Below are positions 1 to 64,000 of a DNA stretch of 64,000 nt, one piece after another (position 1 is the stretch's first letter; each line of letters begins with the position of its first letter). The notes below the pieces were generated by a model, which was given only the letters and a program-made list of their open reading frames with translations, was not told the origin of the DNA and did not search any database. Origin of the DNA: Oceanicaulis sp. HLUCCA04 (GTDB taxonomy: Bacteria > Pseudomonadota > Alphaproteobacteria > Caulobacterales > Maricaulaceae); assembly GCA_001314625.1 (NCBI GenBank), contig LJSH01000003.1, positions 1 through 64,000 on the forward strand, given 5' to 3'. A program made the translations under genes and the position numbers.

Positions 1-138
1 CAACAGCTCGCCGCGTGCATAGTCGCGCGCAGCCTGCGAGACCATGCGCTCTTCCTGCGTCAGCAGCGTGTCCAGACGCAAGGCGTCATCCCAGCGGAAG
101 TTGAGGTGTTCGGATGGGGTGTTATCCGCCAAAGCCAT
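1..138 (-). CDS. acyl-CoA dehydrogenase, glutaryl-CoA-dehydrogenase-like (5' end only)
   Basis: Only the first 46 codons lie in the window; the gene continues past base 1. The translation begins MALADNTPSEHLNFRWDD and continues with LTQEERMVSQAARDYARGEL, which is the N-terminal helix pattern of glutaryl-CoA dehydrogenases (DAL.LD.LLT.EERM). These flavoenzymes oxidise and decarboxylate glutaryl-CoA to crotonyl-CoA. The start is the ATG at 138, read towards lower coordinates, and it diverges from the dehydratase operon that starts at 250. The 111-bp gap between them holds a perfect 14-bp palindrome at 211-224. The family call rests on this short N-terminus, so another acyl-CoA dehydrogenase subfamily is possible. 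Confidence 0.75.
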   Translation of the reverse strand, partial: MALADNTPSEHLNFRWDDALRLDTLLTQEERMVSQAARDYARGELL

Positions 139-210
139 GTCAGTGATCCTGTGCAGCAATTTTCCGCTGATTGTGGTGTTTGCGGTTCCGGGAGTGTCAA
201 TAAATGTTAT

Positions 211-224
211 AAAGATATATCTTT
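211..224. promoter_or_regulatory. putative operator, perfect palindrome AAAGATATATCTTT (copy 1)
   Basis: AAAGATATATCTTT equals its own reverse complement. It lies between the divergent starts at 138 and 250, where a repressor could control both. Near copies occur at 8569-8584 and 9951-9966, each also in an intergenic region of the same cluster. The cognate regulator is not in the window. Confidence 0.6.
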
Positions 225-249
225 TATGCATTGTGCTTCCAAGGGCAGA

Positions 250-1587
250 ATGCGTATCGTTGTGACTGACGCCAGATCAGAGGAAATCCGAACGGTGCCA
301 AAGCCTGCCACCCTTGCCCAGAAGATACTGGCGCGTGCCGCAGGGCAAAGCCATGTGACGCCGGGCGATATCGTGACGGTGCGGGTTGATCTGGCCATGG
401 CGCATGACAGCTCCGGCCCCCGGCGCTGGCAGGCGCGCCTGGAGGCGCTGGGCACCGGCCTGTGGGATCCCTCGCGTGTCGTCATCGTCTCGGACCATTA
501 TGTGCCCGCGGTAGATGCCGAGAGCGCCGCGATCTTGAAGACCACGCGCGATTTCGCCCGCGACTATGGCGTGAAGCATTTCTACGACATGCGTGGCATC
601 TGCCATGTCATCCTGCCCGAGCACGGCCATCTGCGCCCGGGCCTGTTCATCGCAGGCGGCGATTCCCACACCACCAATGCGGGCGCTTTTGGCTGCTATG
701 CGGCCGGGTTTGGCGCGACCGACATGACCGCTATTGCCGCGACCGGAGAGACCTGGACCACGGTGCCGCACACCATCAGGGTTAATATCGAGGGTAAGCC
801 CGGTGGTTGCGTGACCTCCAAGGACATGATGCTCGCCCTGTGCCGCGAACTCGGCATGGGCAATCATTTCAAGGCCATCGAGTTTGGCGGCGCGGCGGTG
901 CGTGCGATGGACATGGAGGCGCGCACAGTGCTCGCCAACATGACGGCCGAACTTGGCGGTGAAGTGGGTCTGGTTGAACCTGACGAGACGACACTGGCGC
1001 ATATCCGCGCCCATGGCGGCACCGCCGATGACACCGATATCACGCGCTGGCGGTCTGACCACGATGCGCCCTATGAGCGCGTGTTGACCCTCGATGCGGC
1101 CGCGCTCGCGCCGCAGGTCGCCGCGCCGCACAGCCCGGCCAATTCAGCGGATGTAACCGTCCATGCAGGGGTGGCGATTGATCAGGCCTATATCGGCGCG
1201 TGTGTCGGCGCCAAGCTTTCCGATCTGCACATGGCCGCCGCAGTGCTGAGGGGCCGCAGCGTGGCGGACGGTGTGCGCCTGCTGGTGGCACCGGCGTCTG
1301 CCAAGGTCACCGATGCGGCGGCAAGGGATGGCACGCTTGCCATCCTGACCGGGGCGGGGGCGGTTATGCTGCCGTCGGGCTGCGGCGCGTGCGCCGGGCT
1401 CGGCGCAGGCCTGCTCGCCGAAGGAGAGGTCTGCCTGTCGTCCACCAATCGGAATTTCAAGGGCCGGATGGGCCACAAGGACGCGGAGGTCTGGCTCGGC
1501 TCGCCCTTCACTGTGGCGGCGAGCGCGGTCACGGGAAAGATCACCGATCCGCGCAGCCTCCTTGCCGAGCGGAGCCGGGCGGCATGA
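250..1587 (+). CDS. aconitase-superfamily dehydratase, large subunit (LeuC/homoaconitase/DmdA-like)
   Basis: A protein of about 445 residues with the aconitase fold. The DSHTTNAGAFG segment and three likely [4Fe-4S] ligands are visible: Cys318 in GACVGAK, and Cys378 and Cys381 in SGCGACAG. It should interconvert a hydroxy-di- or tricarboxylate and its dehydrated form together with the swivel subunit encoded next. The frame stays open back to base 106, but homology only begins after 250. The ATG at 250 also leaves the palindrome at 211-224 in the leader; GTG 262 or ATG 226 are alternatives. The stop overlaps the small-subunit start (ATGA at 1584-1587). The downstream partner is an isocitrate-lyase-type lyase, not a leucine-biosynthesis gene, so a catabolic role such as dimethylmalate or methylcitrate-like chemistry is more likely than LeuC. 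The exact substrate cannot be read from the sequence. Confidence 0.85.
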   Translation: MRIVVTDARSEEIRTVPKPATLAQKILARAAGQSHVTPGDIVTVRVDLAMAHDSSGPRRWQARLEALGTGLWDPSRVVIVSDHYVPAVDAESAAILKTTRDFARDYGVKHFYDMRGICHVILPEHGHLRPGLFIAGGDSHTTNAGAFGCYAAGFGATDMTAIAATGETWTTVPHTIRVNIEGKPGGCVTSKDMMLALCRELGMGNHFKAIEFGGAAVRAMDMEARTVLANMTAELGGEVGLVEPDETTLAHIRAHGGTADDTDITRWRSDHDAPYERVLTLDAAALAPQVAAPHSPANSADVTVHAGVAIDQAYIGACVGAKLSDLHMAAAVLRGRSVADGVRLLVAPASAKVTDAAARDGTLAILTGAGAVMLPSGCGACAGLGAGLLAEGEVCLSSTNRNFKGRMGHKDAEVWLGSPFTVAASAVTGKITDPRSLLAERSRAA

Positions 1588-2096
1588 GCGGCGCTACACA
1601 GACAGGCCGCGCCTTTGTCTATGGCGATGGCATCGACACCGATGTGCTGGCCCCTGGCCATGCCATGAAGCTCGGCCCTGACGGGCTCGCCCGCCATTGC
1701 CTGGAGGCCATTGATCCGGAATTTGCATCAAACGTCCGGCCGGGCGATCTTGTGTTTGCCGGCGCTGATTTCGGCATCGGATCAAGCCGCGAACAGGCGG
1801 CGATTTCCCTGAAAAAGCTCGGCGTGGCTGCCGTTTTTGCGCGTTCCTTTGCGCGGATATTCTACCGTAACGCGATCAATATCGGACTGCCTGCGCTGAT
1901 CTTTCCTCATGACGGGGCGGTGAGCGCTGGCGACAGGATCAGCCTCGACCTCGCCGCAGGGCGCGTCACCAACATCACTACCGGCAAGGCCTATCCGGTC
2001 AGCCCGATGCCGGAGCATTTGAGAAACATGATCGAAGCAGGAGGACTTATGGAGTCGCTGAAGGCACGCTTTGGCGCGAGGGAGGCCGTATCATGA
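1584..2096 (+). CDS. aconitase-superfamily dehydratase, small (swivel) subunit (LeuD/DmdB-like)
   Basis: A 170-residue swivel-domain protein. It begins with the GRAFVYGDGIDTDVLAPG segment typical of LeuD-type subunits and carries GADFGIGSSREQA, the substrate-binding GSSREQA motif near residue 65. It closes over the iron-sulfur active site of the large subunit. It is translationally coupled on both sides: the ATG overlaps the large-subunit stop, and its own stop overlaps the lyase start (ATGA at 2093-2096). The tight three-gene coupling implies fixed stoichiometry and a shared substrate. Confidence 0.88.
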   Translation: MSGATQTGRAFVYGDGIDTDVLAPGHAMKLGPDGLARHCLEAIDPEFASNVRPGDLVFAGADFGIGSSREQAAISLKKLGVAAVFARSFARIFYRNAINIGLPALIFPHDGAVSAGDRISLDLAAGRVTNITTGKAYPVSPMPEHLRNMIEAGGLMESLKARFGAREAVS

Positions 2097-2971
2097 GCCT
2101 GAAGGCACGCCTGGCGCGAAAACCGGCCCTGCTGGCCCCTGGTGTCTACGATGCCCTTTCGGCCCTTCTCGTAGAGCAGGCCGGCTTTGAAGCGGCTTAC
2201 CTGTCGGGCGCCTCGATTGCCTACACGGCGCTCGGCCGGCCCGATCTGGGACTGGTCAGCGCCGAGGAAGTGGCTGGCGTTGTGCGCCGTATCCGCGAGC
2301 GCGTCACGCTGCCGCTGATCGTCGATGCCGATACCGGTTTTGGCAATGCGCTCAACGTCCAGCGCACCATGGTCACGTTTGAACAGGCGGGAGCCAGCGC
2401 GATACAGCTGGAAGACCAGCAACTGCCCAAACGTTGCGGGCACCTGTCTGGCAAATCACTAATCTCAACCGAGGAGATGGTTGGCAAGGTGCGCGCAGCG
2501 GCCGATGCGCGCCGATCCGACGAAACCCTCATCATCGCCCGTACCGATGCGATTGCGGTGGAAGGCTTTGACAGTGCGCTGGAGCGCGCGGAAGCCTACC
2601 GGGCTGCCGGGGCGGATTTGCTCTTTGTCGAGGCACCGCGCTCGCCGGAGGAATTGCAGGCCATAGCCACCCGGTTTGCCGGCCGGATACCGCTGCTGGC
2701 CAACATGGTGGAGGGCGGCCGCACGCCGCTGCGTACTGCCGAGGAACTCGAAGCGATAGGCTATCAACTCGTCATAACGCCGGGCGCCATGGTGCGCGCG
2801 CTGACCTTTGCCGCGCAAGATTTCCTCAACGGTCTGAAGCAAAAGGGCTCCACTGCGGGCTATCGTAATCGCATGCTGGACTTTGACGGGCTCAACCGTG
2901 TGGTCGGCCTTGATGACATGAAGGCGCTGGGCGCCGAATACGATCCCGCCAGCCGCGACGCGGCCGAGTAG
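2093..2971 (+). CDS. isocitrate lyase/PEP mutase family C-C lyase (2,3-dimethylmalate or 2-methylisocitrate lyase-like)
   Basis: A 292-residue TIM-barrel protein. It has the ICL/PEPM metal-binding region DADTGFGNA and the diagnostic KRCGHLSGK loop, with catalytic Cys115. KRCGH separates true isocitrate, methylisocitrate and dimethylmalate lyases from PEP mutases and oxaloacetate decarboxylases. The enzyme should cleave a 2-hydroxy acid made by the coupled dehydratase into pyruvate or glyoxylate plus a second acid. The same gene trio (dehydratase large, dehydratase small, lyase) is known from Eubacterium barkeri nicotinate fermentation (DmdAB plus dimethylmalate lyase), which is the best precedent. 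PrpB-like methylisocitrate lyase remains possible. A six-bp GC hairpin spans its stop codon, just before the convergent nitrilase-family gene. Confidence 0.82.
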   Translation: MSLKARLARKPALLAPGVYDALSALLVEQAGFEAAYLSGASIAYTALGRPDLGLVSAEEVAGVVRRIRERVTLPLIVDADTGFGNALNVQRTMVTFEQAGASAIQLEDQQLPKRCGHLSGKSLISTEEMVGKVRAAADARRSDETLIIARTDAIAVEGFDSALERAEAYRAAGADLLFVEAPRSPEELQAIATRFAGRIPLLANMVEGGRTPLRTAEELEAIGYQLVITPGAMVRALTFAAQDFLNGLKQKGSTAGYRNRMLDFDGLNRVVGLDDMKALGAEYDPASRDAAE

Positions 2972-2983
2972 GGCCGCGCAGCA

Positions 2984-4099
2984 CTAGCGCTCCGCCAGCG
3001 CCTGCAGGCGGTCGATCACCTGCCGCTGCCGGTTGAGCGCTGCAGCCCGGTCATCAATCGCGCCCTCTGCCAGCGCGTTGGGCTCCGCCCCTCGGGCTGC
3101 CCCGTAGGCAGGCGCATAGGCGGCCCAGGGCTGGCGCGACATCAAATTCGTCATGCCGGTGCGCGCCCGCGCGCCGCGCAAGCCGTCGAGGTCCATGATC
3201 GTATTGGCGTTCAGGCTTTCGCCTGATTGCGCTTCGGCCAGGATGCGTCCATTCCAGTCGACGATCTGGCTCATCGCGTCGGTGGAGGCGGACGGGATCG
3301 GCGTGCCGGCAATCTCCGCCGAATTGGCCGAGATGACATAGGCCATGTTCTCGACAGCGCGCGCCCGCTTGGAAATATGCTTCGGTGTCTGCTCGGTGGA
3401 GCCGACTTCGCTTGTCGGGTGCAGAAAAATCTCCGCCCCCTTCATGGCATGCATGCGGGCAATTTCCGGGTAGAGGATTTCCTCCGAGGCAATCGTCGCA
3501 AGCACGCCGACTTCGGTGCGCGCCACCGGGAACACCGCATCATAGCCGTAAATCTCAAGATACCGGTCCCAGACATCGAACGGGCTGGGCGTGTAGAGCG
3601 AGATCATCCGCCGGTAGCGCAATATCTGATCGCCATTGGGCGCGAAGATCACATTGGCCTGGAAGTAGAGCTCGGGGAAGTTCACGTCCGTCTCATAGGC
3701 ATTGACGCACAGATAGATGCTCTGGCTCTGCGCGATTCCCGCCATCGCCTCATACTCGGCCCCGTCCACATCGATGGCGGCCTTGTCGCGCCATTCGGCC
3801 CGGCTCTCGCCAAGGGGAAAGCCGGTCATGAAATATTCCGGCACGACGGCCAGCTTCAGTTCGGTGCCGTTGAACGTCCGCAGGAAGGCCCTCGAGCTGG
3901 CGATCTGGGCGCGCATCCGGCCAATGCTCGCCATCATCCGCGCGCGCGCGGAGCTGCGGCTGGTATCCTGATTGACCGCATTGCAGCGCATTTGCAGTGC
4001 CAGCGCGGAAAAGCGCTCGGCCTGCGCATGAGCACCGGGCAGGAAAGAGAGCGTCCCCAGAGCTGCCGCGCCGCTCAAGATGTTACGGCGTGTTGTCAT
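2984..4099 (-). CDS. exported nitrilase-superfamily protein with altered catalytic residues
   Basis: A 371-residue carbon-nitrogen hydrolase fold. The N-terminus TTRRNILSGAAALGTLSF has a twin arginine and hydrophobic stretch ending near AHAQA, so Tat export is likely. The triad Glu is present (Glu88 in VVPEYF). At the position of the catalytic Lys the sequence reads RYRRMI (Arg164), and at the Cys nucleophile it reads IASEEILYPE (Ser205) where the family has C.D..FPE. It is therefore either a divergent subfamily with a Ser nucleophile or a non-catalytic homologue. It is the last gene of the minus-strand operon, and its first 17 bases overlap the end of the YjbR gene. Confidence 0.75.
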   Translation of the reverse strand: MTTRRNILSGAAALGTLSFLPGAHAQAERFSALALQMRCNAVNQDTSRSSARARMMASIGRMRAQIASSRAFLRTFNGTELKLAVVPEYFMTGFPLGESRAEWRDKAAIDVDGAEYEAMAGIAQSQSIYLCVNAYETDVNFPELYFQANVIFAPNGDQILRYRRMISLYTPSPFDVWDRYLEIYGYDAVFPVARTEVGVLATIASEEILYPEIARMHAMKGAEIFLHPTSEVGSTEQTPKHISKRARAVENMAYVISANSAEIAGTPIPSASTDAMSQIVDWNGRILAEAQSGESLNANTIMDLDGLRGARARTGMTNLMSRQPWAAYAPAYGAARGAEPNALAEGAIDDRAAALNRQRQVIDRLQALAER

Positions 4100-4484
4100 A
4101 TCCGAACTCCTTCAATCTGTCGGCGTTCTGCTCGTCCCAGTCTTTCAAGAAGCGCCTGGGTGCCTGCTGGCGCCAGACCCGGAACAGATTGCTGCGGGCC
4201 CAGTCTGGGTCGAACGCTTCAGGGCGCATGAGGATCAGGCCATAGGGGCGGTGATGGTCAGTGATGAAGAAAGCATCCGGCGCGGCTTCCAGCAGGAATT
4301 CGCGTTCCTCAGCCGCCACCTTGAACACTGGTGCGTCGGCGTATTCCTGCGGCGCCCACCAGGTCCACAGCTTGCCGTGCGCTTTCAGGCCAGGATTGCC
4401 CCACGAGACACTGTCCTCGACCTTTGGCAGGTCCAGCGCCAGCGCGAAAGCGCGCAGTTCCGGCCAACCGTTGAGCACGCTCAT
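4083..4484 (-). CDS. YjbR/MmcQ-like (CyaY-like fold) protein
   Basis: A 133-residue protein starting MSVLNGWPELRAFALALDLP. It has the YjbR-family features: a short N-terminal helix, the VEDSVSWGNPGLKAHGKLW segment, then a strand-rich domain and a C-terminal WDEQNADRLKEFGY-type helix. The fold resembles DNA-binding or frataxin-like domains, but the biochemical role of the family is unknown. The start is set by the ATGA overlap with the upstream deacetylase stop (4481-4484). The stop lies inside the nitrilase start region (17-bp overlap), so the genes are translationally coupled. The meaning of its presence in a catabolic operon is unclear. Confidence 0.7.
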   Translation of the reverse strand: MSVLNGWPELRAFALALDLPKVEDSVSWGNPGLKAHGKLWTWWAPQEYADAPVFKVAAEEREFLLEAAPDAFFITDHHRPYGLILMRPEAFDPDWARSNLFRVWRQQAPRRFLKDWDEQNADRLKEFGYDNTP

Positions 4485-5404
4485 CGGTCTGTCTGCCCGA
4501 ATGCCTTCGCAATCTCGTCCGCGCCCGCACACCAGACCGTTTCATCGCCTGCCAGCGCACAGAGAATCTCACGCAGCGCCCGGATGCGGAACGGCTGGCC
4601 GGTCACGAACGGGGTGAGGGTAAAACCCAGCACGGCTGCGCCCCGGCCCGCGCTTTCGGCGGCAAGGAAGTCTTTTGCCTCGAGGATCTGGTCGCGCCAA
4701 AGCGCCTCGCTCTGATGGCGCTCGATCAGCAGTTTGAAATCTTCCAGCTCGTTGTGGACGGGCAGGGCCGTCAGCGGGCCATTCGCGGTACGCAAGGCCA
4801 CCGGCACCTGATCGCTTTCCCAGTCCAGCGTCCGGGTAAAGCCATGTGCGGTGAGAATGTCGGGCGTGGCAAAGCTTTGCTGACGGGCCGGGCTCATCCA
4901 GCTGACCGGATTAAGCCCCGCCGCGGTGAACGCCGCGCGCACGGCTTCCACGCGCCGGTTCTCCTCGTCATGTTCCAGCCCTGACCAGTGGATGGCATCG
5001 CCATGGAGCCCGGCGCCCGCGATCTCGTGGCCATCATTGATGATCGCCTCAATCAGCGGCCGGGCACGCGTCAGCAGGGCCGCACTGACCGGGAAGGTCG
5101 CTTTCAGACCTTCGGCTCTGAGCGCATCGAGGATCCGGAACACCCCCACCCGGTTGCCGTAATCGCGGCTGGTGAAATGGCGCAGGTCCGGATACGGCGT
5201 TACCATGCCCGCAGGGTGGCGGAAGGGGTTGTTTGCCGGATTGATCGGGTGGAACTCGCAGTTCACGACCATCATGACGGCAACGGCCTTGCCGTTGGCG
5301 AGCTTTGCGGGCGAGCGGTCTTTCGCCATCTGCCAGTCATACCGGTCCATGTCCTGACCATGCCTGCGGCGCGGATAGTCCAGATAGTCTGAAGGGAGGG
5401 TCAT
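4481..5404 (-). CDS. polysaccharide deacetylase-family hydrolase, PuuE (allantoinase)-like, copy 1
   Basis: A 307-residue NodB-fold protein. VMMVVNCEFHPINP replaces the TFDD metal motif of true deacetylases, and GAGLHGDAIHWSG takes the place of the H(S/T)xxH motif. This is the arrangement of PuuE-type amidohydrolases. These enzymes act on cyclic or linear amides such as allantoin, not on polysaccharides. The start is the ATG at 5404, overlapping the stop of the next deacetylase by four bases; an open frame further upstream has no homology. It belongs to the 8497-2984 operon. The pairing of two diverged copies suggests a heteromer or two successive ring or amide openings (inference). Confidence 0.78.
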   Translation of the reverse strand: MTLPSDYLDYPRRRHGQDMDRYDWQMAKDRSPAKLANGKAVAVMMVVNCEFHPINPANNPFRHPAGMVTPYPDLRHFTSRDYGNRVGVFRILDALRAEGLKATFPVSAALLTRARPLIEAIINDGHEIAGAGLHGDAIHWSGLEHDEENRRVEAVRAAFTAAGLNPVSWMSPARQQSFATPDILTAHGFTRTLDWESDQVPVALRTANGPLTALPVHNELEDFKLLIERHQSEALWRDQILEAKDFLAAESAGRGAAVLGFTLTPFVTGQPFRIRALREILCALAGDETVWCAGADEIAKAFGQTDR

Positions 5405-6348
5405 GTTGTCTCTCCCTGAAAGCCGCTGCCGCCGGTGGCGCAGCCCTTTGCGGCAATGTCGGCGAGCGTCTGATCCCAGCAGTGCTCGCGGTAGAAACCG
5501 GCAATTTCCCGTGCCGTTGCGAACCACACATCGTCCTTGTGCCCGGTGATGTAGGCCAGCGCCTGGTCAAACGCGCGCACGCGGTGAGGCTGGCTGACCA
5601 GATAGGCGTGGAGCGGGATACACATCACCGTGCCGCTCGCTTCGCCCTCCTCCAGTAACTGGTCGAACTGGCGCTTGAGGATATCGCCATAGCGCCACGG
5701 ATCCATGGCGAGCGCGCCATAGGTGATGACGTCATTGACCTCCAGCGAGTAGGGCATCGAGACCAGCCTGCCGGTCTTGGTCTTCACCGGCTGGGGCTGA
5801 TCGTCCTGAAAGAGATCGCACGTGTACCAGAAATCATGTTCGGCAATTAGGTCCAGCGTGCGCGGCGTGTGGGTGAGGGCCGGAGCGAGATAGCCGCGAA
5901 TACGCTGGCCTGTCGCGGCCTCCACCGTGCGGATGGAATCGTCGAGCATCGCGCGTTCCTGCGCCTCGTCCATCTCGTAGGAGAAGCGCGTATTGTAGAT
6001 GCCGTGTGAGAAGAACTCCCAGCCGCGCGCCGCGCACGCCTCGATGATCTCCGGGCAATGATCGCACATCGCGACATTGAGGCTGACAGAGCCCTTGAGC
6101 GAATGCTGGTCCAGCAGCTCCATCAGCCGCCAGTGACCCACCCGGTTGCCATAATCGCGCTGGGAATAGCCCACCACGTCCGGTGCCGGGCGCGGCCAGC
6201 CGGGCCGCTTGGGGTTTGCCGGCGGCTGGAATTCGTAAAACTCGATATTCGGCGCAATCCAGAAGGCGAGTTTCTTGCCCCCCGGCCAGACGATTTTCGG
6301 ACGGTCCCGGTAAGGCCAGTAATCATAGAGATTGGGATCGGGGTTCAT
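5401..6348 (-). CDS. polysaccharide deacetylase-family hydrolase, PuuE (allantoinase)-like, copy 2
   Basis: A 315-residue NodB-fold protein. Typical PuuE-like features are the N-terminal WPGGKKLAFWIAPNIEF segment, the SQRDYGNRVG motif shared with copy 1 (TSRDYGNRVG), and FFSHGIYNTRFSYEMDE where metal-dependent deacetylases have a histidine pair. An amidohydrolase acting on a small N-containing compound is more likely than a cell-wall enzyme, because there is no signal peptide. It overlaps both neighbours by ATGA (5401-5404 and 6345-6348), giving a strictly coupled block with the isochorismatase-type amidase. Confidence 0.8.
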   Translation of the reverse strand: MNPDPNLYDYWPYRDRPKIVWPGGKKLAFWIAPNIEFYEFQPPANPKRPGWPRPAPDVVGYSQRDYGNRVGHWRLMELLDQHSLKGSVSLNVAMCDHCPEIIEACAARGWEFFSHGIYNTRFSYEMDEAQERAMLDDSIRTVEAATGQRIRGYLAPALTHTPRTLDLIAEHDFWYTCDLFQDDQPQPVKTKTGRLVSMPYSLEVNDVITYGALAMDPWRYGDILKRQFDQLLEEGEASGTVMCIPLHAYLVSQPHRVRAFDQALAYITGHKDDVWFATAREIAGFYREHCWDQTLADIAAKGCATGGSGFQGETT

Positions 6349-7040
6349 CCCCCATACCCCGCAATCCAGTCATCAACTTCCCTGACCTCGACTACATCGG
6401 CGTATTTGAGCTGCAGATCGGTCAGGCTCGCAAAATGATAGCTCTCATGCTTGTCGGCCACACACTCCACCGGGACAATCGCGCGGTAGCCGTGCGACAA
6501 CGCATCGACCGCAGTGGCGCGCACGCAGCCCGATGTGGAACCGCCGGTGATCACCACCGTGTCGACCCGGTGCCAGGTCAAGAAGCTTGCCAGCGGCGTC
6601 TCGAAAAAAGCTGACGGCATGCGCTTGGTGTAGACGGCGTCAACTGCCTCATCGATCTCCAAGCGCGCATCGAAGGCGTGGCGGTCCGAGCCATACTTGA
6701 TGTTTTGCAGGCTGTCGGGCGTATCGGTGCGCGTGCCCCACACGCCCGCGTCAGCCGCGTTGTCCATATAGGCGACATGGGTCCAGATGACCGGCAGGCC
6801 CTTGGCGCGCGCCGCCTTCGAGATGCGGTTGATATGGGAGAGCTGGTCCGGGTCCGTCACATAGGCCGTCTTGGGGAACAGGTCAGGGCGCGTATAGGCG
6901 TTTTGCGGATCGACATTGAGGATGGCAAGCTTCTGACCGAAGCCGAAGCGCGCACGGGCCGGATTGGCACGCACCTCCTCGAATATCTCCCGCGCCGTCT
7001 GTTCAGAGCGGATCATGGTCGGTTCAAAGCGCTGAATCAT
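6345..7040 (-). CDS. isochorismatase-family amidase (N-carbamoylsarcosine amidase-like cysteine hydrolase)
   Basis: A 231-residue cysteine hydrolase. The family triad is visible: Asp44 in LNVDPQNAY, Lys139 in YTKRMPSAFF and Cys172 in GGSTSGCVRATAVDA. The GSTSGCVRAT loop with its cis-peptide region is characteristic of amidases that hydrolyse carbamoyl or ureido groups. In context it could remove a carbamoyl or amide group from a product of the PuuE-like enzymes. It is separated by 18 bp from the upstream CpcT-like gene and overlaps the next deacetylase by four bases. True isochorismatase (siderophore) function is unlikely because no siderophore genes are near. Confidence 0.85.
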   Translation of the reverse strand: MIQRFEPTMIRSEQTAREIFEEVRANPARARFGFGQKLAILNVDPQNAYTRPDLFPKTAYVTDPDQLSHINRISKAARAKGLPVIWTHVAYMDNAADAGVWGTRTDTPDSLQNIKYGSDRHAFDARLEIDEAVDAVYTKRMPSAFFETPLASFLTWHRVDTVVITGGSTSGCVRATAVDALSHGYRAIVPVECVADKHESYHFASLTDLQLKYADVVEVREVDDWIAGYGG

Positions 7041-7058
7041 CTCAGTGTCCGTTTGTTG

Positions 7059-7685
7059 TCAGTCCAGCCGGTCATAGGTATTGGGCACACTCCCGGGCGC
7101 ATCGAATGCGGTCTCGCCGCTATCTGCAAACCGGCCTGCCTCGACATGAGTGAACACATCCCGGTTTATCCTAAAGCGCGCCGTGATGACCATCTCGCGC
7201 CCGGTCCGGCTGGAGGTGACAAGGCACGCCCCGTCGGTGATCTCGCCCGCATATGCCCCGCCCTCGCCTTGCCAGTGGAAATCACATGCCGGATCAGACC
7301 GCTCCACATCGTCTGCCGTTAGCGCGGTGAGGCGCTCGGCGCGCCCGTCCGCATCACTTAGGGCTTGCGGATCCACAAGCGTATAGACGCCCATGCGCAG
7401 CCTGCCGTCCGCGCCTGCCGCGTCCTCAAACCGGTAGATGCGCTGGCGATAGACCGTGCCGTCCGGTCCGCCTACATGCAGCTGCGCATAGACCAGTGCG
7501 CCGGGAAGGGCGTCAGACCGGAAGCCTTCATGGATCACGTAAAGATGCGGGCGCGCGGGGTCGCCCTCGGCCTCGACCTGCGCGGCATTGTCAAACCGCC
7601 CCTCCAGCCATTGCGCGATCTCTGCCCCGCCAAGGGGCAGGGACGCTGTTGCGGCGAGGGCGAGCCCGGTGAGCGCTGCCAGCAC
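7059..7685 (-). CDS. CpcT/CpeT-like domain protein, exported
   Basis: A 208-residue protein with a hydrophobic N-terminus (LAALTGLALAATASLPLGGA), then IAQWLEGRFDN and YRQRIYRFEDA. These segments are typical of the CpcT/CpeT family, known in cyanobacteria as lyases that attach phycobilins to phycobiliproteins. There is no phycobiliprotein in this kind of bacterium, so the domain must serve another, unknown purpose. The start is a GTG at 7685 with a GGAG element overlapping the stop of the upstream DUF1838 gene, only five bases away. It is second in the minus-strand operon. Confidence 0.65.
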   Translation of the reverse strand: MLAALTGLALAATASLPLGGAEIAQWLEGRFDNAAQVEAEGDPARPHLYVIHEGFRSDALPGALVYAQLHVGGPDGTVYRQRIYRFEDAAGADGRLRMGVYTLVDPQALSDADGRAERLTALTADDVERSDPACDFHWQGEGGAYAGEITDGACLVTSSRTGREMVITARFRINRDVFTHVEAGRFADSGETAFDAPGSVPNTYDRLD

Positions 7686-7690
7686 GTCTC

Positions 7691-8497
7691 TTACTCCACG
7701 CCCTGCAGCGCCCGGATTTCCTCAAGCCCTTCGGGCGGGTTCATCCAGAGCGGAGCTTCCGTCTCGATATAGGCGCGGAAGCGCTCGGGCACGTCCTCGT
7801 AAGTGTCGAGGCGCCAGCTGACCATGTGGATGATGGCCGGCCCGCCGCCTGCCCAGGCCGGCAGCGCGCCATAGCGCGCCCAGGACAGGGTGAGCGGGTG
7901 GGAGATATCCGCGTCCGGCGTCACGAAGAAATCGTAATTCTCCCACGCTTCATAGCGTGCCTCGGTGCTGGGTATCGCGAAGTCCAGAAATACCGGCGCG
8001 GTGAAGACGAACGTATCTCCCAGCCGCGTGACACCCATGTCCCGGTCGGGCCCGAAGCGTTGCAGGCGCGGCGCGCGCCCCTGTTCGACCAGCGTTTCCA
8101 GAAAGCCGTCATCTGACAGCTCATAGGTGATGAACTGGTAGTCATAGGCGATGGTGCCGACCGGATTGCCGTCATACTCGCGCAGGATTTCGCCGGTATC
8201 GGCGTCGCGGTAGATATAGGTCTTGCGGTTGAACTGGCGCGCGGTCGGGCGCTCGGCGCCCTCCACATGCTCGCCGCGCGCGGTGTCATATCCCTCCATC
8301 AGGAACAGGATCTCGCCGGACGGAAAGGCCCGCACTGTCCCGGCTGAATACCAGTAGACCGGCTCGCCGGTACCAAAGCGCGCATCGGTGAAAACGCGGA
8401 AACTCTCCGCGTCAAATCCGCCGGGCGTCGCTTGCGCCATTGCAGGGGCTGCGTTGAAGGTAACGGCGGCCAGCACCGCCAGCGCAAAGGCTTTCAT
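7691..8497 (-). CDS. DUF1838-like exported protein
   Basis: A 268-residue protein with a clear signal peptide (MKAFALAVLAAVTFNAAPAMA, cleavage near AMA-QA). The body has GEPVYWYSAGTVRAFPSGE, KTYIYRDADTGEILREYDGN and IIHMVSWRLDTYEDVPERF, which resemble the DUF1838 family as I remember it. Function is unknown. It is the first gene of a seven-gene operon running to 2984. The start has a strong GGAGG ribosome site eight bases upstream. The AAAAGATATACCTTTT element lies about 72 bp upstream. Export of this and the CpcT-like protein suggests that part of the pathway is periplasmic. Confidence 0.6.
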   Translation of the reverse strand: MKAFALAVLAAVTFNAAPAMAQATPGGFDAESFRVFTDARFGTGEPVYWYSAGTVRAFPSGEILFLMEGYDTARGEHVEGAERPTARQFNRKTYIYRDADTGEILREYDGNPVGTIAYDYQFITYELSDDGFLETLVEQGRAPRLQRFGPDRDMGVTRLGDTFVFTAPVFLDFAIPSTEARYEAWENYDFFVTPDADISHPLTLSWARYGALPAWAGGGPAIIHMVSWRLDTYEDVPERFRAYIETEAPLWMNPPEGLEEIRALQGVE

Positions 8498-8568
8498 GTG
8501 GGTCCTCCAGATGGGTCATCATGACCGTTGCGGGCCAGACTAGCGCGCGTGCGCGGCGAGGGAAGCCT

Positions 8569-8584
8569 AAAAGATATACCTTTT
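8569..8584. promoter_or_regulatory. putative operator, AAAAGATATACCTTTT (copy 2)
   Basis: One central mismatch from a perfect palindrome and nearly identical to the element at 211-224. It lies in the divergent region between the starts at 8497 and 8638, 72 and 54 bp away. Confidence 0.55.
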
Positions 8585-8637
8585 GCAGATATGCGCCGTA
8601 CCGCGCTAGGCTGGCGCTACCAATCGGGAGGGAAAAC

Positions 8638-9156
8638 ATGGCGAACCTATCCACAGTAATTGTTGGCGCGGTCTGCGCGTTTGCCGGTATCGGCGCCGGC
8701 CTGGTGCTGGCCGATGTGAACCGGCCTGCGCTTGGCGCACCGCAGGCTACGGCCCCTGCAGAGACCCCCGCAGAGATGGCGGCGCCCGAGCAACCTGCAG
8801 CGTCCCCCGCCACCGGCGCGGCCTACATGGTGGTGATGGGCACGGTCCATGACCGGGCCAGTTTCGGCGCCAATTATGTCGCCCACTTGCCTCCGCTTTA
8901 TGAGCGCCATGGCGGGCAGTATCTGGCGCTCTCGGGCAATCTCGAAACGCTGGAGGGAGAGCTGGGTTTCCGCTCCGTGGTGCTTTCGGTCTGGCCGGAC
9001 GCGCAATCCGCGCGCGATTTCTGGAACGACCCGGAATACCGCGCCCTCGCCGAGGCCCGCATTGAGGGCGGGTGGGGCGATTTTGACGTCATGCTGTTTG
9101 ACGGCCTGCCGGGCGTGGTGCCGGTGCTGGCCGCTCCGCCAGCCCCGGCCGAATAG
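8638..9156 (+). CDS. DUF1330 domain protein with N-terminal membrane anchor (copy 1)
   Basis: A 172-residue protein. Residues 1-25 (ANLSTVIVGAVCAFAGIGAG) form a membrane anchor or uncleaved signal, followed by an Ala/Pro-rich linker and a DUF1330 ferredoxin-like (dimeric alpha-beta barrel) domain. The domain carries YMVVMGTVHDRASFGANYV and VLSVWPDAQSARDFWNDPEY. Related monooxygenase-like or EthD-like domains bind small molecules as dimers. The start at 8638 has a strong GGGAGGG ribosome site; the frame is open from 8521 but lacks homology there. It is transcribed alone, divergent from the DUF1838 operon, and shares the putative operator at 8569-8584. Confidence 0.75.
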   Translation: MANLSTVIVGAVCAFAGIGAGLVLADVNRPALGAPQATAPAETPAEMAAPEQPAASPATGAAYMVVMGTVHDRASFGANYVAHLPPLYERHGGQYLALSGNLETLEGELGFRSVVLSVWPDAQSARDFWNDPEYRALAEARIEGGWGDFDVMLFDGLPGVVPVLAAPPAPAE

Positions 9157-9194
9157 GCGCGAGGCGGGCCAGCGGCCCGCCAGTGTCCCGCTCA

Positions 9195-9887
9195 TCAGAA
9201 CGGTTTGACCGACGCGAAGAAGCACGTGCCCGATATCAGGATCCAGTACATGTAGGCGACATTGCGTCCGAGCTGGATCGACTTTTCAAGCTTGGCTTCA
9301 ACGCCCGCATCAGGGCCTTGGGCCAGCACGCGGAACATGGCCTGCCATTCATGCATGATGAGGCGCAAGATCACGCCGATGATCAGCGCGAGGCCGTAGG
9401 TCAGCACCTTGGCGGCATACCATTTCTGGCCGTCGCCCGCTTCGAACGGGCCCATGCCGAACAGCGAGGTGAGGCCAGAGATGATCAGGAGCGGGATCAG
9501 TATATAGCGGCTCCAGTCCTCAAGCCCGGAGAGCAGATGCCAGACCGGCTTGCCGCGCGTCAGGAAGGCGCCCCAGGTAATGCCCATCCAGATCACCCAG
9601 ACCATCCACATGGCGACCATCCATAGGCCCCCGAGCGGCTGCACGCCCCACAGATAACCCATGTGGATGCCGAGTGGCAGCAGGGTGATGATGCCGGTGC
9701 GCGCCAGGATATCGATGCGGTAGGCGGTATCCATGTGGCGCTGGCGCTCGTCCAGCGGCAGACGCGGATTGATCACCTTGTAGGAGGTCTGGAACACGCC
9801 CCATTCCCCGCCCAGCCAGTACACCATAGCCAGGATGTGCAGCCAGCGCAGGATTTCCAGCTCGTGCGCACTGATCCACTCGCCCAT
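9195..9887 (-). CDS. integral membrane protein, PuuD/CopD-like
   Basis: A 230-residue protein with about six predicted membrane helices. The first contains LRWLHILAMVYWLGGEWG, the His-containing pattern shared by urate-hydroxylase membrane domains (PuuD) and CopD-like proteins. Further hydrophobic stretches start at YLWGV, MVWVIWMGITWG, YILIPLLIISGL, LTYGLALIIGVI and VAYMYWILISG. A haem- or metal-binding oxidase or electron-transfer role is plausible but not proven. The start is the ATG at 9887 behind GGGGAGG. The palindrome-like element at 9951-9966 lies 64 bp upstream, linking it to the 0-10 kb cluster. It is transcribed alone, convergent with the DUF1330 gene. Confidence 0.6.
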   Translation of the reverse strand: MGEWISAHELEILRWLHILAMVYWLGGEWGVFQTSYKVINPRLPLDERQRHMDTAYRIDILARTGIITLLPLGIHMGYLWGVQPLGGLWMVAMWMVWVIWMGITWGAFLTRGKPVWHLLSGLEDWSRYILIPLLIISGLTSLFGMGPFEAGDGQKWYAAKVLTYGLALIIGVILRLIMHEWQAMFRVLAQGPDAGVEAKLEKSIQLGRNVAYMYWILISGTCFFASVKPF

Positions 9888-9950
9888 GTTTCGCCTCCCC
9901 GAATACTGGCCGGCCTGATGGCCCTGCGGCCCAATAACCCTATTGTCTTT

Positions 9951-9966
9951 AAAAGATATATCATTT
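9951..9966. promoter_or_regulatory. putative operator, AAAAGATATATCATTT (copy 3)
   Basis: A third copy of the AAAGATATAYC-TTT element, with one inserted or substituted base in the right half. It lies upstream of the membrane-protein start at 9887. No gene begins between here and 10301; the rest of that stretch is the transposase remnant. Confidence 0.5.
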
Positions 9967-10032
9967 GCCGGCAAGTGGCGTGAAGGTGCTCGCAACCGAG
10001 CGCAAACCGGTCTCTGACCTCAGGGCATGTAG

Positions 10033-10271
10033 GCTCAAGAAGCCAGCAGCTGGCGCCATGGCGAGGGCCGCGATTCTGAGATCCTTGAAGCGGGGCCAAC
10101 GGTCGAGGGATTGGCCGTGGTTGAAATGGTTGTGGACTTCAGGCGTGAGCGGCGCCGAATTTCTGCAGACTTCGCATCACAAGACGCGTGATCTCGGGCG
10201 ATGTCTTGGAATAGCGGAAGGCATTGGTCATGCCCGAACGCTACGGAGCCGGGCAGGGCAGCTCAAGCGGT
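10033..10271 (-). mobile_element. remnant of an internally deleted IS6-like transposase gene (copy 1)
   Basis: About 240 bp that match 18621-18861 at most positions. Read on the minus strand it gives NAFRYSKTSPEITRLVMRSL followed by a frameshift and PEVHNHFNHGQSLDR. The first part looks like the N-terminus of IS6-family transposases (FKTSPEIIRL) and the second like their C-terminus (VHNHFN.ER.L). The whole DDE catalytic core is therefore missing and the two ends are fused at TRLV-MRSL. This copy has a further two-base loss in the ALAEWRQLLAS segment still readable in copy 2. It fills most of the 414-bp gap 9888-10301. The family name is from memory. Confidence 0.6.
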
Positions 10272-10301
10272 TTCCCGTGACAGTGCCCTGACACTTCTTC
10301 C

Positions 10302-13300
10302 TCAGAAGGTCAGCCGTGCCGTCAGCCCGCCCCGGTGACGCTGGGCAGTGTCTCCGCTAGTTCCGGTATAGTAGGCGCCGACGAAAAGCCGTTCTCTAGA
10401 CACACCGATCTCGATGTTCGCAGCTCCCGAAAGCCGGTCGCGCGCGGGGCCGTTTACCGTGAAGGCACTCCGGGTCCGGTCGGCCAGGAACCAGATAGCG
10501 CGATCAGCATCAGTTTGTCCGATCTCGTTGCGAGCGCGCAAATCTGCATCCGCGACAAGGCGCCACTCACTGACGCCTAATGGCACGGCGTAGCGTGCCC
10601 TCACACCGGCCTCTACACCGGCGAAGGCCATCACGTCCGCGCCGGCGGCCTGAGCCGCCAGCGTTTCCGCCGCTTCCCGACTCTCATCGACCTTGAGCTG
10701 TATCCAGTCAGCAGCCAGAACCGGTGCAATTTCCAGATTGCCCAAGTCGAAGGGACGTGAGAACTCGGCGGCGACGGCCAACATGCCCGACTGAACCGAG
10801 CTGTTCAGCGCGAACGCGCCCGTCCGGTCGGCATAGGCGCGGGAGACGTCCGCTTCGCTCTGTCCCGCCGCGATCGTTGCGCTCCAGCGCAACCCGAACA
10901 CGCCAGAACCTCCGGCATAGGCGCCCAGCGTCCACGCGTTGAAATCACCGGTCTGACGAAGCGGGCCGGCGGAGTAGTCACCCTGAGTCTGCGAGTAAGC
11001 GAGCCCTGCGCGAATACCGGAAGGGGCCGTGCGGTCGTACCCGACAGCAAAGCCGTGACCATCATATGTCAGAGCTGCGTCGCCACCCTCGCTGTAGCGT
11101 CCATCCAGCATGACACCGTCACCCCAGACGCCCGACCGCCGCCGATCGCCGCTCTGTGCCGCGGCTATAAAGCGGCCCAAGTGACCGGCGTGCTGATCGA
11201 CCAGAGTAATCGGAACTGCGGCATGTTCTTCTGCGGTCAACGCCTGCAGGGCGGCCTCGAACTCAGGACCGGTCGCTCGGCGCAGCGCTCTGAGGAAATC
11301 GCGGACCTCGGGCGCATCGTCGAAGCGGGTAAAGCTGTCCCAGCGCTCCAGGGCGTCTGCGGCAGCGATTTGGTTGCCTGTTGACGCGAAATTCGTAAAC
11401 GGAACGTCGGTGCGCCGCACGAACAACAGTAGGTTGCCGTCCTCGCCCAGCATGAGGGTCGGTGCCAGCCCGCCGTCACCGCGAATTCGGTCAAAGCCGC
11501 CTTGGAAGTCGCCGCCCACGGTGATCAGCTCCACTGCGTTGATCTGGTCGGGCGCATTCCCGTCGGCGGAGCGCAAGACCAGTTGTCCGCCATCGACCAC
11601 CATGTCGTTAGTGATCACCAGCTGGTCCACCGATCCGTCGCTGAAGACGCCAAGTTCGATGATCCCGCCCTGGGAGTACAGGCTGTCGAGAACCAGCCGG
11701 CCGGCGGACAAGGTCTCTGCGTCCTCGCCGGCATCTTGCTGCAGCGTCAACGCCGAAGTCGCTTGTGTGGCGTTCTGCAGGCCGGCGAGCATATTGCCGT
11801 CGAAACTCAGGGCTTCGCCAGTCGTGAGCGGGTCCCCTGTCATATCGCCGAACATGTCGAGCTCAATAGCCACGCCCGAAGCGGCGGTCCCGGTGCCCCA
11901 TAGGCGGTCGGCAGCGAACGACCCGGTTTCGTTTGTCACCGCTTCGCGGGATATTACGGCTGCTTCCGACAGCGCCGCCGCCTGCGCTTTGACCGGTTCC
12001 GCATTTACGATTGCAGGGCTGGCGCCGCTCGAACTGCTAAACAGCGACCTGACGTTGTTTACAACGCTCAGAACGGCGTCCTCTTCCAGAACGACTGTGA
12101 TGCCGGGGCTGAAGATGCCGGTCGCTTGACTCTGGATCGTTGTGCGCGAGCGCTCGCGCACGATCACATTCGCTGGCAGATTTCCGCTGCAGTAGAACTC
12201 GCCGCCGCCTGCTGAAGGGCCGCCGGAAAAGAGGCCGTCCCGGTCATTGAAGAAGGTGGCCGAGCCGCCATTGCGGATATCCCAGTTGCAGGGGCGGGCG
12301 TGCCAGTCGCCGCGAATTTCCCAGTCCGATCCGTCAACCACAGCCAGGTCGAAGAGCAGGAAGGAATAGGCTGCACCGCCGGCCATACGCTCTGGATCGG
12401 GAGCGAAGCCCGGCCTGTCCTCTTCAGGGGGTTGCCCCGGCGTGCCCGTGTCGAACCGTCCGCCGTTAGGCGCGTCGCCCAGCATAAGGATGTCGAAACC
12501 GTCGCCGGGATTGATGGTCATACCCTGGATGTTCCAGCCGTAACCGCTATTGGGCAGTTCAGGGACCGATGCGCCGGCACGAAACTCAAGAACATCGTTC
12601 CCGGATCCCAAATTCAGCACTGCATTGCGTGCAGTCAGGACCGGATTGGAGTTGCGGAAGTCGGCCTGGGTGAGTTCGAAAATAACGTGATCATCGCCGT
12701 CACCCATATTCAGGATGTCGGGAACGCCGACACCGACCACCTGCTCGTTGAACCGGCTAAGGCCGCTGGTCTCGGCGACGCTGGTGATGATCCGCATCCT
12801 CGCCACAAAGAGATCATCGCCCGCGCCCATATCGACATTGGACAGCTTGATCCCGCTTCTGGGCGAGGCCCCGTTGCTCGCCAGCCCGCTGATCGCCGCG
12901 TCATTGACGATGAGGTTGTCGTCGCCCCCAAACGTCCGGATGATCCCGGTGTGGAAGCTGGAAATGCTCTGCGCACGCGAGATGACCTCAGAATTCAGAA
13001 AATCCGCGTTCGTAAGGCCCCGGTCGAACTCGATCCAGTCGTTCTGGTCGCCCAGAAGGATGTTCAGGTCGGTGTTGAAATGGCCGCTGAATCGAAGTGT
13101 TGAAGCGATCCGCGGCGTTGAGGCGCTCTGGCGCAGATCGATCGATCCGTTGACCGTGCGAACCTGGGTGCGCAGTTCGTTGGTAAAACTGATCTCATGC
13201 AGCACCGGAGACTGGAGTTCCCATCCCGCAGCGCCCGGACCCGGTGGAAAGATGCTGAAATCCGACCGGTAGGCGAGATTGAACGCGTCCGGATCATCCT

Positions 13301-16300
13301 CACCGAAATTCCGGAACACGAAACTGGTGTCGGCGGACCCCACGGCGTTGATCATGGAGGCCGAGGTGTTGGCTGGATTGATGATCCGGGTGATCACATG
13401 GCCGAAGCCGCGGGGGCCATTGATCAGCGTGATGTCGCCGAGCCGGTGGCTTTCATTGGCCTCTCCAAATCCTCCGCTCGCCGGGCCGATCGTCACTAAG
13501 GTGGGATCGTTGAAGAATTCACTCGCCCGCGTGAATACGGTCAGGCTGTTGAACCCTGCGCTGTTTTTGAACGTGAAACGGTTGGGATTGTAGGCATCTG
13601 AGTCCGAGCGAAGCAGCGAGTCAGCGCCGGGTGACGGAGCGAACAGGTCGAACAGACCGCTCGGCTCGTTGAAGCGGATGTCGGTGTCAGCCGACCAGGA
13701 CAGCGTGCCTTCAGAGGCGCCCGCGGCGAACAGTCCGGACCGGGCCAGCCTCAGCCGGTCCCCGTCAAGCTCGAAGTCGGCGTCGATGCGCAAGGTGACA
13801 CCGGCGGCGCCGGTCAGGTCGACATGTCCCTCATAGGAAAAGGCGTTGGCCGGCCCGTCGGCGGAGGCCAGAAGCAGGTCCGCGCCTTGAGACCCGCTCA
13901 GATCAATCAGGCTCTGAAAGGTACCGGCCCGAAGCCGGATCACCGGGTCGATCGCGCCGGTCAGGTCGATGTCCGTCGCCAGCAGGCTGGTGTTCGAGCG
14001 GACGTCCCGTGACCAGGGGCCGCCCTGATTGACAATCATGCCGGTCGTTGCGCTTGCGTCGATGAGGCCGCCCTGCAGTACGCCCCGATTGTAGATCCAG
14101 CCGCTGTTGGCGATTCTGATCGACTGGCCGATGTCGACGCGAGATTCCTGGTCCAGCGCCAGATCGAAGGCCTGGAAATCCGCCTGGCTGAAGCGCACGC
14201 CTGAGCTCCGCAGATCGAAAGCGCCGGCTTGGCCGCTCGCGTCCAGGGTTCCGCCGAACTCCAGAGCCGCGCCGGTGAGGACCGCGTCGATCCGGCCATC
14301 CATGGCGAAGCCGCCCAGAAAGCGGGCCTGGGTGTCGTTGCCGACCAGGGTGAGCGCCTGATCTGCGCTGAACAGGCCATTGACCGTCCAGTCGGCGTTC
14401 GTGAGGTTCAGCACGGGCTGACCGGCCAGGGTGAGCGCCTGGAAGTTCGCCTGCCCGCCATTGAGCGTCAACTCCGAACCCCCTGCGATGAAGGAGGCCT
14501 GGCGTGCGGTCAGGCCGCCCCCATTCAGGGTCAGACCGCTGCGTGTAAGACGCAGACTGTCCACCGTCAGCTCAGAGCCGACCTCAAGATCGGCGTCCAG
14601 AAGCGTCAGGGCGCCGCTCACCATCGAACCGCCCACGCTCATGCTCGCGTCGCCTTCGACCAGAGCGTTGGCGGTCGTCACGTCGCCGTTCACGGTGATG
14701 TTGGAGCGGTCGAGTACATTGAAGGTGCCGGCGGTCAGATTGGCGCCCACGCTCGCGCGGGAGCCCGACAACAGGGTAAGCGTGTTCTGTGTCAGGTCGC
14801 CGCCTACAGTGATCACGGACTCATCACGCAGGGTCAGGGTTCGAGCGGTCAGACCGCCGCCGACGGCCATGCTTGATCCCGACTGAAGGTGAAGTCCGCT
14901 CCGGTTGGTGAAATCGCGAACGATGTCGATGAAGGCGCCATTGAGCAGCTCGGTGTCGGACAAGCCCGTGACGGCGCCGCTGGCGGCGCGGACGACGCTG
15001 TCGTCGACGCGCAGACTCTGGTCCACAGACAAGGCGCCTGTGAGCTCGAAGAATGATCCGCCTGATACATCGACCTGGTCCAGCCCGCCCACCGTCACGC
15101 CCCTGAGCCAGGACCTGCCAGACAGCGAGATGCGGGCGATGTCCACGCTCGGCCCGGGGTCTGCCCCGGGATCGTCCGGCCGGTAAGACCCGAACCCGCC
15201 ATTGGGGCGGGCAAGAAAACCCGCGCCATCATCGAGAGTCAGCGTCATCGCGCGGAAGTGTCCGCGGGTTTCGAGCGGGTCTCCGGGGGCGGCTGCGTCG
15301 AGCGCGTTGTCTACGGTGATCTGCGAGCAGAAAGTCTGGGCCGTATTGAAGTTGCTGCACTGACCCGAAACCACGACGTCATCGGCCTGTAACACGCCAC
15401 GGACAGTCAGTTCCGCACGGTCTTCAACGGTCAGCCGGGCGAGATTCAACACACCTCCGCTGTTGCCGCCGGATGGGCCGGCGACGGTGAAACCGGCCCG
15501 CGCGCCGAGTCGAAGATCGCCTTGCGGGTGGGCGTCATTGATGGCGGTGGTGAGCACTGTGGTGACGCCCTGTAGGTCAAGCCGGGCTGACCAGCTGCTC
15601 AAGGCGTCGAGGGACAGGGACGACGCAATAGCCGCGTCGGGGAGGCAGGGACTGACGGGGGTGCAAATCTGGGGATCGTTGAAAACGGTCAGATTCGCGG
15701 ACAGAACGCCGCCCAGCGAGAGATTCACGCGGCGCAGTCCAAGCGTTTCAAACCCTGTCGCCTCGTAGTCATACCCGCTGAAGGTCATGCCGCCCAGGCC
15801 GTCAAGGGTGGCCAACAAGACCGGCCGGGCTTGCGCCTCGCTGGCAAAGATCAGTGTGTCATGGCCGTCACCGCCGTCTAGCGTGGCCTGGAGGCTACCG
15901 CCGCCGACCGGGCGCCGCATCCCCGCTTGAGCATCCATAATGACGACATCGTCACCGGCACCCATGGTCACATCAGCGATCACCGAGCCGGTCGTGCTCA
16001 CTTCCAGGCGATCCGCACCGTCGCCGAAGTCGATCAACCCGGCCGCGCCGCCGCCCAGAATTCCGTAAACCTTGACCCATTGCCGTCCGAGGCCGATCGA
16101 GAGCCCGCCCGCCGACCCGTCCTGCGCGACTGTAACCACAGTGGCGACCAGATCGGAGGCGAAGTCCTCCACCTCAAAGACGCCGGTATAGTGTCCTGAG
16201 ATCGTAACGTTCGAGCCGCCGCGAACCAGCCAGTCGCCGCCATCGGACCCGTAAAGCTCCGACAATCCGCCGACGATTCTGCGTTCTATCCCTGCCAGAC

Positions 16301-17459
16301 CTGGACCAGTCAGGGTCAGCCGGCCGCCACTGAAGCTGAACCGGTCATCGGCGCCGTTCGCCTGGAGTGATCCGGTGAAATCTCCTCCGGCGATGGAGAT
16401 GTCCGCCGCGCCATTGACGACAATGTCGGCTATTACCTGGCCGCCGGAGGACTCAAGCTCCAGATCGCCGTCGACAAGGATATCGCCCGTGATCGCCCCG
16501 CCATCGTTTTCGATATACGTGTCGCCCACGGTGGAGACGGCGAAACCGGTGCGCGACCGGATGACGGCGCTGGACCCGAGATTGCGAATTTCGTGGCGAA
16601 GCCCGCCCAGTGAGGGCGTGACGGCGGGCGCGTACCCGATCCGGATGGCGTCGGCGGTTCTGAAGACGCTCTCGAACGGATCGAAGGCCCCGTCTCCCGA
16701 CGCTTCGATATGGCCGGGATTGGTCAGCACGACCGGCCGATCCCGGAAGGATCCCGCTGAGCTTTCGTAGGTGATGTCGACCGCGCTGGAACCGTTCCCG
16801 CTGGTTCTGATCGACCGGACATCCTCGATGAAAATCGACGGATTCCGGTCCGGGAAGGCGCGCGGCGTCAGGCGCAGCTGCAGGGCGGAGGCGAAATCGC
16901 CGGTCGTGGCCACGCGTGGCTGCACGAACGAGGCGTATCCGAAGAGGAAGATCGCGTTGGAATAATCGCCGGTCGTGCTGATCGTTCCCGGCCGCAACAG
17001 CAAGGACGGACCGGAACCTGAATTGATCGCTACAAGCTCCGGGGTGAAATCAAAGTCGAATCGGTCATATCGGTTGAACAGGGGGTCGCCGAGAGCACCC
17101 TCGACGCCCTCGATCAGGAGGCCATGCGCCCAATCGCCCGAAGTGCTCAGCGCACCGGTCATGCGGACGCGATCGAGATGCTGGTTCAGCGAATCGCGCA
17201 AGCTGAGAGGGCCGAATACGCCCAGCGCGACGTCGCCATCCTGCGATGTCGTGACATCGGACGAAAAATCCCCGCCGCCGTTCTGGTCCAGAACTTCGCC
17301 GGTGAAGACCTGAGATTGGGCGGGCGCGGCCGCAGCCATCAAGGCGCCCAGAGCGGCCGCCTCCGCCAGACGTGAGCGAAGTGCGCGCGCCCTGATGCCT
17401 GATGATTGCTTTTTGACGACCGACACTTCATTCCCCCACCCCGCAAAACCAGACGTCAT
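10302..17459 (-). CDS. giant type V autotransporter (adhesin-like, about 2385 residues)
   Basis: The protein has three parts. The N-terminus is an extended, basic signal region (VVKKQSSGIRARALRSRLAE, then AAALGALMAAAAPAQS). The passenger of about 2000 residues is rich in Gly, Ser, Asp and Asn and made of beta-helix repeats, including STSGDWAHGLLIEG-type repeats near the N-terminus and a ladder of about 22-residue VGGDLT..TLTL repeats around residues 860-1010. The C-terminal beta-barrel starts near SGVWGDGVMLDGRY and ends in the outer-membrane Phe (GGLTARLTF). Three Cys pairs occur in the passenger. The ATG at 17459 has no obvious ribosome site; the GTG at 17426 behind GGGGGAA is a good alternative. 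It lies 83 bp downstream of a LuxR-type regulator on the same strand. An adhesive or biofilm role is inferred from architecture only. Confidence 0.9.
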   Translation of the reverse strand: MTSGFAGWGNEVSVVKKQSSGIRARALRSRLAEAAALGALMAAAAPAQSQVFTGEVLDQNGGGDFSSDVTTSQDGDVALGVFGPLSLRDSLNQHLDRVRMTGALSTSGDWAHGLLIEGVEGALGDPLFNRYDRFDFDFTPELVAINSGSGPSLLLRPGTISTTGDYSNAIFLFGYASFVQPRVATTGDFASALQLRLTPRAFPDRNPSIFIEDVRSIRTSGNGSSAVDITYESSAGSFRDRPVVLTNPGHIEASGDGAFDPFESVFRTADAIRIGYAPAVTPSLGGLRHEIRNLGSSAVIRSRTGFAVSTVGDTYIENDGGAITGDILVDGDLELESSGGQVIADIVVNGAADISIAGGDFTGSLQANGADDRFSFSGGRLTLTGPGLAGIERRIVGGLSELYGSDGGDWLVRGGSNVTISGHYTGVFEVEDFASDLVATVVTVAQDGSAGGLSIGLGRQWVKVYGILGGGAAGLIDFGDGADRLEVSTTGSVIADVTMGAGDDVVIMDAQAGMRRPVGGGSLQATLDGGDGHDTLIFASEAQARPVLLATLDGLGGMTFSGYDYEATGFETLGLRRVNLSLGGVLSANLTVFNDPQICTPVSPCLPDAAIASSLSLDALSSWSARLDLQGVTTVLTTAINDAHPQGDLRLGARAGFTVAGPSGGNSGGVLNLARLTVEDRAELTVRGVLQADDVVVSGQCSNFNTAQTFCSQITVDNALDAAAPGDPLETRGHFRAMTLTLDDGAGFLARPNGGFGSYRPDDPGADPGPSVDIARISLSGRSWLRGVTVGGLDQVDVSGGSFFELTGALSVDQSLRVDDSVVRAASGAVTGLSDTELLNGAFIDIVRDFTNRSGLHLQSGSSMAVGGGLTARTLTLRDESVITVGGDLTQNTLTLLSGSRASVGANLTAGTFNVLDRSNITVNGDVTTANALVEGDASMSVGGSMVSGALTLLDADLEVGSELTVDSLRLTRSGLTLNGGGLTARQASFIAGGSELTLNGGQANFQALTLAGQPVLNLTNADWTVNGLFSADQALTLVGNDTQARFLGGFAMDGRIDAVLTGAALEFGGTLDASGQAGAFDLRSSGVRFSQADFQAFDLALDQESRVDIGQSIRIANSGWIYNRGVLQGGLIDASATTGMIVNQGGPWSRDVRSNTSLLATDIDLTGAIDPVIRLRAGTFQSLIDLSGSQGADLLLASADGPANAFSYEGHVDLTGAAGVTLRIDADFELDGDRLRLARSGLFAAGASEGTLSWSADTDIRFNEPSGLFDLFAPSPGADSLLRSDSDAYNPNRFTFKNSAGFNSLTVFTRASEFFNDPTLVTIGPASGGFGEANESHRLGDITLINGPRGFGHVITRIINPANTSASMINAVGSADTSFVFRNFGEDDPDAFNLAYRSDFSIFPPGPGAAGWELQSPVLHEISFTNELRTQVRTVNGSIDLRQSASTPRIASTLRFSGHFNTDLNILLGDQNDWIEFDRGLTNADFLNSEVISRAQSISSFHTGIIRTFGGDDNLIVNDAAISGLASNGASPRSGIKLSNVDMGAGDDLFVARMRIITSVAETSGLSRFNEQVVGVGVPDILNMGDGDDHVIFELTQADFRNSNPVLTARNAVLNLGSGNDVLEFRAGASVPELPNSGYGWNIQGMTINPGDGFDILMLGDAPNGGRFDTGTPGQPPEEDRPGFAPDPERMAGGAAYSFLLFDLAVVDGSDWEIRGDWHARPCNWDIRNGGSATFFNDRDGLFSGGPSAGGGEFYCSGNLPANVIVRERSRTTIQSQATGIFSPGITVVLEEDAVLSVVNNVRSLFSSSSGASPAIVNAEPVKAQAAALSEAAVISREAVTNETGSFAADRLWGTGTAASGVAIELDMFGDMTGDPLTTGEALSFDGNMLAGLQNATQATSALTLQQDAGEDAETLSAGRLVLDSLYSQGGIIELGVFSDGSVDQLVITNDMVVDGGQLVLRSADGNAPDQINAVELITVGGDFQGGFDRIRGDGGLAPTLMLGEDGNLLLFVRRTDVPFTNFASTGNQIAAADALERWDSFTRFDDAPEVRDFLRALRRATGPEFEAALQALTAEEHAAVPITLVDQHAGHLGRFIAAAQSGDRRRSGVWGDGVMLDGRYSEGGDAALTYDGHGFAVGYDRTAPSGIRAGLAYSQTQGDYSAGPLRQTGDFNAWTLGAYAGGSGVFGLRWSATIAAGQSEADVSRAYADRTGAFALNSSVQSGMLAVAAEFSRPFDLGNLEIAPVLAADWIQLKVDESREAAETLAAQAAGADVMAFAGVEAGVRARYAVPLGVSEWRLVADADLRARNEIGQTDADRAIWFLADRTRSAFTVNGPARDRLSGAANIEIGVSRERLFVGAYYTGTSGDTAQRHRGGLTARLTF

Positions 17460-17542
17460 TGGTAAACGGGGGGGGATATCGGGCCTAGCGATACAATTTC
17501 ATCAAACCGGGGCTAGGTTGAGTGGCAAGGGGCTGATTTGTG

Positions 17543-18472
17543 TCAATCCGCGTCGGTTGGCGGACGCAGATCGAGAAGGTCTCCGGCGACAGCCAGTGCA
17601 ATGGCTTCGCCGGTTGTCTTGGCATCAAGAGCCAGTCGCGCGGCGCGCAGACGACGATCAACAGAAATGCGCGAAATGCCAAGATGGTCAGAAATCTGGT
17701 CCGTGCGCCAGCCTAGCGCAAGCAAGGACAAGACCTCGCTCTGCTTGCCGGTAAGAAGCGAGGACGCGGCGTCTTCGCGCTCGCGATTGAAGGTCCGCAC
17801 GCAGACCGCAACATTGGTTTCCCGTTCAAGTACCGAGTAAGCGTTCCCGCCGAGCCTGTGGTGTACCAGATGGGCCGCTGCGACGAGCACGTGGTGGTAG
17901 AGCGCGCATGCCCGGCTGAATGCGTCAGTATCCAGGTCGGAAATATACATCAGTGCCGCGTAGCAGGGCTTGGAGTAGCCGGTCGTCGGCAAGGGCACGA
18001 CAAGGTTTGCGCTGAACCCGTGCCTGGCCTTCAGCTCCAGAATATCGCGCGCCTTGGTTTCCAGTGGCGGCATCAGTTCAAAGATGCTGGCGCCAGACAC
18101 GAAGGGTGAGGTGTAGCCCAGCAGAAAGCGCTGGAAGTCATAGTCGTTCTCCGGTCCGTGCTGACTGAACAGCTCTTCAAGCCAGTCGCCCGGACAGGTA
18201 GAATGGTGCATCAGCTTGCTGGGTGCGTGACCGACGGGCACGTTTTCAGCCTCCTGGGCGAAACCGGCCATGTAACTGATATGCGAGAAGCCAGCCTCTA
18301 AAGCACCCTGGTGAAGCGCCTCGAACAGGTCCCCGGTCGAGTTCAGGTCCTGGAACTCCTGCAACATGCCGCGCACCCAGGGCGGCGACGGCGGCAGGCC
18401 TTGAGCGGCGCTGTTACGCCCGCGCAAGCCGGAATGCGGCGCGATGCCGACTGGGGAGTTGGCCTCGGTCAT
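17543..18472 (-). CDS. LuxR-family transcriptional regulator with autoinducer-binding-like domain
   Basis: About 309 residues. Residues 45-235 resemble the autoinducer-binding domain (LFEALHQGALEAGFSHISY, HGFSANLVVPLPTTGY). The C-terminus is a LuxR helix-turn-helix (LTGKQSEVLSLLALGWRTDQ, then ISDHLGISRISVDRRLRAA). The Asp-Pro pair that contacts acyl-homoserine lactones in LuxR/TraR is not evident; the region reads ENDYDFQRF. The ligand may therefore differ. No luxI-type synthase is in the window, so it is a LuxR solo here. The ATG at 18472 was chosen for homology; its ribosome site is weak. It lies directly upstream of the giant autotransporter, making that gene its most likely target. Confidence 0.82.
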   Translation of the reverse strand: MTEANSPVGIAPHSGLRGRNSAAQGLPPSPPWVRGMLQEFQDLNSTGDLFEALHQGALEAGFSHISYMAGFAQEAENVPVGHAPSKLMHHSTCPGDWLEELFSQHGPENDYDFQRFLLGYTSPFVSGASIFELMPPLETKARDILELKARHGFSANLVVPLPTTGYSKPCYAALMYISDLDTDAFSRACALYHHVLVAAAHLVHHRLGGNAYSVLERETNVAVCVRTFNREREDAASSLLTGKQSEVLSLLALGWRTDQISDHLGISRISVDRRLRAARLALDAKTTGEAIALAVAGDLLDLRPPTDAD

Positions 18473-18620
18473 TGAATTGCGGCATCCTGATCGTCGCGAG
18501 TGCGGTAACAGTATAAGCGAGCACAGTTCGCCGCAAGCGGGTTGTAGCAACCTCTCGTGGCAATGTTGGCAAGGTGCTGTCAGACGAACGCGAACGGGTC
18601 TGCGAATTTGCGCTCTTCGA

Positions 18621-18861
18621 GCTCAAGAGGCCAGCAGCTGACGCCACTCGGCGAGGGCCGCGTGGCGGAGGTCCCTGAAGTAGGTCCGACGGTCGAGGGA
18701 TTGGCCGTGGTTGAAATGGTTGTGGACTTCAGGCGTGAGCGGCGCCGGATTTCTGCAGACTTCGCATCACAAGACGCGTGATCTCGGGCGATGTCTTGAA
18801 ATTGCGGAAGGCATTTCTCATCGGGAAACGCTGCAAAGGCGGCGCACGGCAGCTTGAGCGG
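18621..18861 (-). mobile_element. remnant of an internally deleted IS6-like transposase gene (copy 2)
   Basis: Read on the minus strand: MRNAFRNFKTSPEITRLV joined to MRSLQKSGAAHA and a stop. After a one-frame shift the reading continues PEVHNHFNHGQSLDRR, TYFRDLRHAALAEWRQLLAS and a stop. Both transposase ends survive but the catalytic core is gone. The deletion junction and frameshift are the same as in copy 1 at 10033-10271, so one copy derives from the other or both from one deleted element. With the flanking 18473-18620 it makes up most of the non-coding gap before tRNA-Ser. No intact terminal inverted repeats could be defined by eye. Confidence 0.65.
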
Positions 18862-18904
18862 TCTCCATCTGAGGCCGCCGCCCGTGTGCACACCGCAAGG
18901 TGCG

Positions 18905-18994
18905 TGGCGGTGAGGGTGGGATTCGAACCCACGAGACAGTTTCCCGCCTACACGCTTTCCAAGCGTGCGCCTTCGACCACTCGGCCACCTCACC
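18905..18994 (-). tRNA. tRNA-Ser (anticodon GGA)
   Basis: On the minus strand the acceptor strands GGTGAGG and CCTCACC pair, followed by discriminator G and an encoded CCA. The D arm, an anticodon stem CACGC/GCGTG with loop TTGGAAA (anticodon GGA), a long class II variable arm and the T arm GTGGG-TTCGAAT-CCCAC are all present. The 3' end faces the LuxR/autotransporter block. Bases 18995-19185 show no gene. Confidence 0.95.
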
Positions 18995-19185
18995 GCAAGG
19001 CGGCGCAAACTATCCCAGAACCGTGACCAGTCAAGCACTCTGGCAGGGACGTGCTGCGTAACCTGCCCGCGCACCTCTTGAGGGTTGTATGGGCAGGCCC
19101 TATCTGCCTTCCCGCTGTGTAATACACAGTGGGGTGCGCGCCTGGTCTGGCGGGCACTTTACCCTCACTTTTCCGGGAAGCTGCG

Positions 19186-19890
19186 ATGATCGACGTGAAC
19201 CGCATACTCGACGCCCTTCAGAACGACCCCAATGCGCGACGCACCGCCATGGTGGGCGGCGGCGGGCTTGCCGCCGGACTGGGCGCCTCCATGCTGATGG
19301 GCGGCTCTGGCCGCAAACTGCTGGGCAAGGCGGCTAAATATGGAGCGGTCGCCGCCGTCGGCGGGCTGGCCTATCACGCCTGGCAGAAAAGCCGTCAGAA
19401 TGCGGCCCAGCCGGGCGCTGCAGCGCCGGCCACACAGTAACAGCCCGGCAGTGTTCCGGCCATTGATGCCGATTACGAGGCCGCGCCGGCCAATAGCGGC
19501 TTCCTGCCCGCCTCCACCGATACGGATGCCCAGGATGCACTGGCGAGAACGCTTCTGCGGGCGATGATCGCGGCTGCCAAGGCCGACGGCAAGATCGACG
19601 CGGCGGAGAAGGAGCGCATATTTGCGCGCCTGAACACGCTGGACCTTTCGGCTGAGGACAAGGCATTTGTCTTTGACGAGTTGGCGGCACCGCTTGATCT
19701 CAATGCGGTGGTTGCCGGGGCGTCCACTCCTGAAATCGCGGCGGAAATCTATGCCGCCTCTCTGGTGGCCATCGAAAGCGAAACGCCCGCCGAGAAAGCC
19801 TACCTCAACATGCTCGCGGTCCGTCTGGACCTGGAGCCGGGTCTGGTGACCGAAATTCACAAGATGGCCGGTGCCGCCGCGCCGGCCTGA
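19186..19890 (+). pseudogene. DUF533/TerB-like protein gene interrupted by an in-frame stop
   Basis: The first part (19186-19440, 84 codons) begins MIDVNRILDALQNDPNARR and carries the Gly-rich hydrophobic segment and KYGAVAAVGGLAYHAWQKSR, the N-terminal half of DUF533 proteins. It stops at TAA 19438-19440. The same frame continues open with QPGSVPAIDADY, TLLRAMIAAAKADGKID and the TerB-like helical domain to the stop at 19888-19890. Together they give a normal-length protein of about 234 residues. The stop sits in a Gln-rich linker (CAG TAA CAG), as expected if CAA changed to TAA. Either the gene is broken, or a short membrane peptide and a separate domain (ATG 19564, no clear ribosome site) are made. 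A sequencing error is also possible. Confidence 0.8.
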
Positions 19891-19900
19891 CCGTGCCGGA

Positions 19901-20848
19901 TCAGCTTGCCGGAATAACCGCCATGGACGTGATGTAGGCCGCATAGAGGGCGAGAAACGCGGCGCCGTAAATCCGGCCGATCCGGCCATGGCGGAATGCA
20001 GCCCACAAAAGCAAGGCGGTGGCACCCAGCATGATGAGGAGGTCACTGCCGGCCAGGCTGCCCGTGACGCGCATGGGCGTGATTATCGCTGCCACGCCCA
20101 GAATACCCAGAATATTGAAGATGTTGGAGCCGACGATATTGCCAAAGGCAATCTCGCCCTCGCCGCGCCTTACCGCGCTCAAGGTTGCAGCCAGTTCTGG
20201 AAGAGACGTGCCCACCGCAACGATTGTCAGCCCGATTATGGCTTGTGAAACACCCAGGGCGCTGGCCGCAGCAACCGCGCCCTGGACCAGCAGCCAGGCA
20301 CCGCCGATGACACCGGCAAAGCCGCCCGCCAGCATGACAAGGCTGAGCGGGAGCTTGAGAACCGGCGCGGCTACACTATCCGCATTGTCCTGCTTGCCGG
20401 TGTCGGTCCGCCAGGAAATGGCGACATAGGTGACAAGCATCACGGCCAGCAGCGCGCCGGCCCATCGTTCCAGCCCTGTAAACGCGATCAGTCCCGCCCC
20501 CAGCAGAGCCGATAGCGCCAGCGCCGTTCCGTCGCGCCGGAAGGGCGCCGTATTTATGGTGATGGGACGAATAAGCGCGGCAAGGCCCAGTATCAGCAGG
20601 ATATTGGCGATATTCGATCCGATGACATTGCCAACCGCGATATCGGGCGCGCCTTCCAGCGCCGCCGTGACGGAGGTTGTCAATTCTGGCGTGGAGGTGC
20701 CAAACCCTACCACGACAAGCCCGATCAGCAGGGGTGACAGGCCCAGGCGTATGGCCAGGCCGGCTGCACCGCGCACCAGAAACTCCCCGCCCGCCACCAG
20801 CACGATAATTCCGCCACCCATCAAGGCCAGCATCGTCAGTACGCTCAT
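19901..20848 (-). CDS. calcium/sodium antiporter, CaCA family (YrbG-like)
   Basis: A 315-residue inner-membrane protein with two inverted halves. Each half has an alpha-repeat: GFGTSTPEL with GNVIGSNIANI in the first, and AVGTSLPEL with GNIVGSNIFNI in the second. The acidic residue in each (S/T)PEL motif is the conserved ion ligand. About ten hydrophobic helices are visible. It should exchange Ca2+ against Na+ or H+ across the inner membrane. The start at 20848 (MSVLTMLALMGGG) is preceded by GGGGATATCA; an ATG ten codons upstream has no homology. It is convergent with the broken DUF533 gene, with a gap of ten bases, and divergent from msrA. Confidence 0.92.
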   Translation of the reverse strand: MSVLTMLALMGGGIIVLVAGGEFLVRGAAGLAIRLGLSPLLIGLVVVGFGTSTPELTTSVTAALEGAPDIAVGNVIGSNIANILLILGLAALIRPITINTAPFRRDGTALALSALLGAGLIAFTGLERWAGALLAVMLVTYVAISWRTDTGKQDNADSVAAPVLKLPLSLVMLAGGFAGVIGGAWLLVQGAVAAASALGVSQAIIGLTIVAVGTSLPELAATLSAVRRGEGEIAFGNIVGSNIFNILGILGVAAIITPMRVTGSLAGSDLLIMLGATALLLWAAFRHGRIGRIYGAAFLALYAAYITSMAVIPAS

Positions 20849-21051
20849 TGATATCCCCAGTTGTGCATGGCCATCCAAGCGCCAGCTTTGGCGCGGATCA
20901 TCATGCTGGAATCATGGCCGGTTGATGGCAAGAACCGGCGGTGCGTCCCGCATTGCAGCGATATGTGCTAATGGCGCATTCGCGCTAGATGACGCACCGG
21001 CCCGGGCTACCTATGTTGAAGACCGGACATCCGATCCACAGGAGTGCGATA

Positions 21052-21720
21052 ATGCGCCTGCGCAGCGATACACAATGGAAAGCCGAACTTGTTCCGGCCG
21101 ATCAGGCTCTGCCCGGCCGCATTCAGGCTTTGCCCACGGCAACCACGCATTTCGTCAAAGGCGGAATGTTGAAGGCCGGGCCTTCAGCCGGCCAGGAAGT
21201 GGCGATCTTTGCGATGGGCTGCTTCTGGGGCGTGGAGCGCGTGTTCTGGGAATTGCCGGGCGTGGTCAACACAGCGGCAGGCTATGCCGGCGGGATCACG
21301 CCGAACCCCACCTATGAGGAAGTGTGTTCGGGCCGCACCGGCCACACCGAAGTGGTGCGTGTCGTGTACGATCCCAAGCGCATCAGCTTCGAGACGCTTC
21401 TCAAAGTGTTCTGGGAGAGCCATGACCCGACGCAAGGCATGCGTCAGGGCAATGATGTGGGCACGCAATACCGCTCGGCGATCTACTGGACCAGCAAGGA
21501 CCAGAAGGCGGCAGCTGAAAGCTCCGCAAAGGCGTATGAAGCGGCTTTGAAGAGCGCGGGCAAAGGCGCGGTGACGACGGAAATCCGCGAAGCTGGCCCC
21601 TTCTACTACGCTGAGGACTATCACCAGCAATACCTGGCCAAGAATCCGCAAGGCTATTGCGGCATTGGCGGCACAGGCGTGACCTGCCCGATTGGAACCG
21701 GTATCAGTGCAACGGGTTAG
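21052..21720 (+). CDS. msrA: peptide methionine sulfoxide reductase MsrA
   Basis: A 222-residue protein. The catalytic motif [10 protein letters not shown] (Cys57), [21 protein letters not shown] and the [17 protein letters not shown]-terminal region with a resolving Cys are all present. It reduces methionine-S-sulfoxide in proteins with thioredoxin as donor. There is no obvious signal peptide, so it is cytosolic. The start at 21052 has an AGGAG ribosome site; the frame is open upstream from 20989. A hairpin follows immediately after the stop, and a SerB-like phosphatase starts 29 bases downstream. Confidence 0.95.
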
Positions 21721-21737
21721 TTTCCCTGACGGGAAAC
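21720..21737 (+). terminator. hairpin GTTTCCC-TGAC-GGGAAAC between msrA and the phosphatase gene
   Basis: A perfect 7-bp stem with a four-base loop begins at the last base of the msrA stop codon. No T-run follows, and the next start codon is 12 bases away. It may therefore act as a weak attenuator or an RNA-stability or translation-control hairpin, not as a full terminator. Confidence 0.4.
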
Positions 21738-21749
21738 AGGCGGGGGCCA

Positions 21750-22421
21750 ATGGCACGCATCATCATTTTTGACGTCGATTCCACTTTGCTGAAGGTGGAA
21801 AGCCTCGACTTTGCCGTCGCGCGTGCCCTCAAGGGCCGGCGTGGCGGCAAGGCGCGCGCAGCAGAGCTTGCACAGATTACCGACAAAGGCATGGCTGGCG
21901 CGCTGGATTTCCGCCAGTCGCTGGAAATCCGTGTCGGCATGGCCCGGTTGCAGCGCAGCGATGTCGAGGATGCGGCTGAAGCGTTGAAGACCGAGCTGAT
22001 GCCGGGCATAGCCGACCTTTTGTCCACGCTTCGCACGCGGACAAAAGGTGTGTTTGCAGTGTCTGGGGGATTTGCCGAGCTGGTTTCGCCCGCGCTGGAA
22101 GCTCTGGGCTTCACGCCAGGTGATATCCGCGCCAACCGCTTCGTGTATGACGCGGAGGGAATGGTGACCGATTTCGACCGTGACAATCCGCTTTCGCGCT
22201 CTGGTGGCAAGGGTCCGGTGGCCGCAGCGCTGAAAAGCCTGACCGGCGCAGACCTGGCTGTAATGGTGGGTGATGGCATCACCGATTACGAGGCGTTTGC
22301 CAGCGGCGGCGCCGACGCCTTTATCGGCTTTGGTGGCGCCGTGCGCCGCGAGGCGGTTGCGCAGCGCGCACCGGCCTATGCCGATGATGTGGTCGCGCTG
22401 ACAAAGCTGCTGGGCGTCTAG
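21750..22421 (+). CDS. HAD-family phosphatase, phosphoserine-phosphatase (SerB)-like
   Basis: A 223-residue haloacid-dehalogenase-type phosphatase. Motif I is FDVDSTLLKVES (nucleophile Asp9), motif II is FAVSGGFAEL, a Lys lies in SGGKGPVAAAL, and motif III is MVGDGITDYEA. DVDST and TDKGMAGALDFRQSL are typical of SerB enzymes, which release serine from phosphoserine. The start ATG at 21750 has only a weak GGGGG ribosome site, so it may depend on coupling with msrA. It is convergent with the DUF1330 gene, and the two stop codons share the palindrome CTAG at 22418-22421. Confidence 0.82.
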   Translation: MARIIIFDVDSTLLKVESLDFAVARALKGRRGGKARAAELAQITDKGMAGALDFRQSLEIRVGMARLQRSDVEDAAEALKTELMPGIADLLSTLRTRTKGVFAVSGGFAELVSPALEALGFTPGDIRANRFVYDAEGMVTDFDRDNPLSRSGGKGPVAAALKSLTGADLAVMVGDGITDYEAFASGGADAFIGFGGAVRREAVAQRAPAYADDVVALTKLLGV

Positions 22422-22834
22422 CCGAACATATCGCCCACGGGCAGGGCCGCATGACGTACCAGACGGCTGTCGGCGACAGCCGCCTGGCGGTGCGGCACGG
22501 CGTTTTTCTGGTAGTGCGGGTCGGTCACCATTTCCAGAAACGCATTGGCGCTGGGATAGCGGGCGATAAACCCCATGTCCCAACGCTCGTCAGCCGGTCC
22601 GATCAGCGTCACTTGCGGTGCGCCGCGCCAGATAATCCTGCCGCCCACGCGCTGGAAGACCGGGGCACTTTCGCGCCCATAGGCCTTGTAGGCGTCTTCC
22701 CCGCTGATCTTGCGCTCATCGGGATAGGCGGCGATCTCGCGGAACCTTAGCAGGTTGAGCATCTCGACCGGCTGGGTGCGGTCGAGGCCCTTGAACAGGG
22801 TGAAGGCGTCGCGGGTAGGATCAATATGGGTCAT
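22418..22834 (-). CDS. DUF1330 domain protein (copy 2)
   Basis: A 138-residue cytosolic protein of the dimeric alpha-beta-barrel type. Characteristic segments are PVEMLNLLRFREIAAYPDER, SGEDAYKAYGRESAPVFQRV and YPSANAFLEMVTDPHYQKN. Unlike the DUF1330 protein at 8638 it has no membrane anchor. The function of the family is unknown. The start at 22834 was chosen on homology; no clear ribosome site is visible. It is divergent from the penicillin-acylase-family gene. Its stop overlaps that of the phosphatase gene. Confidence 0.75.
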   Translation of the reverse strand: MTHIDPTRDAFTLFKGLDRTQPVEMLNLLRFREIAAYPDERKISGEDAYKAYGRESAPVFQRVGGRIIWRGAPQVTLIGPADERWDMGFIARYPSANAFLEMVTDPHYQKNAVPHRQAAVADSRLVRHAALPVGDMFG

Positions 22835-22941
22835 GGCATGATGGTGCGATGCAGCGGCGGCGGACGCAAGCGGGCGATTGCGCCCGGCTCGCGCCCGTGC
22901 ACACTGACACATCAATAAACCAAACGGGGAGGGGCGCAGTC

Positions 22942-25107
22942 ATGCGGATCGGACGGATCATCACTCTGGCGGTGCCAGTCATTCTGGCTCTGGCCGTGGC
23001 GGGCGCGTTTGCTGCGGGCTTGCGCCTTGTTCCGCTGGAGGTGCGCCAGTTTGACGAAGATGCCGCGCTTGCAGATGCCATGCATTTCGAGGCGGAAATC
23101 TTCCGCGATCAATGGGGCGTGCCGCGTGTGCTGGGGCCCACCGATGGCGATGCGGCCTTCGCGCTGGCCTATGCCCATTCAGAGGATGATTTTGCCACCA
23201 TCCAGTATGCGCTGCGCGCGGCATTGGGGCCGGAGATGCTCGCCGCAGACGAAAGCGAGGCACGCGGGGCCTATCTGGTGCAGGCGCTTGGCGTCACCGA
23301 TCTGGTCGCCGCCGAGTATGAGACCCAGCTCTCGCTCGATACGCGCGCACTGCTCAGCGGCTATGCTGCCGGGCTGAACTATTACGCCGCGCTGCACCCT
23401 GACGAGCGGGTGCGCGATTTGTTTCCGGTGACCGGTGAGGATGTTGCGGCGCTCGCGGCGTTCTACTTTCCGCTCTTCTACGGGATGAGCGATGTGCTGA
23501 CCGAGCTGTTCGCGCCGGACACGCAGCGTGACGGCGCGCGCGGGCAGGAGTTGCAGGTGCATTTCATCGCGCCGGGCGAGCAGCACGAGCTGGGCTCCAA
23601 TGCCATCGCGGTTGCGCCAGCGCGCTCCGATGACGGGGCCACGCGCGTGGTGATCAATTCCCACCAGCCGGTCGAGGGCCCGGTCGCCTGGTATGAAACC
23701 CACATGATGTCCGATGAAGGGCTGAACTTCGCCGGCGGCACCTTCCCCGGCGTGCCCGTGCTGCATCTGGGCGCCAATCCGGGCATGGCGCATGCCGCCA
23801 CCATCAACCGGCCAGACGTCATTGATGTGTATGAGCTTACATTGTCCGATGATGACCGCGCCTACCTGCTGGATGGCGAATATGTGCCGTTTGAACGGTC
23901 GCAGGCGCGCATGCTGGTGCATCTATGGGGCCCGTTCGCGTTTCAGGTGACGCGGCCGATCGAGCGGTCGGTTCACGGGACGGTGCTGCGCACCGAGCGC
24001 GGCGTCTTTGCCATCCGTCATGCGACGCAAGGAGATCTTCGCGGCGTGGAGCAGACCTATCTGCTGATGCGGGCGCAAAATCTTGACGAGTACGAAGAGG
24101 CCATGGAGATGCTGGCCATGGGCAATACCAACCGGATCGTCGGCGATTCAACCGGGCGCATCGCGCGCTATTACAATGCCCGCATGCCGGTTCGGCTGGA
24201 TGAGCCGGGTCTCGACTGGCGGGGCACCTTGCCCGGAGACCGTTCTGATCTGGTCTGGAGCGAATTTGCTCCGTTTGACGCGCTGCCGCACATGGTCGAC
24301 CCCGAGGCTGGCTATGTGGTCGATGCCAACCACACGCCTTTCCGCGTGACGCTGACGGATGAAGATCCACGCGAGGCGGATTTCCCGTCCACATTCGGTA
24401 TCGAGACCCACATGACCAATCGCGGCCTTGTCGCCACAACGGCGCTGGCGGAGCTGGAAACCATCAGCCGCGAAGAGCTTCTGGCGATCAAGTGGGACCA
24501 TTCCTTCCACCCGGACAGCCAGGCCATGCAGCTGCGTGATGAACTGCTGGCCATGGACTGGTCGGACGAGCCGCTGATGGCCGATGCGCTGGCCGTCATA
24601 GAGGCGTGGGACGGCAATGCCGATTTTGACAATCCCCATGCCGCCCTGTCGCTTTTGACCTATCAGCCGGTGGGTACGGCGCGCGCAGCCGGTAATGCCG
24701 GGCCGCCGCTGGACGAGGCGTTGCGCGATGCGGCGGTTTATCTCGCCGAACATCATGGCCGGCTCGACCCGCCCTGGCGTGAGGTCAATTTCATCAAGCG
24801 CGGGGACGTGGCCATTCCGTTGCAAGGCGGCCCGGACACGCTGCGCGCGGTCTATGGCCAGCGCGATGGCGACGGCACGCTGCGCATGGTGGCCGGGGAC
24901 GGGCTGGTCATGCTGGCTGAATGGGATGCGGACGGGGAATTCTCCCTGTGGGCGGTGCATCATTTCGGATCGTCCAACCGGCCGGGCGCCGAGCACTATA
25001 CCAGCCAGATGCAGGATTTTGCCGACGAGCAGATGCGCCGCGTGCCGATGACCGTCGAGGCGGTGCGTGAAAGCGCGGTTGAGGCCTACCGGCCGGGGGA
25101 GCGGTAG
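22942..25107 (+). CDS. penicillin acylase family (Ntn-hydrolase) amidase, exported, copy 1
   Basis: A 721-residue precursor. The N-terminus has a membrane segment or signal (GRIITLAVPVILALAVAGAF). The expected autoproteolysis site is GSNAIAV with Ser219 as the future N-terminal nucleophile of the beta subunit. It is followed by the INSHQPVEGPVAWYETH substrate-pocket segment and HLGANPGMAHAATINRPDV. The pre-Ser alpha-subunit region has WGVPRVLGPTDGDAAFALAY. The family includes beta-lactam acylases and acyl-homoserine-lactone acylases (PvdQ, QuiP), so the substrate is open. The start has a GGGGAGGGG ribosome site. It is followed by a strong hairpin (25184-25211) and a paraoxonase-like gene. Confidence 0.88.
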   Translation: MRIGRIITLAVPVILALAVAGAFAAGLRLVPLEVRQFDEDAALADAMHFEAEIFRDQWGVPRVLGPTDGDAAFALAYAHSEDDFATIQYALRAALGPEMLAADESEARGAYLVQALGVTDLVAAEYETQLSLDTRALLSGYAAGLNYYAALHPDERVRDLFPVTGEDVAALAAFYFPLFYGMSDVLTELFAPDTQRDGARGQELQVHFIAPGEQHELGSNAIAVAPARSDDGATRVVINSHQPVEGPVAWYETHMMSDEGLNFAGGTFPGVPVLHLGANPGMAHAATINRPDVIDVYELTLSDDDRAYLLDGEYVPFERSQARMLVHLWGPFAFQVTRPIERSVHGTVLRTERGVFAIRHATQGDLRGVEQTYLLMRAQNLDEYEEAMEMLAMGNTNRIVGDSTGRIARYYNARMPVRLDEPGLDWRGTLPGDRSDLVWSEFAPFDALPHMVDPEAGYVVDANHTPFRVTLTDEDPREADFPSTFGIETHMTNRGLVATTALAELETISREELLAIKWDHSFHPDSQAMQLRDELLAMDWSDEPLMADALAVIEAWDGNADFDNPHAALSLLTYQPVGTARAAGNAGPPLDEALRDAAVYLAEHHGRLDPPWREVNFIKRGDVAIPLQGGPDTLRAVYGQRDGDGTLRMVAGDGLVMLAEWDADGEFSLWAVHHFGSSNRPGAEHYTSQMQDFADEQMRRVPMTVEAVRESAVEAYRPGER

Positions 25108-25183
25108 CGAATTAATCATGGTTGAAACCCCGCAAACGCGTCAGCGCTATCCGGGGCCTCAACCAGAACGATCCTCCACCCGG

Positions 25184-25211
25184 TCCCGGATGGCCCTTCG
25201 GCCTTCCGGGA
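25184..25211 (+). terminator. hairpin after the penicillin-acylase-family gene
   Basis: TCCCGGATGGCC-CTTC-GGCCTTCCGGGA forms a 12-bp stem with one mismatch, followed by TTT. It lies 77 bp after the acylase stop and 86 bp before the lactonase-like start, so it probably ends the acylase transcript. Confidence 0.6.
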
Positions 25212-25296
25212 TTTCAGATGCATCCCAATTCCCCGCAAGACAACGCCCCCTGCCATGCGTTAACCTTGGCCGCAATTACTCCGGGGAGGGCGTTAC

Positions 25297-26340
25297 ATGA
25301 TCCGTGTTGTTCTGATTGCCATTGGCCTTGTGGTTCTGATCGCGCTGGCGCGCATCGCTTGGATGATGGTGCCGGCATCAGGCGCGCTCACCCCGCACGA
25401 ACCGCGCCTTGCTGAGCGCTGCGAGAGCCTTGAGGTCGCGCCGGGTACCGAGGATGTCACGATCCACCCGCAATCAGGCATGGTCTTTGTCTCTGCCGCC
25501 GACCGCCGCTCTGAAAATCCTGAAGCAGGTGGCATCTGGACGTTTGATATCGCTGACCCTGAACAAACCTTGCGCTATGCCAGTGTTGACGGGCCGGAGG
25601 ACTTCCAGCCGCACGGGATCAGTCTTTATACCGGCGAAGACGGTGTGCAGCGGCTCTTTGTCATCAACCATCCGCTTGCTGGCGGACATGCAATCGAGGT
25701 CTTCGATATTGATGAGGAATGGCGGCTCTTCCATGCGGAGACGATAGCCTATCGCGAACTGTCCTCGCCCAATGATATCGTGGCGGTCGGCCCGCGCCAG
25801 TTCTACGCCACCAACGATTCGCGCTACCAGTCAGGGATACTGCAGCAACTGGAAGCCTATTTCGGGCTGCCGCTGGCTAGCATCAGCTATTTTGACGGCG
25901 AGGCGGGGCGTATTGCCGCCGGCGGTCTGATCTATGCCAATGGCATTAATGTCTCCGCCGATGGCGCCACGCTCTATGCGTCGGAATTCCTTGGCCGGAG
26001 CGTCAATGTCTATGAGCGCAACGGCGATACCGGCGCGCTCGTTCATCGCCGCTCCATCCCGGTGCGCACCGGCGCCGACAATATCGAGATGGACGAGAGC
26101 GGGCATTTGTGGATAGGCGCACATGCCCGCGTGTTTGATTTCCTGGCCCACGCTGAGGATGAAGCCGCTCTCGCCCCGTCTCATGTCATCCGGGTAGACC
26201 CGCAGACGGGACAGGTTGCCACCGTGCTTTATACCGATGGCGAGGAGCTGAGCGGATCGAGCGTCGGAGCCCCCTATGGCTACCAGTTCGTTGTCGGCGC
26301 GGTGTTTGATTCCGAAGTGCTGATTTGCCCGCGTAACTGA
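25297..26340 (+). CDS. paraoxonase/arylesterase-like lactonase with N-terminal anchor
   Basis: A 347-residue six-bladed beta-propeller protein of the paraoxonase (PON) type. SSPNDIVAVGPRQFYATND corresponds to the PON calcium-site segment, and IYANGINVSADGATLYASE to the second conserved Asn-containing loop. The first 25 residues (IRVVLIAIGLVVLIALARIA) form a membrane anchor. Paraoxonases are calcium-dependent lactonases and arylesterases, and some hydrolyse acyl-homoserine lactones. It lies next to an Ntn amidase of a family that includes AHL acylases. The start has a GGGGAGGG ribosome site. Gluconolactonase-type (SMP-30) activity is the main alternative. Confidence 0.8.
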   Translation: MIRVVLIAIGLVVLIALARIAWMMVPASGALTPHEPRLAERCESLEVAPGTEDVTIHPQSGMVFVSAADRRSENPEAGGIWTFDIADPEQTLRYASVDGPEDFQPHGISLYTGEDGVQRLFVINHPLAGGHAIEVFDIDEEWRLFHAETIAYRELSSPNDIVAVGPRQFYATNDSRYQSGILQQLEAYFGLPLASISYFDGEAGRIAAGGLIYANGINVSADGATLYASEFLGRSVNVYERNGDTGALVHRRSIPVRTGADNIEMDESGHLWIGAHARVFDFLAHAEDEAALAPSHVIRVDPQTGQVATVLYTDGEELSGSSVGAPYGYQFVVGAVFDSEVLICPRN

Positions 26341-26437
26341 TCAAGAGCGAAAAAGCGCTTCACACGCGGCGAACGCGCTCTAACCTCTCCCGACACCAGA
26401 CGGGCAAAAGCCCGCGACATTCAGGGGAGGATATGCC

Positions 26438-27784
26438 TTGGCCATTGCCAGCCCGCCGCCGGCTACACCGGTGACCCAGCCGCTTGCGCCCAGTGCCCGC
26501 CGCTATGCCATTGGCATGTTGCTGGTCATCTATATCTTCAATTTTCTCGACCGGCAGATCGTCAACATCCTCGCCGAGCCGATCAAGCTCGAGCTGGGGC
26601 TGGCCGACTGGCAGCTTGGCATGCTCACCGGCCTTGCCTTCGCGGCATTCTATACCGTGCTGGGTATTCCCATTGCGCGCTATGCGGAAAAGGCCGACCG
26701 GGTGAAAATCATCTCGGTAGCCGTCGCCGTGTGGAGCGTTTTCACCATCGCCTGCGGACTGGCGGCCAATTTCACCCAGCTTTTGCTGGCCCGCATCGGG
26801 GTAGGTGTCGGCGAGGCCGGGTGTTCGCCGCCTGCGCATTCGCTCATCACCGACTACACGCCCAAGGAACAGCGCGCCTCGGCGCTGGCCTTCTACTCGA
26901 TGGGCATACCGCTAGGGTCTCTGGCCGGCATGGCTCTGGGCGGGCTGATTGCCGATGCGTTCGGCTGGCGGGCAGCTTTCTTCGTTGCCGGTGCGCCGGG
27001 GATCATTCTGGCGGTCATGGCGTTTCTGACGCTGCCGGAGCCGCGCCGCGGGCTGGAAAAGAAGGTCTTGCCTGTCAAGGGGCCGAGCTTCGCTGACGCG
27101 ATTGTAGAGCTTCGCTCCAAGAAGTCCTTCTGGTGGATCTCCATCGGTGCGGCCCTGAGCGCGATGGTCGGCTATGGCCATATCGCGTTTTACGGCTCGT
27201 TCTATCTGCGCAATCACGGCGAGGGCCTGGCGGCCATGGCAGTCAGCGTCAACGAGATGATAGGGGTCAGCTTCGGACCTATCGGCTTTGTGGGCACCGC
27301 GCTGGGGCTCATTATCGGGATATGCGGCGCGCTCGGCACCTTCATTGGCGGCGTGCTCGCCGACCGGGCCGCGCGCAAGAATGTGGCCGGGTATGCAACT
27401 GTGCCGGCCATTGCCGGTCTGGTTACCGTCATTCCGTTCATCGCCGCCATGCTTGTGGACAATGTGGCGCTGTCCTTCCTGATCCTCGCCTTGCCGGTCT
27501 TTGCCGGGGCGATCTGGTATGGACCCGTCTTCGCCAGTGCGCAGAGCCTCGTCCAGCCCCGCACACGCGCGACGGCGGCAGCTGTGTTGCTGTTTGTGAT
27601 CAATCTGGTGGGCCTTGGGCTTGGCCCGCTTCTGGTGGGCATATTTAGCGACGTGTTCGCCCAGAGCATGGGAGCTGCTGAAGGCATTCGCTGGTCGATG
27701 GTGCTGTTTGGCGGGGTAGGCGGTATCGCGTCGATCGCCTTCTTCCTGGCCGCGCGCACGCTGAAAGACGAGGTGGTCGGCTAG
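26438..27784 (+). CDS. MFS transporter, spinster-like
   Basis: A 448-residue transporter with 12 predicted helices. FNFLDRQIVNILAEPIKLEL is typical of the spinster-like group, and GVGVGEAGCSPPAHSLITDY matches the conserved helix-4/5 region. The start appears to be TTG at 26438, eight bases after GGGGAGG; the nearby ATG at 26434 is in another frame. Its substrate is unknown; in many alphaproteobacteria these transporters lie next to catabolic genes. It is convergent with the histidine kinase, and the two stop codons share the palindrome CTAG at 27781-27784. Confidence 0.85.
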   Translation: MAIASPPPATPVTQPLAPSARRYAIGMLLVIYIFNFLDRQIVNILAEPIKLELGLADWQLGMLTGLAFAAFYTVLGIPIARYAEKADRVKIISVAVAVWSVFTIACGLAANFTQLLLARIGVGVGEAGCSPPAHSLITDYTPKEQRASALAFYSMGIPLGSLAGMALGGLIADAFGWRAAFFVAGAPGIILAVMAFLTLPEPRRGLEKKVLPVKGPSFADAIVELRSKKSFWWISIGAALSAMVGYGHIAFYGSFYLRNHGEGLAAMAVSVNEMIGVSFGPIGFVGTALGLIIGICGALGTFIGGVLADRAARKNVAGYATVPAIAGLVTVIPFIAAMLVDNVALSFLILALPVFAGAIWYGPVFASAQSLVQPRTRATAAAVLLFVINLVGLGLGPLLVGIFSDVFAQSMGAAEGIRWSMVLFGGVGGIASIAFFLAARTLKDEVVG

Positions 27785-29187
27785 GCCGTCTCACTGCCAG
27801 CCGGGCGGACGGTGAAGCGTGCGCCCGGCCGGGCGGCTCCCGGTCTGGCATCCTCAACATCCACGGTCAGGCCGTGACGGCGGACGACGGCATGGACAAA
27901 GGACAGTCCCAGGCCATGTCCACGCGGGCCGCCATGGCTGATCCGGGCAAAGCGCATGAACACGCGCTCGCGCCAGTCCGCTGGCACGCCGGGGCCGTTA
28001 TCCTCCACGATCAGCACCGGCCCTTCGCGCACGGTCACCTTCACCTCGCCGCCGTCAGGCAGGAACTTGACGGCGTTGTCGAGGAGGTTGGCGACAAGGC
28101 GTCCAAGCTGAGCCGGACTGCCGCGCATCATGACGGGCCGGGGGGCGTCGAGCTTCACGCTCGCGCCCTTTTCGGCGGCGACATCGTTGTAAAGCGGGGT
28201 GATGGAACGGGCGAGCGCGGCGAGGTCCAGCTCCTCCAGTCCGCGTGTGTCGCCGATCTCGGCGCTGATGGCGGAAATGTCCATCAGAGAATTGATCAGC
28301 TCGCCGAGCTCTGACAACTGCTCGCGTGCCTGCTCAATGCGGTCCGGATCGCGGTCCGCCTCGGCCAGCGTGCGGTCGATCCGGATCAGCGGGGTGCGCA
28401 GCTCGTGCGCGGTCAGGTCTGACACATCGCGCTGCGCGCTGATCAGCCTTTCGATCCGGTCCAGCATGGCGTTGATATTGCGTGAGAGCAGGCCGAACTC
28501 GTCACTGCCGTCCTCGCCGGGCGCGCGCTGGTCGATCGCGCCGTCGCGCACCGCCTGGCAGGTGCGGTTCAGGCGCTCGACACGCGCCATGATCCATCCG
28601 GCGGCAACCAGGCCGGCGGCGACGCCCAGTGTCAGCGTAATGAAAAACCCGGCCAGAAATATCGTGCGCAAGCGGGCCAGAGCCTCGGCCTGGCTGGTGG
28701 TGGAGCGGCCGACAAACAGGCGGTAGTCCTGCGGCATCAGGAAGGCCCGCCCCAGAACCGGCAGGCGTGCGCCATCGACCGTGAAGGCGCCATCTATCCA
28801 GGCAGCATCCAGCGAAAAGGCGTCGGGCCATTTTGTCAGATTGCCCGCCAGCGGTTCGCCGTCCGGGTCTGCAAGCAGATAGACAGGCCCTTCGCCCTCC
28901 AAAGGGCGCAAGGCCAATCGGTCGTCGACCGAACGGCGCAGCCCCGCCTCGCCTTCAATCGTGTAGATATCCACCAGCCCCGCCGCATCGGTATTGACCA
29001 GCTGACGCAAGGTCTGGTCGGAGACATAGGCGAAGGCGAAATACGCGATCAGGAAAATCACCGTGGAGGCCAGATTCACCAGAACCGCAATCAGGGCGGC
29101 GACGCGTACGAAGGTTGATCTGAAAATGCGGAGCGGTAAGCCTTTCAGGGCCGCGCGGGTTGGGGTTAGACTGGACCCGGACATCAT
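27781..29187 (-). CDS. membrane sensor histidine kinase (orphan)
   Basis: A 468-residue kinase. Two membrane helices (about residues 28-53 and 177-200) enclose a periplasmic domain of roughly 125 residues. A HAMP domain follows, then the H box SDLTAHELRTPL (His261), an N box near RLVANLLDNAVKF, and the G boxes VEDNGPGVP and GHGLGLSFVHAVV. It should autophosphorylate and pass the phosphate to an OmpR-type regulator. None is adjacent, and the only one in the window is at 44888, at the far end of the caspase-like cluster. The start codon lies 17 bp from the divergent lipoprotein start, with Shine-Dalgarno sequences for both genes inside that gap. Confidence 0.9.
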   Translation of the reverse strand: MMSGSSLTPTRAALKGLPLRIFRSTFVRVAALIAVLVNLASTVIFLIAYFAFAYVSDQTLRQLVNTDAAGLVDIYTIEGEAGLRRSVDDRLALRPLEGEGPVYLLADPDGEPLAGNLTKWPDAFSLDAAWIDGAFTVDGARLPVLGRAFLMPQDYRLFVGRSTTSQAEALARLRTIFLAGFFITLTLGVAAGLVAAGWIMARVERLNRTCQAVRDGAIDQRAPGEDGSDEFGLLSRNINAMLDRIERLISAQRDVSDLTAHELRTPLIRIDRTLAEADRDPDRIEQAREQLSELGELINSLMDISAISAEIGDTRGLEELDLAALARSITPLYNDVAAEKGASVKLDAPRPVMMRGSPAQLGRLVANLLDNAVKFLPDGGEVKVTVREGPVLIVEDNGPGVPADWRERVFMRFARISHGGPRGHGLGLSFVHAVVRRHGLTVDVEDARPGAARPGARFTVRPAGSETA

Positions 29188-29204
29188 GAATGAGGGACTC
29201 CCCG

Positions 29205-29792
29205 ATGCGCATACGTCTTAGCGCCCTCGCGGCGGCTTCTGTCCTGTCGGCAGGCCTCGCGGCCTGTGCGGGGCACCAGACCACGCCGCCACTGGCCAGT
29301 GTTGCCGAGCCTGATGGCCAGATATTTGCCGCGCTCGATATCGGCTTTCGCGCAGAGGCGGCCAGCGACGGCGCGGCGCTGCGCGCGGCTGCATCGCTGC
29401 TGGATTCCAGCGGCGCTGTGCCGGCCGAAGGTGAACCGGACCTGATGGAGCGCTGGCGTGATATGGCTGCCGGGCTGGGCGAGGAACTGCCGCCTGTGCG
29501 TGGGCGCATTGCCGGTCCGGCCTATCGCAATGGCATTGTCGGCGCCGGTGCGGCAGCGGTGCTGCGTGACAGCTTCCACTCCGGCCGTGCGGCGCGGGTC
29601 TCCTTGCAGGCGCGCGGGGCTGGCACCTTGCGTCTCTCTATCCGGCGAAATGATGGAGAGGCCGTATGCGAGGCGCTGGCCAGCACCGTGCCGGTGAGCT
29701 GCCAGTGGGTGCCGGTCTGGTCGGAGCCTTTCACCATCGAGATCACCAATCTCACCGGCGGACAAATTGCCTATTATCTCATCACCAACTGA
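29205..29792 (+). CDS. small lipoprotein with PPC-like C-terminal beta domain
   Basis: A 195-residue predicted lipoprotein: signal peptide RIRLSALAAASVLSAGLAAC with lipobox LAAC (Cys at about residue 20). The C-terminal 75 residues (RAARVSLQARGAGTLRLSI through FTIEITNLTGGQIAYYLITN) resemble the end of the 42450-43133 protein (VQIRNLGNIGVSHNLVTN), including two Cys in the same order. Both look like pre-peptidase C-terminal (PPC) type beta domains. Function is unknown. The start at 29205 has GAGGGA seven bases upstream. It is convergent with the CHAT protein ending at 29802 and belongs spatially to the caspase-like cluster. Confidence 0.65.
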   Translation: MRIRLSALAAASVLSAGLAACAGHQTTPPLASVAEPDGQIFAALDIGFRAEAASDGAALRAAASLLDSSGAVPAEGEPDLMERWRDMAAGLGEELPPVRGRIAGPAYRNGIVGAGAAAVLRDSFHSGRAARVSLQARGAGTLRLSIRRNDGEAVCEALASTVPVSCQWVPVWSEPFTIEITNLTGGQIAYYLITN

Positions 29793-29801
29793 CATTGCTT
29801 T

Positions 29802-32726
29802 TTACTGGCCGATCAGGGCAAACGGCCCCCAGACACCCGGATGGGCACTGCCCGGTACACTTTCATCCTCCATCAGGGCCAGCACGGCATGGCGGAAGGC
29901 GTTGGCCCGTGTCTCGCCGGCCAGCGCCCGTCTTGCAGTTTCTGCCGTGATGGACGCAGCGGCATCGTCGCGAACCGCCCAGTGGGAAACCAGAAGGCTG
30001 CGTGCGCCGGCGTAGAGGAAAGCCTGCGCCAGCCGGTCTGGCGCTCTGGCTGTGCCGTCTGACGCAAACGTGTTGCACGCCGACAGCACGACCCAGTCGG
30101 CATCAAGCTGGAGCGCGGCAATCTCCGACGCGGTCAGCAGCCCATCGTCAAGCGCGCCGGGATTATCGGGCGGAGTGAAAGCCAGCGCGGGTTCAAACAC
30201 CGTTTCCAGCTCGCCGGAAAGAAGCCCGTGCGTGGCAAAAACCAGCATGCTGGCACGGGCAAGATCGGCCGACTTTACCGCCGTTTCAGTCGCCCACAGG
30301 CCGAGACGGATATCGGCGCGTTGCGGCCCGAATACCCCGGCCAGCTCCTGCAGCTCCACGCGGGCACCGGGCAGCGGTGCCAGCGAGGACAAGGCGCGCA
30401 CGCCGTTAGCGCCGGCATCGCGCGAGACCGCTGCAATGGTGATTGCGTCTGCCTGCGTATCGCCGTCAAAGACCGGCGCCCCAAACCCGATCAGGTAGGG
30501 CTCACGCGGCGTGCGTTCGGCCTGCCCGCCCGTCAGATCGGCGAAGGATGCAAGCGTGGAGACGGCGTGGCTGCGGATCAGCCAGGGCGCATCGCGAAAG
30601 GCCACGTCGCCGGACATGGGCGCGGTGTACTCTGTCGTCAGCAAGACTGGAAACGGGATTGACCGGTACGGGCCGTCGGCCAGAACGAGAAGCTGGTCAT
30701 GGGTTTCGAGCCCGTCGGCGAGACGCGGCGTGAACACACCCGCGTAAAGCGCGTGCGCTGCCGCTGCGGGAAAAGACTGTATCGCGCTTGCCGCCAGTCC
30801 GGCCTCAAGTGACGACCTCAAGGTGGTGACATGGCCTTGCGCGTCTGCACGGCTGACCGCCAACCGGTCCATGATCACGCGGTCATGGGTGATACGCAGG
30901 CTCACGCCGCCACCTTCGGTGAATGCAAAGGCGATCACGCTCTGATCGGGTGTCAGCGCGGCCTGTAAGGTATCCGTACCCACAGTGCTGGCGGTGTTTG
31001 CTGGATCTTCAGCGCCCGGGATTGCCTCCAGGGCCGATCTTGCCTGCGAATAGCTATCGCGAGCCTCGGCCAGCGCTTGCGGGTCAGGCTCGGTGCCGGC
31101 TGACCGGACGCGGACATAATTGTCCTCTGCCCGTCGCAGCGCGCGCCAGCCATCCTGCCTTGCGCGGATGAGGCTGGCAGCGTCCAGACCTTGCGCGCGG
31201 GCGCGCAGCGCATTGGCCTCTGCGGCCAGTGCCAGCCCGGTTGCATGGACATGCTGCATGTAGCGAAGAGCAGCATTGGTATCGTTGGCTGCAAAGGCGA
31301 TGTCGAGTGCGCGGCGGAAGGCGCGGCCACGGCGCATGGCCATGTCGCGCGCATTGTCGACATCAACCAGGCGCAGATCGCTTGCCAGTGCTGCTATGGC
31401 GGCGTCGACTTCCTGCGGGACAAAGCGCATGGCATCGCCAGCGATCGCCGAAATCCAGGCCTCGTCGATAGCCAGTTCATGACGCCGTTCATGGCCTTCG
31501 GGCAGATAGGAGGCAGCCAGAACCCGCGCCTCACCCAGATAGTGAAAGCCCTGCTGCGTGTTGCCGGAAAGCGCCTCAACAGCGGCCAGCTCGGTCAGCA
31601 CGCGCAGCCGGTCCGGGCCGGTAGTGCCAGCCGCGTCCATGACATTGAGAGCCTCCAGCCACTCGGCGCGCGCCGTTTCGAAATCGCCGGTGGCCAGCGC
31701 CGCGTCTGCAGCATTCATCTGCATGCGGGCGGCCTCTACCGACGCGTCGCCTGCCGCATTGCGGTAGATATCGTGTGCCGCCAGGAAAAGCGGCCGCGCT
31801 TCTCTGGCCCGTCCCTGTCCGTACAGCGCGGATCCCAGATTGTTCAGCGTATCGGCAACCTGGGGATGGGCATCGCCCAGACTTTCGCGCCGGGCGCTCA
31901 GCGTCGTGCGCAACAGAGGTTCTGCGGCCTCATACCGTCCCCATGCATTGAGGGCGCCGGCATAGCTGGAGCGGGCAAAGCCGATGAAAGGGTGGCCGGG
32001 CGGCAGATTGGCCTCAAGCTGCTCAGCGGCGTTTCGGGCGAGGTCGGCGGCATCCTCGTAGCGGTAGGCGCGTATCAGGATGGCCGCGAGGCTGACCTGC
32101 GTCATCGCGATATGCGGGTGGCCCTCCTCCAGCACGGCAGAGCGTATATTCAGCGACCGCTCGACCAGCTCGATAGCGCTGTCGATATCGCCGCGTGTGT
32201 TGAGAATTACGCCCAGCTCGAAATAGGAGCGGGCAATCTGGACATGGTTCTCCGGGTAAAGCTCCCGGCGGATCTCCAGCACCCGCCTGTGGGCTGCCTC
32301 CGCTTCGTCCAGCCGGCCGAGCGCACCCAGGATGCTTGCTACATTGCCGAGCGATTGTTCCAGGGCTTCGAGATGGTCCGGCCCGGCCTGCTCGAATATG
32401 TCCGAAGCCTCCTTAAAGCTGGCGAGAGCATCTTCGCGTCCGCCCGCGTAAAATATTGCCGAACCCAGCTGATTGAGAAGGGCTGCGCGGTCCGTCTCCG
32501 CAACACCGTCCAGCTCCCGCGAGGCGTCATAGGCGGCCTGCCACGCGGCTTGCGCGTCGGCGGGTGCCTGCTCCATGTCGACCGCTTGCGCGGCTGCGAT
32601 GAGGGCGCGGACCTCAGTATCGGCGATTGACGGCGCAAGCGGTGTCTCAGTGTCCTGTGCCTGGCTGCAAGGCGCTTGCAAAAGTGCCAGCGCAAGCACC
32701 AGCGCTGCGATAATGATGCGATACAA
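29802..32726 (-). CDS. exported TPR-CHAT (caspase-like) protein, large
   Basis: A 974-residue protein: signal peptide (YRIIIAALVLALALLQAPCS), about ten tetratricopeptide repeats over residues 40-480 (for example LNNLGSALYGQGRAREARPL), a helical linker, and a C-terminal CHAT domain. The caspase-type dyad is His833 in FATHGLL and Cys884 in VVLSACNT. CHAT proteases include separase-like and TPR-CHAT enzymes that cleave specific partner proteins. Export would make this a periplasmic or surface protease, and Cys9-18 of the signal region could also serve as a lipobox. The start is TTG at 32726 behind GGAGGG. It is divergent from the alpha/beta hydrolase at 32931, with a shared 17-bp motif between them. 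Confidence 0.88.
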   Translation of the reverse strand: MYRIIIAALVLALALLQAPCSQAQDTETPLAPSIADTEVRALIAAAQAVDMEQAPADAQAAWQAAYDASRELDGVAETDRAALLNQLGSAIFYAGGREDALASFKEASDIFEQAGPDHLEALEQSLGNVASILGALGRLDEAEAAHRRVLEIRRELYPENHVQIARSYFELGVILNTRGDIDSAIELVERSLNIRSAVLEEGHPHIAMTQVSLAAILIRAYRYEDAADLARNAAEQLEANLPPGHPFIGFARSSYAGALNAWGRYEAAEPLLRTTLSARRESLGDAHPQVADTLNNLGSALYGQGRAREARPLFLAAHDIYRNAAGDASVEAARMQMNAADAALATGDFETARAEWLEALNVMDAAGTTGPDRLRVLTELAAVEALSGNTQQGFHYLGEARVLAASYLPEGHERRHELAIDEAWISAIAGDAMRFVPQEVDAAIAALASDLRLVDVDNARDMAMRRGRAFRRALDIAFAANDTNAALRYMQHVHATGLALAAEANALRARAQGLDAASLIRARQDGWRALRRAEDNYVRVRSAGTEPDPQALAEARDSYSQARSALEAIPGAEDPANTASTVGTDTLQAALTPDQSVIAFAFTEGGGVSLRITHDRVIMDRLAVSRADAQGHVTTLRSSLEAGLAASAIQSFPAAAAHALYAGVFTPRLADGLETHDQLLVLADGPYRSIPFPVLLTTEYTAPMSGDVAFRDAPWLIRSHAVSTLASFADLTGGQAERTPREPYLIGFGAPVFDGDTQADAITIAAVSRDAGANGVRALSSLAPLPGARVELQELAGVFGPQRADIRLGLWATETAVKSADLARASMLVFATHGLLSGELETVFEPALAFTPPDNPGALDDGLLTASEIAALQLDADWVVLSACNTFASDGTARAPDRLAQAFLYAGARSLLVSHWAVRDDAAASITAETARRALAGETRANAFRHAVLALMEDESVPGSAHPGVWGPFALIGQ

Positions 32727-32814
32727 AACGGTGACCCTCCCCCGTGGCTATCCGCGTGTTGACGCATGATTGCCCGGCGCAGGCGCGCTGGCAAACCTTG
32801 TGCGTTACAACCGG

Positions 32815-32831
32815 CTGACAATAGCAGACAG
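32815..32831. promoter_or_regulatory. putative response-regulator site, CTGACAATAGCAGACAG (site A)
   Basis: Two GACA half-sites ten bases apart. The element matches 14 of 17 bases of site B at 42323-42339. It lies between the divergent CHAT gene (start 32726) and the hydrolase gene (start 32931). Confidence 0.5.
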
Positions 32832-32930
32832 GCTTGGCGCAAAAGCGTTTATGGGGCTTGTACGCGCTCGACAGGAGCGCCCTGCTGCCGCAAAGTCCGA
32901 TGCCGCTTCGGGCGTGGACGGGAGTGACCC

Positions 32931-34664
32931 ATGCAGATGAGAACGCTTGGCTTTTGTCTGACTGCCGTGGCCGCTCTGGCCTGCCATGGCCATGCTCGAG
33001 CCCAGAGCTGCGAGCTTGATCCCGATCGCGTCGAGGCGATTGATCTTGATGCGCTGGAGTTGAATCTGTCCGAACAGATCGCCTTCTATTTCGATCTGGC
33101 TGACTGGCGGAACAGCTGCGGTGATCCTGATGCCGCGCGCGCAGCCTATGCACAGGCGCGAAGCCTCATCGAGACGGCGCAGGAGTTTGAAGGCGCGTGG
33201 GCGCACGGGCTTATTGGCGAAGCGCGCATGGAGGCCGGGCAAGGCCGGTTTGAGCGCGCGCGCGAGATACTGGACGAGGCGGACGCGGTGCTGATTGAGG
33301 CCGGGGCATCGCAGGCACGCGATTTTCTGTTCCTGATGGAAACGGCGGCCGAGGTGGAAGCAGCCGCTGCGGCAGCAGGTGAGATAAACAGCCTGCCGCA
33401 GGTCGAGGCCGAGCTGGCCGTACTGCAGACCCGGGCGCAGCGCGAGGAGGACGAGGCCCTGACGCGCGATCCTGATGCCGGCGCCAATGCTGACCATGTT
33501 ATTGTCCCGGTTTTCTACGGCACGAACCGCGTGCGCACGGGATCTGCGGATCCGAATGCCTTTTACGGGCCGGTCTCCGCCCCGCTGGACCTTGGCGTGG
33601 TGACCGTCTCCGTGCCGCGCAATCGTGAAGTCGGATCCATCCCGCGCCGCGACGAGTATCCCGGTGATCTGGACCAGTATCGCGGCGACTATTTCATTCT
33701 CGAGCGCGTTGAACCTTTCGCAGACGACTACGCCTTCACCGATGCGCTGGGCGAGGCGATGGATGCGTCGCAGCGCCGTGAGCTGCTGGTCTTCATCCAC
33801 GGGTTCAATTCCGATTTCAGGGGCGCGGCCGAACGCGCCGCGCAGCTGGCCGTCGATCTGGAGATTGACGGCGTGCCTGCGCTGTACTCCTGGCCGTCGC
33901 GCGGTTCGCTGCTGGGCTATTTCGCCGACGGGCGTGAGGTGAATGACGCCAATGTCAGCGATCTGGTCGACTATCTCTACCTGTTGATGAACGGGGCCAA
34001 TGCCGACCGCATCCATATCGTGGCGCATTCCATGGGTAATCGCTTCCTCGCCCGTGCCCTGGAGGAGCTGGCACAAACCTATCCTGACCCGCCCGCGCCG
34101 CTGTTTGATCAGGTGGTCTGGGCGTCGCCCGATGTCGATGCCTCGGAGTTCATGGAGCTGATGCCGCAGGTAGATCATCTGGCCGCCGGGATGACACTTT
34201 ATGCCTCGGGCGCTGACCGTGCGCTGCTTCTGTCGCGCCGGATCAATGGCGGCAACCCGCGCGCCGGCGATTCCAGTCCGCCCTATCCGGTAGTGGTCGA
34301 GGGCCTCAGCACGGTCGACACGACGGCGGCCGGTGGCAGGGGGCTGGGCCATTCAGACTATGCTGGCCCGGCCATGGACGATTTTCGCGCCCTGATCTGG
34401 CTGTCGCTCAGCCCGGAGGAGCGCTGCATCCTGCAGACCAATACCGGCCAGTTCGGCCAGTTCTATGCGGTGGATCCCGGCACCGGCGGCGCGTGTGAGC
34501 CCGATGTCTTCAAGTACTCGATCACGGCTCTGCGGCGCAGCGGCGAAGACGGGGAGCCGCTGGAACTGTTGCAAAGTGCGGTTGCCATGCCAGGCGCAGC
34601 GATTGCCGGCCGGCTGGACGATGTCCGCCAGCTGATCACCCGGCTGGCGGCGGTCGGCGGGTAG
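32931..34664 (+). CDS. exported alpha/beta hydrolase (DUF900-like) with N-terminal TPR-like region
   Basis: A 577-residue protein. It has a signal peptide (RTLGFCLTAVAALACHGHARA), then a helical TPR-like segment over residues 60-130 (AARAAYAQARSLIETAQ, ERAREILDEADAVLIEAG). A DUF900-type alpha/beta hydrolase follows, beginning VPVFYGTNRVRTG. The oxyanion and strand region LLVFIHGFNSDF and the nucleophile elbow IVAHSMGNRF (Ser367) are clear; ALYSWPSRGSLLGY is typical of the family. Lipase, esterase or peptidase activity cannot be distinguished. It is in the middle of the caspase-like cluster and ends seven bases from the convergent second CHAT gene. The ATG at 32931 has GGGAG upstream; ATG 32937 is an alternative. 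Confidence 0.85.
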   Translation: MQMRTLGFCLTAVAALACHGHARAQSCELDPDRVEAIDLDALELNLSEQIAFYFDLADWRNSCGDPDAARAAYAQARSLIETAQEFEGAWAHGLIGEARMEAGQGRFERAREILDEADAVLIEAGASQARDFLFLMETAAEVEAAAAAAGEINSLPQVEAELAVLQTRAQREEDEALTRDPDAGANADHVIVPVFYGTNRVRTGSADPNAFYGPVSAPLDLGVVTVSVPRNREVGSIPRRDEYPGDLDQYRGDYFILERVEPFADDYAFTDALGEAMDASQRRELLVFIHGFNSDFRGAAERAAQLAVDLEIDGVPALYSWPSRGSLLGYFADGREVNDANVSDLVDYLYLLMNGANADRIHIVAHSMGNRFLARALEELAQTYPDPPAPLFDQVVWASPDVDASEFMELMPQVDHLAAGMTLYASGADRALLLSRRINGGNPRAGDSSPPYPVVVEGLSTVDTTAAGGRGLGHSDYAGPAMDDFRALIWLSLSPEERCILQTNTGQFGQFYAVDPGTGGACEPDVFKYSITALRRSGEDGEPLELLQSAVAMPGAAIAGRLDDVRQLITRLAAVGG

Positions 34665-34671
34665 CCGCACC

Positions 34672-36438
34672 TTACTCGGCCGGACGGTTCTGACCTACCA
34701 GCACGAAGGGCGCCCACATGGCCGGATGGGCAAATTCGGGATCATCCATCATCGACATCATGGACTGGCGCAGGGCCTCCGCGCGGCCAGCGTCCGGGTT
34801 TGCGTTCATGGCTGACAGCGTGCCGGTGGTGATCCGGCGGGCCGCGGCGTCGTCCACTACCCAGTGGGACACCAGCAGCGCACGGGCACCCGCGTAGAAA
34901 AACGCGCTGGCAAGGCCGGACAGGCTCTCTGCGCCAGCCCCGCCCGGAGCTGCCGTATTGCAGGCCGACAGGATCACCCAGTCGGCATCGAGCGTCAGGC
35001 CGCGCGCGATTTCCGACGCGGTCAGAAGTCCGTCATCTCCGTCACTGGCCTCAGCTGGCGGGGTGAGCACAAGGGCCGGCTCAGTCAGGCCGGGCAGTTC
35101 GTCCGCGATCAGCCCGTGCGTGGCAAACGCAATAACTTGCCGGTTTTGCAAGTCTGCAACGGTTCGCAAATTGGTCTCGGTGGCAGCGTCTCCGATCAGC
35201 AGGTCGCGCGTGGACTGCGCGCCAAAGGCTTCGGCCAGAGCGACAAGCTCGGGCCTTGTGTTGGGTAGCGCGCTGAGCGCCCGCACCGCCTCGACATCGG
35301 CCAGGAACACGCCATCGCCCGAGGCACTGGCATTGAACACGCCGCGAGTGCCGCCGCCGCGTTGCCCACCGCCACCCTGGCTAGCCGGCGCGCGCTCACA
35401 GCCCGCTCCCGATCTTGAACCGATGCACGGATCGCCCACGCCGAGGAACGGCCCGCTGGCCCGGCTTGCCCCGAACCGCGAGAGCGAGCGCAAAGAGGCT
35501 GGTGAAGGCAGGACGGTCATGGCGTGGCGGCGGCCGAGCCATGCGGTCTGGCGCAGCGCGTCGGTATCAGTATCCGCGCCCGCAGGGGCCTCGGTGACCA
35601 GCAGCGCCAGCGGCAGGCTGGAAAGCGCGCCGGACGGCACCGCATAGACATGTGACTTGCCGCCCAGACGGCTTTCGACCGGGGCCAGCAGTTGCTGGTA
35701 GAGCGTAAATGCTGCCTGCCGGTCGAAAACGGGCAGACCCGTTGATCCGGCGCTGGCCTGCACGGCCACCGCATTCCATGGCCCGCGTCCGTGATTGAGA
35801 TCAACGCCCTGGCGGAGCAGATCGACCGCCTCGCCCAGCTCGCTGGCCGTGATTTCCACGCGGGCCCAGTCAATACCGTCCCGGTCAATCGCGAACACAA
35901 AGGTGGAGCGGTCTCCGGCCAGTATCAGGATCAGCGCTTCATCGGCGCGCAAAAGCGCTTGGGTTGCCTCGACCGACAGAGGCTGCGGACTTGTCAGTTC
36001 GGCGTATTCGGGAAAGTCGCGTGAAAGTGCGGCATCAATCTCGCCAAGACGGGCAGAGGCGGTGTCGAGCGCGGTGCGCGCTGCGGTGCTGGCTTCCTCG
36101 CGTGAGGCTGCATCGCCGATAGCCAGCGCCTCATAGAGGCGGCGTTCAGCGGCGCTGCGCTGGTCGGCAATACGGCGGCGTTCAGCGACCAGCAGGCCCA
36201 GCGCATCGTCGCTGGAGGCAAAGCGCGCGCCGACCTGTGAGAGGGCGCGGGCGGCAGACGTCTGGATCGCCCATTGGGCGGCCCAATACCCTTCCGCCCG
36301 CAGGCATTCATATTCCATCGAGCCTTCGCGGCAAGCTTCGGAACCTTGAGCGAATGTGGTGCTGCCCAGAGCGGCACCGGCAAGGCAAGTGGACGCCAAC
36401 AGGGTGCAGGCAATCGCGGAGATAGGGCGCGTGAACAT
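34672..36438 (-). CDS. exported CHAT (caspase-like) protein, short
   Basis: A 588-residue protein with a signal peptide (FTRPISAIACTLLASTCLAG, mature part from about GSTTFAQG). It has a helical, Ala-rich central part and a C-terminal CHAT domain with His441 in FATHGLI and Cys493 in VILSACNT. TPRs are not evident; the upstream TPR genes may supply that function. The C-terminal core (LLTASEIARGLTLDADWVIL, ARALLVSHWVVDDAAAR) is closely similar to the larger CHAT protein at 29802. A Gly/Cys-rich insert (GVGDPCIGSRSGAGCE) precedes the His motif. It is the last gene of the metacaspase-TPR-TPR-CHAT operon. The start at 36438 follows GAAGGATAAGCCG. Confidence 0.87.
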   Translation of the reverse strand: MFTRPISAIACTLLASTCLAGAALGSTTFAQGSEACREGSMEYECLRAEGYWAAQWAIQTSAARALSQVGARFASSDDALGLLVAERRRIADQRSAAERRLYEALAIGDAASREEASTAARTALDTASARLGEIDAALSRDFPEYAELTSPQPLSVEATQALLRADEALILILAGDRSTFVFAIDRDGIDWARVEITASELGEAVDLLRQGVDLNHGRGPWNAVAVQASAGSTGLPVFDRQAAFTLYQQLLAPVESRLGGKSHVYAVPSGALSSLPLALLVTEAPAGADTDTDALRQTAWLGRRHAMTVLPSPASLRSLSRFGASRASGPFLGVGDPCIGSRSGAGCERAPASQGGGGQRGGGTRGVFNASASGDGVFLADVEAVRALSALPNTRPELVALAEAFGAQSTRDLLIGDAATETNLRTVADLQNRQVIAFATHGLIADELPGLTEPALVLTPPAEASDGDDGLLTASEIARGLTLDADWVILSACNTAAPGGAGAESLSGLASAFFYAGARALLVSHWVVDDAAARRITTGTLSAMNANPDAGRAEALRQSMMSMMDDPEFAHPAMWAPFVLVGQNRPAE

Positions 36439-36442
36439 CGGC

Positions 36443-38446
36443 TTATCCTTCATGATGGGCGGCGGCCCATGCCGCTTCGGTATGGAGCTGGAACATGTCA
36501 TTGCGGCGCACGACCAGCGCGGAAAGGGCAGCGTCGCCTGCCGTCGACTGACCCGCGCTGACCGCAGCGTTCACGATGGAGCGCGATGCGGTGCGGTAAA
36601 GCTGCAACGCCTCACCGGGGCGGTTCATGTGACGCAGATAGAGCCAGGCCAGGTTGGCCCGCGCGACAAGCAGGGCCGTGTGTGTTTCCGGGATCTGGCC
36701 GGGTAGCCCGTCCAGCCCGTCGCGCATCAGGCGCTCGGCACCCTCATGGTCTCCGGCCAGACCGAGTGTCGTTCCGGCATTGGCAAAGGCGCGCACGGCT
36801 TCGGGGTGGTTTGCGCCCAAGGCTTCGCGATAAAGGTCAAGCGCGCGCGTCTGCAGGCCGGCGGCTTCGTCCAGACGTCCCTGCACCCGCACTGATCCTG
36901 CGAGGTTTTCAAGGCTCATGGCAATGCTGAGCGGCTGACCGCTGCGCTCGGCTTCTTCCAGCGAGGCGCGGTAGAGCGCTTCTGCCTCGGAAAGACGGCC
37001 CAGCATACGCAGACTGCCGGCCAGATTGCTTTCCAGAGCCGCGACAATGCTCCCGCGCTCCTGCTCTGGCAGAGCGGCAGCCTCTGACAGGGCGCGCAGT
37101 TGCAGGTTTTCTGCCTCCGCATAGCGGGCCTGGTCGAACAGGGCTGATGCCAGGAAGCTGATCGCGGAGATAGCCTCGTGTGCGCCCGGTCCGAAGGCGG
37201 TCTCGCTCTCGGTAAGCGCCTGGCGTAATACGGTCTCCGCCTCGCTGGCACGTCCGGCCATCTGCAAGGCGCGGCCGAGGCGCTGGCGCAGAAGCGCGAT
37301 ATGGCGCGGATTGGATGCGGCGGCGGCTTCCAGCGCACGCAGGGCTTCTTGCTGGAAGCCGATGGCATCCTCGTAGCGGCCAAGGTCAAGATAGGCCTGC
37401 CCGAGGCCGCTCACCGTATCGGCGCTCTGCGATGCGCCTTCTCCGTAGGCCGCCACTTCGATTTCCAGCGCGCTTTCAAGCAGCGGATGCGCCTCTGCCG
37501 GGCGTCCGAGCGAGAGATAGGCGCTGGCCAGATTGCCCATCGCCGCTGCGGTGTTCGGGTGGTCGTCACCGAACGTGGCACGCATGCGTTCCACCACCGA
37601 CTGGTAGCCGGCAAGGGCTGCTTCCGGTCCACCCTGACGGCGCCGCACCGATGTCAGATTGTTCTCCACGACTGCCAGATAACGGTGCGTGGGCGAGATC
37701 GCCTCGAATATGGCCCGGGCGCGGGCCAGCGCGTTTTCGGCCTCGGCGAGGCGGTCTGTCTGAGTGTAGACCTCGCCCAGATTGACCCATGACACACCGG
37801 CCGCTTCGCTGTTCCCGGTTCCTGCCGCCTCGTGGGCTTGCAGCACATCGAGGAAGCCCTGTTCGGCGCGCGCGTAATCGCCCGCCTGGTAGGCGCTCAC
37901 GGCAGCATCGTTGAGGGTTGTGAGTGAGGCACCGGCCGCGCCGCTGGCACTATCTGACGGCTGTGCTTGCCGGGGCGCTGCTGGCTGCGCTGCGCCTGCA
38001 GGCGCGCCGGGAGCCTGCCGGCTTCGGGCCATGGCAATCGCGCTCTGGATGCCCGGACGGCGGGCATTGCCCGGATCGACACCGGCCAGAATCTCGTCAG
38101 CGATTTCGAGCACCTCAAGGGCTTCGCTGAACCGGCCCTGGCCCAGCATCGCCATGCCCATGTTGGCGCCCGCCACCGCGCTGGCCGGATGCTCAAGCCC
38201 CAGATGGCGGTGATAGATCAGGAAGGCAGCCTCGAACTCGCGCGTCGCGGTGGCGAAGTCCTGTTGCTGGAAGGCAGCCGCCCCGGCGTTGTTGTGGCGC
38301 TCGACCCGGGCGATGGCGTCGGGCGGAATGCTGGCCTGACGGCTGGCGGCAGGGGCTGGAGACGGGTCCGCGCCCGGTGCCTTCTGGGCGTTCGCGGCGC
38401 CAGGGAGCGCCAGCAACAGGGCGGTGATGAGAATGGATGCGCGCAT
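36443..38446 (-). CDS. exported tetratricopeptide-repeat protein (TPR protein 1)
   Basis: A 667-residue protein: signal peptide RASILITALLLALPGAANA, mature start QKAPG, an Ala/Pro/Gln-rich linker near residues 135-165, and about ten TPR or TPR-like repeats (for example LASAYLSLGRPAEAHPLLES and LGQAYLDLGRYEDAIGFQQE). No catalytic motif was seen. It probably acts as a substrate-recognition or scaffold partner for the CHAT protein that follows. The signal/mature junction (AQKAPG) and the start-codon context are shared with the upstream TPR protein, which indicates duplication. The C-terminal Glu-Gly codons form the ribosome site for the CHAT gene four bases downstream. Confidence 0.88.
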   Translation of the reverse strand: MRASILITALLLALPGAANAQKAPGADPSPAPAASRQASIPPDAIARVERHNNAGAAAFQQQDFATATREFEAAFLIYHRHLGLEHPASAVAGANMGMAMLGQGRFSEALEVLEIADEILAGVDPGNARRPGIQSAIAMARSRQAPGAPAGAAQPAAPRQAQPSDSASGAAGASLTTLNDAAVSAYQAGDYARAEQGFLDVLQAHEAAGTGNSEAAGVSWVNLGEVYTQTDRLAEAENALARARAIFEAISPTHRYLAVVENNLTSVRRRQGGPEAALAGYQSVVERMRATFGDDHPNTAAAMGNLASAYLSLGRPAEAHPLLESALEIEVAAYGEGASQSADTVSGLGQAYLDLGRYEDAIGFQQEALRALEAAAASNPRHIALLRQRLGRALQMAGRASEAETVLRQALTESETAFGPGAHEAISAISFLASALFDQARYAEAENLQLRALSEAAALPEQERGSIVAALESNLAGSLRMLGRLSEAEALYRASLEEAERSGQPLSIAMSLENLAGSVRVQGRLDEAAGLQTRALDLYREALGANHPEAVRAFANAGTTLGLAGDHEGAERLMRDGLDGLPGQIPETHTALLVARANLAWLYLRHMNRPGEALQLYRTASRSIVNAAVSAGQSTAGDAALSALVVRRNDMFQLHTEAAWAAAHHEG

Positions 38447-38450
38447 CAGC

Positions 38451-39911
38451 CTAACCTTCCGCGTCCCGGGCCGCCGCCCAAAGGGCGTCAACATGAGTGG
38501 TGAGGGCGTTCAGAGTCAGCTCGTCTGACAGATCATTCTGGCCATCGGAGATTCGTGAAAAGATAGGTGCTGCGGCGGTCCGAGTGACGGCGAGCGCGCG
38601 CGCCGGCGCCGTTTCACCTTGTAGCAGGAACCGGGCAAGCCGGGTGCGGGCGCGTACGGCGTGGGCATGCTCAGGGCTCAGCGCCGCGTCATAGGCTGTG
38701 ATGGCAGTTTCAAGATCGCGCTGCACCGCGTTGTCCGCGCCAAGAGTGATACTGGCGATGGCGGCCCCCTCCAGTGAGAGCGCGGTCTGAGGATGGGCAG
38801 CGCCGAGCAAGTCCTCAAAGAGACGGTAGTTTTCCCGGTGCAACGTTTGCGCCTCGCTCATCCGCCCCTGGTCAGCCACATAGCTCGCCAGATTGAAGCG
38901 GACCTGCAAGGCATCATGGGAGCCCGCGCCGCTCGTTCGAGACAAGATAGTCAGCGCTTGCCGGGTGAGAGCTTCGGCCCGGGCAAGGCCGTTCGGACCG
39001 AGCTCAGCCTCGGCGATGGCCATTATGTTGAGCGCGCGAGCGGCCTGCAGATCGGCTTGCCCGCGCCTTTCATAGATGGTCCATGCGCGGCCAGCGAGCA
39101 TCCGCGCCTGATCGAACTCGCCCTGATGAACCCGGCCCATCGCCAGGTCGAGCAGGCTCGCAAGCGCCACCGCGGAATCCGGCCCGGCCTGGAGCGCGGA
39201 TTCTTCGAGATTGCGCAAGTAGAGTTCGATCATGTCATCATGGCGTCGCGTTTCCCGCAGGACATCCGCCAGCACCCATCTTGCGCGATAGGTTCGGTTA
39301 AAATCCGGCGGCTGAAGCGCCGAAGCGTCGTGCACCAGTGAACGCGCCAGCGTTTCAGCTTCCTCCACCCTCGCCTGACGGCTTAGGATCATGGCTGTCT
39401 CGAGACGGTAGTCCAACGCCTCGCGTGAGCGAGCGCCAAAGCGCTGCCGGGCGTATTCGTAGAGTAATTCATAAAGCTCGAGCGCGTTGGCATAGTCGCC
39501 AAGACGGGCTTTCAAACGGGCCTCAATCTCCGCGGCTTCTATGAATAGAGGCAATAATTGCGGGTCACGGGCCTGGCGGACAATCCGGTCGGTGATGGCG
39601 GATGCGTCGGCATAACGATGACCTCCTTCCAGCGACAAGGCGTAATCCAGCTGCACCCGCAGCGTTGCCGGATGGCCTTGCCCAAGCGTCTCGGCAATCA
39701 ACTGGGAGGAGCGCTCAAGCGGCGCCAGCGCATCAGCGAAGCGCCCCGCAGCGTGATGCGCTATACCTTCCGCGTGCAGCCGGACTGCCTCATCTGCGGC
39801 TGGCTGCACACCCTGGCTGGCAGGGCGGCTTTCTCCGGGGGCTTTCTGGGCTTCCGCCATCCCAGGCGCCGTCAGCAGCAGGGTGGCCGTCAAAGCAAGG
39901 GTAGAGCGCAT
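38451..39911 (-). CDS. exported tetratricopeptide-repeat protein (TPR protein 2)
   Basis: A 486-residue protein with signal peptide RSTLALTATLLLTAPGMAEA and mature start QKAPGES. Degenerate TPR helices run through most of the chain (HHAAGRFADALAPLERSSQL, QGRMSEAQTLHRENYRLFED). No catalytic residues were recognised. It is a shorter paralogue of TPR protein 1. The intergenic sequence before its start (GGAAGGTTAGGCTGATGCG) is identical to that before TPR protein 1. It lies second in the operon, four bases after the metacaspase stop, and ends with the same Glu-Gly pair. Confidence 0.85.
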   Translation of the reverse strand: MRSTLALTATLLLTAPGMAEAQKAPGESRPASQGVQPAADEAVRLHAEGIAHHAAGRFADALAPLERSSQLIAETLGQGHPATLRVQLDYALSLEGGHRYADASAITDRIVRQARDPQLLPLFIEAAEIEARLKARLGDYANALELYELLYEYARQRFGARSREALDYRLETAMILSRQARVEEAETLARSLVHDASALQPPDFNRTYRARWVLADVLRETRRHDDMIELYLRNLEESALQAGPDSAVALASLLDLAMGRVHQGEFDQARMLAGRAWTIYERRGQADLQAARALNIMAIAEAELGPNGLARAEALTRQALTILSRTSGAGSHDALQVRFNLASYVADQGRMSEAQTLHRENYRLFEDLLGAAHPQTALSLEGAAIASITLGADNAVQRDLETAITAYDAALSPEHAHAVRARTRLARFLLQGETAPARALAVTRTAAAPIFSRISDGQNDLSDELTLNALTTHVDALWAAARDAEG

Positions 39912-39915
39912 CAGC

Positions 39916-42246
39916 CTAACCTTCCTCGCCGCCGGGCGGGATCAGCCGCCACTGGAACAAGACGGTGCCGGCCTGCGCATCCAGCGCCGGGCGTGACCGG
40001 GCGCTGCGTGTTGCCGACCCGCCGAACGCTGCCTGACTCATCAGCTGGCCAAGGGGCGACCGCTGGGCATCGCTGACTGTGCCATCGCCCGACCGCGACA
40101 GGCTGGTCTGGGTCAGGAAGCCGAAATCCATCGGGATGGCAGCGCCCGGTTCGCGTTCCACCGCCAGCAGGACCAGACGCTCCAGACCGGCACTGGCCGG
40201 ATAGCCGGTTGTCCAGTCGAATGTGCGCAGGCCCGCCCATACAATGCGCGGCTGCTCGCCGGGCTCTATGCGGGTGGTCGCGCTGGTTCCCAGAAACGGA
40301 AGCCGGTGAATGCCCGCCTGGCTGTCGATATAGAGCGGCGTCACATCAATGGGCGTGTCACCGGTATTGGTCAGGCGGACATAGACGATGTCGCAATGGC
40401 TGAGCTGCAGCGCGTTAAGCTCGCTGGTGCCAAGCTCTGAAAGCGAGACCGCGTCATCCGGGATGGCAGATGCGTCGGGCAGGGAGCAGGCCCAGTCATC
40501 GGGTGCACGGGCATTATCGGGCAGGCGCGGTGCTTCAGCGCGCCAGATGAAAGTCTCGTGCTCGAGGTTTTGCAGGCCATTGGCGCCCTGCAGCGCGCTG
40601 GCGGCGCTCAATATATTGCGCACGCGGGCGAGCTTTTGCAGTTCTGCCTCGATCTGGCTCATCAGCGCGTCGGTGTCGGCCGTGTCGTCCAGCGTGATAC
40701 GGGCGGATCGTTCACGGCCCGTGGCAATGATGTCCGGCTCGGCGCGCAGAAGCCAGATCGCGCCGTCCTGCACCCGGATGCGCACATCGGCCGGCTCACC
40801 GGGCTGACGAAACTCGATCGGTGCGATCAGGGTTTCAGGATTGGCCGCGGCCAGCCGTTCGAGTGCTTCGATAGCGATGGCTTCGCGGCTGTCAGGCTCG
40901 GCCGCCGTGTCCTCGATAGCGACGGACAGCGCAAGCCGCACGCCGCGGTCCACCAGACGGGCGGTCATGTACGCCGTGCGGCCGGGCAGGGCGCGGGCGG
41001 CCTCATTGCCGTCAAACGCTGTCAGAACGGCGCGGGTCGCGGTCTGTCCTACCTCCGTGGCTTCGACATAGTAGGGACCGGGAAAAGAGGGGTGGGGGCC
41101 TTGCGTATCGGGATCGCGCACGATGATCTCGAACACTGCGCCCTCGCCCACGCCTTCCAGCGACCCGGCCTCGATTTCTGTGGTGTCGCGGGCCAGGAAC
41201 CGGGCGTGCCATTGCGGAGAGCGGACTGTACCGCCCTCACCCAGCAATGCCCGGTCCAGATCGCCTTCAAACAGCGGGGCGGGCGCGCGGCTGCCCCAGT
41301 CATTATATCCGGAGAGCACCCGGTAGGCGAGATCGCGATAGCTGGCCACGCCGCCGGCCAGAAGCCCGTTGGCGATGTGAAATGTCATCACGCCGAAATT
41401 GTCACGGCCTTCGGCCGGGCCGACCTTGGGCATCAGGCCTTCGAGCGCCAGCTGTCCTGAGTGGGCTGCGTAGAATGCCACAAAGCCGCCTTCACCCAGT
41501 GCAAGCGCGCTTTCAGGACGTGCTGAAGACGTGGCAGAGCGCGTGCTCTGCGCTCGCTGCTCGGCGGCGAGGCGTGCCTCTGCGGGTATACCCAGCAGGT
41601 CTTCGGTCACAGCGCGGGTGCGAAACTCACCGCCCGGCCCCGCGCTGCGGTTGGCTCCCCCTGAATGGCATGTGTCCACGACCAGCCAGACGAAGACATT
41701 GCGCTCGCGCAAAGCCTCCAGAAAGTCGCCTATCTCGTCATCCAGAAGTGCGTTGTGGACGCCTGCCTGCCGGTCGCCTTCAGCCCCTTCCCAGTGACCG
41801 ATATCCAGCGGCAGGAAGATCTCGTCAAAGCCGTTGGCCTCCGGCACGGCCGCGCCCTCCGGCTGCGGCTGGCGCGAGCCATGGCCGGAGAAATACACCA
41901 GAATCTCGTCTCCGGGCTGTGCCCGTTCCAGCATGTCGGCAAAGGCGGCGATGATGCCGCCATGGGTTGGCTCGCCATGAGCGGTAAAGTCGATGCCCGT
42001 CTGATCGAGGCCATCTGCCAGGACCAGCATGTTGGCATCAGGCACATCATAGGCGCGCAAGGCCCGGATCATCAGGGCAACATCATTGCGGGGTCCCAGA
42101 AGCTCGACCCCCGGGCCGATCCGCTCCTCATCATAGCCTGATGCGCCGATCAGGAGGGCGTGGCGCCGGGGTGCATCGTCACGGGCAAGGGCAGGGCCGG
42201 CGAGCGTTGCCAGTGCCGCAAAAATCATGAGCAGACGATGGCGCAT
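39916..42246 (-). CDS. exported metacaspase-like peptidase C14 protein
   Basis: A 776-residue protein: signal peptide RHRLLMIFAALATLAGPALA, then a caspase-fold domain at residues 28-300. The dyad is His122 in VYFSGHGSR and Cys193 in VVDTCHSGG, with RHALLIGASGYDEE as the first strand. About 470 residues of uncharacterised C-terminal region follow, with strand-rich segments and a few Cys. Metacaspases cut after Arg or Lys, but the S1 pocket residue was not identified here. It is the first gene of the operon 42246-34672. The start at 42246 has GGAGG upstream; an open frame extends back to 42429 without homology. A 17-bp putative regulator site lies 77-93 bp upstream. Confidence 0.88.
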   Translation of the reverse strand: MRHRLLMIFAALATLAGPALARDDAPRRHALLIGASGYDEERIGPGVELLGPRNDVALMIRALRAYDVPDANMLVLADGLDQTGIDFTAHGEPTHGGIIAAFADMLERAQPGDEILVYFSGHGSRQPQPEGAAVPEANGFDEIFLPLDIGHWEGAEGDRQAGVHNALLDDEIGDFLEALRERNVFVWLVVDTCHSGGANRSAGPGGEFRTRAVTEDLLGIPAEARLAAEQRAQSTRSATSSARPESALALGEGGFVAFYAAHSGQLALEGLMPKVGPAEGRDNFGVMTFHIANGLLAGGVASYRDLAYRVLSGYNDWGSRAPAPLFEGDLDRALLGEGGTVRSPQWHARFLARDTTEIEAGSLEGVGEGAVFEIIVRDPDTQGPHPSFPGPYYVEATEVGQTATRAVLTAFDGNEAARALPGRTAYMTARLVDRGVRLALSVAIEDTAAEPDSREAIAIEALERLAAANPETLIAPIEFRQPGEPADVRIRVQDGAIWLLRAEPDIIATGRERSARITLDDTADTDALMSQIEAELQKLARVRNILSAASALQGANGLQNLEHETFIWRAEAPRLPDNARAPDDWACSLPDASAIPDDAVSLSELGTSELNALQLSHCDIVYVRLTNTGDTPIDVTPLYIDSQAGIHRLPFLGTSATTRIEPGEQPRIVWAGLRTFDWTTGYPASAGLERLVLLAVEREPGAAIPMDFGFLTQTSLSRSGDGTVSDAQRSPLGQLMSQAAFGGSATRSARSRPALDAQAGTVLFQWRLIPPGGEEG

Positions 42247-42322
42247 GGCCAGCCCTCCAGAGTACTTGGATCCGTGACGCGAACTTACCGCGAGCTGCCG
42301 CGGCGCTGCGAGTAGATGTTTT

Positions 42323-42339
42323 CTGACAATGCCTGACAG
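42323..42339. promoter_or_regulatory. putative response-regulator site, CTGACAATGCCTGACAG (site B)
   Basis: Contains TGACA twice, start to start ten bases, as in many OmpR-family direct-repeat sites. It lies upstream of the metacaspase operon. It matches 15 of 17 bases of the reverse complement of site C (43319-43335) and 14 of 17 bases of site A. Confidence 0.5.
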
Positions 42340-42449
42340 CCCGGTCACCCAGCCGCCTGAACGCGCGCGGACGGCGCAGGGTCTTGCAACCCTGACGCCG
42401 CCGGCATTGCCGGTTTCCGGCGGGAGCATCCGGAAAAGCCGGATACGCT

Positions 42450-43133
42450 CTAGTTCGTGACCAGGTTGTGGCTTACGCCGATATTGCCCAGATTGCGGAT
42501 CTGGACCTGAAAATTGCCCGTCCAGCGCGGGGTGAAGTAGCAGGACATGCTGTCAGAATAGTCGATATGACGGCAGATCAGATTGCCGTTCTGGTCATAG
42601 ACATACATGTCTAGATCGGTGCGGCCGGGGCCGTTGGCCCAGATGGCAGCGCGTTCACCGCCCCGGAAAGTCACGTTGTAGGTGGTCGTGCTGCGCGCGC
42701 CGACCCAGCCCGATGCCCGGCCAGGACCGCCCACGCGGCCACGGCTCGCATCGGCCTCGACTTCCTCAATCAGGCCGGCCAGCGCCTCGTCGCCGCGTGC
42801 CAGAACACGCGCTTCATCGAGCATGTCGGCTGCCGAAGCGAGTTCGATCTCGGCCTCTTCGGCCTCGCCGTCCTGCTCGGCGATCTCGTATTCGCGCTCT
42901 TCAACCTCAACACCCTGGCGAATGCGGGCAGCCACGATCACGGCGAGCGGATCACGCGCATCCACGCCGTAGGCATACAGCTCCTGTGACAGTGCCAGCT
43001 GTTCGACGCCGGTCGTGCCTTCGCCGCGCTGGTCTTCGGCGAAATTGGTGCCCGTTTCATCGGTTTCCTGAGCCATTACTGGCCCGGCAAGGACGATGGC
43101 AGCGGTTGTTGCAAGCAAAATGGAGAGTTTCAT
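42450..43133 (-). CDS. exported acidic protein with PPC-like C-terminal domain
   Basis: A 227-residue protein: signal peptide KLSILLATTAAIVLAGPVMA, an acidic helical region around residues 80-125 (EEREYEIAEQDGEAEEAEIE), a Gly/Arg linker, and a C-terminal beta domain. That domain runs from TTYNVTFRGGERAAIWANGP through DLDMYVYDQNGNLICRHIDY to VSHNLVTN. The pattern DLDMYVYD.NGNL is typical of pre-peptidase C-terminal domains, which often bind Ca2+ or accompany secreted proteases. Two Cys could form a disulfide. The start has an AGGAG site. It is divergent from the HtrA-like gene. Confidence 0.72.
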   Translation of the reverse strand: MKLSILLATTAAIVLAGPVMAQETDETGTNFAEDQRGEGTTGVEQLALSQELYAYGVDARDPLAVIVAARIRQGVEVEEREYEIAEQDGEAEEAEIELASAADMLDEARVLARGDEALAGLIEEVEADASRGRVGGPGRASGWVGARSTTTYNVTFRGGERAAIWANGPGRTDLDMYVYDQNGNLICRHIDYSDSMSCYFTPRWTGNFQVQIRNLGNIGVSHNLVTN

Positions 43134-43318
43134 GTGATTTACTCCTGTAAAGATACGGTTGCGCATTTGCCAACAGGACGTGGTTATTCGAAAAATCCGG
43201 TGCAGGGCGTTTTCCTGTTGCCTGCATAAGCCCTAGCTGAATGTTTTTTGCTGGAAAAGCGGCAAATCGAGACTGTCCGGCTTTGTCAGAAATGCCGGTG
43301 CGGGCGCAGCCTTGTCAC

Positions 43319-43335
43319 CTGACAGGCCTTGTCAG
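43319..43335. promoter_or_regulatory. putative response-regulator site, CTGACAGGCCTTGTCAG (site C)
   Basis: Reverse complement CTGACAAGGCCTGTCAG differs from site B at two positions. Extra TTGTCA half-sites lie at 43283-43288 and 43312-43317. The element is 59 bp upstream of the HtrA-like start and 186 bp upstream of the divergent PPC-like gene. Confidence 0.5.
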
Positions 43336-43394
43336 TGGCCCGGCCGATGCGTGCCTGGATAAGGTGGTAGCGAGCTACAGGAGCGCCGTTATTC

Positions 43395-44852
43395 ATGCAC
43401 GACAACTCTACACGCACGCTGCTGGCGGGGGCTGTCATCATCGCGCTGGTTGCCGCTGCGCAGCTATATGGCCTGCTGCAGGGGCAAATGGGGCAATCCC
43501 AGCCCGGGCCGATGTCCGCCAGGGCGGAGTCGCCGACAGAAATCGCGCTGCGTTCGGTGGTTACCGTCTACGCAGAACGCGCTGTCAGCCAGCCAGTCAT
43601 GTTGCTGTCTGACGGCGAGGGTGCCGGTGAGGGGCTTGGCGCGCGCAACAGCGCGGAGGAAACCGAAGGTTGGTCCTGGCGGTCCGGATCTGGGTTTGCG
43701 ATCGCCGAGGGCGGATATGTCCTCACCAACCATCACGTGATTTCGGGCGCCCGCAGGATCGAGGCCCGGCTTGCCAATGGCAGCCGTGTGCGGGCGGAAC
43801 TCATTGGAACTGATCCGCTGACTGATCTGGCCCTGTTGCAGATTGATGCGGACCTGCCTGTGCTGGAATGGGGTGATGATGAGGCACTGCGCGTGGGTGA
43901 CCCGGTCGTGGCTATCGGGTCCCCGCTGGATTTTCACCTCTCGGCAAGCTCGGGCGTCATTGGCGGCTTTGGCCGTGCTTATGATGGCGCTGATCCGGTC
44001 GGCTATATCCAGCATGACGCGGCGCTCAATCCGGGCAATTCCGGCGGGCCGCTGATTGATTCGTCGGGCCGCGTTGTTGGCGTTAACACCGCCATTCCGC
44101 AGGAAGCCTTTTTCAATGTCGGCATATCGCTGGCCGTACCTGCCAGCGTTGCGCGTCAGGTGGGTGAAGCCCTGACAGCACATGGACGTATGGAGCGGGG
44201 CTTTCTCGGCGTTTCGGTGCGTGCCCTGCATGGTCCGCTGGCGAGCGCGATGGGGCGCCGGAGCGGGGAAGGTGTGCTGATCGAGGCCGTTGATCCAAAC
44301 TCGCCGGCAGCGCAGGCCGGTGTGCGGCCCGGCCAGACCTTGCTGGCCGTCGATGGGATCGCCCTGTCGACACCGCGTGATCTGGCGCGTGCGCTGCTTG
44401 TGACCCTTCCCGGCGCCGAGCTGGCGCTCAGCCTGCATGACGGCGAGGCGCGCTTTCGCGTCAGCGCCGTGCTGGATCGACGGCCGGATGCAGACCAGCC
44501 TGCCATTGCGCGAGATCTGGGCTTCGAGTCGGATGCCGGGCACGGTTATGGACTGAGCTTTGCCGGAACGGAATCGGGCGGAGTGGCCGTTGCCTCGGTG
44601 GCCCGTGGCAGCCCGGCCGCACAAGCAGGGCTCGCCGAAGGCGATATCGTGCTGGCCATTGGCGCTTCGGAGCTGTCAGACCCGCGCGAGGCGGAGGTCC
44701 GCCTGAGGCTGGCGCGCCATGAAGTGGCGTTGCGGGTTTTGCGTAGCGGGGACAACGTGCCGCGCTATATTGCGCTGGTTCTTGACCATGGGGCGGCCGC
44801 GCGCGCACCTGACCATGCGGCCTTTGCCGATGCGTCCGGTGGCCCGTTCTGA
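43395..44852 (+). CDS. HtrA/Deg-like serine protease with two PDZ domains, membrane-anchored
   Basis: A 485-residue protein. It has an N-terminal anchor (LLAGAVIIALVAAAQLYGLL), then a trypsin-like domain with triad His114 (VLTNHHVI), Asp144 (DPLTDLALL) and Ser216 (NPGNSGGPLI). Two PDZ domains follow at about residues 260-355 and 375-465 (SPAAQAGVRPGQTLLAVDG, SPAAQAGLAEGDIVLAIG). Deg proteases degrade or activate periplasmic proteins and often sense unfolded outer-membrane proteins through PDZ domains. Here it sits at one end of the caspase-like cluster and is followed by an OmpR-type regulator only 35 bp away, so the two genes are probably co-transcribed. It could process the CHAT or metacaspase zymogens, which is inference. 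Confidence 0.92.
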   Translation: MHDNSTRTLLAGAVIIALVAAAQLYGLLQGQMGQSQPGPMSARAESPTEIALRSVVTVYAERAVSQPVMLLSDGEGAGEGLGARNSAEETEGWSWRSGSGFAIAEGGYVLTNHHVISGARRIEARLANGSRVRAELIGTDPLTDLALLQIDADLPVLEWGDDEALRVGDPVVAIGSPLDFHLSASSGVIGGFGRAYDGADPVGYIQHDAALNPGNSGGPLIDSSGRVVGVNTAIPQEAFFNVGISLAVPASVARQVGEALTAHGRMERGFLGVSVRALHGPLASAMGRRSGEGVLIEAVDPNSPAAQAGVRPGQTLLAVDGIALSTPRDLARALLVTLPGAELALSLHDGEARFRVSAVLDRRPDADQPAIARDLGFESDAGHGYGLSFAGTESGGVAVASVARGSPAAQAGLAEGDIVLAIGASELSDPREAEVRLRLARHEVALRVLRSGDNVPRYIALVLDHGAAARAPDHAAFADASGGPF

Positions 44853-44887
44853 CGGCGTGAATACACCTAAATCGGGGAAATGTGACA

Positions 44888-45583
44888 ATGCGCATACTCA
44901 TGGTCGAGGACGAGGACGTATGGGCGGACAAGGCCAGAGAGGCCGTGGCCACCGAGCCGGACTGGACGCTGGAGCGGGTGTCGTCCGGCGCCGCCGCGCT
45001 GGCCATCGGAGCGGGCAGCGCGTTCGATGTGCTGATCGTTGACAGGGTCATCGAGACAGACGGGACCGATGGCCTGGCCCTGCTGGCGCGCCTGCGCGAG
45101 ATGGGCGTTGCGGCACCTGCCCTGGTGCTCTCCAGTCTCGGACAGGCCCACCAGCGTGTCGAAGGGCTCGATGCCGGCGCAGATGACTATCTTTCCAAGC
45201 CTTTCGATGCCGCCGAACTGCGCGCGCGGCTGAAAGCGCTCGCCCGGCGGGCTGGCTTTGTGGCCAACCCGGAAGTGATCGTGCTGGGCGGGCTGGAAGT
45301 GCGGGTCAAGGCGCGCACGGCGCACTGGAACGGTGCGCATATCCCGCTTTCACCCCAGGAGTTCAATATTCTCAAGCTGCTGGCCGAGAACGCCGGAGAA
45401 CCGGTCAGCCGCGATGCGCTGTGGACCGGTGTCTGGACCGATTTCCCCAACCTGCCGCCACAGATCAATGTGATTGACGTGGCCGTTGCACGCCTGCGCC
45501 GTTCCATACGTGCGGTTGTCGGCGATGATCTGATCCAGACGCAGCGCCTCAAGGGCTACATACTTCCGGCTGCCCCGGACTAG
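44888..45583 (+). CDS. OmpR-family response regulator
   Basis: A 231-residue regulator. The receiver domain has the acidic pocket VEDED (Glu8-Asp9-Glu-Asp11 region), phospho-acceptor Asp52 in LIVDRVI, Ser82/83 and Lys104 in YLSKPF. The C-terminal winged helix has IPLSPQEFNILKLLAENAGE and IDVAVARLRRSI, ending LIQTQRLKGYIL. The ATG at 44888 is eight bases after GGGGAAA; GTG 44882 is possible. No kinase is adjacent. The orphan kinase at 27781-29187 on the far side of the caspase-like cluster is the candidate partner, and the CTGACA-type sites A-C are candidate targets. Confidence 0.92.
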   Translation: MRILMVEDEDVWADKAREAVATEPDWTLERVSSGAAALAIGAGSAFDVLIVDRVIETDGTDGLALLARLREMGVAAPALVLSSLGQAHQRVEGLDAGADDYLSKPFDAAELRARLKALARRAGFVANPEVIVLGGLEVRVKARTAHWNGAHIPLSPQEFNILKLLAENAGEPVSRDALWTGVWTDFPNLPPQINVIDVAVARLRRSIRAVVGDDLIQTQRLKGYILPAAPD

Positions 45584-45645
45584 GCCAGCTGTGCCCCACA
45601 AGCGGGCAATGGCCGCCAATTGAAACGTCCAAGCTTTATAAATCC

Positions 45646-45682
45646 GTGACAATTTCGTCACGCCGGGCGCCCTTTCAAGGGC
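45646..45682. promoter_or_regulatory. two palindromes upstream of the TonB-dependent receptor
   Basis: GTGAC-AATTTC-GTCAC (45646-45661) and GCCCTT-TC-AAGGGC (45669-45682) lie in the 263-bp gap 45584-45846. Either could be a transcription-factor site, or the second a small hairpin. No promoter with good spacing was found by eye, and neither palindrome recurs elsewhere in the window. Confidence 0.35.
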
Positions 45683-45846
45683 ATCAGAGTCTGTCTTGCT
45701 GGACAGGACGGTCCTGCTCGGCATGCTGATTTATTACAGTTTAGCAAGGTAGCGCTTTCAACCGGGGGGCAAGCCAGCAGAGCGCTTAATTGAGGTCAGT
45801 TGACCCACTATCGGCTTGCCGACAGCAAGAAAAAAGGGGCAATAAA

Positions 45847-48800
45847 ATGACTAATTATTCGCGTAATTTGAAGCATTTACTGACCGCAGGCACGAGTCTT
45901 GCCGGTCTGGTGTTTGTTGGAGCGGCGAGCGCGCAAGTGCAGGACACGCAAACGCAAGATTCGGCAGCCGAGGCCGGGAGCGCCCCGGCAGAAACCATCG
46001 TGGTGACAGGTTCGCGCATTGCCCGCGATCCCAACCTGGTCTCGCCGGTTCCCGTTCAGTCGGTGACTGGTGTAGAACTGCGGGAGGCGGGTCAGCCCAA
46101 TATAACCGAGGTGCTCAACCGGCTGCCGGCGCTGCTTTCGTCGACAAGTTCCGAAGCCAGCGTTTCGGGCAATAATGTCTTGAATCTGCGAGGACTTGGG
46201 AGCAACCGTACCCTGACGCTCGTCAATGGCCGGCGCTATGTCGGTGGTTTCGAGGGCTCCAGCGCGGTCGATGTTGCATCGATCCCGAATGCGCTCATCG
46301 AGCGGGTTGAGGTGCTTACCGGCGGTGCGTCCGCGCTCTATGGTTCGGACGCGGTGACCGGCGTCATCAATTTCGTCCTGCGTGACGACTATGACGGGCT
46401 TTCAGCCAATGTCCGCACGGGTATATCCAGCCGCAGTGACGCGCAGACATACAATGTCGAGCTGCTTGGCGGACGCAATTTCCACCAAGAGCGCGGCAAT
46501 ATTACGGTCAGCCTTGACTGGCGTCGGGACGACGGCCTGACGGCCGGTGACCGCCCATGGTCGCAAAACAACGGCATACATCGCAACCAGGCCAATCCTG
46601 CCCTGCGGTTCCAGCAGGGCGATATCGGTGCCAGCACGCCGCTTTTCGAGCAATTCTACAGCCTTGGCGCGTTCCGCTATCCCTACGGCCTGTTCATTCC
46701 CAGCGATCCACAGCGCTTTATCGACCGCTACAACGCCCAGTTCGGCACGTCGCTAACGACGGCAGATCTCAGCGCGGCCGAGCTGGCGCTCATCCAGCGC
46801 CGGAACGATTCTCCGTCACGCGCGATACTGCCGCAACCCACCTTCTCGATCTCCAATGCGCCAGGTATCATATCGCCGTTTAACCTCGACATTGCGCACA
46901 ATATCGATCTGGACGGCGATGGAACGATTGACTGCAACCAGTCTTTTGTTGGTTTCAACAACAGCTTCTACCTGCCGGGCTTCTTCGGCGATCCGAACCC
47001 GGGCGATGACGGGGCGTTCAACTTCGACTATGCCGGTGGCTGCTGGACGCGCGATGGAAATGGCGCACTTCGCCCTTATCAGGATGGTCTGGTAGCGGCC
47101 AGCTTCAACCAGTTCGGCGGCGATGGCGTGCCTGATCGTTACGATCTTGATTCGCTGTATCCGAGCAGCGAGAACATCACGCTGAATATCAACACCCGCT
47201 ACGATATTACCCCCAATGTGACGGGGTTCTTTGAACTGGCCTTTTCGGTCAGCGAGAGCCGTAGTTCAGAGATCCAGAACGGCTTTTTCGATCTGCTCTA
47301 CGGGTCACCAGAGAATCCCTTCCTGCCGGCCGAGCTTGTCGGCACCAGCGCCACGGCTCCAGGCGGCTTTGCGGGCGCAATCACCGGCTTGCCCGGCGGC
47401 TTGTGGATCACGCGCGATCCAACCGATACGGGCGGGGCCCAGACCAATGTGGATCGTGAGACCATCCGGGTTGTAGGTGGCTTTGAAGGCCAGTTCCAGA
47501 ATGGCTGGGCATGGGAAGTCTCGGCCAATTACGGTCAGTTCACCAGCGAGACACAGAGCACTGAAGTCATCCTTGACCGCTTTTTCGCGGCCATCGATGT
47601 AGTGTCTGATCCGGTAACCGGCCAGCCGGTCTGCCGCAGCGAAGTGGATCCAACGGCGATACCCTTTACCACCCTGTTCAATATTCCCGAGTTCAACGCT
47701 GGCATATTCAGTTTCACGCCGGGTGACGGGCAGTGCAGGCCGGCCAATATCTGGGGCGGGCAGGACTCCATTAGCGCCGAAGCGCGCGACTTCTTCAGCG
47801 TTCGCACCACCGATACGGTGGAGCTGCGTCAGTCGGTGTTCAGCGCTTTCATGACCGGTGATCTGGGTGAATTCTTCACCCTGCCCGCCGGGCCGGTCAG
47901 CTTTGCTGTAGGCGGTGAATATCGCAAGGAAGACGCCACCAGCACCCGTGATCCCTGGCTGCGCGGTGAACTGCCAGCGGGCTCGCCCTTCCCGGCAGGC
48001 ACCAATATCCAGGATGTGAGCGCCAACAACTCGCTCGGCTTCAACGCCCTGTTCCTGTACCAGAACTCAACTGGTTCCTACAGCGCTGCCGATGCGTTTA
48101 TCGAGCTGTCTGTTCCCATCCTGGCAGGTCAGTTCCTTGCCGAGGAACTGACCTTCGATGCGGCCTACCGGGTTGCTGATTACTCAAGTTCGGTTGGTAC
48201 GGTCGGCACCTGGAAGCTGGGGCTTTTGTGGACCCCGGTGGAAGATATTTCCTTCCGTGTGTCGCGCTCGCAGGCCATTCGTGCGCCGAACCTGCGCGAA
48301 ACCTTCATCACCAACCCGGCCGTATTCCGGCCAAACGATCCGTGTGACGCCGCCGAGCTTGGCAATGCGGTTGACCCGGGCCTGCGCGCGGCAAACTGCC
48401 AGGCGGGCGGTAACGGATTGCCGGCCCTGCCGGCGGGGTACACCGATCCGCTCAGTGCCCGCTTTGGCGGTGTTCTGGGGGGTAACGAGTTCCTGACCGA
48501 GGAGACCGCGGACACGCTCACGCTTGGCTTTGTCTTCACGCCGCGCATCCTGCCCGGCTTCTCGCTCACCGTTGACTACTGGGATATCGAGATTGAAGAC
48601 GGTATTTCGGCAGTCAGCGCGCAGGAAATCGTCGATACCTGCTATGATGCCACTGACTTCCCGAACAATGTCTTCTGCACCCTGTTCACGCGTGAGACCG
48701 ACACCGGATCGGCTCAGTTCGGCGGCTTCCGCTTCCTGAACCAGACATTCGTGAACTTCGCCCGTATCGAGTCGCGCGGCTATGACTTTGCCGCAAGTTA

Positions 48801-49242
48801 TGCGTTCTCGCTCTGGGAGAATGACTTTGGCGTTCGCCTGATCGGGTCCCAGCAGGAAGCGCTGGACTTCTTCACCAGCCGTACCGATCCGACGGCAGTC
48901 GACCCGGCCTTGCGCGAGTTCCGCACGCCGGAGTGGTCTGCCCAGCTTAACCTGAACTGGACACGCGGTCCGTTCTCGGCTGGCTGGACGACGCTTTACC
49001 AGAGCGATCAGGCTGAATCGGGCGTTGAGATCGAAACAATCGATAATGTGTACGGCCCGGATGGTATGGCGGGTGAAAGTTTCAGCCATAACCTCACCGC
49101 CGCGTGGCAGGTGCGTGACACTTTGCGTATTTACGGTGGTGTCAACAACGTATCGGACCGCAATCCGTTCCGGACCACGGCGTCCTGGCCTGTTGGTCCG
49201 CGCGGGCGCTACTTCTTCCTGGGTGTTGAGGCGAACTTCTAG
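45847..49242 (+). CDS. TonB-dependent outer-membrane receptor
   Basis: A 1131-residue receptor: signal peptide NYSRNLKHLLTAGTSLAGLV to ASAQV, TonB-box region AETIVVTGSRI, and plug domain with LNLRGLGSNRTLTLVNGRRY and ASALYGSDAVTGVINFVLR. The 22-strand barrel ends RYFFLGVEANF. Several Cys pairs occur in the extracellular loops (PVCRSEVD, PDGQCRPA-like and CDAAELGNAVDPGLRAANC regions). The substrate is unknown; receptors of this long type often import oligosaccharides or peptides in alphaproteobacteria. The start at 45847 has AAGGGG upstream. It stands alone, with a strong terminator after it and two palindromes before it. Confidence 0.93.
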   Translation: MTNYSRNLKHLLTAGTSLAGLVFVGAASAQVQDTQTQDSAAEAGSAPAETIVVTGSRIARDPNLVSPVPVQSVTGVELREAGQPNITEVLNRLPALLSSTSSEASVSGNNVLNLRGLGSNRTLTLVNGRRYVGGFEGSSAVDVASIPNALIERVEVLTGGASALYGSDAVTGVINFVLRDDYDGLSANVRTGISSRSDAQTYNVELLGGRNFHQERGNITVSLDWRRDDGLTAGDRPWSQNNGIHRNQANPALRFQQGDIGASTPLFEQFYSLGAFRYPYGLFIPSDPQRFIDRYNAQFGTSLTTADLSAAELALIQRRNDSPSRAILPQPTFSISNAPGIISPFNLDIAHNIDLDGDGTIDCNQSFVGFNNSFYLPGFFGDPNPGDDGAFNFDYAGGCWTRDGNGALRPYQDGLVAASFNQFGGDGVPDRYDLDSLYPSSENITLNINTRYDITPNVTGFFELAFSVSESRSSEIQNGFFDLLYGSPENPFLPAELVGTSATAPGGFAGAITGLPGGLWITRDPTDTGGAQTNVDRETIRVVGGFEGQFQNGWAWEVSANYGQFTSETQSTEVILDRFFAAIDVVSDPVTGQPVCRSEVDPTAIPFTTLFNIPEFNAGIFSFTPGDGQCRPANIWGGQDSISAEARDFFSVRTTDTVELRQSVFSAFMTGDLGEFFTLPAGPVSFAVGGEYRKEDATSTRDPWLRGELPAGSPFPAGTNIQDVSANNSLGFNALFLYQNSTGSYSAADAFIELSVPILAGQFLAEELTFDAAYRVADYSSSVGTVGTWKLGLLWTPVEDISFRVSRSQAIRAPNLRETFITNPAVFRPNDPCDAAELGNAVDPGLRAANCQAGGNGLPALPAGYTDPLSARFGGVLGGNEFLTEETADTLTLGFVFTPRILPGFSLTVDYWDIEIEDGISAVSAQEIVDTCYDATDFPNNVFCTLFTRETDTGSAQFGGFRFLNQTFVNFARIESRGYDFAASYAFSLWENDFGVRLIGSQQEALDFFTSRTDPTAVDPALREFRTPEWSAQLNLNWTRGPFSAGWTTLYQSDQAESGVEIETIDNVYGPDGMAGESFSHNLTAAWQVRDTLRIYGGVNNVSDRNPFRTTASWPVGPRGRYFFLGVEANF

Positions 49243-49283
49243 AACGCTGCCGCGTCTATACTTTTAGAGAGTGCCGCGTACGA

Positions 49284-49311
49284 GAGCCGGGAAGGGCTAG
49301 CTTCCCGGCTC
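49284..49311 (+). terminator. Rho-independent-like terminator after the TonB-dependent receptor
   Basis: GAGCCGGGAAG-GGCTAG-CTTCCCGGCTC is a perfect 11-bp stem with a six-base loop, followed by TTGCTTGTGTTG, 41 bp after the receptor stop. Confidence 0.8.
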
Positions 49312-49405
49312 TTGCTTGTGTTGAATTTTTATCCGGGGGCTGTGTTTGGCTGCGGGTCATGCCACAGTGCGATGCCCTCTTCAGGGCAGGCAGGGAGGAA
49401 TGAGC

Positions 49406-52400
49406 GTGGGTATGTTTGCAACAGGTGTTTTGCGCAAAATGATGGTTCCCGCTCGCGGCATGGCCGTCATTGCCGGGCTGGCGGGTGCGATGGTGCTGGC
49501 AGCTTGCGGTAACGATCCCGCACCCGAACCTTCTGGCGAAGGCCCTGCGCTGGAATCGCGCTCTGCCGAAGCGCCGCGCGCCACGCCCGAAGCCTCCTCC
49601 CGGTTTGAATATCTGCGCTATGCGACCGACACGGATGGCGACGCACCGCGCCTTTGCCTGACCTTTTCCGGCCCGCTGGACCCCGACGCCGATTACAGCG
49701 CCTATGTTGAAGTTGACGAACCCGTCGCGCTTGACGTCGACGGATCGCGGCTGTGCATCGGGGGTCTCAGCTTTGGCCAGACGCGCACGCTGATCCTGCG
49801 TGAAGGCTTGCCCTCTGCGGACGGACGGCGTCTGGAAACCGAAGAGCGCGATACGCTGAGCTTTGCCTCGCGCCCGGCCTATGTCGGCTTTGCAGGCACA
49901 GGCGTCATCCTCCCGCGTGTGGACGCCGATGGTGTTGCCATCGAAACGGTCAATGTCGACGCGGTGCGCATGACCGTCACGCGTGTGACCGACCGGGCTC
50001 TGGCCTTCCGCCAGATCACGTCGGGTTTCAACGCGGCTTCTGGTGAATGGTATTGGCTGGATTCCGAAGAGGAGCCCGGTGAGGCCGGCTCGCCAGTCTG
50101 GCAGGGTGAAATGGATACGCCCGGCGACGCCAATGCGATGACGACCACCGTATTTCCACTCGCCGACACGATCGGCAGCCTGCGTCCGGGCGCCTATTTC
50201 CTGCGCGCTGAAAACCTCGCCGAAATTGATACCGACCGGTATGGCGAATATGCACGCGCGGCGCGCTGGCTGATCGTTACCGATCTGGCCTTCACCGCCT
50301 ATCGCGGGCGAGACGGGATCGACGCGATTGTCCGCTCGCTGCAAAGCGCAGAGCCTGCAGCGGGTGTCGAGGTGCAGCTGATTGCCCGCTCCAACGAGGT
50401 ACTGGCAACCGCGCGCAGCGATGAGCGCGGCCGGGTGCGCTTTGGCGAGGCGCTGGTGTCGGGCCGTGAAGGCGATGCCCCGCGCCTGCTTCTGGCCTAT
50501 GGGCCCGAAGGTGATTTCGCCGTGCTGGACCTCGACAGGGCGCCGGTGGATCTGTCCGCCCAGCCTGTGGATGGGCGTAGCCGCGCGCAAGGCGCGGACG
50601 GTTATATATGGCTTGATCGCGGCATTTACCGTCCCGGCGAGACGATCCATGCCTCTGCCATGGTACGCGATGCGGAGGGCCGCGCCCTGACCGGGCGTCC
50701 GGGTACGATTGCACTCTATGCGCCAAACGGGCTCGCCCATGAGGAAGTGCGTTTTGACGAAGCCGGGCAGGCCGGCGCGGTGTTCCACGATTTTGACCTG
50801 CCCCGCGAGGCAGCCAGGGGGCGCTGGCGCCTGACCGTCAGTGTTGATGGTGTGGGCGAGGTCGCGAGCCAACCGTTATCGGTTGAGGACTTCGTGCCTC
50901 AACGCGTGGCGTTGACACTGGAAGCCGATACTGAAACGCCTATCCGTGCCGGTCAGACGCGCATGGTGGATGCATTCGCGCGCTTCCTCTACGGCGCGCC
51001 GGGCGCGGGTTTGCAGCTTCGCGGCACAGCCCGTATCCAGCCCGACCCCGCCCCCTTCCCGGCCTATTCTGATTTCCGCTTCGGCCTTCATGACGAGGAG
51101 TTTGCCGAGGAGGTCATCGACCTGCCGGACACCTTGTCGGACGGTCAGGGCAACGCGGCCATGCCGGTTGCTCCGGGCCCGGTTGGACGCGATTCCACGC
51201 TGCCCTTGCGGGCCCGTGCCGTGATTACGGTGGAAGAGCCGGGCGGGCGCGCGGTCAGTGATGATGTGCGCATCCCCTACCGTCCGCGTGACCGCTATGC
51301 CGGTATCCGCATAGCAGGCGGTGATGAGACTGTGCGGCGCGGCGACGCGGCGCGCCTCGAGCTGGTGGCTGTCGGCCCCGATGGCGCCCCTCTGGCGCTG
51401 GAAGCGGACTGGCGGCTGATCCGCACTGACTGGCAGTATGACTGGTACCGCACTGACAATGGTGAATGGCGCTGGCGGCGTTCACGCCGGGTGGTACCGA
51501 TTGAATCCGGTGTGGTGCGCCTGGACGGTGAAAGCCCGGCGGAGGTTGAAACCCCGTCGCTCGATTGGGGCGATTACACACTCATCGTGTCGGCTGACGG
51601 CGAGGATATTGCGAGTTTCGGCTTCTGGTCTGGCTATGGCGGACGCCCCGAGGACGGCGAGTCCGCGCCGGACCGCGTGCGGCTGTCAGGGCCTGCTGAC
51701 GCGCCTGAAACCGGCGACACAGCCACGGTTTCGATCTTTGCGCCCTATGCGGGGCAGGCAGAGCTGGTGGTCGCCACCGACCGGGTGATCACGTCGCGCA
51801 CGCTGGAAGTGGAAGAAGGTGCCAATACGGTTGAGTTGCCGGTCAGCGAAGACTGGGGCGCAGGCGCCTATGTGATGGTGTCGGTGTTCACGCCGCGTGA
51901 TCCGGTCAGCCGTCCAACGCCGCGCCGCGCTGTCGGCGTGCTCTACATGCCGGTCAATGTGGAAGACCGCACCTTCGAGCTGACGCTGGATGCCCCAGAG
52001 CGGATCGAGCCGCGCGAGCGTTTCGACTTCACCGTGACGGCCAGTGACGGGCCGCAGCGCGAGGAGGCCTGGGTGACGGTTGCCGCCGTTGATGAGGGCA
52101 TATTGCTGCTCACCGGCTTTACATCGCCTGATCCGGAAAGCTGGTTCTTCGGCAAGGCACAGCTGGATGTTGACCTGCTCGATGATTACGGCCGCCTGCT
52201 TGATCCCAATCAGGGGCCAGCGGCGCAAGTGCGTTCGGGCGGTGACGAGATCGGAGCCGCAGGCCTGTCTGTCGTGCCAACGCGCACGGTCGCCCTGTTT
52301 TCCGGGCCGGTGCGTTTTGACGGCCAGGGCCGGGCACAGATCAGTTTCGACATACCGGACTTCAACGGCGAATTGCGCCTGATGGCGGTAGCCTGGTCGG

Positions 52401-54310
52401 AGTCAGGCATAGGTTCGGCCAGTCAGCCGCTGACGGTGCGCGACGATGTACCGGCAGAGCTGATCCTGCCGCGGTTCCTCGCTCCGGGCGACACCGCATC
52501 GGCAACGCTGACCCTCGATAATGTGGATGGCGCGGCCGGCGAGTATGGCGTCGTGGTCAATGCGGACGGGCCTGTCAGCTTTGACGATACGCAGTTCGAG
52601 CAAAGCCTGACTGAAGGCCAGCGGGTTGATCGCGCCGTGCCCCTTTCGGCTGCCGCGTCGCCGGGCATTGTCGATCTGTCGCTAGCCGTTACCGGGCCGG
52701 GCGGAGAAACGGTCACGCACGCCTATCCGATAGAGGTGCGTTCAGCCTTCCTGCCAATGACCTCGATCACGCGGCGGACCTTGCGTCCGGGCGAAAGCTG
52801 GCAGCCGCCTGCAGACGCGCTGTCCGCATTTGCGCCGGGCAGCGGCAGCGTGCAGCTGTCCATTGCGGCCACGCCCATCGATACTGCCGCCATTTACGAG
52901 GCTCTGTCGGGCTATCCTTATGGATGCACCGAACAGATGGTCAGCCGCGCTCTGCCGTTGCTCTATGCCAGCCAGATGGCCGGGCTGTCCGGGGCTGATG
53001 CGCCTGCTGATGCCGATGACGTCATCCGCAGCGCCGTGGAATCGGTGCTTGCCCGCCAGAGCGAGGATGGGGCCATCGGTCTGTGGCGGATTGGTGATGG
53101 CCAGGCTTCGCCCTGGCTTGGCGCCTATGCAACCGACTTCCTGATGCGCGCCTCAGAGGCCGGATACAGCGTGCCGCGCGCGGCGCTGACGCGCGCGCTC
53201 GATGCGCTGGTGCCGGTCGGCCGCGGTGATCTGTGGCAGGCTTATGGCTATGACTCCGATGTCCCGGACCAGCGCTGGAGCCGGGATACGGCAGACCGTC
53301 TCAATCACCGCAGCTCGGCCTATGCGTCCTACGTCCTTGCCCGTGCGGGCCGGGGTGACCGGGCGCGCCTGCGCTATCTGCATGACGAACTGCTGGGCCG
53401 GATAGAAAGCCCGCTGGCGCGTGCCCAGATCGGGGCTGGCCTGGCGTCAATCGGCGACCGCGCGCGCGCGGTCAGTGCCTTTGACAGCGCCATTTCTGTA
53501 CTCGGCTACAACAACTCCGGTGACTGGTACCAGACGCCGGTGCGCGATCTGGCCGGGGTCACGGCGCTGGTTGCCGAAGCAGGCGTTGAGGACCGGGTGG
53601 AGGGGCTGGTGGCGCGTCTTGCCAGGGATTTGCCGGAAGCCTCACGCATGACCACGCAGGAGCAGGCCCATGTCCTGATGGCCGCGCGGGCGTTCGCCGG
53701 CGATGCCGAGGCCCTGTCGCTGGAATGGGACGGGCAGTCGCTTGAGACCCGCTCGGTGACACTGGATGCCGATGGGCTGGACGAAGGCCGGGAGCTGACC
53801 AACCGGGGTGACCAGCCTGTATGGGTCACCGCGTTGGCCCGCGGCGTGCCCATGGAGGCGCCGGACAGCGCTGCGGAAGGTGTGTCAGTGGAACGCTCCC
53901 TGACAGACCGCCGGGGCAATAATGTCGATACCGCCGCGATTCGCCGGGGCGACCAGATCATTATCGCGCTGACCGTCACGCCGGAGCAGACCCGCGCCAT
54001 GCCGCTGATCGTTGCTGATCTCCTGCCTGCGGGCTTCGAGATCGAGGGGGTATTACGCCAGAGCGATGCGGGCGACACGGGTCCTTATGCCTTCCTCGGC
54101 GATCTGGCGCCCACGCAGGCCGCAGAAGCGCGCGATGACCGCTTCGTAGCGGCCATCAATACGCGCGGAACCGATCCGGTGCGTGTGGCCTATATGGTCC
54201 GCGCCGTAACGCCGGGTGCGTTTACCCAGCCCGGCACAGTGGTGGAAGACATGTACCGGCCGGACGTGTTCGCGCGCTCTGAAGCTGGCCGGGTTGTCAT
54301 TCGTCCGTGA
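49406..54310 (+). CDS. bacterial alpha-2-macroglobulin lipoprotein (YfhM-like)
   Basis: About 1634 residues. A signal peptide with lipobox LAAC (GAMVLAACGND) anchors it to a membrane. Repeated beta-sandwich MG domains follow (GYIWLDRGIYRPGETIHASA marks one, WVTVAAVDEGILLLTGF another). The thioester motif GCTEQ at DNA 52922-52936 (Cys about 1174) traps attacking proteases covalently. The TED and receptor-like domains form the C-terminus. It overlaps the PbpC gene by TGATG; this pair is the classic defence-and-repair partnership in the envelope. For the start, GTG 49406 has ideal spacing from GGGAGGA; ATG 49400 or 49412 are alternatives. The bait region was not pinpointed. Confidence 0.93.
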   Translation: MGMFATGVLRKMMVPARGMAVIAGLAGAMVLAACGNDPAPEPSGEGPALESRSAEAPRATPEASSRFEYLRYATDTDGDAPRLCLTFSGPLDPDADYSAYVEVDEPVALDVDGSRLCIGGLSFGQTRTLILREGLPSADGRRLETEERDTLSFASRPAYVGFAGTGVILPRVDADGVAIETVNVDAVRMTVTRVTDRALAFRQITSGFNAASGEWYWLDSEEEPGEAGSPVWQGEMDTPGDANAMTTTVFPLADTIGSLRPGAYFLRAENLAEIDTDRYGEYARAARWLIVTDLAFTAYRGRDGIDAIVRSLQSAEPAAGVEVQLIARSNEVLATARSDERGRVRFGEALVSGREGDAPRLLLAYGPEGDFAVLDLDRAPVDLSAQPVDGRSRAQGADGYIWLDRGIYRPGETIHASAMVRDAEGRALTGRPGTIALYAPNGLAHEEVRFDEAGQAGAVFHDFDLPREAARGRWRLTVSVDGVGEVASQPLSVEDFVPQRVALTLEADTETPIRAGQTRMVDAFARFLYGAPGAGLQLRGTARIQPDPAPFPAYSDFRFGLHDEEFAEEVIDLPDTLSDGQGNAAMPVAPGPVGRDSTLPLRARAVITVEEPGGRAVSDDVRIPYRPRDRYAGIRIAGGDETVRRGDAARLELVAVGPDGAPLALEADWRLIRTDWQYDWYRTDNGEWRWRRSRRVVPIESGVVRLDGESPAEVETPSLDWGDYTLIVSADGEDIASFGFWSGYGGRPEDGESAPDRVRLSGPADAPETGDTATVSIFAPYAGQAELVVATDRVITSRTLEVEEGANTVELPVSEDWGAGAYVMVSVFTPRDPVSRPTPRRAVGVLYMPVNVEDRTFELTLDAPERIEPRERFDFTVTASDGPQREEAWVTVAAVDEGILLLTGFTSPDPESWFFGKAQLDVDLLDDYGRLLDPNQGPAAQVRSGGDEIGAAGLSVVPTRTVALFSGPVRFDGQGRAQISFDIPDFNGELRLMAVAWSESGIGSASQPLTVRDDVPAELILPRFLAPGDTASATLTLDNVDGAAGEYGVVVNADGPVSFDDTQFEQSLTEGQRVDRAVPLSAAASPGIVDLSLAVTGPGGETVTHAYPIEVRSAFLPMTSITRRTLRPGESWQPPADALSAFAPGSGSVQLSIAATPIDTAAIYEALSGYPYGCTEQMVSRALPLLYASQMAGLSGADAPADADDVIRSAVESVLARQSEDGAIGLWRIGDGQASPWLGAYATDFLMRASEAGYSVPRAALTRALDALVPVGRGDLWQAYGYDSDVPDQRWSRDTADRLNHRSSAYASYVLARAGRGDRARLRYLHDELLGRIESPLARAQIGAGLASIGDRARAVSAFDSAISVLGYNNSGDWYQTPVRDLAGVTALVAEAGVEDRVEGLVARLARDLPEASRMTTQEQAHVLMAARAFAGDAEALSLEWDGQSLETRSVTLDADGLDEGRELTNRGDQPVWVTALARGVPMEAPDSAAEGVSVERSLTDRRGNNVDTAAIRRGDQIIIALTVTPEQTRAMPLIVADLLPAGFEIEGVLRQSDAGDTGPYAFLGDLAPTQAAEARDDRFVAAINTRGTDPVRVAYMVRAVTPGAFTQPGTVVEDMYRPDVFARSEAGRVVIRP

Positions 54311-56367
54311 TGGGCACTTGGCTGACACGCGGGTCCAGGCGGGCGGCGCTGCCGCTCGCCTGCCTTGTGCTGGCCGGCGTCATTCTGGGCGGGCTGGACC
54401 GGGCCTTGCCGCCCCCGCCCATGCCGGACGTGTCCGCTCTGGTAACAGACCGCGAGGGGCGGCCTTTGCGCGCCTTTCCGGTGGAGGACGGGCGCTGGCG
54501 TCTGCCGGTTGATCCGGCACGCGTCGACCCGGCTTTTCTGGCCGCCCTGATCGAAATCGAGGATCAACGGTTTTTCACCCATGACGGCGTGGACATGCTG
54601 GCAATGCTGCGCGCCACGGCCTCGCTGGCGCGTTCGGGACGGGTCGTTTCGGGTGGGTCCACCATTACCATGCAGACCGCCCGCCTGCTGGAGCCGCGTC
54701 CGCGCCGGACCATCCTTGCCAAGCTTACCGAGATGGTGCGCGCGATCCAGCTGGAGTGGCGCTATTCGAAGGCGGACATTCTTCAAGCCTATCTGACGCT
54801 GGCCCCGTATGGCGGCAATCTGGAAGGCGTGCGCGCGGCCAGCTGGGCGTGGTTCGGGCATGAGCCCGATGTGCTGACCCCTGACGAGATCGCGCTGCTG
54901 ATCGCCTTGCCGCAAGCTCCCGAGGCGCGCCGTCCGGACCTGCGCCCTGATGCGGCTGTTGCAGCCAGAGCCCGCCTGCTGGCGCGCATGGAACGCGCCG
55001 GGTTGATTAGTGCTGACCGCGCGGCGGATGCGGCCGAGGAGCCCGCGCCGCAGCGCAGGGCGTTTCCCGCGCTCGCCTGGCATGCGGCTGAACATCTGGC
55101 GCGCGCTGGCGGCGAAATCCGCTCCACGCTCGATATTCGCCTGCAGACCGAGCTGGAGGCGATGATGCGTGAACTCGCCGACAATGCCGGCCCGGATGTG
55201 CAGGCATCGGCGCTGGTCGTCTCGCTCGACGGGCGCGAGGTGCGCGCCGCTGTCGGGTCTGCCGGTCGGGACCGGGCCGGTGGCTGGATCGATCTGACGC
55301 GGCGTAACCGCTCGCCGGGCTCCGTGCTCAAACCCTTCATCTACGGGCTGGCGTTTGAAGACGGGCTGGCCGGACCGGGCACGCGCATCGCCGATCTGCC
55401 GCGCCGCTTTTCCGATTATAATCCTGAGAATTTTGATCGCACATTCCGCGGCGATGTGACGATTGCCGAGGCGCTCCAGCACTCGCTCAACGTGCCAGCC
55501 GTCCAGGTCCTTGATGCCGTCGGGGCCAATCGCTTTCTGGCCGCGCTCAGCTTTGCCGGCGGCAGGGCAATTGTTCCGCGTTCGCGCGAGGGAGATGCGG
55601 GTCTTGCCATTGCGCTGGGCGGGCTCGGGATTACGGCGCAGGAGGTTGCGGTCATGTTTGCCGCGCTGGGCGCAGGCGGCGAGGCGCTGCCGCTGGCATG
55701 GACGTCCGAGGCGGCCGAGGCCAACCGGACGGCCAGCGGGTATAGCCTTCTGAGCGAACAGTCCGCTTCAACGCTGCTGGATGTCCTGCAGCGCTCACCC
55801 GCCCCGCCGGGGCGCATGCCGGCCCGGCTGACGGCCGGCGCACCTGCCATCGCCTATAAGACGGGCACCTCTTACGGATTTCGCGATGCGTGGGCCGCCG
55901 GTGTGTCCGGCAATTACGCGGTTGTGGTCTGGGTGGGTCAGGCCGACGGTGCGCCGCGCCCCGGTGAGACCGGACGCCGGGCTGCGCTGCCTGCCCTTTT
56001 CGACGTGTTCGACCGGATCGCCCGGCGAGACCCTTCCGGTATTGCACCACTGCCCGGGCCTGCTTCCAGTGCCAGTCCCGCCGGACCGCTGGCCCGGTTT
56101 GAACCGGGCGTGCGCGGGCCCGACATCGTGTTTCCGCCGGATGGCGCCGAGGTGTGGGCCGACGGGCCGGAGCGCCGCTTTGCGCTGTCTGCGCGCGGGA
56201 CGGGACGCTTGCGCTGGTATCAGCGCGGGGTGCCGCTGGCCACAGATGCAGGTGGCCAGTTCCTCTGGCAACCTGACGGGCCAGGCTTTTACGAGCTCAC
56301 CGTCGTCGATGAGGCAGGCCGCAGCGCGCGCACCCGTGTCAGAGTGCGCACGCCTGACCCGTCCTGA
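54310..56367 (+). CDS. pbpC: penicillin-binding protein 1C
   Basis: A 685-residue bifunctional peptidoglycan synthase. A membrane anchor (LACLVLAGVILGGLDRAL) is followed by a GT51 domain with EIEDQRFFTHDG (catalytic Glu84) and GGSTITMQTARLL. The transpeptidase domain has Ser338 in SPGSVLKPF, HSLN (392) and KTGTS (517), and the C-terminal PbpC domain starts about residue 600. It should repair the wall where the alpha-2-macroglobulin neighbour traps invading proteases. It starts at ATG 54310 within the TGATG overlap (GTG 54307 also possible). Confidence 0.95.
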   Translation: MGTWLTRGSRRAALPLACLVLAGVILGGLDRALPPPPMPDVSALVTDREGRPLRAFPVEDGRWRLPVDPARVDPAFLAALIEIEDQRFFTHDGVDMLAMLRATASLARSGRVVSGGSTITMQTARLLEPRPRRTILAKLTEMVRAIQLEWRYSKADILQAYLTLAPYGGNLEGVRAASWAWFGHEPDVLTPDEIALLIALPQAPEARRPDLRPDAAVAARARLLARMERAGLISADRAADAAEEPAPQRRAFPALAWHAAEHLARAGGEIRSTLDIRLQTELEAMMRELADNAGPDVQASALVVSLDGREVRAAVGSAGRDRAGGWIDLTRRNRSPGSVLKPFIYGLAFEDGLAGPGTRIADLPRRFSDYNPENFDRTFRGDVTIAEALQHSLNVPAVQVLDAVGANRFLAALSFAGGRAIVPRSREGDAGLAIALGGLGITAQEVAVMFAALGAGGEALPLAWTSEAAEANRTASGYSLLSEQSASTLLDVLQRSPAPPGRMPARLTAGAPAIAYKTGTSYGFRDAWAAGVSGNYAVVVWVGQADGAPRPGETGRRAALPALFDVFDRIARRDPSGIAPLPGPASSASPAGPLARFEPGVRGPDIVFPPDGAEVWADGPERRFALSARGTGRLRWYQRGVPLATDAGGQFLWQPDGPGFYELTVVDEAGRSARTRVRVRTPDPS

Positions 56368-56375
56368 TTGCTCAG

Positions 56376-56978
56376 CTAATGACCGCCATACCAGTAAAGC
56401 GAGGTATTGCGGATGCGGTCCCCGCCCACCTCGATACCGCCAGTGAAGGCAGGCCGTTCGGTATCCTCTGCCCTGACCACATCGCCATGCAGCGTGCCGT
56501 CAATGATCACGTCGCCGAGTTCGGGGTCAGTACCCCGGAAGGTGAAGGCCCCGTCCTCAATCCGGTAATAGTCGGCGCGCACGCGCGTCGACACGGTGTG
56601 GAATTCCTGCCCAAGCTCGTTTGTGGCCGTCGGGCTGCTGATATCCTCAAAGTCGACGAAGACAGGGCCAAAGGGCATGGCGTCACGGCGGCCGCCGGCC
56701 TCCCACGCCTCGAACTCGAAGTCCGGCGCAATGCTGACATGGTGAAGACGCCAATTGCCAAACTGCAAGCCGCCCTGCGGCATGTAAAAGCCATAAGCGT
56801 CGAAATTCTGCTCGCGGGTAGAGACCTCTTCCTGTGCGCCGCTATCAGTTTGGGCAGCCGGTGTGGTGGCGGCCTCTTGGACATCGACCCAGCCGGCCCC
56901 GTTGTCCTCGCATGCTGCGAGCCCTGTCAGGGTAACAGAGCCCACACTTGCTACCAGTAGTCTGGAAATGCTGATCAT
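56376..56978 (-). CDS. hypothetical lipoprotein
   Basis: A 200-residue predicted lipoprotein with lipobox LAAC (SVGSVTLTGLAACEDNG). A low-complexity Ala/Thr/Gln linker follows, then a strand-rich domain (FYMPQGGLQFGNWRLHHVSI, GTDPELGDVIIDGTLHGDV). No family was recognised. A GAAAGGAAA ribosome site precedes the ATG at 56978. It is convergent with pbpC (gap of eight bases) and divergent from rsmI. Confidence 0.7.
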   Translation of the reverse strand: MISISRLLVASVGSVTLTGLAACEDNGAGWVDVQEAATTPAAQTDSGAQEEVSTREQNFDAYGFYMPQGGLQFGNWRLHHVSIAPDFEFEAWEAGGRRDAMPFGPVFVDFEDISSPTATNELGQEFHTVSTRVRADYYRIEDGAFTFRGTDPELGDVIIDGTLHGDVVRAEDTERPAFTGGIEVGGDRIRNTSLYWYGGH

Positions 56979-57113
56979 CGCATCTTTCCTTTCATCGGCA
57001 TTTTTTCGTCTCCCCAGTTTTCGTCTCCCAGCGTCGACAGGTTAATAGGCCCGTGCGCAATCTGAAAGTGCGTACTGGCCAGAAACGCGCAATACGCTCT
57101 AGAACGCTGCATC

Positions 57114-57878
57114 ATGAGCGCGAGCGCCAATCTTGAAACCCCCCATGAAGGCCCCCGGCTCTGGCTTGTCGGCACGCCTATCGGCAATCTGGAAGACCTG
57201 CCGCCACGGGCTGCGCGCATTCTCGGCGAGGTCAGCGTCATTGCGTGTGAGGATACCCGCACAACGCGCCGCCTGCTGGACCTGACAGGCATCACGCCGC
57301 CGCGCCTGATCGCCTGCCATGACCATAACGAGCAGAGCAGCGCGGCGGGGATCGTGAAGCTGCTTGAGCAGGGCGAAAGCGTTGCTCTGGTCAGCGATGC
57401 CGGCATGCCCGCCATTTCCGATCCCGGCTACCGGGTGGTGCGCGCCGTGATCGAGGCGGGTTTCGAGGTCAGCGCGGTACCCGGCCCGTCCTCGGTCCTC
57501 ATGGCGCTGGCGGTCTCCGGCCTGCCGACCGACCGTTTTACCTTTCTGGGGTTTGCGCCGCGCAAAAGTGGCAAACGCCAGCGCTGGCTGGAGCCGTTCG
57601 TCAGTGATCCGGCCACTTTGATCATCATGGAAAGTACGCAGCGTCTGGCAGAGACATTGGCCGATGCCGCGCAGATTCTGGGTGAGCGCCAGGGCGCGGT
57701 GGCGTTCGAGCTGACCAAGGCGTTCGAGCGCGTGCATCGCGGCACGCTCGGCGATCTCGCCGCGCGCTATGGCGAGCCGCCGCTGGGCGAGGCGGTGATC
57801 GTGATTGCCGGGGCGGTGGTGGTGCGCGAGAAGGTCAATAAATACACGCCCGATGGCGGCAAGAAGAAACGCGCTTAA
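57114..57878 (+). CDS. rsmI: 16S rRNA (cytidine-1402-2'-O)-methyltransferase RsmI
   Basis: A 254-residue SAM-dependent methyltransferase. LWLVGTPIGNLEDLPPRA, CEDTRTTRRLL, SDAGMPAISDPGY and PGPSSVLMALAVSGL are the conserved RsmI motifs. It 2'-O-methylates C1402 in the decoding centre of 16S rRNA. In many genomes a yraN-type gene follows; here the next 177 bp contain only a palindromic repeat. The ATG at 57114 has no strong ribosome site. Confidence 0.95.
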   Translation: MSASANLETPHEGPRLWLVGTPIGNLEDLPPRAARILGEVSVIACEDTRTTRRLLDLTGITPPRLIACHDHNEQSSAAGIVKLLEQGESVALVSDAGMPAISDPGYRVVRAVIEAGFEVSAVPGPSSVLMALAVSGLPTDRFTFLGFAPRKSGKRQRWLEPFVSDPATLIIMESTQRLAETLADAAQILGERQGAVAFELTKAFERVHRGTLGDLAARYGEPPLGEAVIVIAGAVVVREKVNKYTPDGGKKKRA

Positions 57879-57894
57879 TGCCACGTTTTCTCCC

Positions 57895-58020
57895 CCGCTT
57901 GCGGGCGGGGTGAGAAGCAAGGCTTCGAACACGCGAAGTGGCGAGGGGGCTATGTATAAAGGCTCCCCCCCTCCGTCTCGCTGGCGCTCGCCACCTCCCC
58001 CGTAAACGGGGGAGGAAAAG
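57895..58020. repeat. palindromic intergenic repeat (REP/BIME-like)
   Basis: Nested inverted repeats fill this gap: CCCGCTTGCGGG near 57894-57905; GTGGCGAG (57938-57945) pairing with CTCGCCAC (57987-57994); and CCTCCCCCGT-AA-ACGGGGGAGG (57994-58015) with AAAAGG after it. The last hairpin could also terminate rsmI or COQ9 transcripts from either side. No coding potential was seen in 57879-58055. Confidence 0.65.
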
Positions 58021-58055
58021 GATGGGCCGTCCGGAATTTCAATAATGCGTTGTTG

Positions 58056-58730
58056 CTACCGCGTGCCGTAACGCATTTTCGCCGCCATGGCGGCAAGATC
58101 GGGCAGACGGGCGAGCTGTTTGTTGACGCGCGCCTTCACCTTTTCAAACTCCATGACATTGGCGATGCGCCGGTCGAGAAAGGCATGGGTGTCCGGCTTT
58201 TCGGCGTCTGCCTCAGCGAGCCAGATGGCCAGAGTGGACGTCCATACACCGGTCAGAATTGCGCGCTTGGAATACCAGTTGGCATCGGTGGAGGTGTCGC
58301 CGATGGCCCGCCACAACATGTCAGACGTGTTCCAGGCAAGTTCGGCTCCGGTGGCAATGCCATCGGGCAGGAGCAGCCGTGCGCGGGCGCGCGCCAGAGC
58401 GTCTTCGTGGCCACGGCCCGCTTCAAGGCGCAGCAGGACAGCACGGCGGATGCGCTCGCGAATCTTCGCGGGCGATTCGCCCGTTGAAATCGCGTCCCGG
58501 GCGCGTGCATCCATGTCGCGCCACCAGAACACGATCAGGCTGAGCACGCCGTCCGGGCAGTAGAGCGCGGCCTCGTCTGCGCTCATCCGCGCATCACGCG
58601 CGGCCAGCCGGAGCAGCGCGCCTGACCAACCCTCGAACGGCACATGCGGCAAGGCAGCGTCAAGCAGCCGGGCGCGGGCGGCGTCCGCGCGCGAGCGATT
58701 GGGCCGGGTGGAGGTGCTTTGTGTGCTCAT
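58056..58730 (-). CDS. COQ9 family protein (ubiquinone biosynthesis)
   Basis: A 224-residue TetR-fold-related protein. The region VPFEGWSGALLRLAARDARM and the C-terminal DTSTDANWYSKRAILTGVW are diagnostic for COQ9. In eukaryotes COQ9 binds lipids and presents ubiquinone intermediates to COQ7; alphaproteobacterial homologues are thought to do the same. The ATG at 58730 (MSTQSTSTRPNRSRADAAR) was chosen on homology; the frame is open from 58766. It has no clear ribosome site. Its terminator may be the palindromic repeat ending at 58020. Bases 58731-58944 contain no other gene. Confidence 0.9.
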   Translation of the reverse strand: MSTQSTSTRPNRSRADAARARLLDAALPHVPFEGWSGALLRLAARDARMSADEAALYCPDGVLSLIVFWWRDMDARARDAISTGESPAKIRERIRRAVLLRLEAGRGHEDALARARARLLLPDGIATGAELAWNTSDMLWRAIGDTSTDANWYSKRAILTGVWTSTLAIWLAEADAEKPDTHAFLDRRIANVMEFEKVKARVNKQLARLPDLAAMAAKMRYGTR

Positions 58731-58944
58731 GGGGTTTAATGTAGTGCGAAATTGTGTGCGCGTCATCGCGTCAGCATGCCGCGATGCGTATGGACACCAG
58801 CGGCTGGCTCTGGTAACACCCGCGCCTCATCGCAAAGTTTCCGGCGGAACAGGCGATCTAGAACCGCACTGTTACGCCTTTTCGTGTTAGAGTTTTGGGT
58901 GACCGGCCAGACCGGACCCGTTGCAGGACCTGGGAGAGTAAGTC

Positions 58945-59178
58945 ATCGTTCAGATCGTCGTGCGCGATAACAATGTCGAGCAAGCGCTCAAGGCATTGAA
59001 AAAGAAAATGCAGCGGGAAGGTACTTTCCGCGAGATGAAGCGCCGCAACCATTACGAGAAGCCGTCTGAAAAGCGCGCCCGCCAGAAGGCGGAGGCGATC
59101 CGCCGCGCCCGCAAGCTGGCCCGCAAACGCGCCCAGCGCGAAGGCCTGCTGCCGCGTACGGCAACGGCTCGCCGCTAG
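58945..59178 (+). CDS. rpsU: 30S ribosomal protein S21, apparent AUC start codon
   Basis: The protein reads (M)[20 protein letters not shown] and continues through [20 protein letters not shown] to [11 protein letters not shown], about 77 residues. It is a complete alphaproteobacterial S21. The expected initiator position (58945-58947) is ATC, eight bases after GGGAG; an in-frame TAA lies at 58939-58941. The nearest ATG/GTG/TTG is GTG 58960, which would remove the first five residues and lie 23 bases from the ribosome site. Either an AUC start codon is used, as AUU is in infC, or there is a sequence error. The gene ends in a strong terminator. Confidence 0.93.
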
Positions 59179-59214
59179 TAGGCAGCGCGCGTCCTTCGGG
59201 ACAGCGAAATTTCA

Positions 59215-59241
59215 CGCCGCGCCGGATGTTCCGGCGCGGCG
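59215..59241. terminator. Rho-independent terminator after rpsU
   Basis: CGCCGCGCCGGA-TGT-TCCGGCGCGGCG is a perfect 12-bp GC-rich stem followed by TTTT. It lies 37 bp after the rpsU stop and just after the convergent metalloprotease gene ends at 59252, so it can serve both directions. Confidence 0.88.
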
Positions 59242-59251
59242 TTTTGCGTTG

Positions 59252-59974
59252 TCAGTACGCGTATCCGGGCGGCGTACGCTCGCGCATCGAACGGCGGCGG
59301 GCCTTGTGATCGGGCATGAGGCGATCCAGCAAGGCATAGAAGCGCGCTGAATGGTTCATCTCGATGAGATGGCAAGCCTCATGGGCGCAGACATAGTCGA
59401 TCTCGCTTTCAGGAAAGGCGATCAGCCGGACATTCATGCGGATCACGCCGTCAGATGAACAACTGCCCCAGCGAGATTCCTGAGCGCGCACCTTTACCGC
59501 CGGTGCGTCCAAGCCCAGCGCCTGCGCATAGGCGGCGATGCGCGGCGCGTAACAGGCAAGGGCTGTATCGGCCCGCCAGCGTTTCACAGCCCTGAAGACC
59601 GTGGCGGTACGCAAAGCCGGATCGAGGCGTTCGTCGACCTGTACCAGCAAATGATCATCGTGGACGCTGATGAGCGTGCGCGCACGGGCATGCGGTTCAA
59701 TCTGTACGGCCAGTTCCCGGCCGAGATAGCCAATGGTTTCGCCCGGCGCGCCGGTAAACTCCGGTCGCGCCCGGGCGCTCCATTTTTCGAGCCTGGGCAA
59801 TATCCAGCCTGCCCGGTCTCGCGCCACCCGGTCGGCTTCGACGGCCGGGGTGCGCTGGGGCAGGGTGATCACAAGCCCGTCTGCATCGATACGCAGACCT
59901 ATCGTGCGCCGGCGGGAATGCCGTACCCGATAGCTGACCTCCGTGCCTGCCAGATCGACGATACGGGTCTGCAT
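59252..59974 (-). CDS. YgjP-like zinc metallopeptidase
   Basis: A 240-residue protein with the YgjP/DUF45 (M48-like) zinc site HEACH at residues 198-202, a third ligand probably His208 in EMNHS, and the conserved RWGSCSSDGVIRMN segment before it. It should be a cytosolic protease; the natural substrates of the family are not known. It begins seven bases after the stop of the penicillin-acylase-family gene and is probably co-transcribed with it. Its end is next to the bidirectional rpsU terminator. Confidence 0.85.
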   Translation of the reverse strand: MQTRIVDLAGTEVSYRVRHSRRRTIGLRIDADGLVITLPQRTPAVEADRVARDRAGWILPRLEKWSARARPEFTGAPGETIGYLGRELAVQIEPHARARTLISVHDDHLLVQVDERLDPALRTATVFRAVKRWRADTALACYAPRIAAYAQALGLDAPAVKVRAQESRWGSCSSDGVIRMNVRLIAFPESEIDYVCAHEACHLIEMNHSARFYALLDRLMPDHKARRRSMRERTPPGYAY

Positions 59975-59981
59975 AGCTTTC

Positions 59982-62291
59982 CTATCGCGGTGTCAGGGTA
60001 AGGCGGCGGGACCCCTCCGGCGCCGTATCGGGTGTCCAGTCATCGCGGATCTGGAAGTACTCGCCTTGTGACCACAGCCGCGCAAGATCGTTATAGTGCG
60101 GCGAGAGCGGATGGCCCGACTGGCCGGGTCCGTGGATAAAGCGCGAATTGTTCAGGTCTGCCAGGTCGTAGATCGCCCGCAAGGATGCCGCGTGGACAAT
60201 GTCGAACCCTTCGCCTGAATAGCTGAAATTGGCGACATTGACGGTGGTGCCGTCACCGCCCACGGGTACCCGTACGCCAAACATGTCGCCCAGAACCGGC
60301 AGGCTATCCATCGGGTGGGCAAAATAGCCCTGCGCGTGGTCGCCCCAGCGCCAGCTGGCGATGTCCTCGCCATTGGTGCGCGCCAGCTCGGCCATGGCTG
60401 TATCCAGAGCCAGTCCGGCAATCAGCGGACAGGTTTCCATCTGCGTGGTCGTGATGTCATCGCACCAGGATGTCGCATCCCCGCTCAGGACCTCCTGTAC
60501 GAATACAGGCCGGGGCCCGCGGAAATAGCGCGCCAGATTGCCCGTTTCATCGGCCCAGATGGCGTCGGTCAGCACCCGCAGCCATGCCGATACGATCAGG
60601 CCCTCCGGTCCCTCGGCGTCCAGCGATGCGTCCCAGCCCTCAAGGCGTGCCAGGGCGGCCAGACCCAGCTCGCTTTCGGGCTGTGACGCCAGCAGGGCGG
60701 GCAGGATCGCTTCGACCATGGAGGAGGTCACGTCCATCTGCATGGCCATGAAGCCGGCTTGTGAATGAAGACGGCGTTCGGCCAGCATCTCCTCTATCCG
60801 TACAGCGCGATGGACGGCATACCGTCCGGGCAGCGGGTAGGGATAGGCCGCGCTTGCCGGCAGATTATTGCCCGAGGCGATGGAGCCGCCAGCGGGATTG
60901 GCAATGCGCGGCAATTCCTCGAAGGGCACGAAACCTGTCCACTCGCCGTCTTCATCACGGATGGGAAGCAGACCCGCCGTCGTGTAGCCGATCGTGCCGT
61001 CAACACCGGCATAGTGCATGTTCTGCATTGGCGCAGTCCAGCCGCGTCCGGCCTCGACAAAATCGTTCCACCCTGTGGAGCGCATGATGGCCAGCGTCGC
61101 GTCGGCCACGCGGTTGCGCGGATCCGACACGGTCGAGCGGCGCACGATAAGCGCGTCAGGGTCAAACCCGGTATGGTCGAACCATTCGCGGTCCATCACC
61201 GGTCCTTCATCGGTTTCGCGCACGGTCAGTTCGAACGGGTCGCGCTGACCGCGAATATGGATTTCCTCGATGCGTGTATTGGTCTGCGTGGTCTCCGGAT
61301 CGCGCTCGATCAGATCGATCACCTTGAACCCGGTATTGGTAAAGCCCCAGGCGCCGTGGGCGTTGCGTCCAAGGGTGATGAAGGGCGTCCCCGGCAGGGA
61401 TGCGCCCAGTACCGGTCCGAAGGACAGGTTCAGCCGGGTGAAATACCAGATAGAGGGCGCGGAGAGACCCAGATGCGGGTCATTGGCCAGCAAGGGGGCG
61501 CCGGTTTCGGTGCGGTCGCCCGAAACCACCCAGGCATTGGAGCCCGGTTCGTTGTCAGGCTGCGTGCCTGCAGGCGGCGGCAATGTCTCGCGGCGGATAT
61601 CGCCAAAGGCGGCATTGATATCGTCGTCTTTCAGCGTGGTCGGCGCCCAGTCGGGAAAGGCCGTCAGGAATTGTTCCAGCATGGTCTCATCAAGGACCGA
61701 GGCCGCGCGTGCCCGCTCGCGGTCCTCGCCTTCGCCGACCGCCAGATCGTCTGCCAGCACGATGACGACAGCAGCGGAGTCTGCCAGTGTCCAGGCTTCG
61801 GGGCGGGTGCGCAGGAGCATGTATTCGGGCGCGTGATTGCCTTCTTCCAGGCGGGCATTCACGCCGCTGACATAGGCCTCCATGGCCAGGCGGGCTTCGC
61901 TGGAAAGGTTTGCCAGTGCATGGCGGGCAGCCTCCGGGAAGCCATAGGTGCGCGCACGGATGTCGGCGCGCAGGGCGCGCTCGCCAAACAGCTCTGACAG
62001 GCGTCCCTGCGCCGTGCGGCGGTAAAGGTCCATCTGGAAGAAGCGTTCGGCGGCATGGGTATAACCCAGCGCGAAATAGACGTCCGCATCGGTCTCGCCG
62101 AAAATGTGCGCGACGCCGTACGCGTCACGCACCACGCTGACGGGTGCACTCACGCCCTCAAGCTGTACCTCGCCCTCGACGCGGGGTTGAGAGCCGACAA
62201 ACCGCCAGCTCGCCCAGCCCGCTACGGCCAGCACCAGAACCAGCACCAGCGCCACAACGCCAATAACGCTGCGCACAATCCATTTTACCAT
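59982..62291 (-). CDS. penicillin acylase family (Ntn-hydrolase) amidase, copy 2
   Basis: A 769-residue precursor. An N-terminal anchor or signal (SVIGVVALVLVLVLAVAGWA) is followed by VRDAYGVAHIFGETDADVYF. The autocatalytic site is EPGSNAWVVSG, with Ser251 the nucleophile of the mature beta subunit, then LANDPHLGLSAPSIWYFTRL. These are the classic penicillin-amidase signatures and closer to the canonical family than the protein at 22942. Substrates could be N-acylated small molecules such as AHLs or aculeacin-like compounds. It is the first gene of a probable two-gene unit with the YgjP-type peptidase. Confidence 0.92.
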   Translation of the reverse strand: MVKWIVRSVIGVVALVLVLVLAVAGWASWRFVGSQPRVEGEVQLEGVSAPVSVVRDAYGVAHIFGETDADVYFALGYTHAAERFFQMDLYRRTAQGRLSELFGERALRADIRARTYGFPEAARHALANLSSEARLAMEAYVSGVNARLEEGNHAPEYMLLRTRPEAWTLADSAAVVIVLADDLAVGEGEDRERARAASVLDETMLEQFLTAFPDWAPTTLKDDDINAAFGDIRRETLPPPAGTQPDNEPGSNAWVVSGDRTETGAPLLANDPHLGLSAPSIWYFTRLNLSFGPVLGASLPGTPFITLGRNAHGAWGFTNTGFKVIDLIERDPETTQTNTRIEEIHIRGQRDPFELTVRETDEGPVMDREWFDHTGFDPDALIVRRSTVSDPRNRVADATLAIMRSTGWNDFVEAGRGWTAPMQNMHYAGVDGTIGYTTAGLLPIRDEDGEWTGFVPFEELPRIANPAGGSIASGNNLPASAAYPYPLPGRYAVHRAVRIEEMLAERRLHSQAGFMAMQMDVTSSMVEAILPALLASQPESELGLAALARLEGWDASLDAEGPEGLIVSAWLRVLTDAIWADETGNLARYFRGPRPVFVQEVLSGDATSWCDDITTTQMETCPLIAGLALDTAMAELARTNGEDIASWRWGDHAQGYFAHPMDSLPVLGDMFGVRVPVGGDGTTVNVANFSYSGEGFDIVHAASLRAIYDLADLNNSRFIHGPGQSGHPLSPHYNDLARLWSQGEYFQIRDDWTPDTAPEGSRRLTLTPR

Positions 62292-62373
62292 GATAGCCCC
62301 CTCATCGCGTGACCCGCCACCGCAAGCCGCGCGAGATTAACAATCTGCCTGCATCTGAAAAAGCGCCGGGCGC

Positions 62374-63795
62374 CTATCCGGCCTGCAGTTTCTTGAAAAA
62401 TTCAAACAGCTTCCCGTAAGGCGGCGCCATCAGGCGGATCGGATGCCAGACCGGCGCGTGGAACACGCTGCGCTCGTGGCAGAAAGTGCGAAAGCCTTCC
62501 TCGCCATGATAGGCGCCATAGCCCGATCCGCCGGTGCCGCCAAAGGGCAGGTCTTCGACCGACAAATGGAGCATGGGCACATTAACGCCCACCCCGCCGG
62601 ACATCGTCTTGTCGAGGAAGCCCTGCGCTGTGGCCTTTGATTTGGTGTAGACATAAAGCGCAAGCGGACGATCGCGCTCGTTGATCTGGCGCGCGGCATC
62701 GTCCAGCCCGTCATGGCCGAGCACCGGCAGGACGGGACCGAAAATTTCCTCGGTCATCAGCTTTGAATCGGCAGGCGCGTTGAGCACCACTGTCGGCGGG
62801 AAGGCATGGTGATTGCCGCCCGTCCCGCTTTCGGTGGGAACCTGCAGCACGGTGGCACCGCCTGCGCGCGCTTCTTCTACCATGTCGGTAATGCGCTTGT
62901 AGTGACGCTCGGAGACGATGCCTGTGTAGTCATCATTGGCGTCGGGAGACGGCCAGAACTTGCCGGCATTGGCAATGATCGCGTCTGCCAGTGATTGCTC
63001 TGATCCTTTCGGGGTCAGCACATAGTCGGGCGCGACACAGGTCTGCCCGGCATTGAAATACTTGCCCCAGGCGATGGTCTTGGCCGCTTCCTCGATGTCG
63101 AAATCAGGCGCGATGACGGTGGGCGACTTGCCGCCCAGCTCCAGCGTGACAGGCGTCAAATTCTTTGCCGCGGCCTGCGCGACCAGACGGCCGACATGGG
63201 TGGAGCCCGTATAGAAGAGATGGTCGAAGGGCAGGTCACAAAAGGCCTGACCGACATCGGGCCCGCCGGTGATCACCGCGACATGGTCTTCCGAATAGAG
63301 GGCGCCGAGCGTCTCCTTGAGCATGTCGGCCACGCGCGGCGTGTATTCTGACGGCTTGATCATCACCCGGCACCCGGCGGCCAGCGCAGGCACCAGCGGG
63401 GCGAGGGCGAGCTGGATCGGATAATTCCAGGGCGCGACAATGCCGACGACGCCCTTGGGCTCGCGGCGGATATAGGCCTTGCCCGGAGCCAGCGTCATCG
63501 GCACGGGTACCGAGCGGTCGGCCATCCAGCTTCGCAAATGCTTGCGGTTATGCTTGGCTGTGGCCAGCGTGAAGCCGATCTCGGCGATCTGGGTTTCGGC
63601 CGCCGAACGGCGGCCATAGTCGGCTGAGACTGCTTCGGCGAAGGCGTCTGCCTTCTCCTTGACCATGCTTTCCAGTTTTTCCAGATCCGCCTTGCGTTCG
63701 CCATAGGGGCGCAGCTTGCTGGCCTTGAAGGCGGATTTCTGGGCGGCAAAGACCGATTTCATGCGCTCGATCTGGCGGGCGGCGGCGTCACTCAT
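62374..63795 (-). CDS. aldehyde dehydrogenase, coniferyl-aldehyde-dehydrogenase-like
   Basis: A 473-residue NAD(P)-dependent aldehyde dehydrogenase. The catalytic Cys253 is in FNAGQTCVAPDYV and the general base Glu219 in TLELGGKSP; VAPWNYPIQLALAPLVPALA is the cofactor and substrate region. The C-terminal LPFGGTGGSGYGAYHGEEGF is typical of the coniferyl aldehyde dehydrogenase group, which oxidises long-chain or aromatic aldehydes to acids. It probably works with the GMC-type alcohol oxidoreductase whose end lies 36 bp upstream, giving alcohol to aldehyde to acid oxidation. The start at 63795 was chosen on length and homology. Confidence 0.9.
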   Translation of the reverse strand: MSDAAARQIERMKSVFAAQKSAFKASKLRPYGERKADLEKLESMVKEKADAFAEAVSADYGRRSAAETQIAEIGFTLATAKHNRKHLRSWMADRSVPVPMTLAPGKAYIRREPKGVVGIVAPWNYPIQLALAPLVPALAAGCRVMIKPSEYTPRVADMLKETLGALYSEDHVAVITGGPDVGQAFCDLPFDHLFYTGSTHVGRLVAQAAAKNLTPVTLELGGKSPTVIAPDFDIEEAAKTIAWGKYFNAGQTCVAPDYVLTPKGSEQSLADAIIANAGKFWPSPDANDDYTGIVSERHYKRITDMVEEARAGGATVLQVPTESGTGGNHHAFPPTVVLNAPADSKLMTEEIFGPVLPVLGHDGLDDAARQINERDRPLALYVYTKSKATAQGFLDKTMSGGVGVNVPMLHLSVEDLPFGGTGGSGYGAYHGEEGFRTFCHERSVFHAPVWHPIRLMAPPYGKLFEFFKKLQAG

Positions 63796-63831
63796 CGGCT
63801 TTCTCCTCGGCTTTCGAAAAAAGGTCAGGTG

Positions 63832-64000
63832 TCAGGCGCTGGCGGTAATCATATCGGCGGCGCGGGTGGCAATCATCATCGTCGGGGCGTTGGTATTGCC
63901 ACCGACAACGCGTGGCATAACCGAGGCATCCACGACACGCAGGGATTTCACCCCGCGCACCCGGCACTCGGGGTCGGTAACGGCGAACTCGCCTGACCCC
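63832..64000 (-). CDS. GMC oxidoreductase (choline-dehydrogenase-like), C-terminal end only
   Basis: The last 55 codons of a gene that enters from beyond 64000. [20 protein letters not shown] followed by [10 protein letters not shown] is the C-terminal signature of FAD-dependent GMC alcohol oxidases and dehydrogenases; the conserved Asn near the active site is in GGNTNAP. It precedes the aldehyde dehydrogenase in the same direction, so the pair likely oxidises an alcohol in two steps. Confidence 0.9.

Follow-up and report, generated by a model that had tools for sequence, protein, structure and literature searches.

A conserved block of exported-looking caspase-fold proteases, PPC-like proteins and two-component genes in Oceanicaulis sp. 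HLUCCA04 and its relatives

Bacterial caspase-fold enzymes are discussed mostly as cytosolic cell-death or defence enzymes. In the window, the whole 64,000-nucleotide stretch analysed here (contig LJSH01000003.1 of Oceanicaulis sp. HLUCCA04, positions 1 to 64,000), eleven genes at 27781-45583 place such proteases among proteins that look exported, with a histidine kinase and an OmpR-type regulator at the two ends. Do these genes form one system, and what might it do outside the cytoplasm?

Gene content, export signals and catalytic residues

Pfam scans confirmed the domains and strands proposed for this region in the initial annotation: between the kinase and the regulator lie nine proteins, namely two CHAT proteins, one metacaspase-like C14 protein, two TPR proteins, a TPR-DUF900 hydrolase, an HtrA-type protease with two PDZ domains and two small PPC-like proteins. 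The sensor kinase (27781..29187, minus strand; HAMP and HATPase by Pfam, with a HisKA-like region below the HisKA cut-off) has two transmembrane segments around a periplasmic domain of about 120 aa and an H-box (HELRTP) at residue 261. PPC2 (29205..29792, plus strand) is a small PPC-like lipoprotein with the lipobox LAAC, an RGR-x2-GP motif, two Cys and a C-terminal ..ITN; its plus-strand ORF spans 29190-29792, the start is probably at 29205, and a 203-aa ORF on the opposite strand is a shadow. The TPR-CHAT gene (29802..32726, minus strand) is divergent from the DUF900 alpha/beta hydrolase gene (32931..34664, plus strand). The hydrolase part of the earlier label TPR-alpha/beta hydrolase stands, and the TPR part is that label's own, as Pfam matched DUF900 alone. 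The CHAT gene (34672..36501), TPR protein 1 (36443..38494), TPR protein 2 (38451..39911) and the 776-aa C14 protein (39916..42246) follow, all on the minus strand. The C14 start is most likely 42246 and not 42429, because the codons upstream hold stops in relatives. PPC1 (42450..43133, minus strand; recognised by alignment and fold model) probably starts at Met12 of a 238-aa ORF and shares the RGR-x2-GP motif and two Cys, with a C-terminal ..VTN. The HtrA-type serine protease (43395..44852, plus strand) has an N-terminal anchor and Trypsin_2 and PDZ domains above the Pfam cut-off, with triad motifs read by eye; it scores 297.5 bits against the NCBIfam Do family, below the 416.2 cut-off. The OmpR-type regulator (44882..45583, plus strand; Pfam) adjoins the kinase in relatives.

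Nearly all members had been said to carry a signal peptide, an anchor or a lipobox. Consistent with this, a simple home-made rule, which makes no call for regulator or kinase, found export-type N-termini in 9/9 of the other block proteins and in 1/62 internal control segments. These N-termini support the proteases, PPC-like proteins, TPR proteins and hydrolase as exported-looking. The accompanying statement that known CHAT and metacaspase systems are cytosolic needs softening, since a 2012 survey notes, in the part consulted, 46 prokaryotic metacaspases that have just one N-terminal helix, possibly a signal peptide (PMC3501461).

The His-Cys dyads were as first described: H833/C884 in TPR-CHAT, H441/C493 in CHAT when counted from Met22 (H462/C514 in the numbering of the 609-aa ORF) and H122/C193 in C14 when counted from its likely true start. 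In TPR-CHAT the dyad is invariant in 12/12 aligned sequences. In CHAT it is present in 48/50 rows of the alignment, and we use this figure since the alignment showed that most misses of a strict text pattern for both residues (53/72 rows matched, duplicates included) are variants. Text patterns for C14 found the His in 11/12 and the Cys in 10/12 sequences; G414 has DACYAAG, and in G044 the dyad is visible in comparison, the pattern miss being due to a wrong reading frame. The C14 p20 domain scores 46.8 bits (Pfam cut-off 21.4), and the closest PDB sequence is metacaspase-4 (phmmer, E 2e-10); a fold model from three sequences reached a mean pLDDT of 41.8. C14-family enzymes except caspases are described, in the part of the source consulted, as cleaving after Arg or Lys (PMC5756287).

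Conservation, kinase-regulator pair and promoter repeat

We found identical gene order in 5/6 Glycocaulis genomes, and G216, from another genus, has the same order within a 38-kb stretch that holds no window flank gene. The sixth Glycocaulis genome (G157) has an empty site, with only two unrelated genes between the TonB receptor and the MFS transporter. Conserved co-occurrence in related genomes, the check that the initial annotation proposed for itself, was thus found; the conserved order shows that the grouping is not due to chance, and together with the different flanks in a second genus and the empty site it marks the block as a unit. G217 keeps the kinase, PPC2, TPR-CHAT, the hydrolase and a truncated CHAT, and in the stretch examined it shows neither a regulator nor promoter sites. 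As a direct query, C14 gave matches in 11/150 genomes of the order, close in three Glycocaulis only and weak in the other eight; against a named genome collection it gave two close relatives, both Glycocaulis. The TPR1 query retrieved mostly unrelated TPR proteins. Scans of the wider loci gave no HtrA except for one weak match, and in G044 the block contains no separate TPR gene at all; within the cascade proposed initially, the putative roles of HtrA as activator and of TPR proteins as selectors of substrates therefore look less essential. An alpha-2-macroglobulin (49346-54310) was considered as an inhibitor of the system and rejected as part of the block, as the gene is kept in three genomes without the block (G157, G211 and G034, with no CHAT-protein or PPC-model match among the matches listed). 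In G173 an alpha-2-macroglobulin gene lies about 1 kb from CHAT.

The two end genes had been called orphans. This label does not hold, since in 12 other genomes a kinase gene and an OmpR-type regulator gene are neighbours at a locus that also holds a PPC-like gene (G128, G186, G153, G173, G442, G438, G103, G439, G364, G414, G430 and G611; in G173 with HtrA between them). The end genes most likely encode a cognate pair, judging from this gene order. In G430 and G611 both proteins outscore unlinked kinases and regulators by a small margin only, and we therefore regard these pairs as of the same type only. The periplasmic segment of the window kinase matches those of eight kinases (G128, G438, G442, G439, G186, G173, G364 and G153); three other kinases from the same regions gave no match to it at E<1, nor did the segments of G414, G430 and G611. 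Compared with the CpxA and CpxR models, the window pair scores 93.8 bits (cut-off 486) and 72.3 bits (cut-off 341), below the level taken for orthologues, and the kinase matches to CpxA, BaeS and RstB are each far below the cut-off.

A repeat, CTGACA-N6-GACAG, occurs in three promoter regions of the block: between the divergent TPR-CHAT and DUF900 genes (32815..32831, plus strand), upstream of C14 (42323..42339, plus strand) and between the divergent PPC1 and HtrA genes (43273..43289, minus strand). A second, palindromic site upstream of HtrA (CTGACAGGCCTTGTCAG, 43319..43335, without strand) has one mismatch. The genome holds eight exact copies, three of them within the block, as against none for the reversed pattern. 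Allowing one mismatch, there are seven matches in the window where 0.72 are expected; a single palindrome, read on both strands, accounts for two of the seven, and another two fall within coding sequence. A further copy precedes an unlinked TPR gene in all three of the six genus genomes that have this gene. The repeat was discovered from two of the block's three sites, so that independent evidence for it comes from the C14 and TPR-gene sites only. The five exact copies outside the block in G000 comprise the TPR-gene copy, one between ORFs (C1:15702) and three inside ORFs, by crude ORF calling and with the intergenic place of the TPR-gene copy depending on the chosen gene start. Outside the block, exact copies occur in all genomes of the genus, with two in block-less G157; at block sites, G158 has one exact copy and G216 none. 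CTGACAAGCTTCGACAG is found in G078 and, in G044 and G156, 47 bp before one gene, presumably an ammonium transporter; CTGACAACACATGACAG recurs in four genomes, with no clear promoter place. A weight matrix from the block gave no convincing promoter matches in G128, G186, G153, L110, L122, L133, L134 and L146-L148, and the site is therefore claimed only for Glycocaulis and more weakly for G216 and G173.

PPC-like proteins and the recurring core

Both small proteins described earlier as PPC-like are present, and neither reaches the Pfam PPC cut-off (PPC1, E 0.05; PPC2, no match); the label is based on their shared alignment and fold. The beta part of the PPC1 structure model (pLDDT 76-87) matches Tk-SP, collagenase and a PPC structure, and also GOLD and many beta-sandwich folds. 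A PPC model gave 48 matches in 38/398 genomes of the order, 28 of them with a CHAT or C14 gene no more than about 3.5 kb away; four were near a kinase or regulator only, one was not examined, and 15 were near neither protease nor two-component system, among which distant proteases or two-component genes could be missed since the neighbour models derive from Maricaulaceae. In a class sample of 385 genomes, matches outside the order were found in two (G611 and G813), both with C14 nearby; G611 has the order kinase-regulator-PPC-PPC-C14 plus TPR-CHAT. Four loci combine PPC and two-component genes without an adjacent protease, and in g12 genomes a two-component system is missing beside nine of the PPC genes linked to CHAT. 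No PPC match was found at 29/45 of the CHAT loci examined (some on short contigs), which argues that CHAT does not need PPC.

The RGR of the motif is kept in 17 core rows and in G442, G439, G364 and G103, and is KGR in G414; elsewhere this position reads RGV, KGV, RGT or RGL, and the RGR-type pattern had no match in several PPC sequences, including those of G611 and G813. Some g12 PPC matches without protease or two-component system adjoin a secreted-looking gene with FTAQGC (L152, L153, L154 and L161); we treat these as belonging to a wider PPC family and not to the caspase-protease system. The recurring core, as read from gene neighbourhoods, appears to be a PPC-like protein with a caspase-fold protease, often with a two-component system, and is present at least in part in two families outside the order.

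Possible functions of the block

We consider it very probable, by estimate and not calculation, that the block is one unit under its kinase and regulator. Our best explanation, to which we give about an even chance, is more specific: one regulon and transferable unit, with its own two-component system in control of a set of caspase-fold proteases in the periplasm. For a role in envelope stress our uncalculated estimate falls slightly short of even. Ordinary envelope quality control, in which the caspase-fold proteins would serve as additional housekeeping proteases or as scaffolds and no signal would pass through cleavage, is an unlikely though serious alternative. Cpx regulons combine an OmpR-type two-component system with HtrA, as does the block, which is kept in five of six Glycocaulis genomes with dyads intact where read; however, it is the PPC-like protein, the caspase-fold protease and the two-component system that recur in wider loci, not HtrA, and this reading leaves unexplained why one PPC gene lies by C14 and another by TPR-CHAT.

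Conflict with phages or other bacteria, in which, on a breach of the envelope, exported proteases kept primed by the two-component system would act against an intruder or bring about cell death, appears less probable still. CHAT, C14, TPR and alpha/beta hydrolase proteins are parts of known conflict systems, the block is gained or lost as one unit, and PADLOC matches its caspase model to C14 (E 2e-13) and its RT-protease models to HtrA (E 1e-13). For VMAP ternary systems, the consulted part of the source states that an alpha/beta hydrolase gene is invariably found next to the caspase domain (PMC7159879). The PADLOC matches, including weak ones to TPR and BovA, are however single domains, with no complete system for the nine block proteins; Pfam found no toxin, pore or nucleotide-sensing family in the block, and of the flanking genes, the five scanned seem to serve metabolism, transport or the envelope. 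We regard as improbable a surface or developmental system, for example one that processes secreted or stalk and adhesion proteins in prosthecate bacteria. It would suit the occurrence in Caulobacterales, the exported look of TPR and hydrolase proteins and G. abyssi, dimorphic and prosthecate according to its genome announcement (PMC11559359, consulted in part); yet a version occurs in families outside the order, and the block CHAT protein had no match in 117/137 family genomes, so the shared life cycle does not depend on it.

Under the periplasmic protease reading, PPC2 as a lipoprotein and soluble PPC1 would both be sensed by the periplasmic domain of the kinase. An envelope signal, together with cutting of the PPC proteins by CHAT or C14, could alter the PPC-kinase contact, the candidate cleavage site being the RGR-x2-GP junction between the helical and beta parts. 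The kinase would then phosphorylate the regulator, which may bind CTGACA-N6-GACAG and raise the protease operons, while TPR parts might choose clients and HtrA might clear damaged or cleaved proteins. As rough estimates, that the PPC-like proteins are kinase partners seems an evenly balanced proposition, and that they are protease substrates a tentative one. The most far-reaching version, that exported CHAT and/or C14 cut a periplasmic PPC partner at the Arg-Gly junction and so switch a dedicated kinase with its own sensor-domain family, forming an undescribed signalling class, is speculative and on balance doubtful.

The closest known arrangement is Craspase (type III-E CRISPR; Csx29, Csx30 and CASP-sigma), where, in the sections consulted, a TPR-CHAT is encoded beside a transcription regulator, three regulator motifs lie within the locus and the protease cuts a regulatory partner (PMC10028731). 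The block shares the TPR-CHAT architecture with a His-Cys dyad, the nearby regulator and the three motifs; its proteins, in contrast, look exported, a kinase and OmpR-type regulator take the place of guide RNA and sigma factor, partner cleavage is putative only, and none of the nine proteins has a Cas match, Cas7-11/gRAMP included (PADLOC and Pfam scans). VMAP/MoxR-vWA ternary systems likewise use caspase-fold proteins, an alpha/beta hydrolase and trypsin-type peptidases (PMC7159879, same part), whereas the block is exported-looking with two-component genes at its ends, and Pfam scans found no MoxR ATPase, vWA or VMAP component; neither Pfam nor PADLOC matched a gasdermin. Like the CpxAR-DegP and sigma-E/DegS responses it joins an OmpR-type system to HtrA, but it adds caspase-fold proteases and PPC-like partners and is not CpxA/CpxR by cut-off. 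Its C14 protein has the dyad and p20 domain of bacterial metacaspases and orthocaspases, and differs in the export-type N-terminus, a long C-terminal part without Pfam match and the linkage to PPC and two-component genes. The 2012 survey describes metacaspase operons with signalling domains, none of the block's make-up in its section 13 (PMC3501461), and the literature searched, mostly outside subscription papers and preprints, gave no prior account of such a system.

If the relay is true, this periplasmic protease-to-two-component signalling would parallel, in the envelope, the release of a sigma factor by Craspase through cleavage of Csx30. The block would be an undescribed bacterial use of relatives of human cell-death enzymes, and an exported set that brings along a sensor, regulator and DNA site of its own as well as accessory proteins would offer a regulated, testable setting outside the cytoplasm. 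With PPC1 and PPC2 as candidate substrates and the block promoters as reporters, the targets of bacterial caspase homologues would become accessible to direct study.

Gene content and conservation of the block

The window forms the beginning of contig C8; the genome measures 2.76 Mb. Pfam matches together with open reading frames place eleven genes at 27781-45583, with an MFS transporter on one side and a TonB-dependent receptor on the other. They encode, in order, a kinase, PPC2, TPR-CHAT, a DUF900 hydrolase, CHAT, TPR1, TPR2, C14, PPC1, HtrA and a response regulator, with PPC1 (42450-43133, minus strand) and PPC2 (29205-29792, plus strand) being small PPC-like proteins. At E ≤ 0.001, no gene of the genome other than these two CHAT genes matches the CHAT family. 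The His-Cys dyads that the initial annotation had assigned to both CHAT proteins and to C14 were correct on re-reading, and 42246 is the most likely start of C14, as stops break the longer frame in relatives. Export of the proteins other than kinase and regulator, also proposed earlier, agrees with a simple sequence-only rule (basic start, hydrophobic core, cleavage-like or lipobox motif) that predicted export-type N-termini in all nine, versus 1 of 62 internal control segments. The kinase has a predicted periplasmic domain flanked by two membrane segments.

Using the CHAT protein (34672-36501) as query, we found matches in 20 of the 137 genomes of the family, including five of the six Glycocaulis, the genus to which we assign the window. 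Window proteins mapped onto the surrounding stretches gave the order regulator-HtrA-PPC1-C14-(TPR)-CHAT-hydrolase-TPR-CHAT-PPC2-kinase in the source genome (G000), G044, G078, G156, G158 and G216, so that the conserved co-occurrence and gene order by which the earlier proposal was to be judged hold in five of six Glycocaulis and in G216, a member of another genus. None of the flank genes of the window were seen in the G216 stretch carrying the ordered block. The number of separate TPR genes differs between block-bearing genomes, with none in G044, and block parts are present in G173 and G170. In the sixth Glycocaulis (G157), A2M (alpha-2-macroglobulin) and the TonB receptor are followed by two unrelated genes and then the MFS transporter, and no block gene was found in this 20-kb stretch. 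We interpret the block as one unit.

In G217, one end of the block is present at 66-90% identity, with a truncated CHAT, versus 45-67% in its genus mate G216 and 58% for a second G217 CHAT, which suggests acquisition by transfer; decay likely followed. The CHAT of this partial block (G217:C1:2689000-2727999, L063/L064) lacks about 277 N-terminal residues and is 90% identical to that of the window over the remainder.

A penicillin-amidase family protein, an arylesterase/lactonase-like protein and the MFS transporter (22849-27784, plus strand) are grouped beside the block and were matched there in all five block-bearing Glycocaulis genomes. On the regulator side lies a bacterial alpha-2-macroglobulin with a bait region (49346-54310), separated from the regulator by the TonB-dependent receptor (45790-49242). 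The receptor is present in G000, G158 and G157; G078, G044 and G156 gave no match for it at this place. A2M keeps this side in Glycocaulis, is separated from CHAT by about 1 kb in G173, and occurs too in genomes without the block.

The probable kinase-regulator pair and a shared DNA site

The kinase and regulator were initially described as orphans. Relatives of both adjoin in G128, G186 and G153, in the same locus as PPC2 and TPR-CHAT, and we regard the two as a pair. An adjacent kinase and regulator with a PPC-like gene were also detected in G442, G438, G103, G439, G364, G414, G430 and G611; in G173 HtrA lies between the two and a PPC-like gene is in the locus, and in G307 they adjoin each other and the PPC match is weak. 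Kinase-model scores were 606-641 bits in G128, G186 and G153 (which contributed to the model), 365-385 in G442, G438 and G103, 229-256 in G439, G364 and G414, and just 152-156 in G430, G611 and G307, versus at most 119 for unlinked kinases. Within a 23-sequence database, the periplasmic segment of the window kinase matched those of G128, G438, G442, G439, G186, G173, G364 and G153 (E 5e-33 to 4e-5) and, more weakly, G103 (E 0.002); among the matches listed, none at E<1 came from G414, G430, G611 or three unlinked kinases.

Alignment of intergenic stretches revealed a direct repeat, CTGACA-N6-GACAG, in the PPC1/HtrA (43273-43289) and TPR-CHAT/hydrolase (32815-32831) divergent regions. Its spacing is 11 bp, and such direct repeats are of the type used by OmpR-family regulators. 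A third site (42323-42339), about 75 bp upstream of C14, was not used in finding the pattern. With up to one mismatch the window has seven matches versus 0.72 expected, two of them being strands of one palindrome and two lying in coding sequence. The exact repeat occurs eight times in the genome, three in the block, and the reversed pattern is absent; against the five other copies, the Poisson chance of three block sites is about 6e-6, a figure that exaggerates the enrichment, since the pattern was derived from two of these sites. Within the block, exact sites number three each in G000, G044 and G078, two in G156, one each in G158 and G173, and zero in G216, which has weaker forms. G157, where the block is absent, has two copies elsewhere.

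Far from the block, the repeat is also present about 50 bp upstream of a gene for a secreted-looking TPR protein. This gene occurs in three of six genus genomes (G000, G044, G156), with the site upstream in all three and proteins just 62-68% identical. In G000 it is found at L168:1330-3864 (contig C3), with the repeat in its promoter; the divergent gene is presumably a glutamate-cysteine ligase. A conserved CTGACAAGCTTCGACAG (L181:2969-2985, L182:3267-3283) lies, in two genomes, 47 bp upstream of a gene that we take to be ammonium-transporter-like, and occurs also in G078. These copies may or may not belong to the block regulator.

PPC-like proteins and caspase-fold proteases in other genomes

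At E ≤ 1e-20 the TPR-CHAT model had matches in 70 of the 398 genomes from the order, in some of them through TPRs alone. Among 45 stretches with a CHAT gene, a subset of the matches, models built from Maricaulaceae genes gave a PPC match in 16 and none in 29. The 16 comprise nine g12 genomes without a two-component system (TCS) nearby; G128, G186, G153, G439 and G364 with one; and G414 and G430, where PPC, C14, CHAT and TCS are all together. In two f2 genomes (L133:6544-9947, L134:8753-12097), where PPC and CHAT adjoin kinase and regulator, the CHAT active-site Cys is in GCYT/GCST, not ACNT.

In the converse search with the PPC model, 38 of the 398 genomes yielded 48 matches: 28 by CHAT or C14 (including 13 rows of the model itself and four Glycocaulis orthologues), four by TCS only, 15 by neither (two on contigs <8 kb) and one outside this tally. 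Three TCS-only genomes (G442, G438, G103) encode TPR-CHAT elsewhere. Matches of at least 60 bits, a cut picked after seeing the data, occur in 20 genomes, 17 of them among the 70 with TPR-CHAT (Fisher 2e-11, ignoring relatedness). The class sample is a cleaner test of the link: four of 385 genomes match, and the two outside the order both have C14 within about 3 kb. In G611 a kinase and a regulator are followed directly by two PPC genes and C14, and TPR-CHAT is encoded 2 kb beyond; of these genes, G813 showed just PPC and C14.

A helical N-terminal part and a beta domain are common to the PPC-like proteins. A pair of cysteines, at -41 and -30, and a TN or SN C-terminus were each found in 39 of 49 rows, and RGR-x2-G(P/A) in 17 of 17 core rows. 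The predicted PPC1 model (13 sequences, mean pLDDT 69, beta part 76-87) matched the beta domain found in a Thermococcus subtilase, domains of collagenase, among them a PPC domain, and also GOLD domains and further beta folds. HtrA might read the [TS]N ending through its PDZ domains. Since the cysteines and TN ending occur too in PPC matches linked to nothing, they are marks of the wider PPC family, and the ending may simply be the last beta strand.

Proposed mechanism and relation to known systems

We propose that the kinase would read the state of the PPC proteins or their clients, and the regulator would then raise the protease operons. In the periplasm, CHAT and C14 would act either on the PPC proteins or on TPR-bound clients, with the Arg-Gly junction of the PPC proteins as candidate cut site. 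This junction is attractive because C14 enzymes other than caspases cleave after Arg/Lys (PMC5756287), and because in Craspase the TPR-CHAT protein cleaves a regulatory partner whose gene is adjacent, and the locus itself contains regulator motifs (PMC10028731). Against this, the RGR site is loosely kept outside the family, PPC is absent from most CHAT loci, and the protease is absent from some PPC-TCS loci.

Every protein family in the block is already known. A survey from 2012 pointed out metacaspases that may carry a signal peptide and also covered metacaspase operons; the text considered here has no entry of this make-up (PMC3501461). VMAP systems, as described in PMC7159879, also pair a caspase with an alpha/beta hydrolase, but use NTPases. 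Literature searches found no earlier description of such a system, and we regard the block as a previously undescribed variant form of caspase-fold protease systems. If the PPC-kinase relay is real, it would possibly be a new kind of system.
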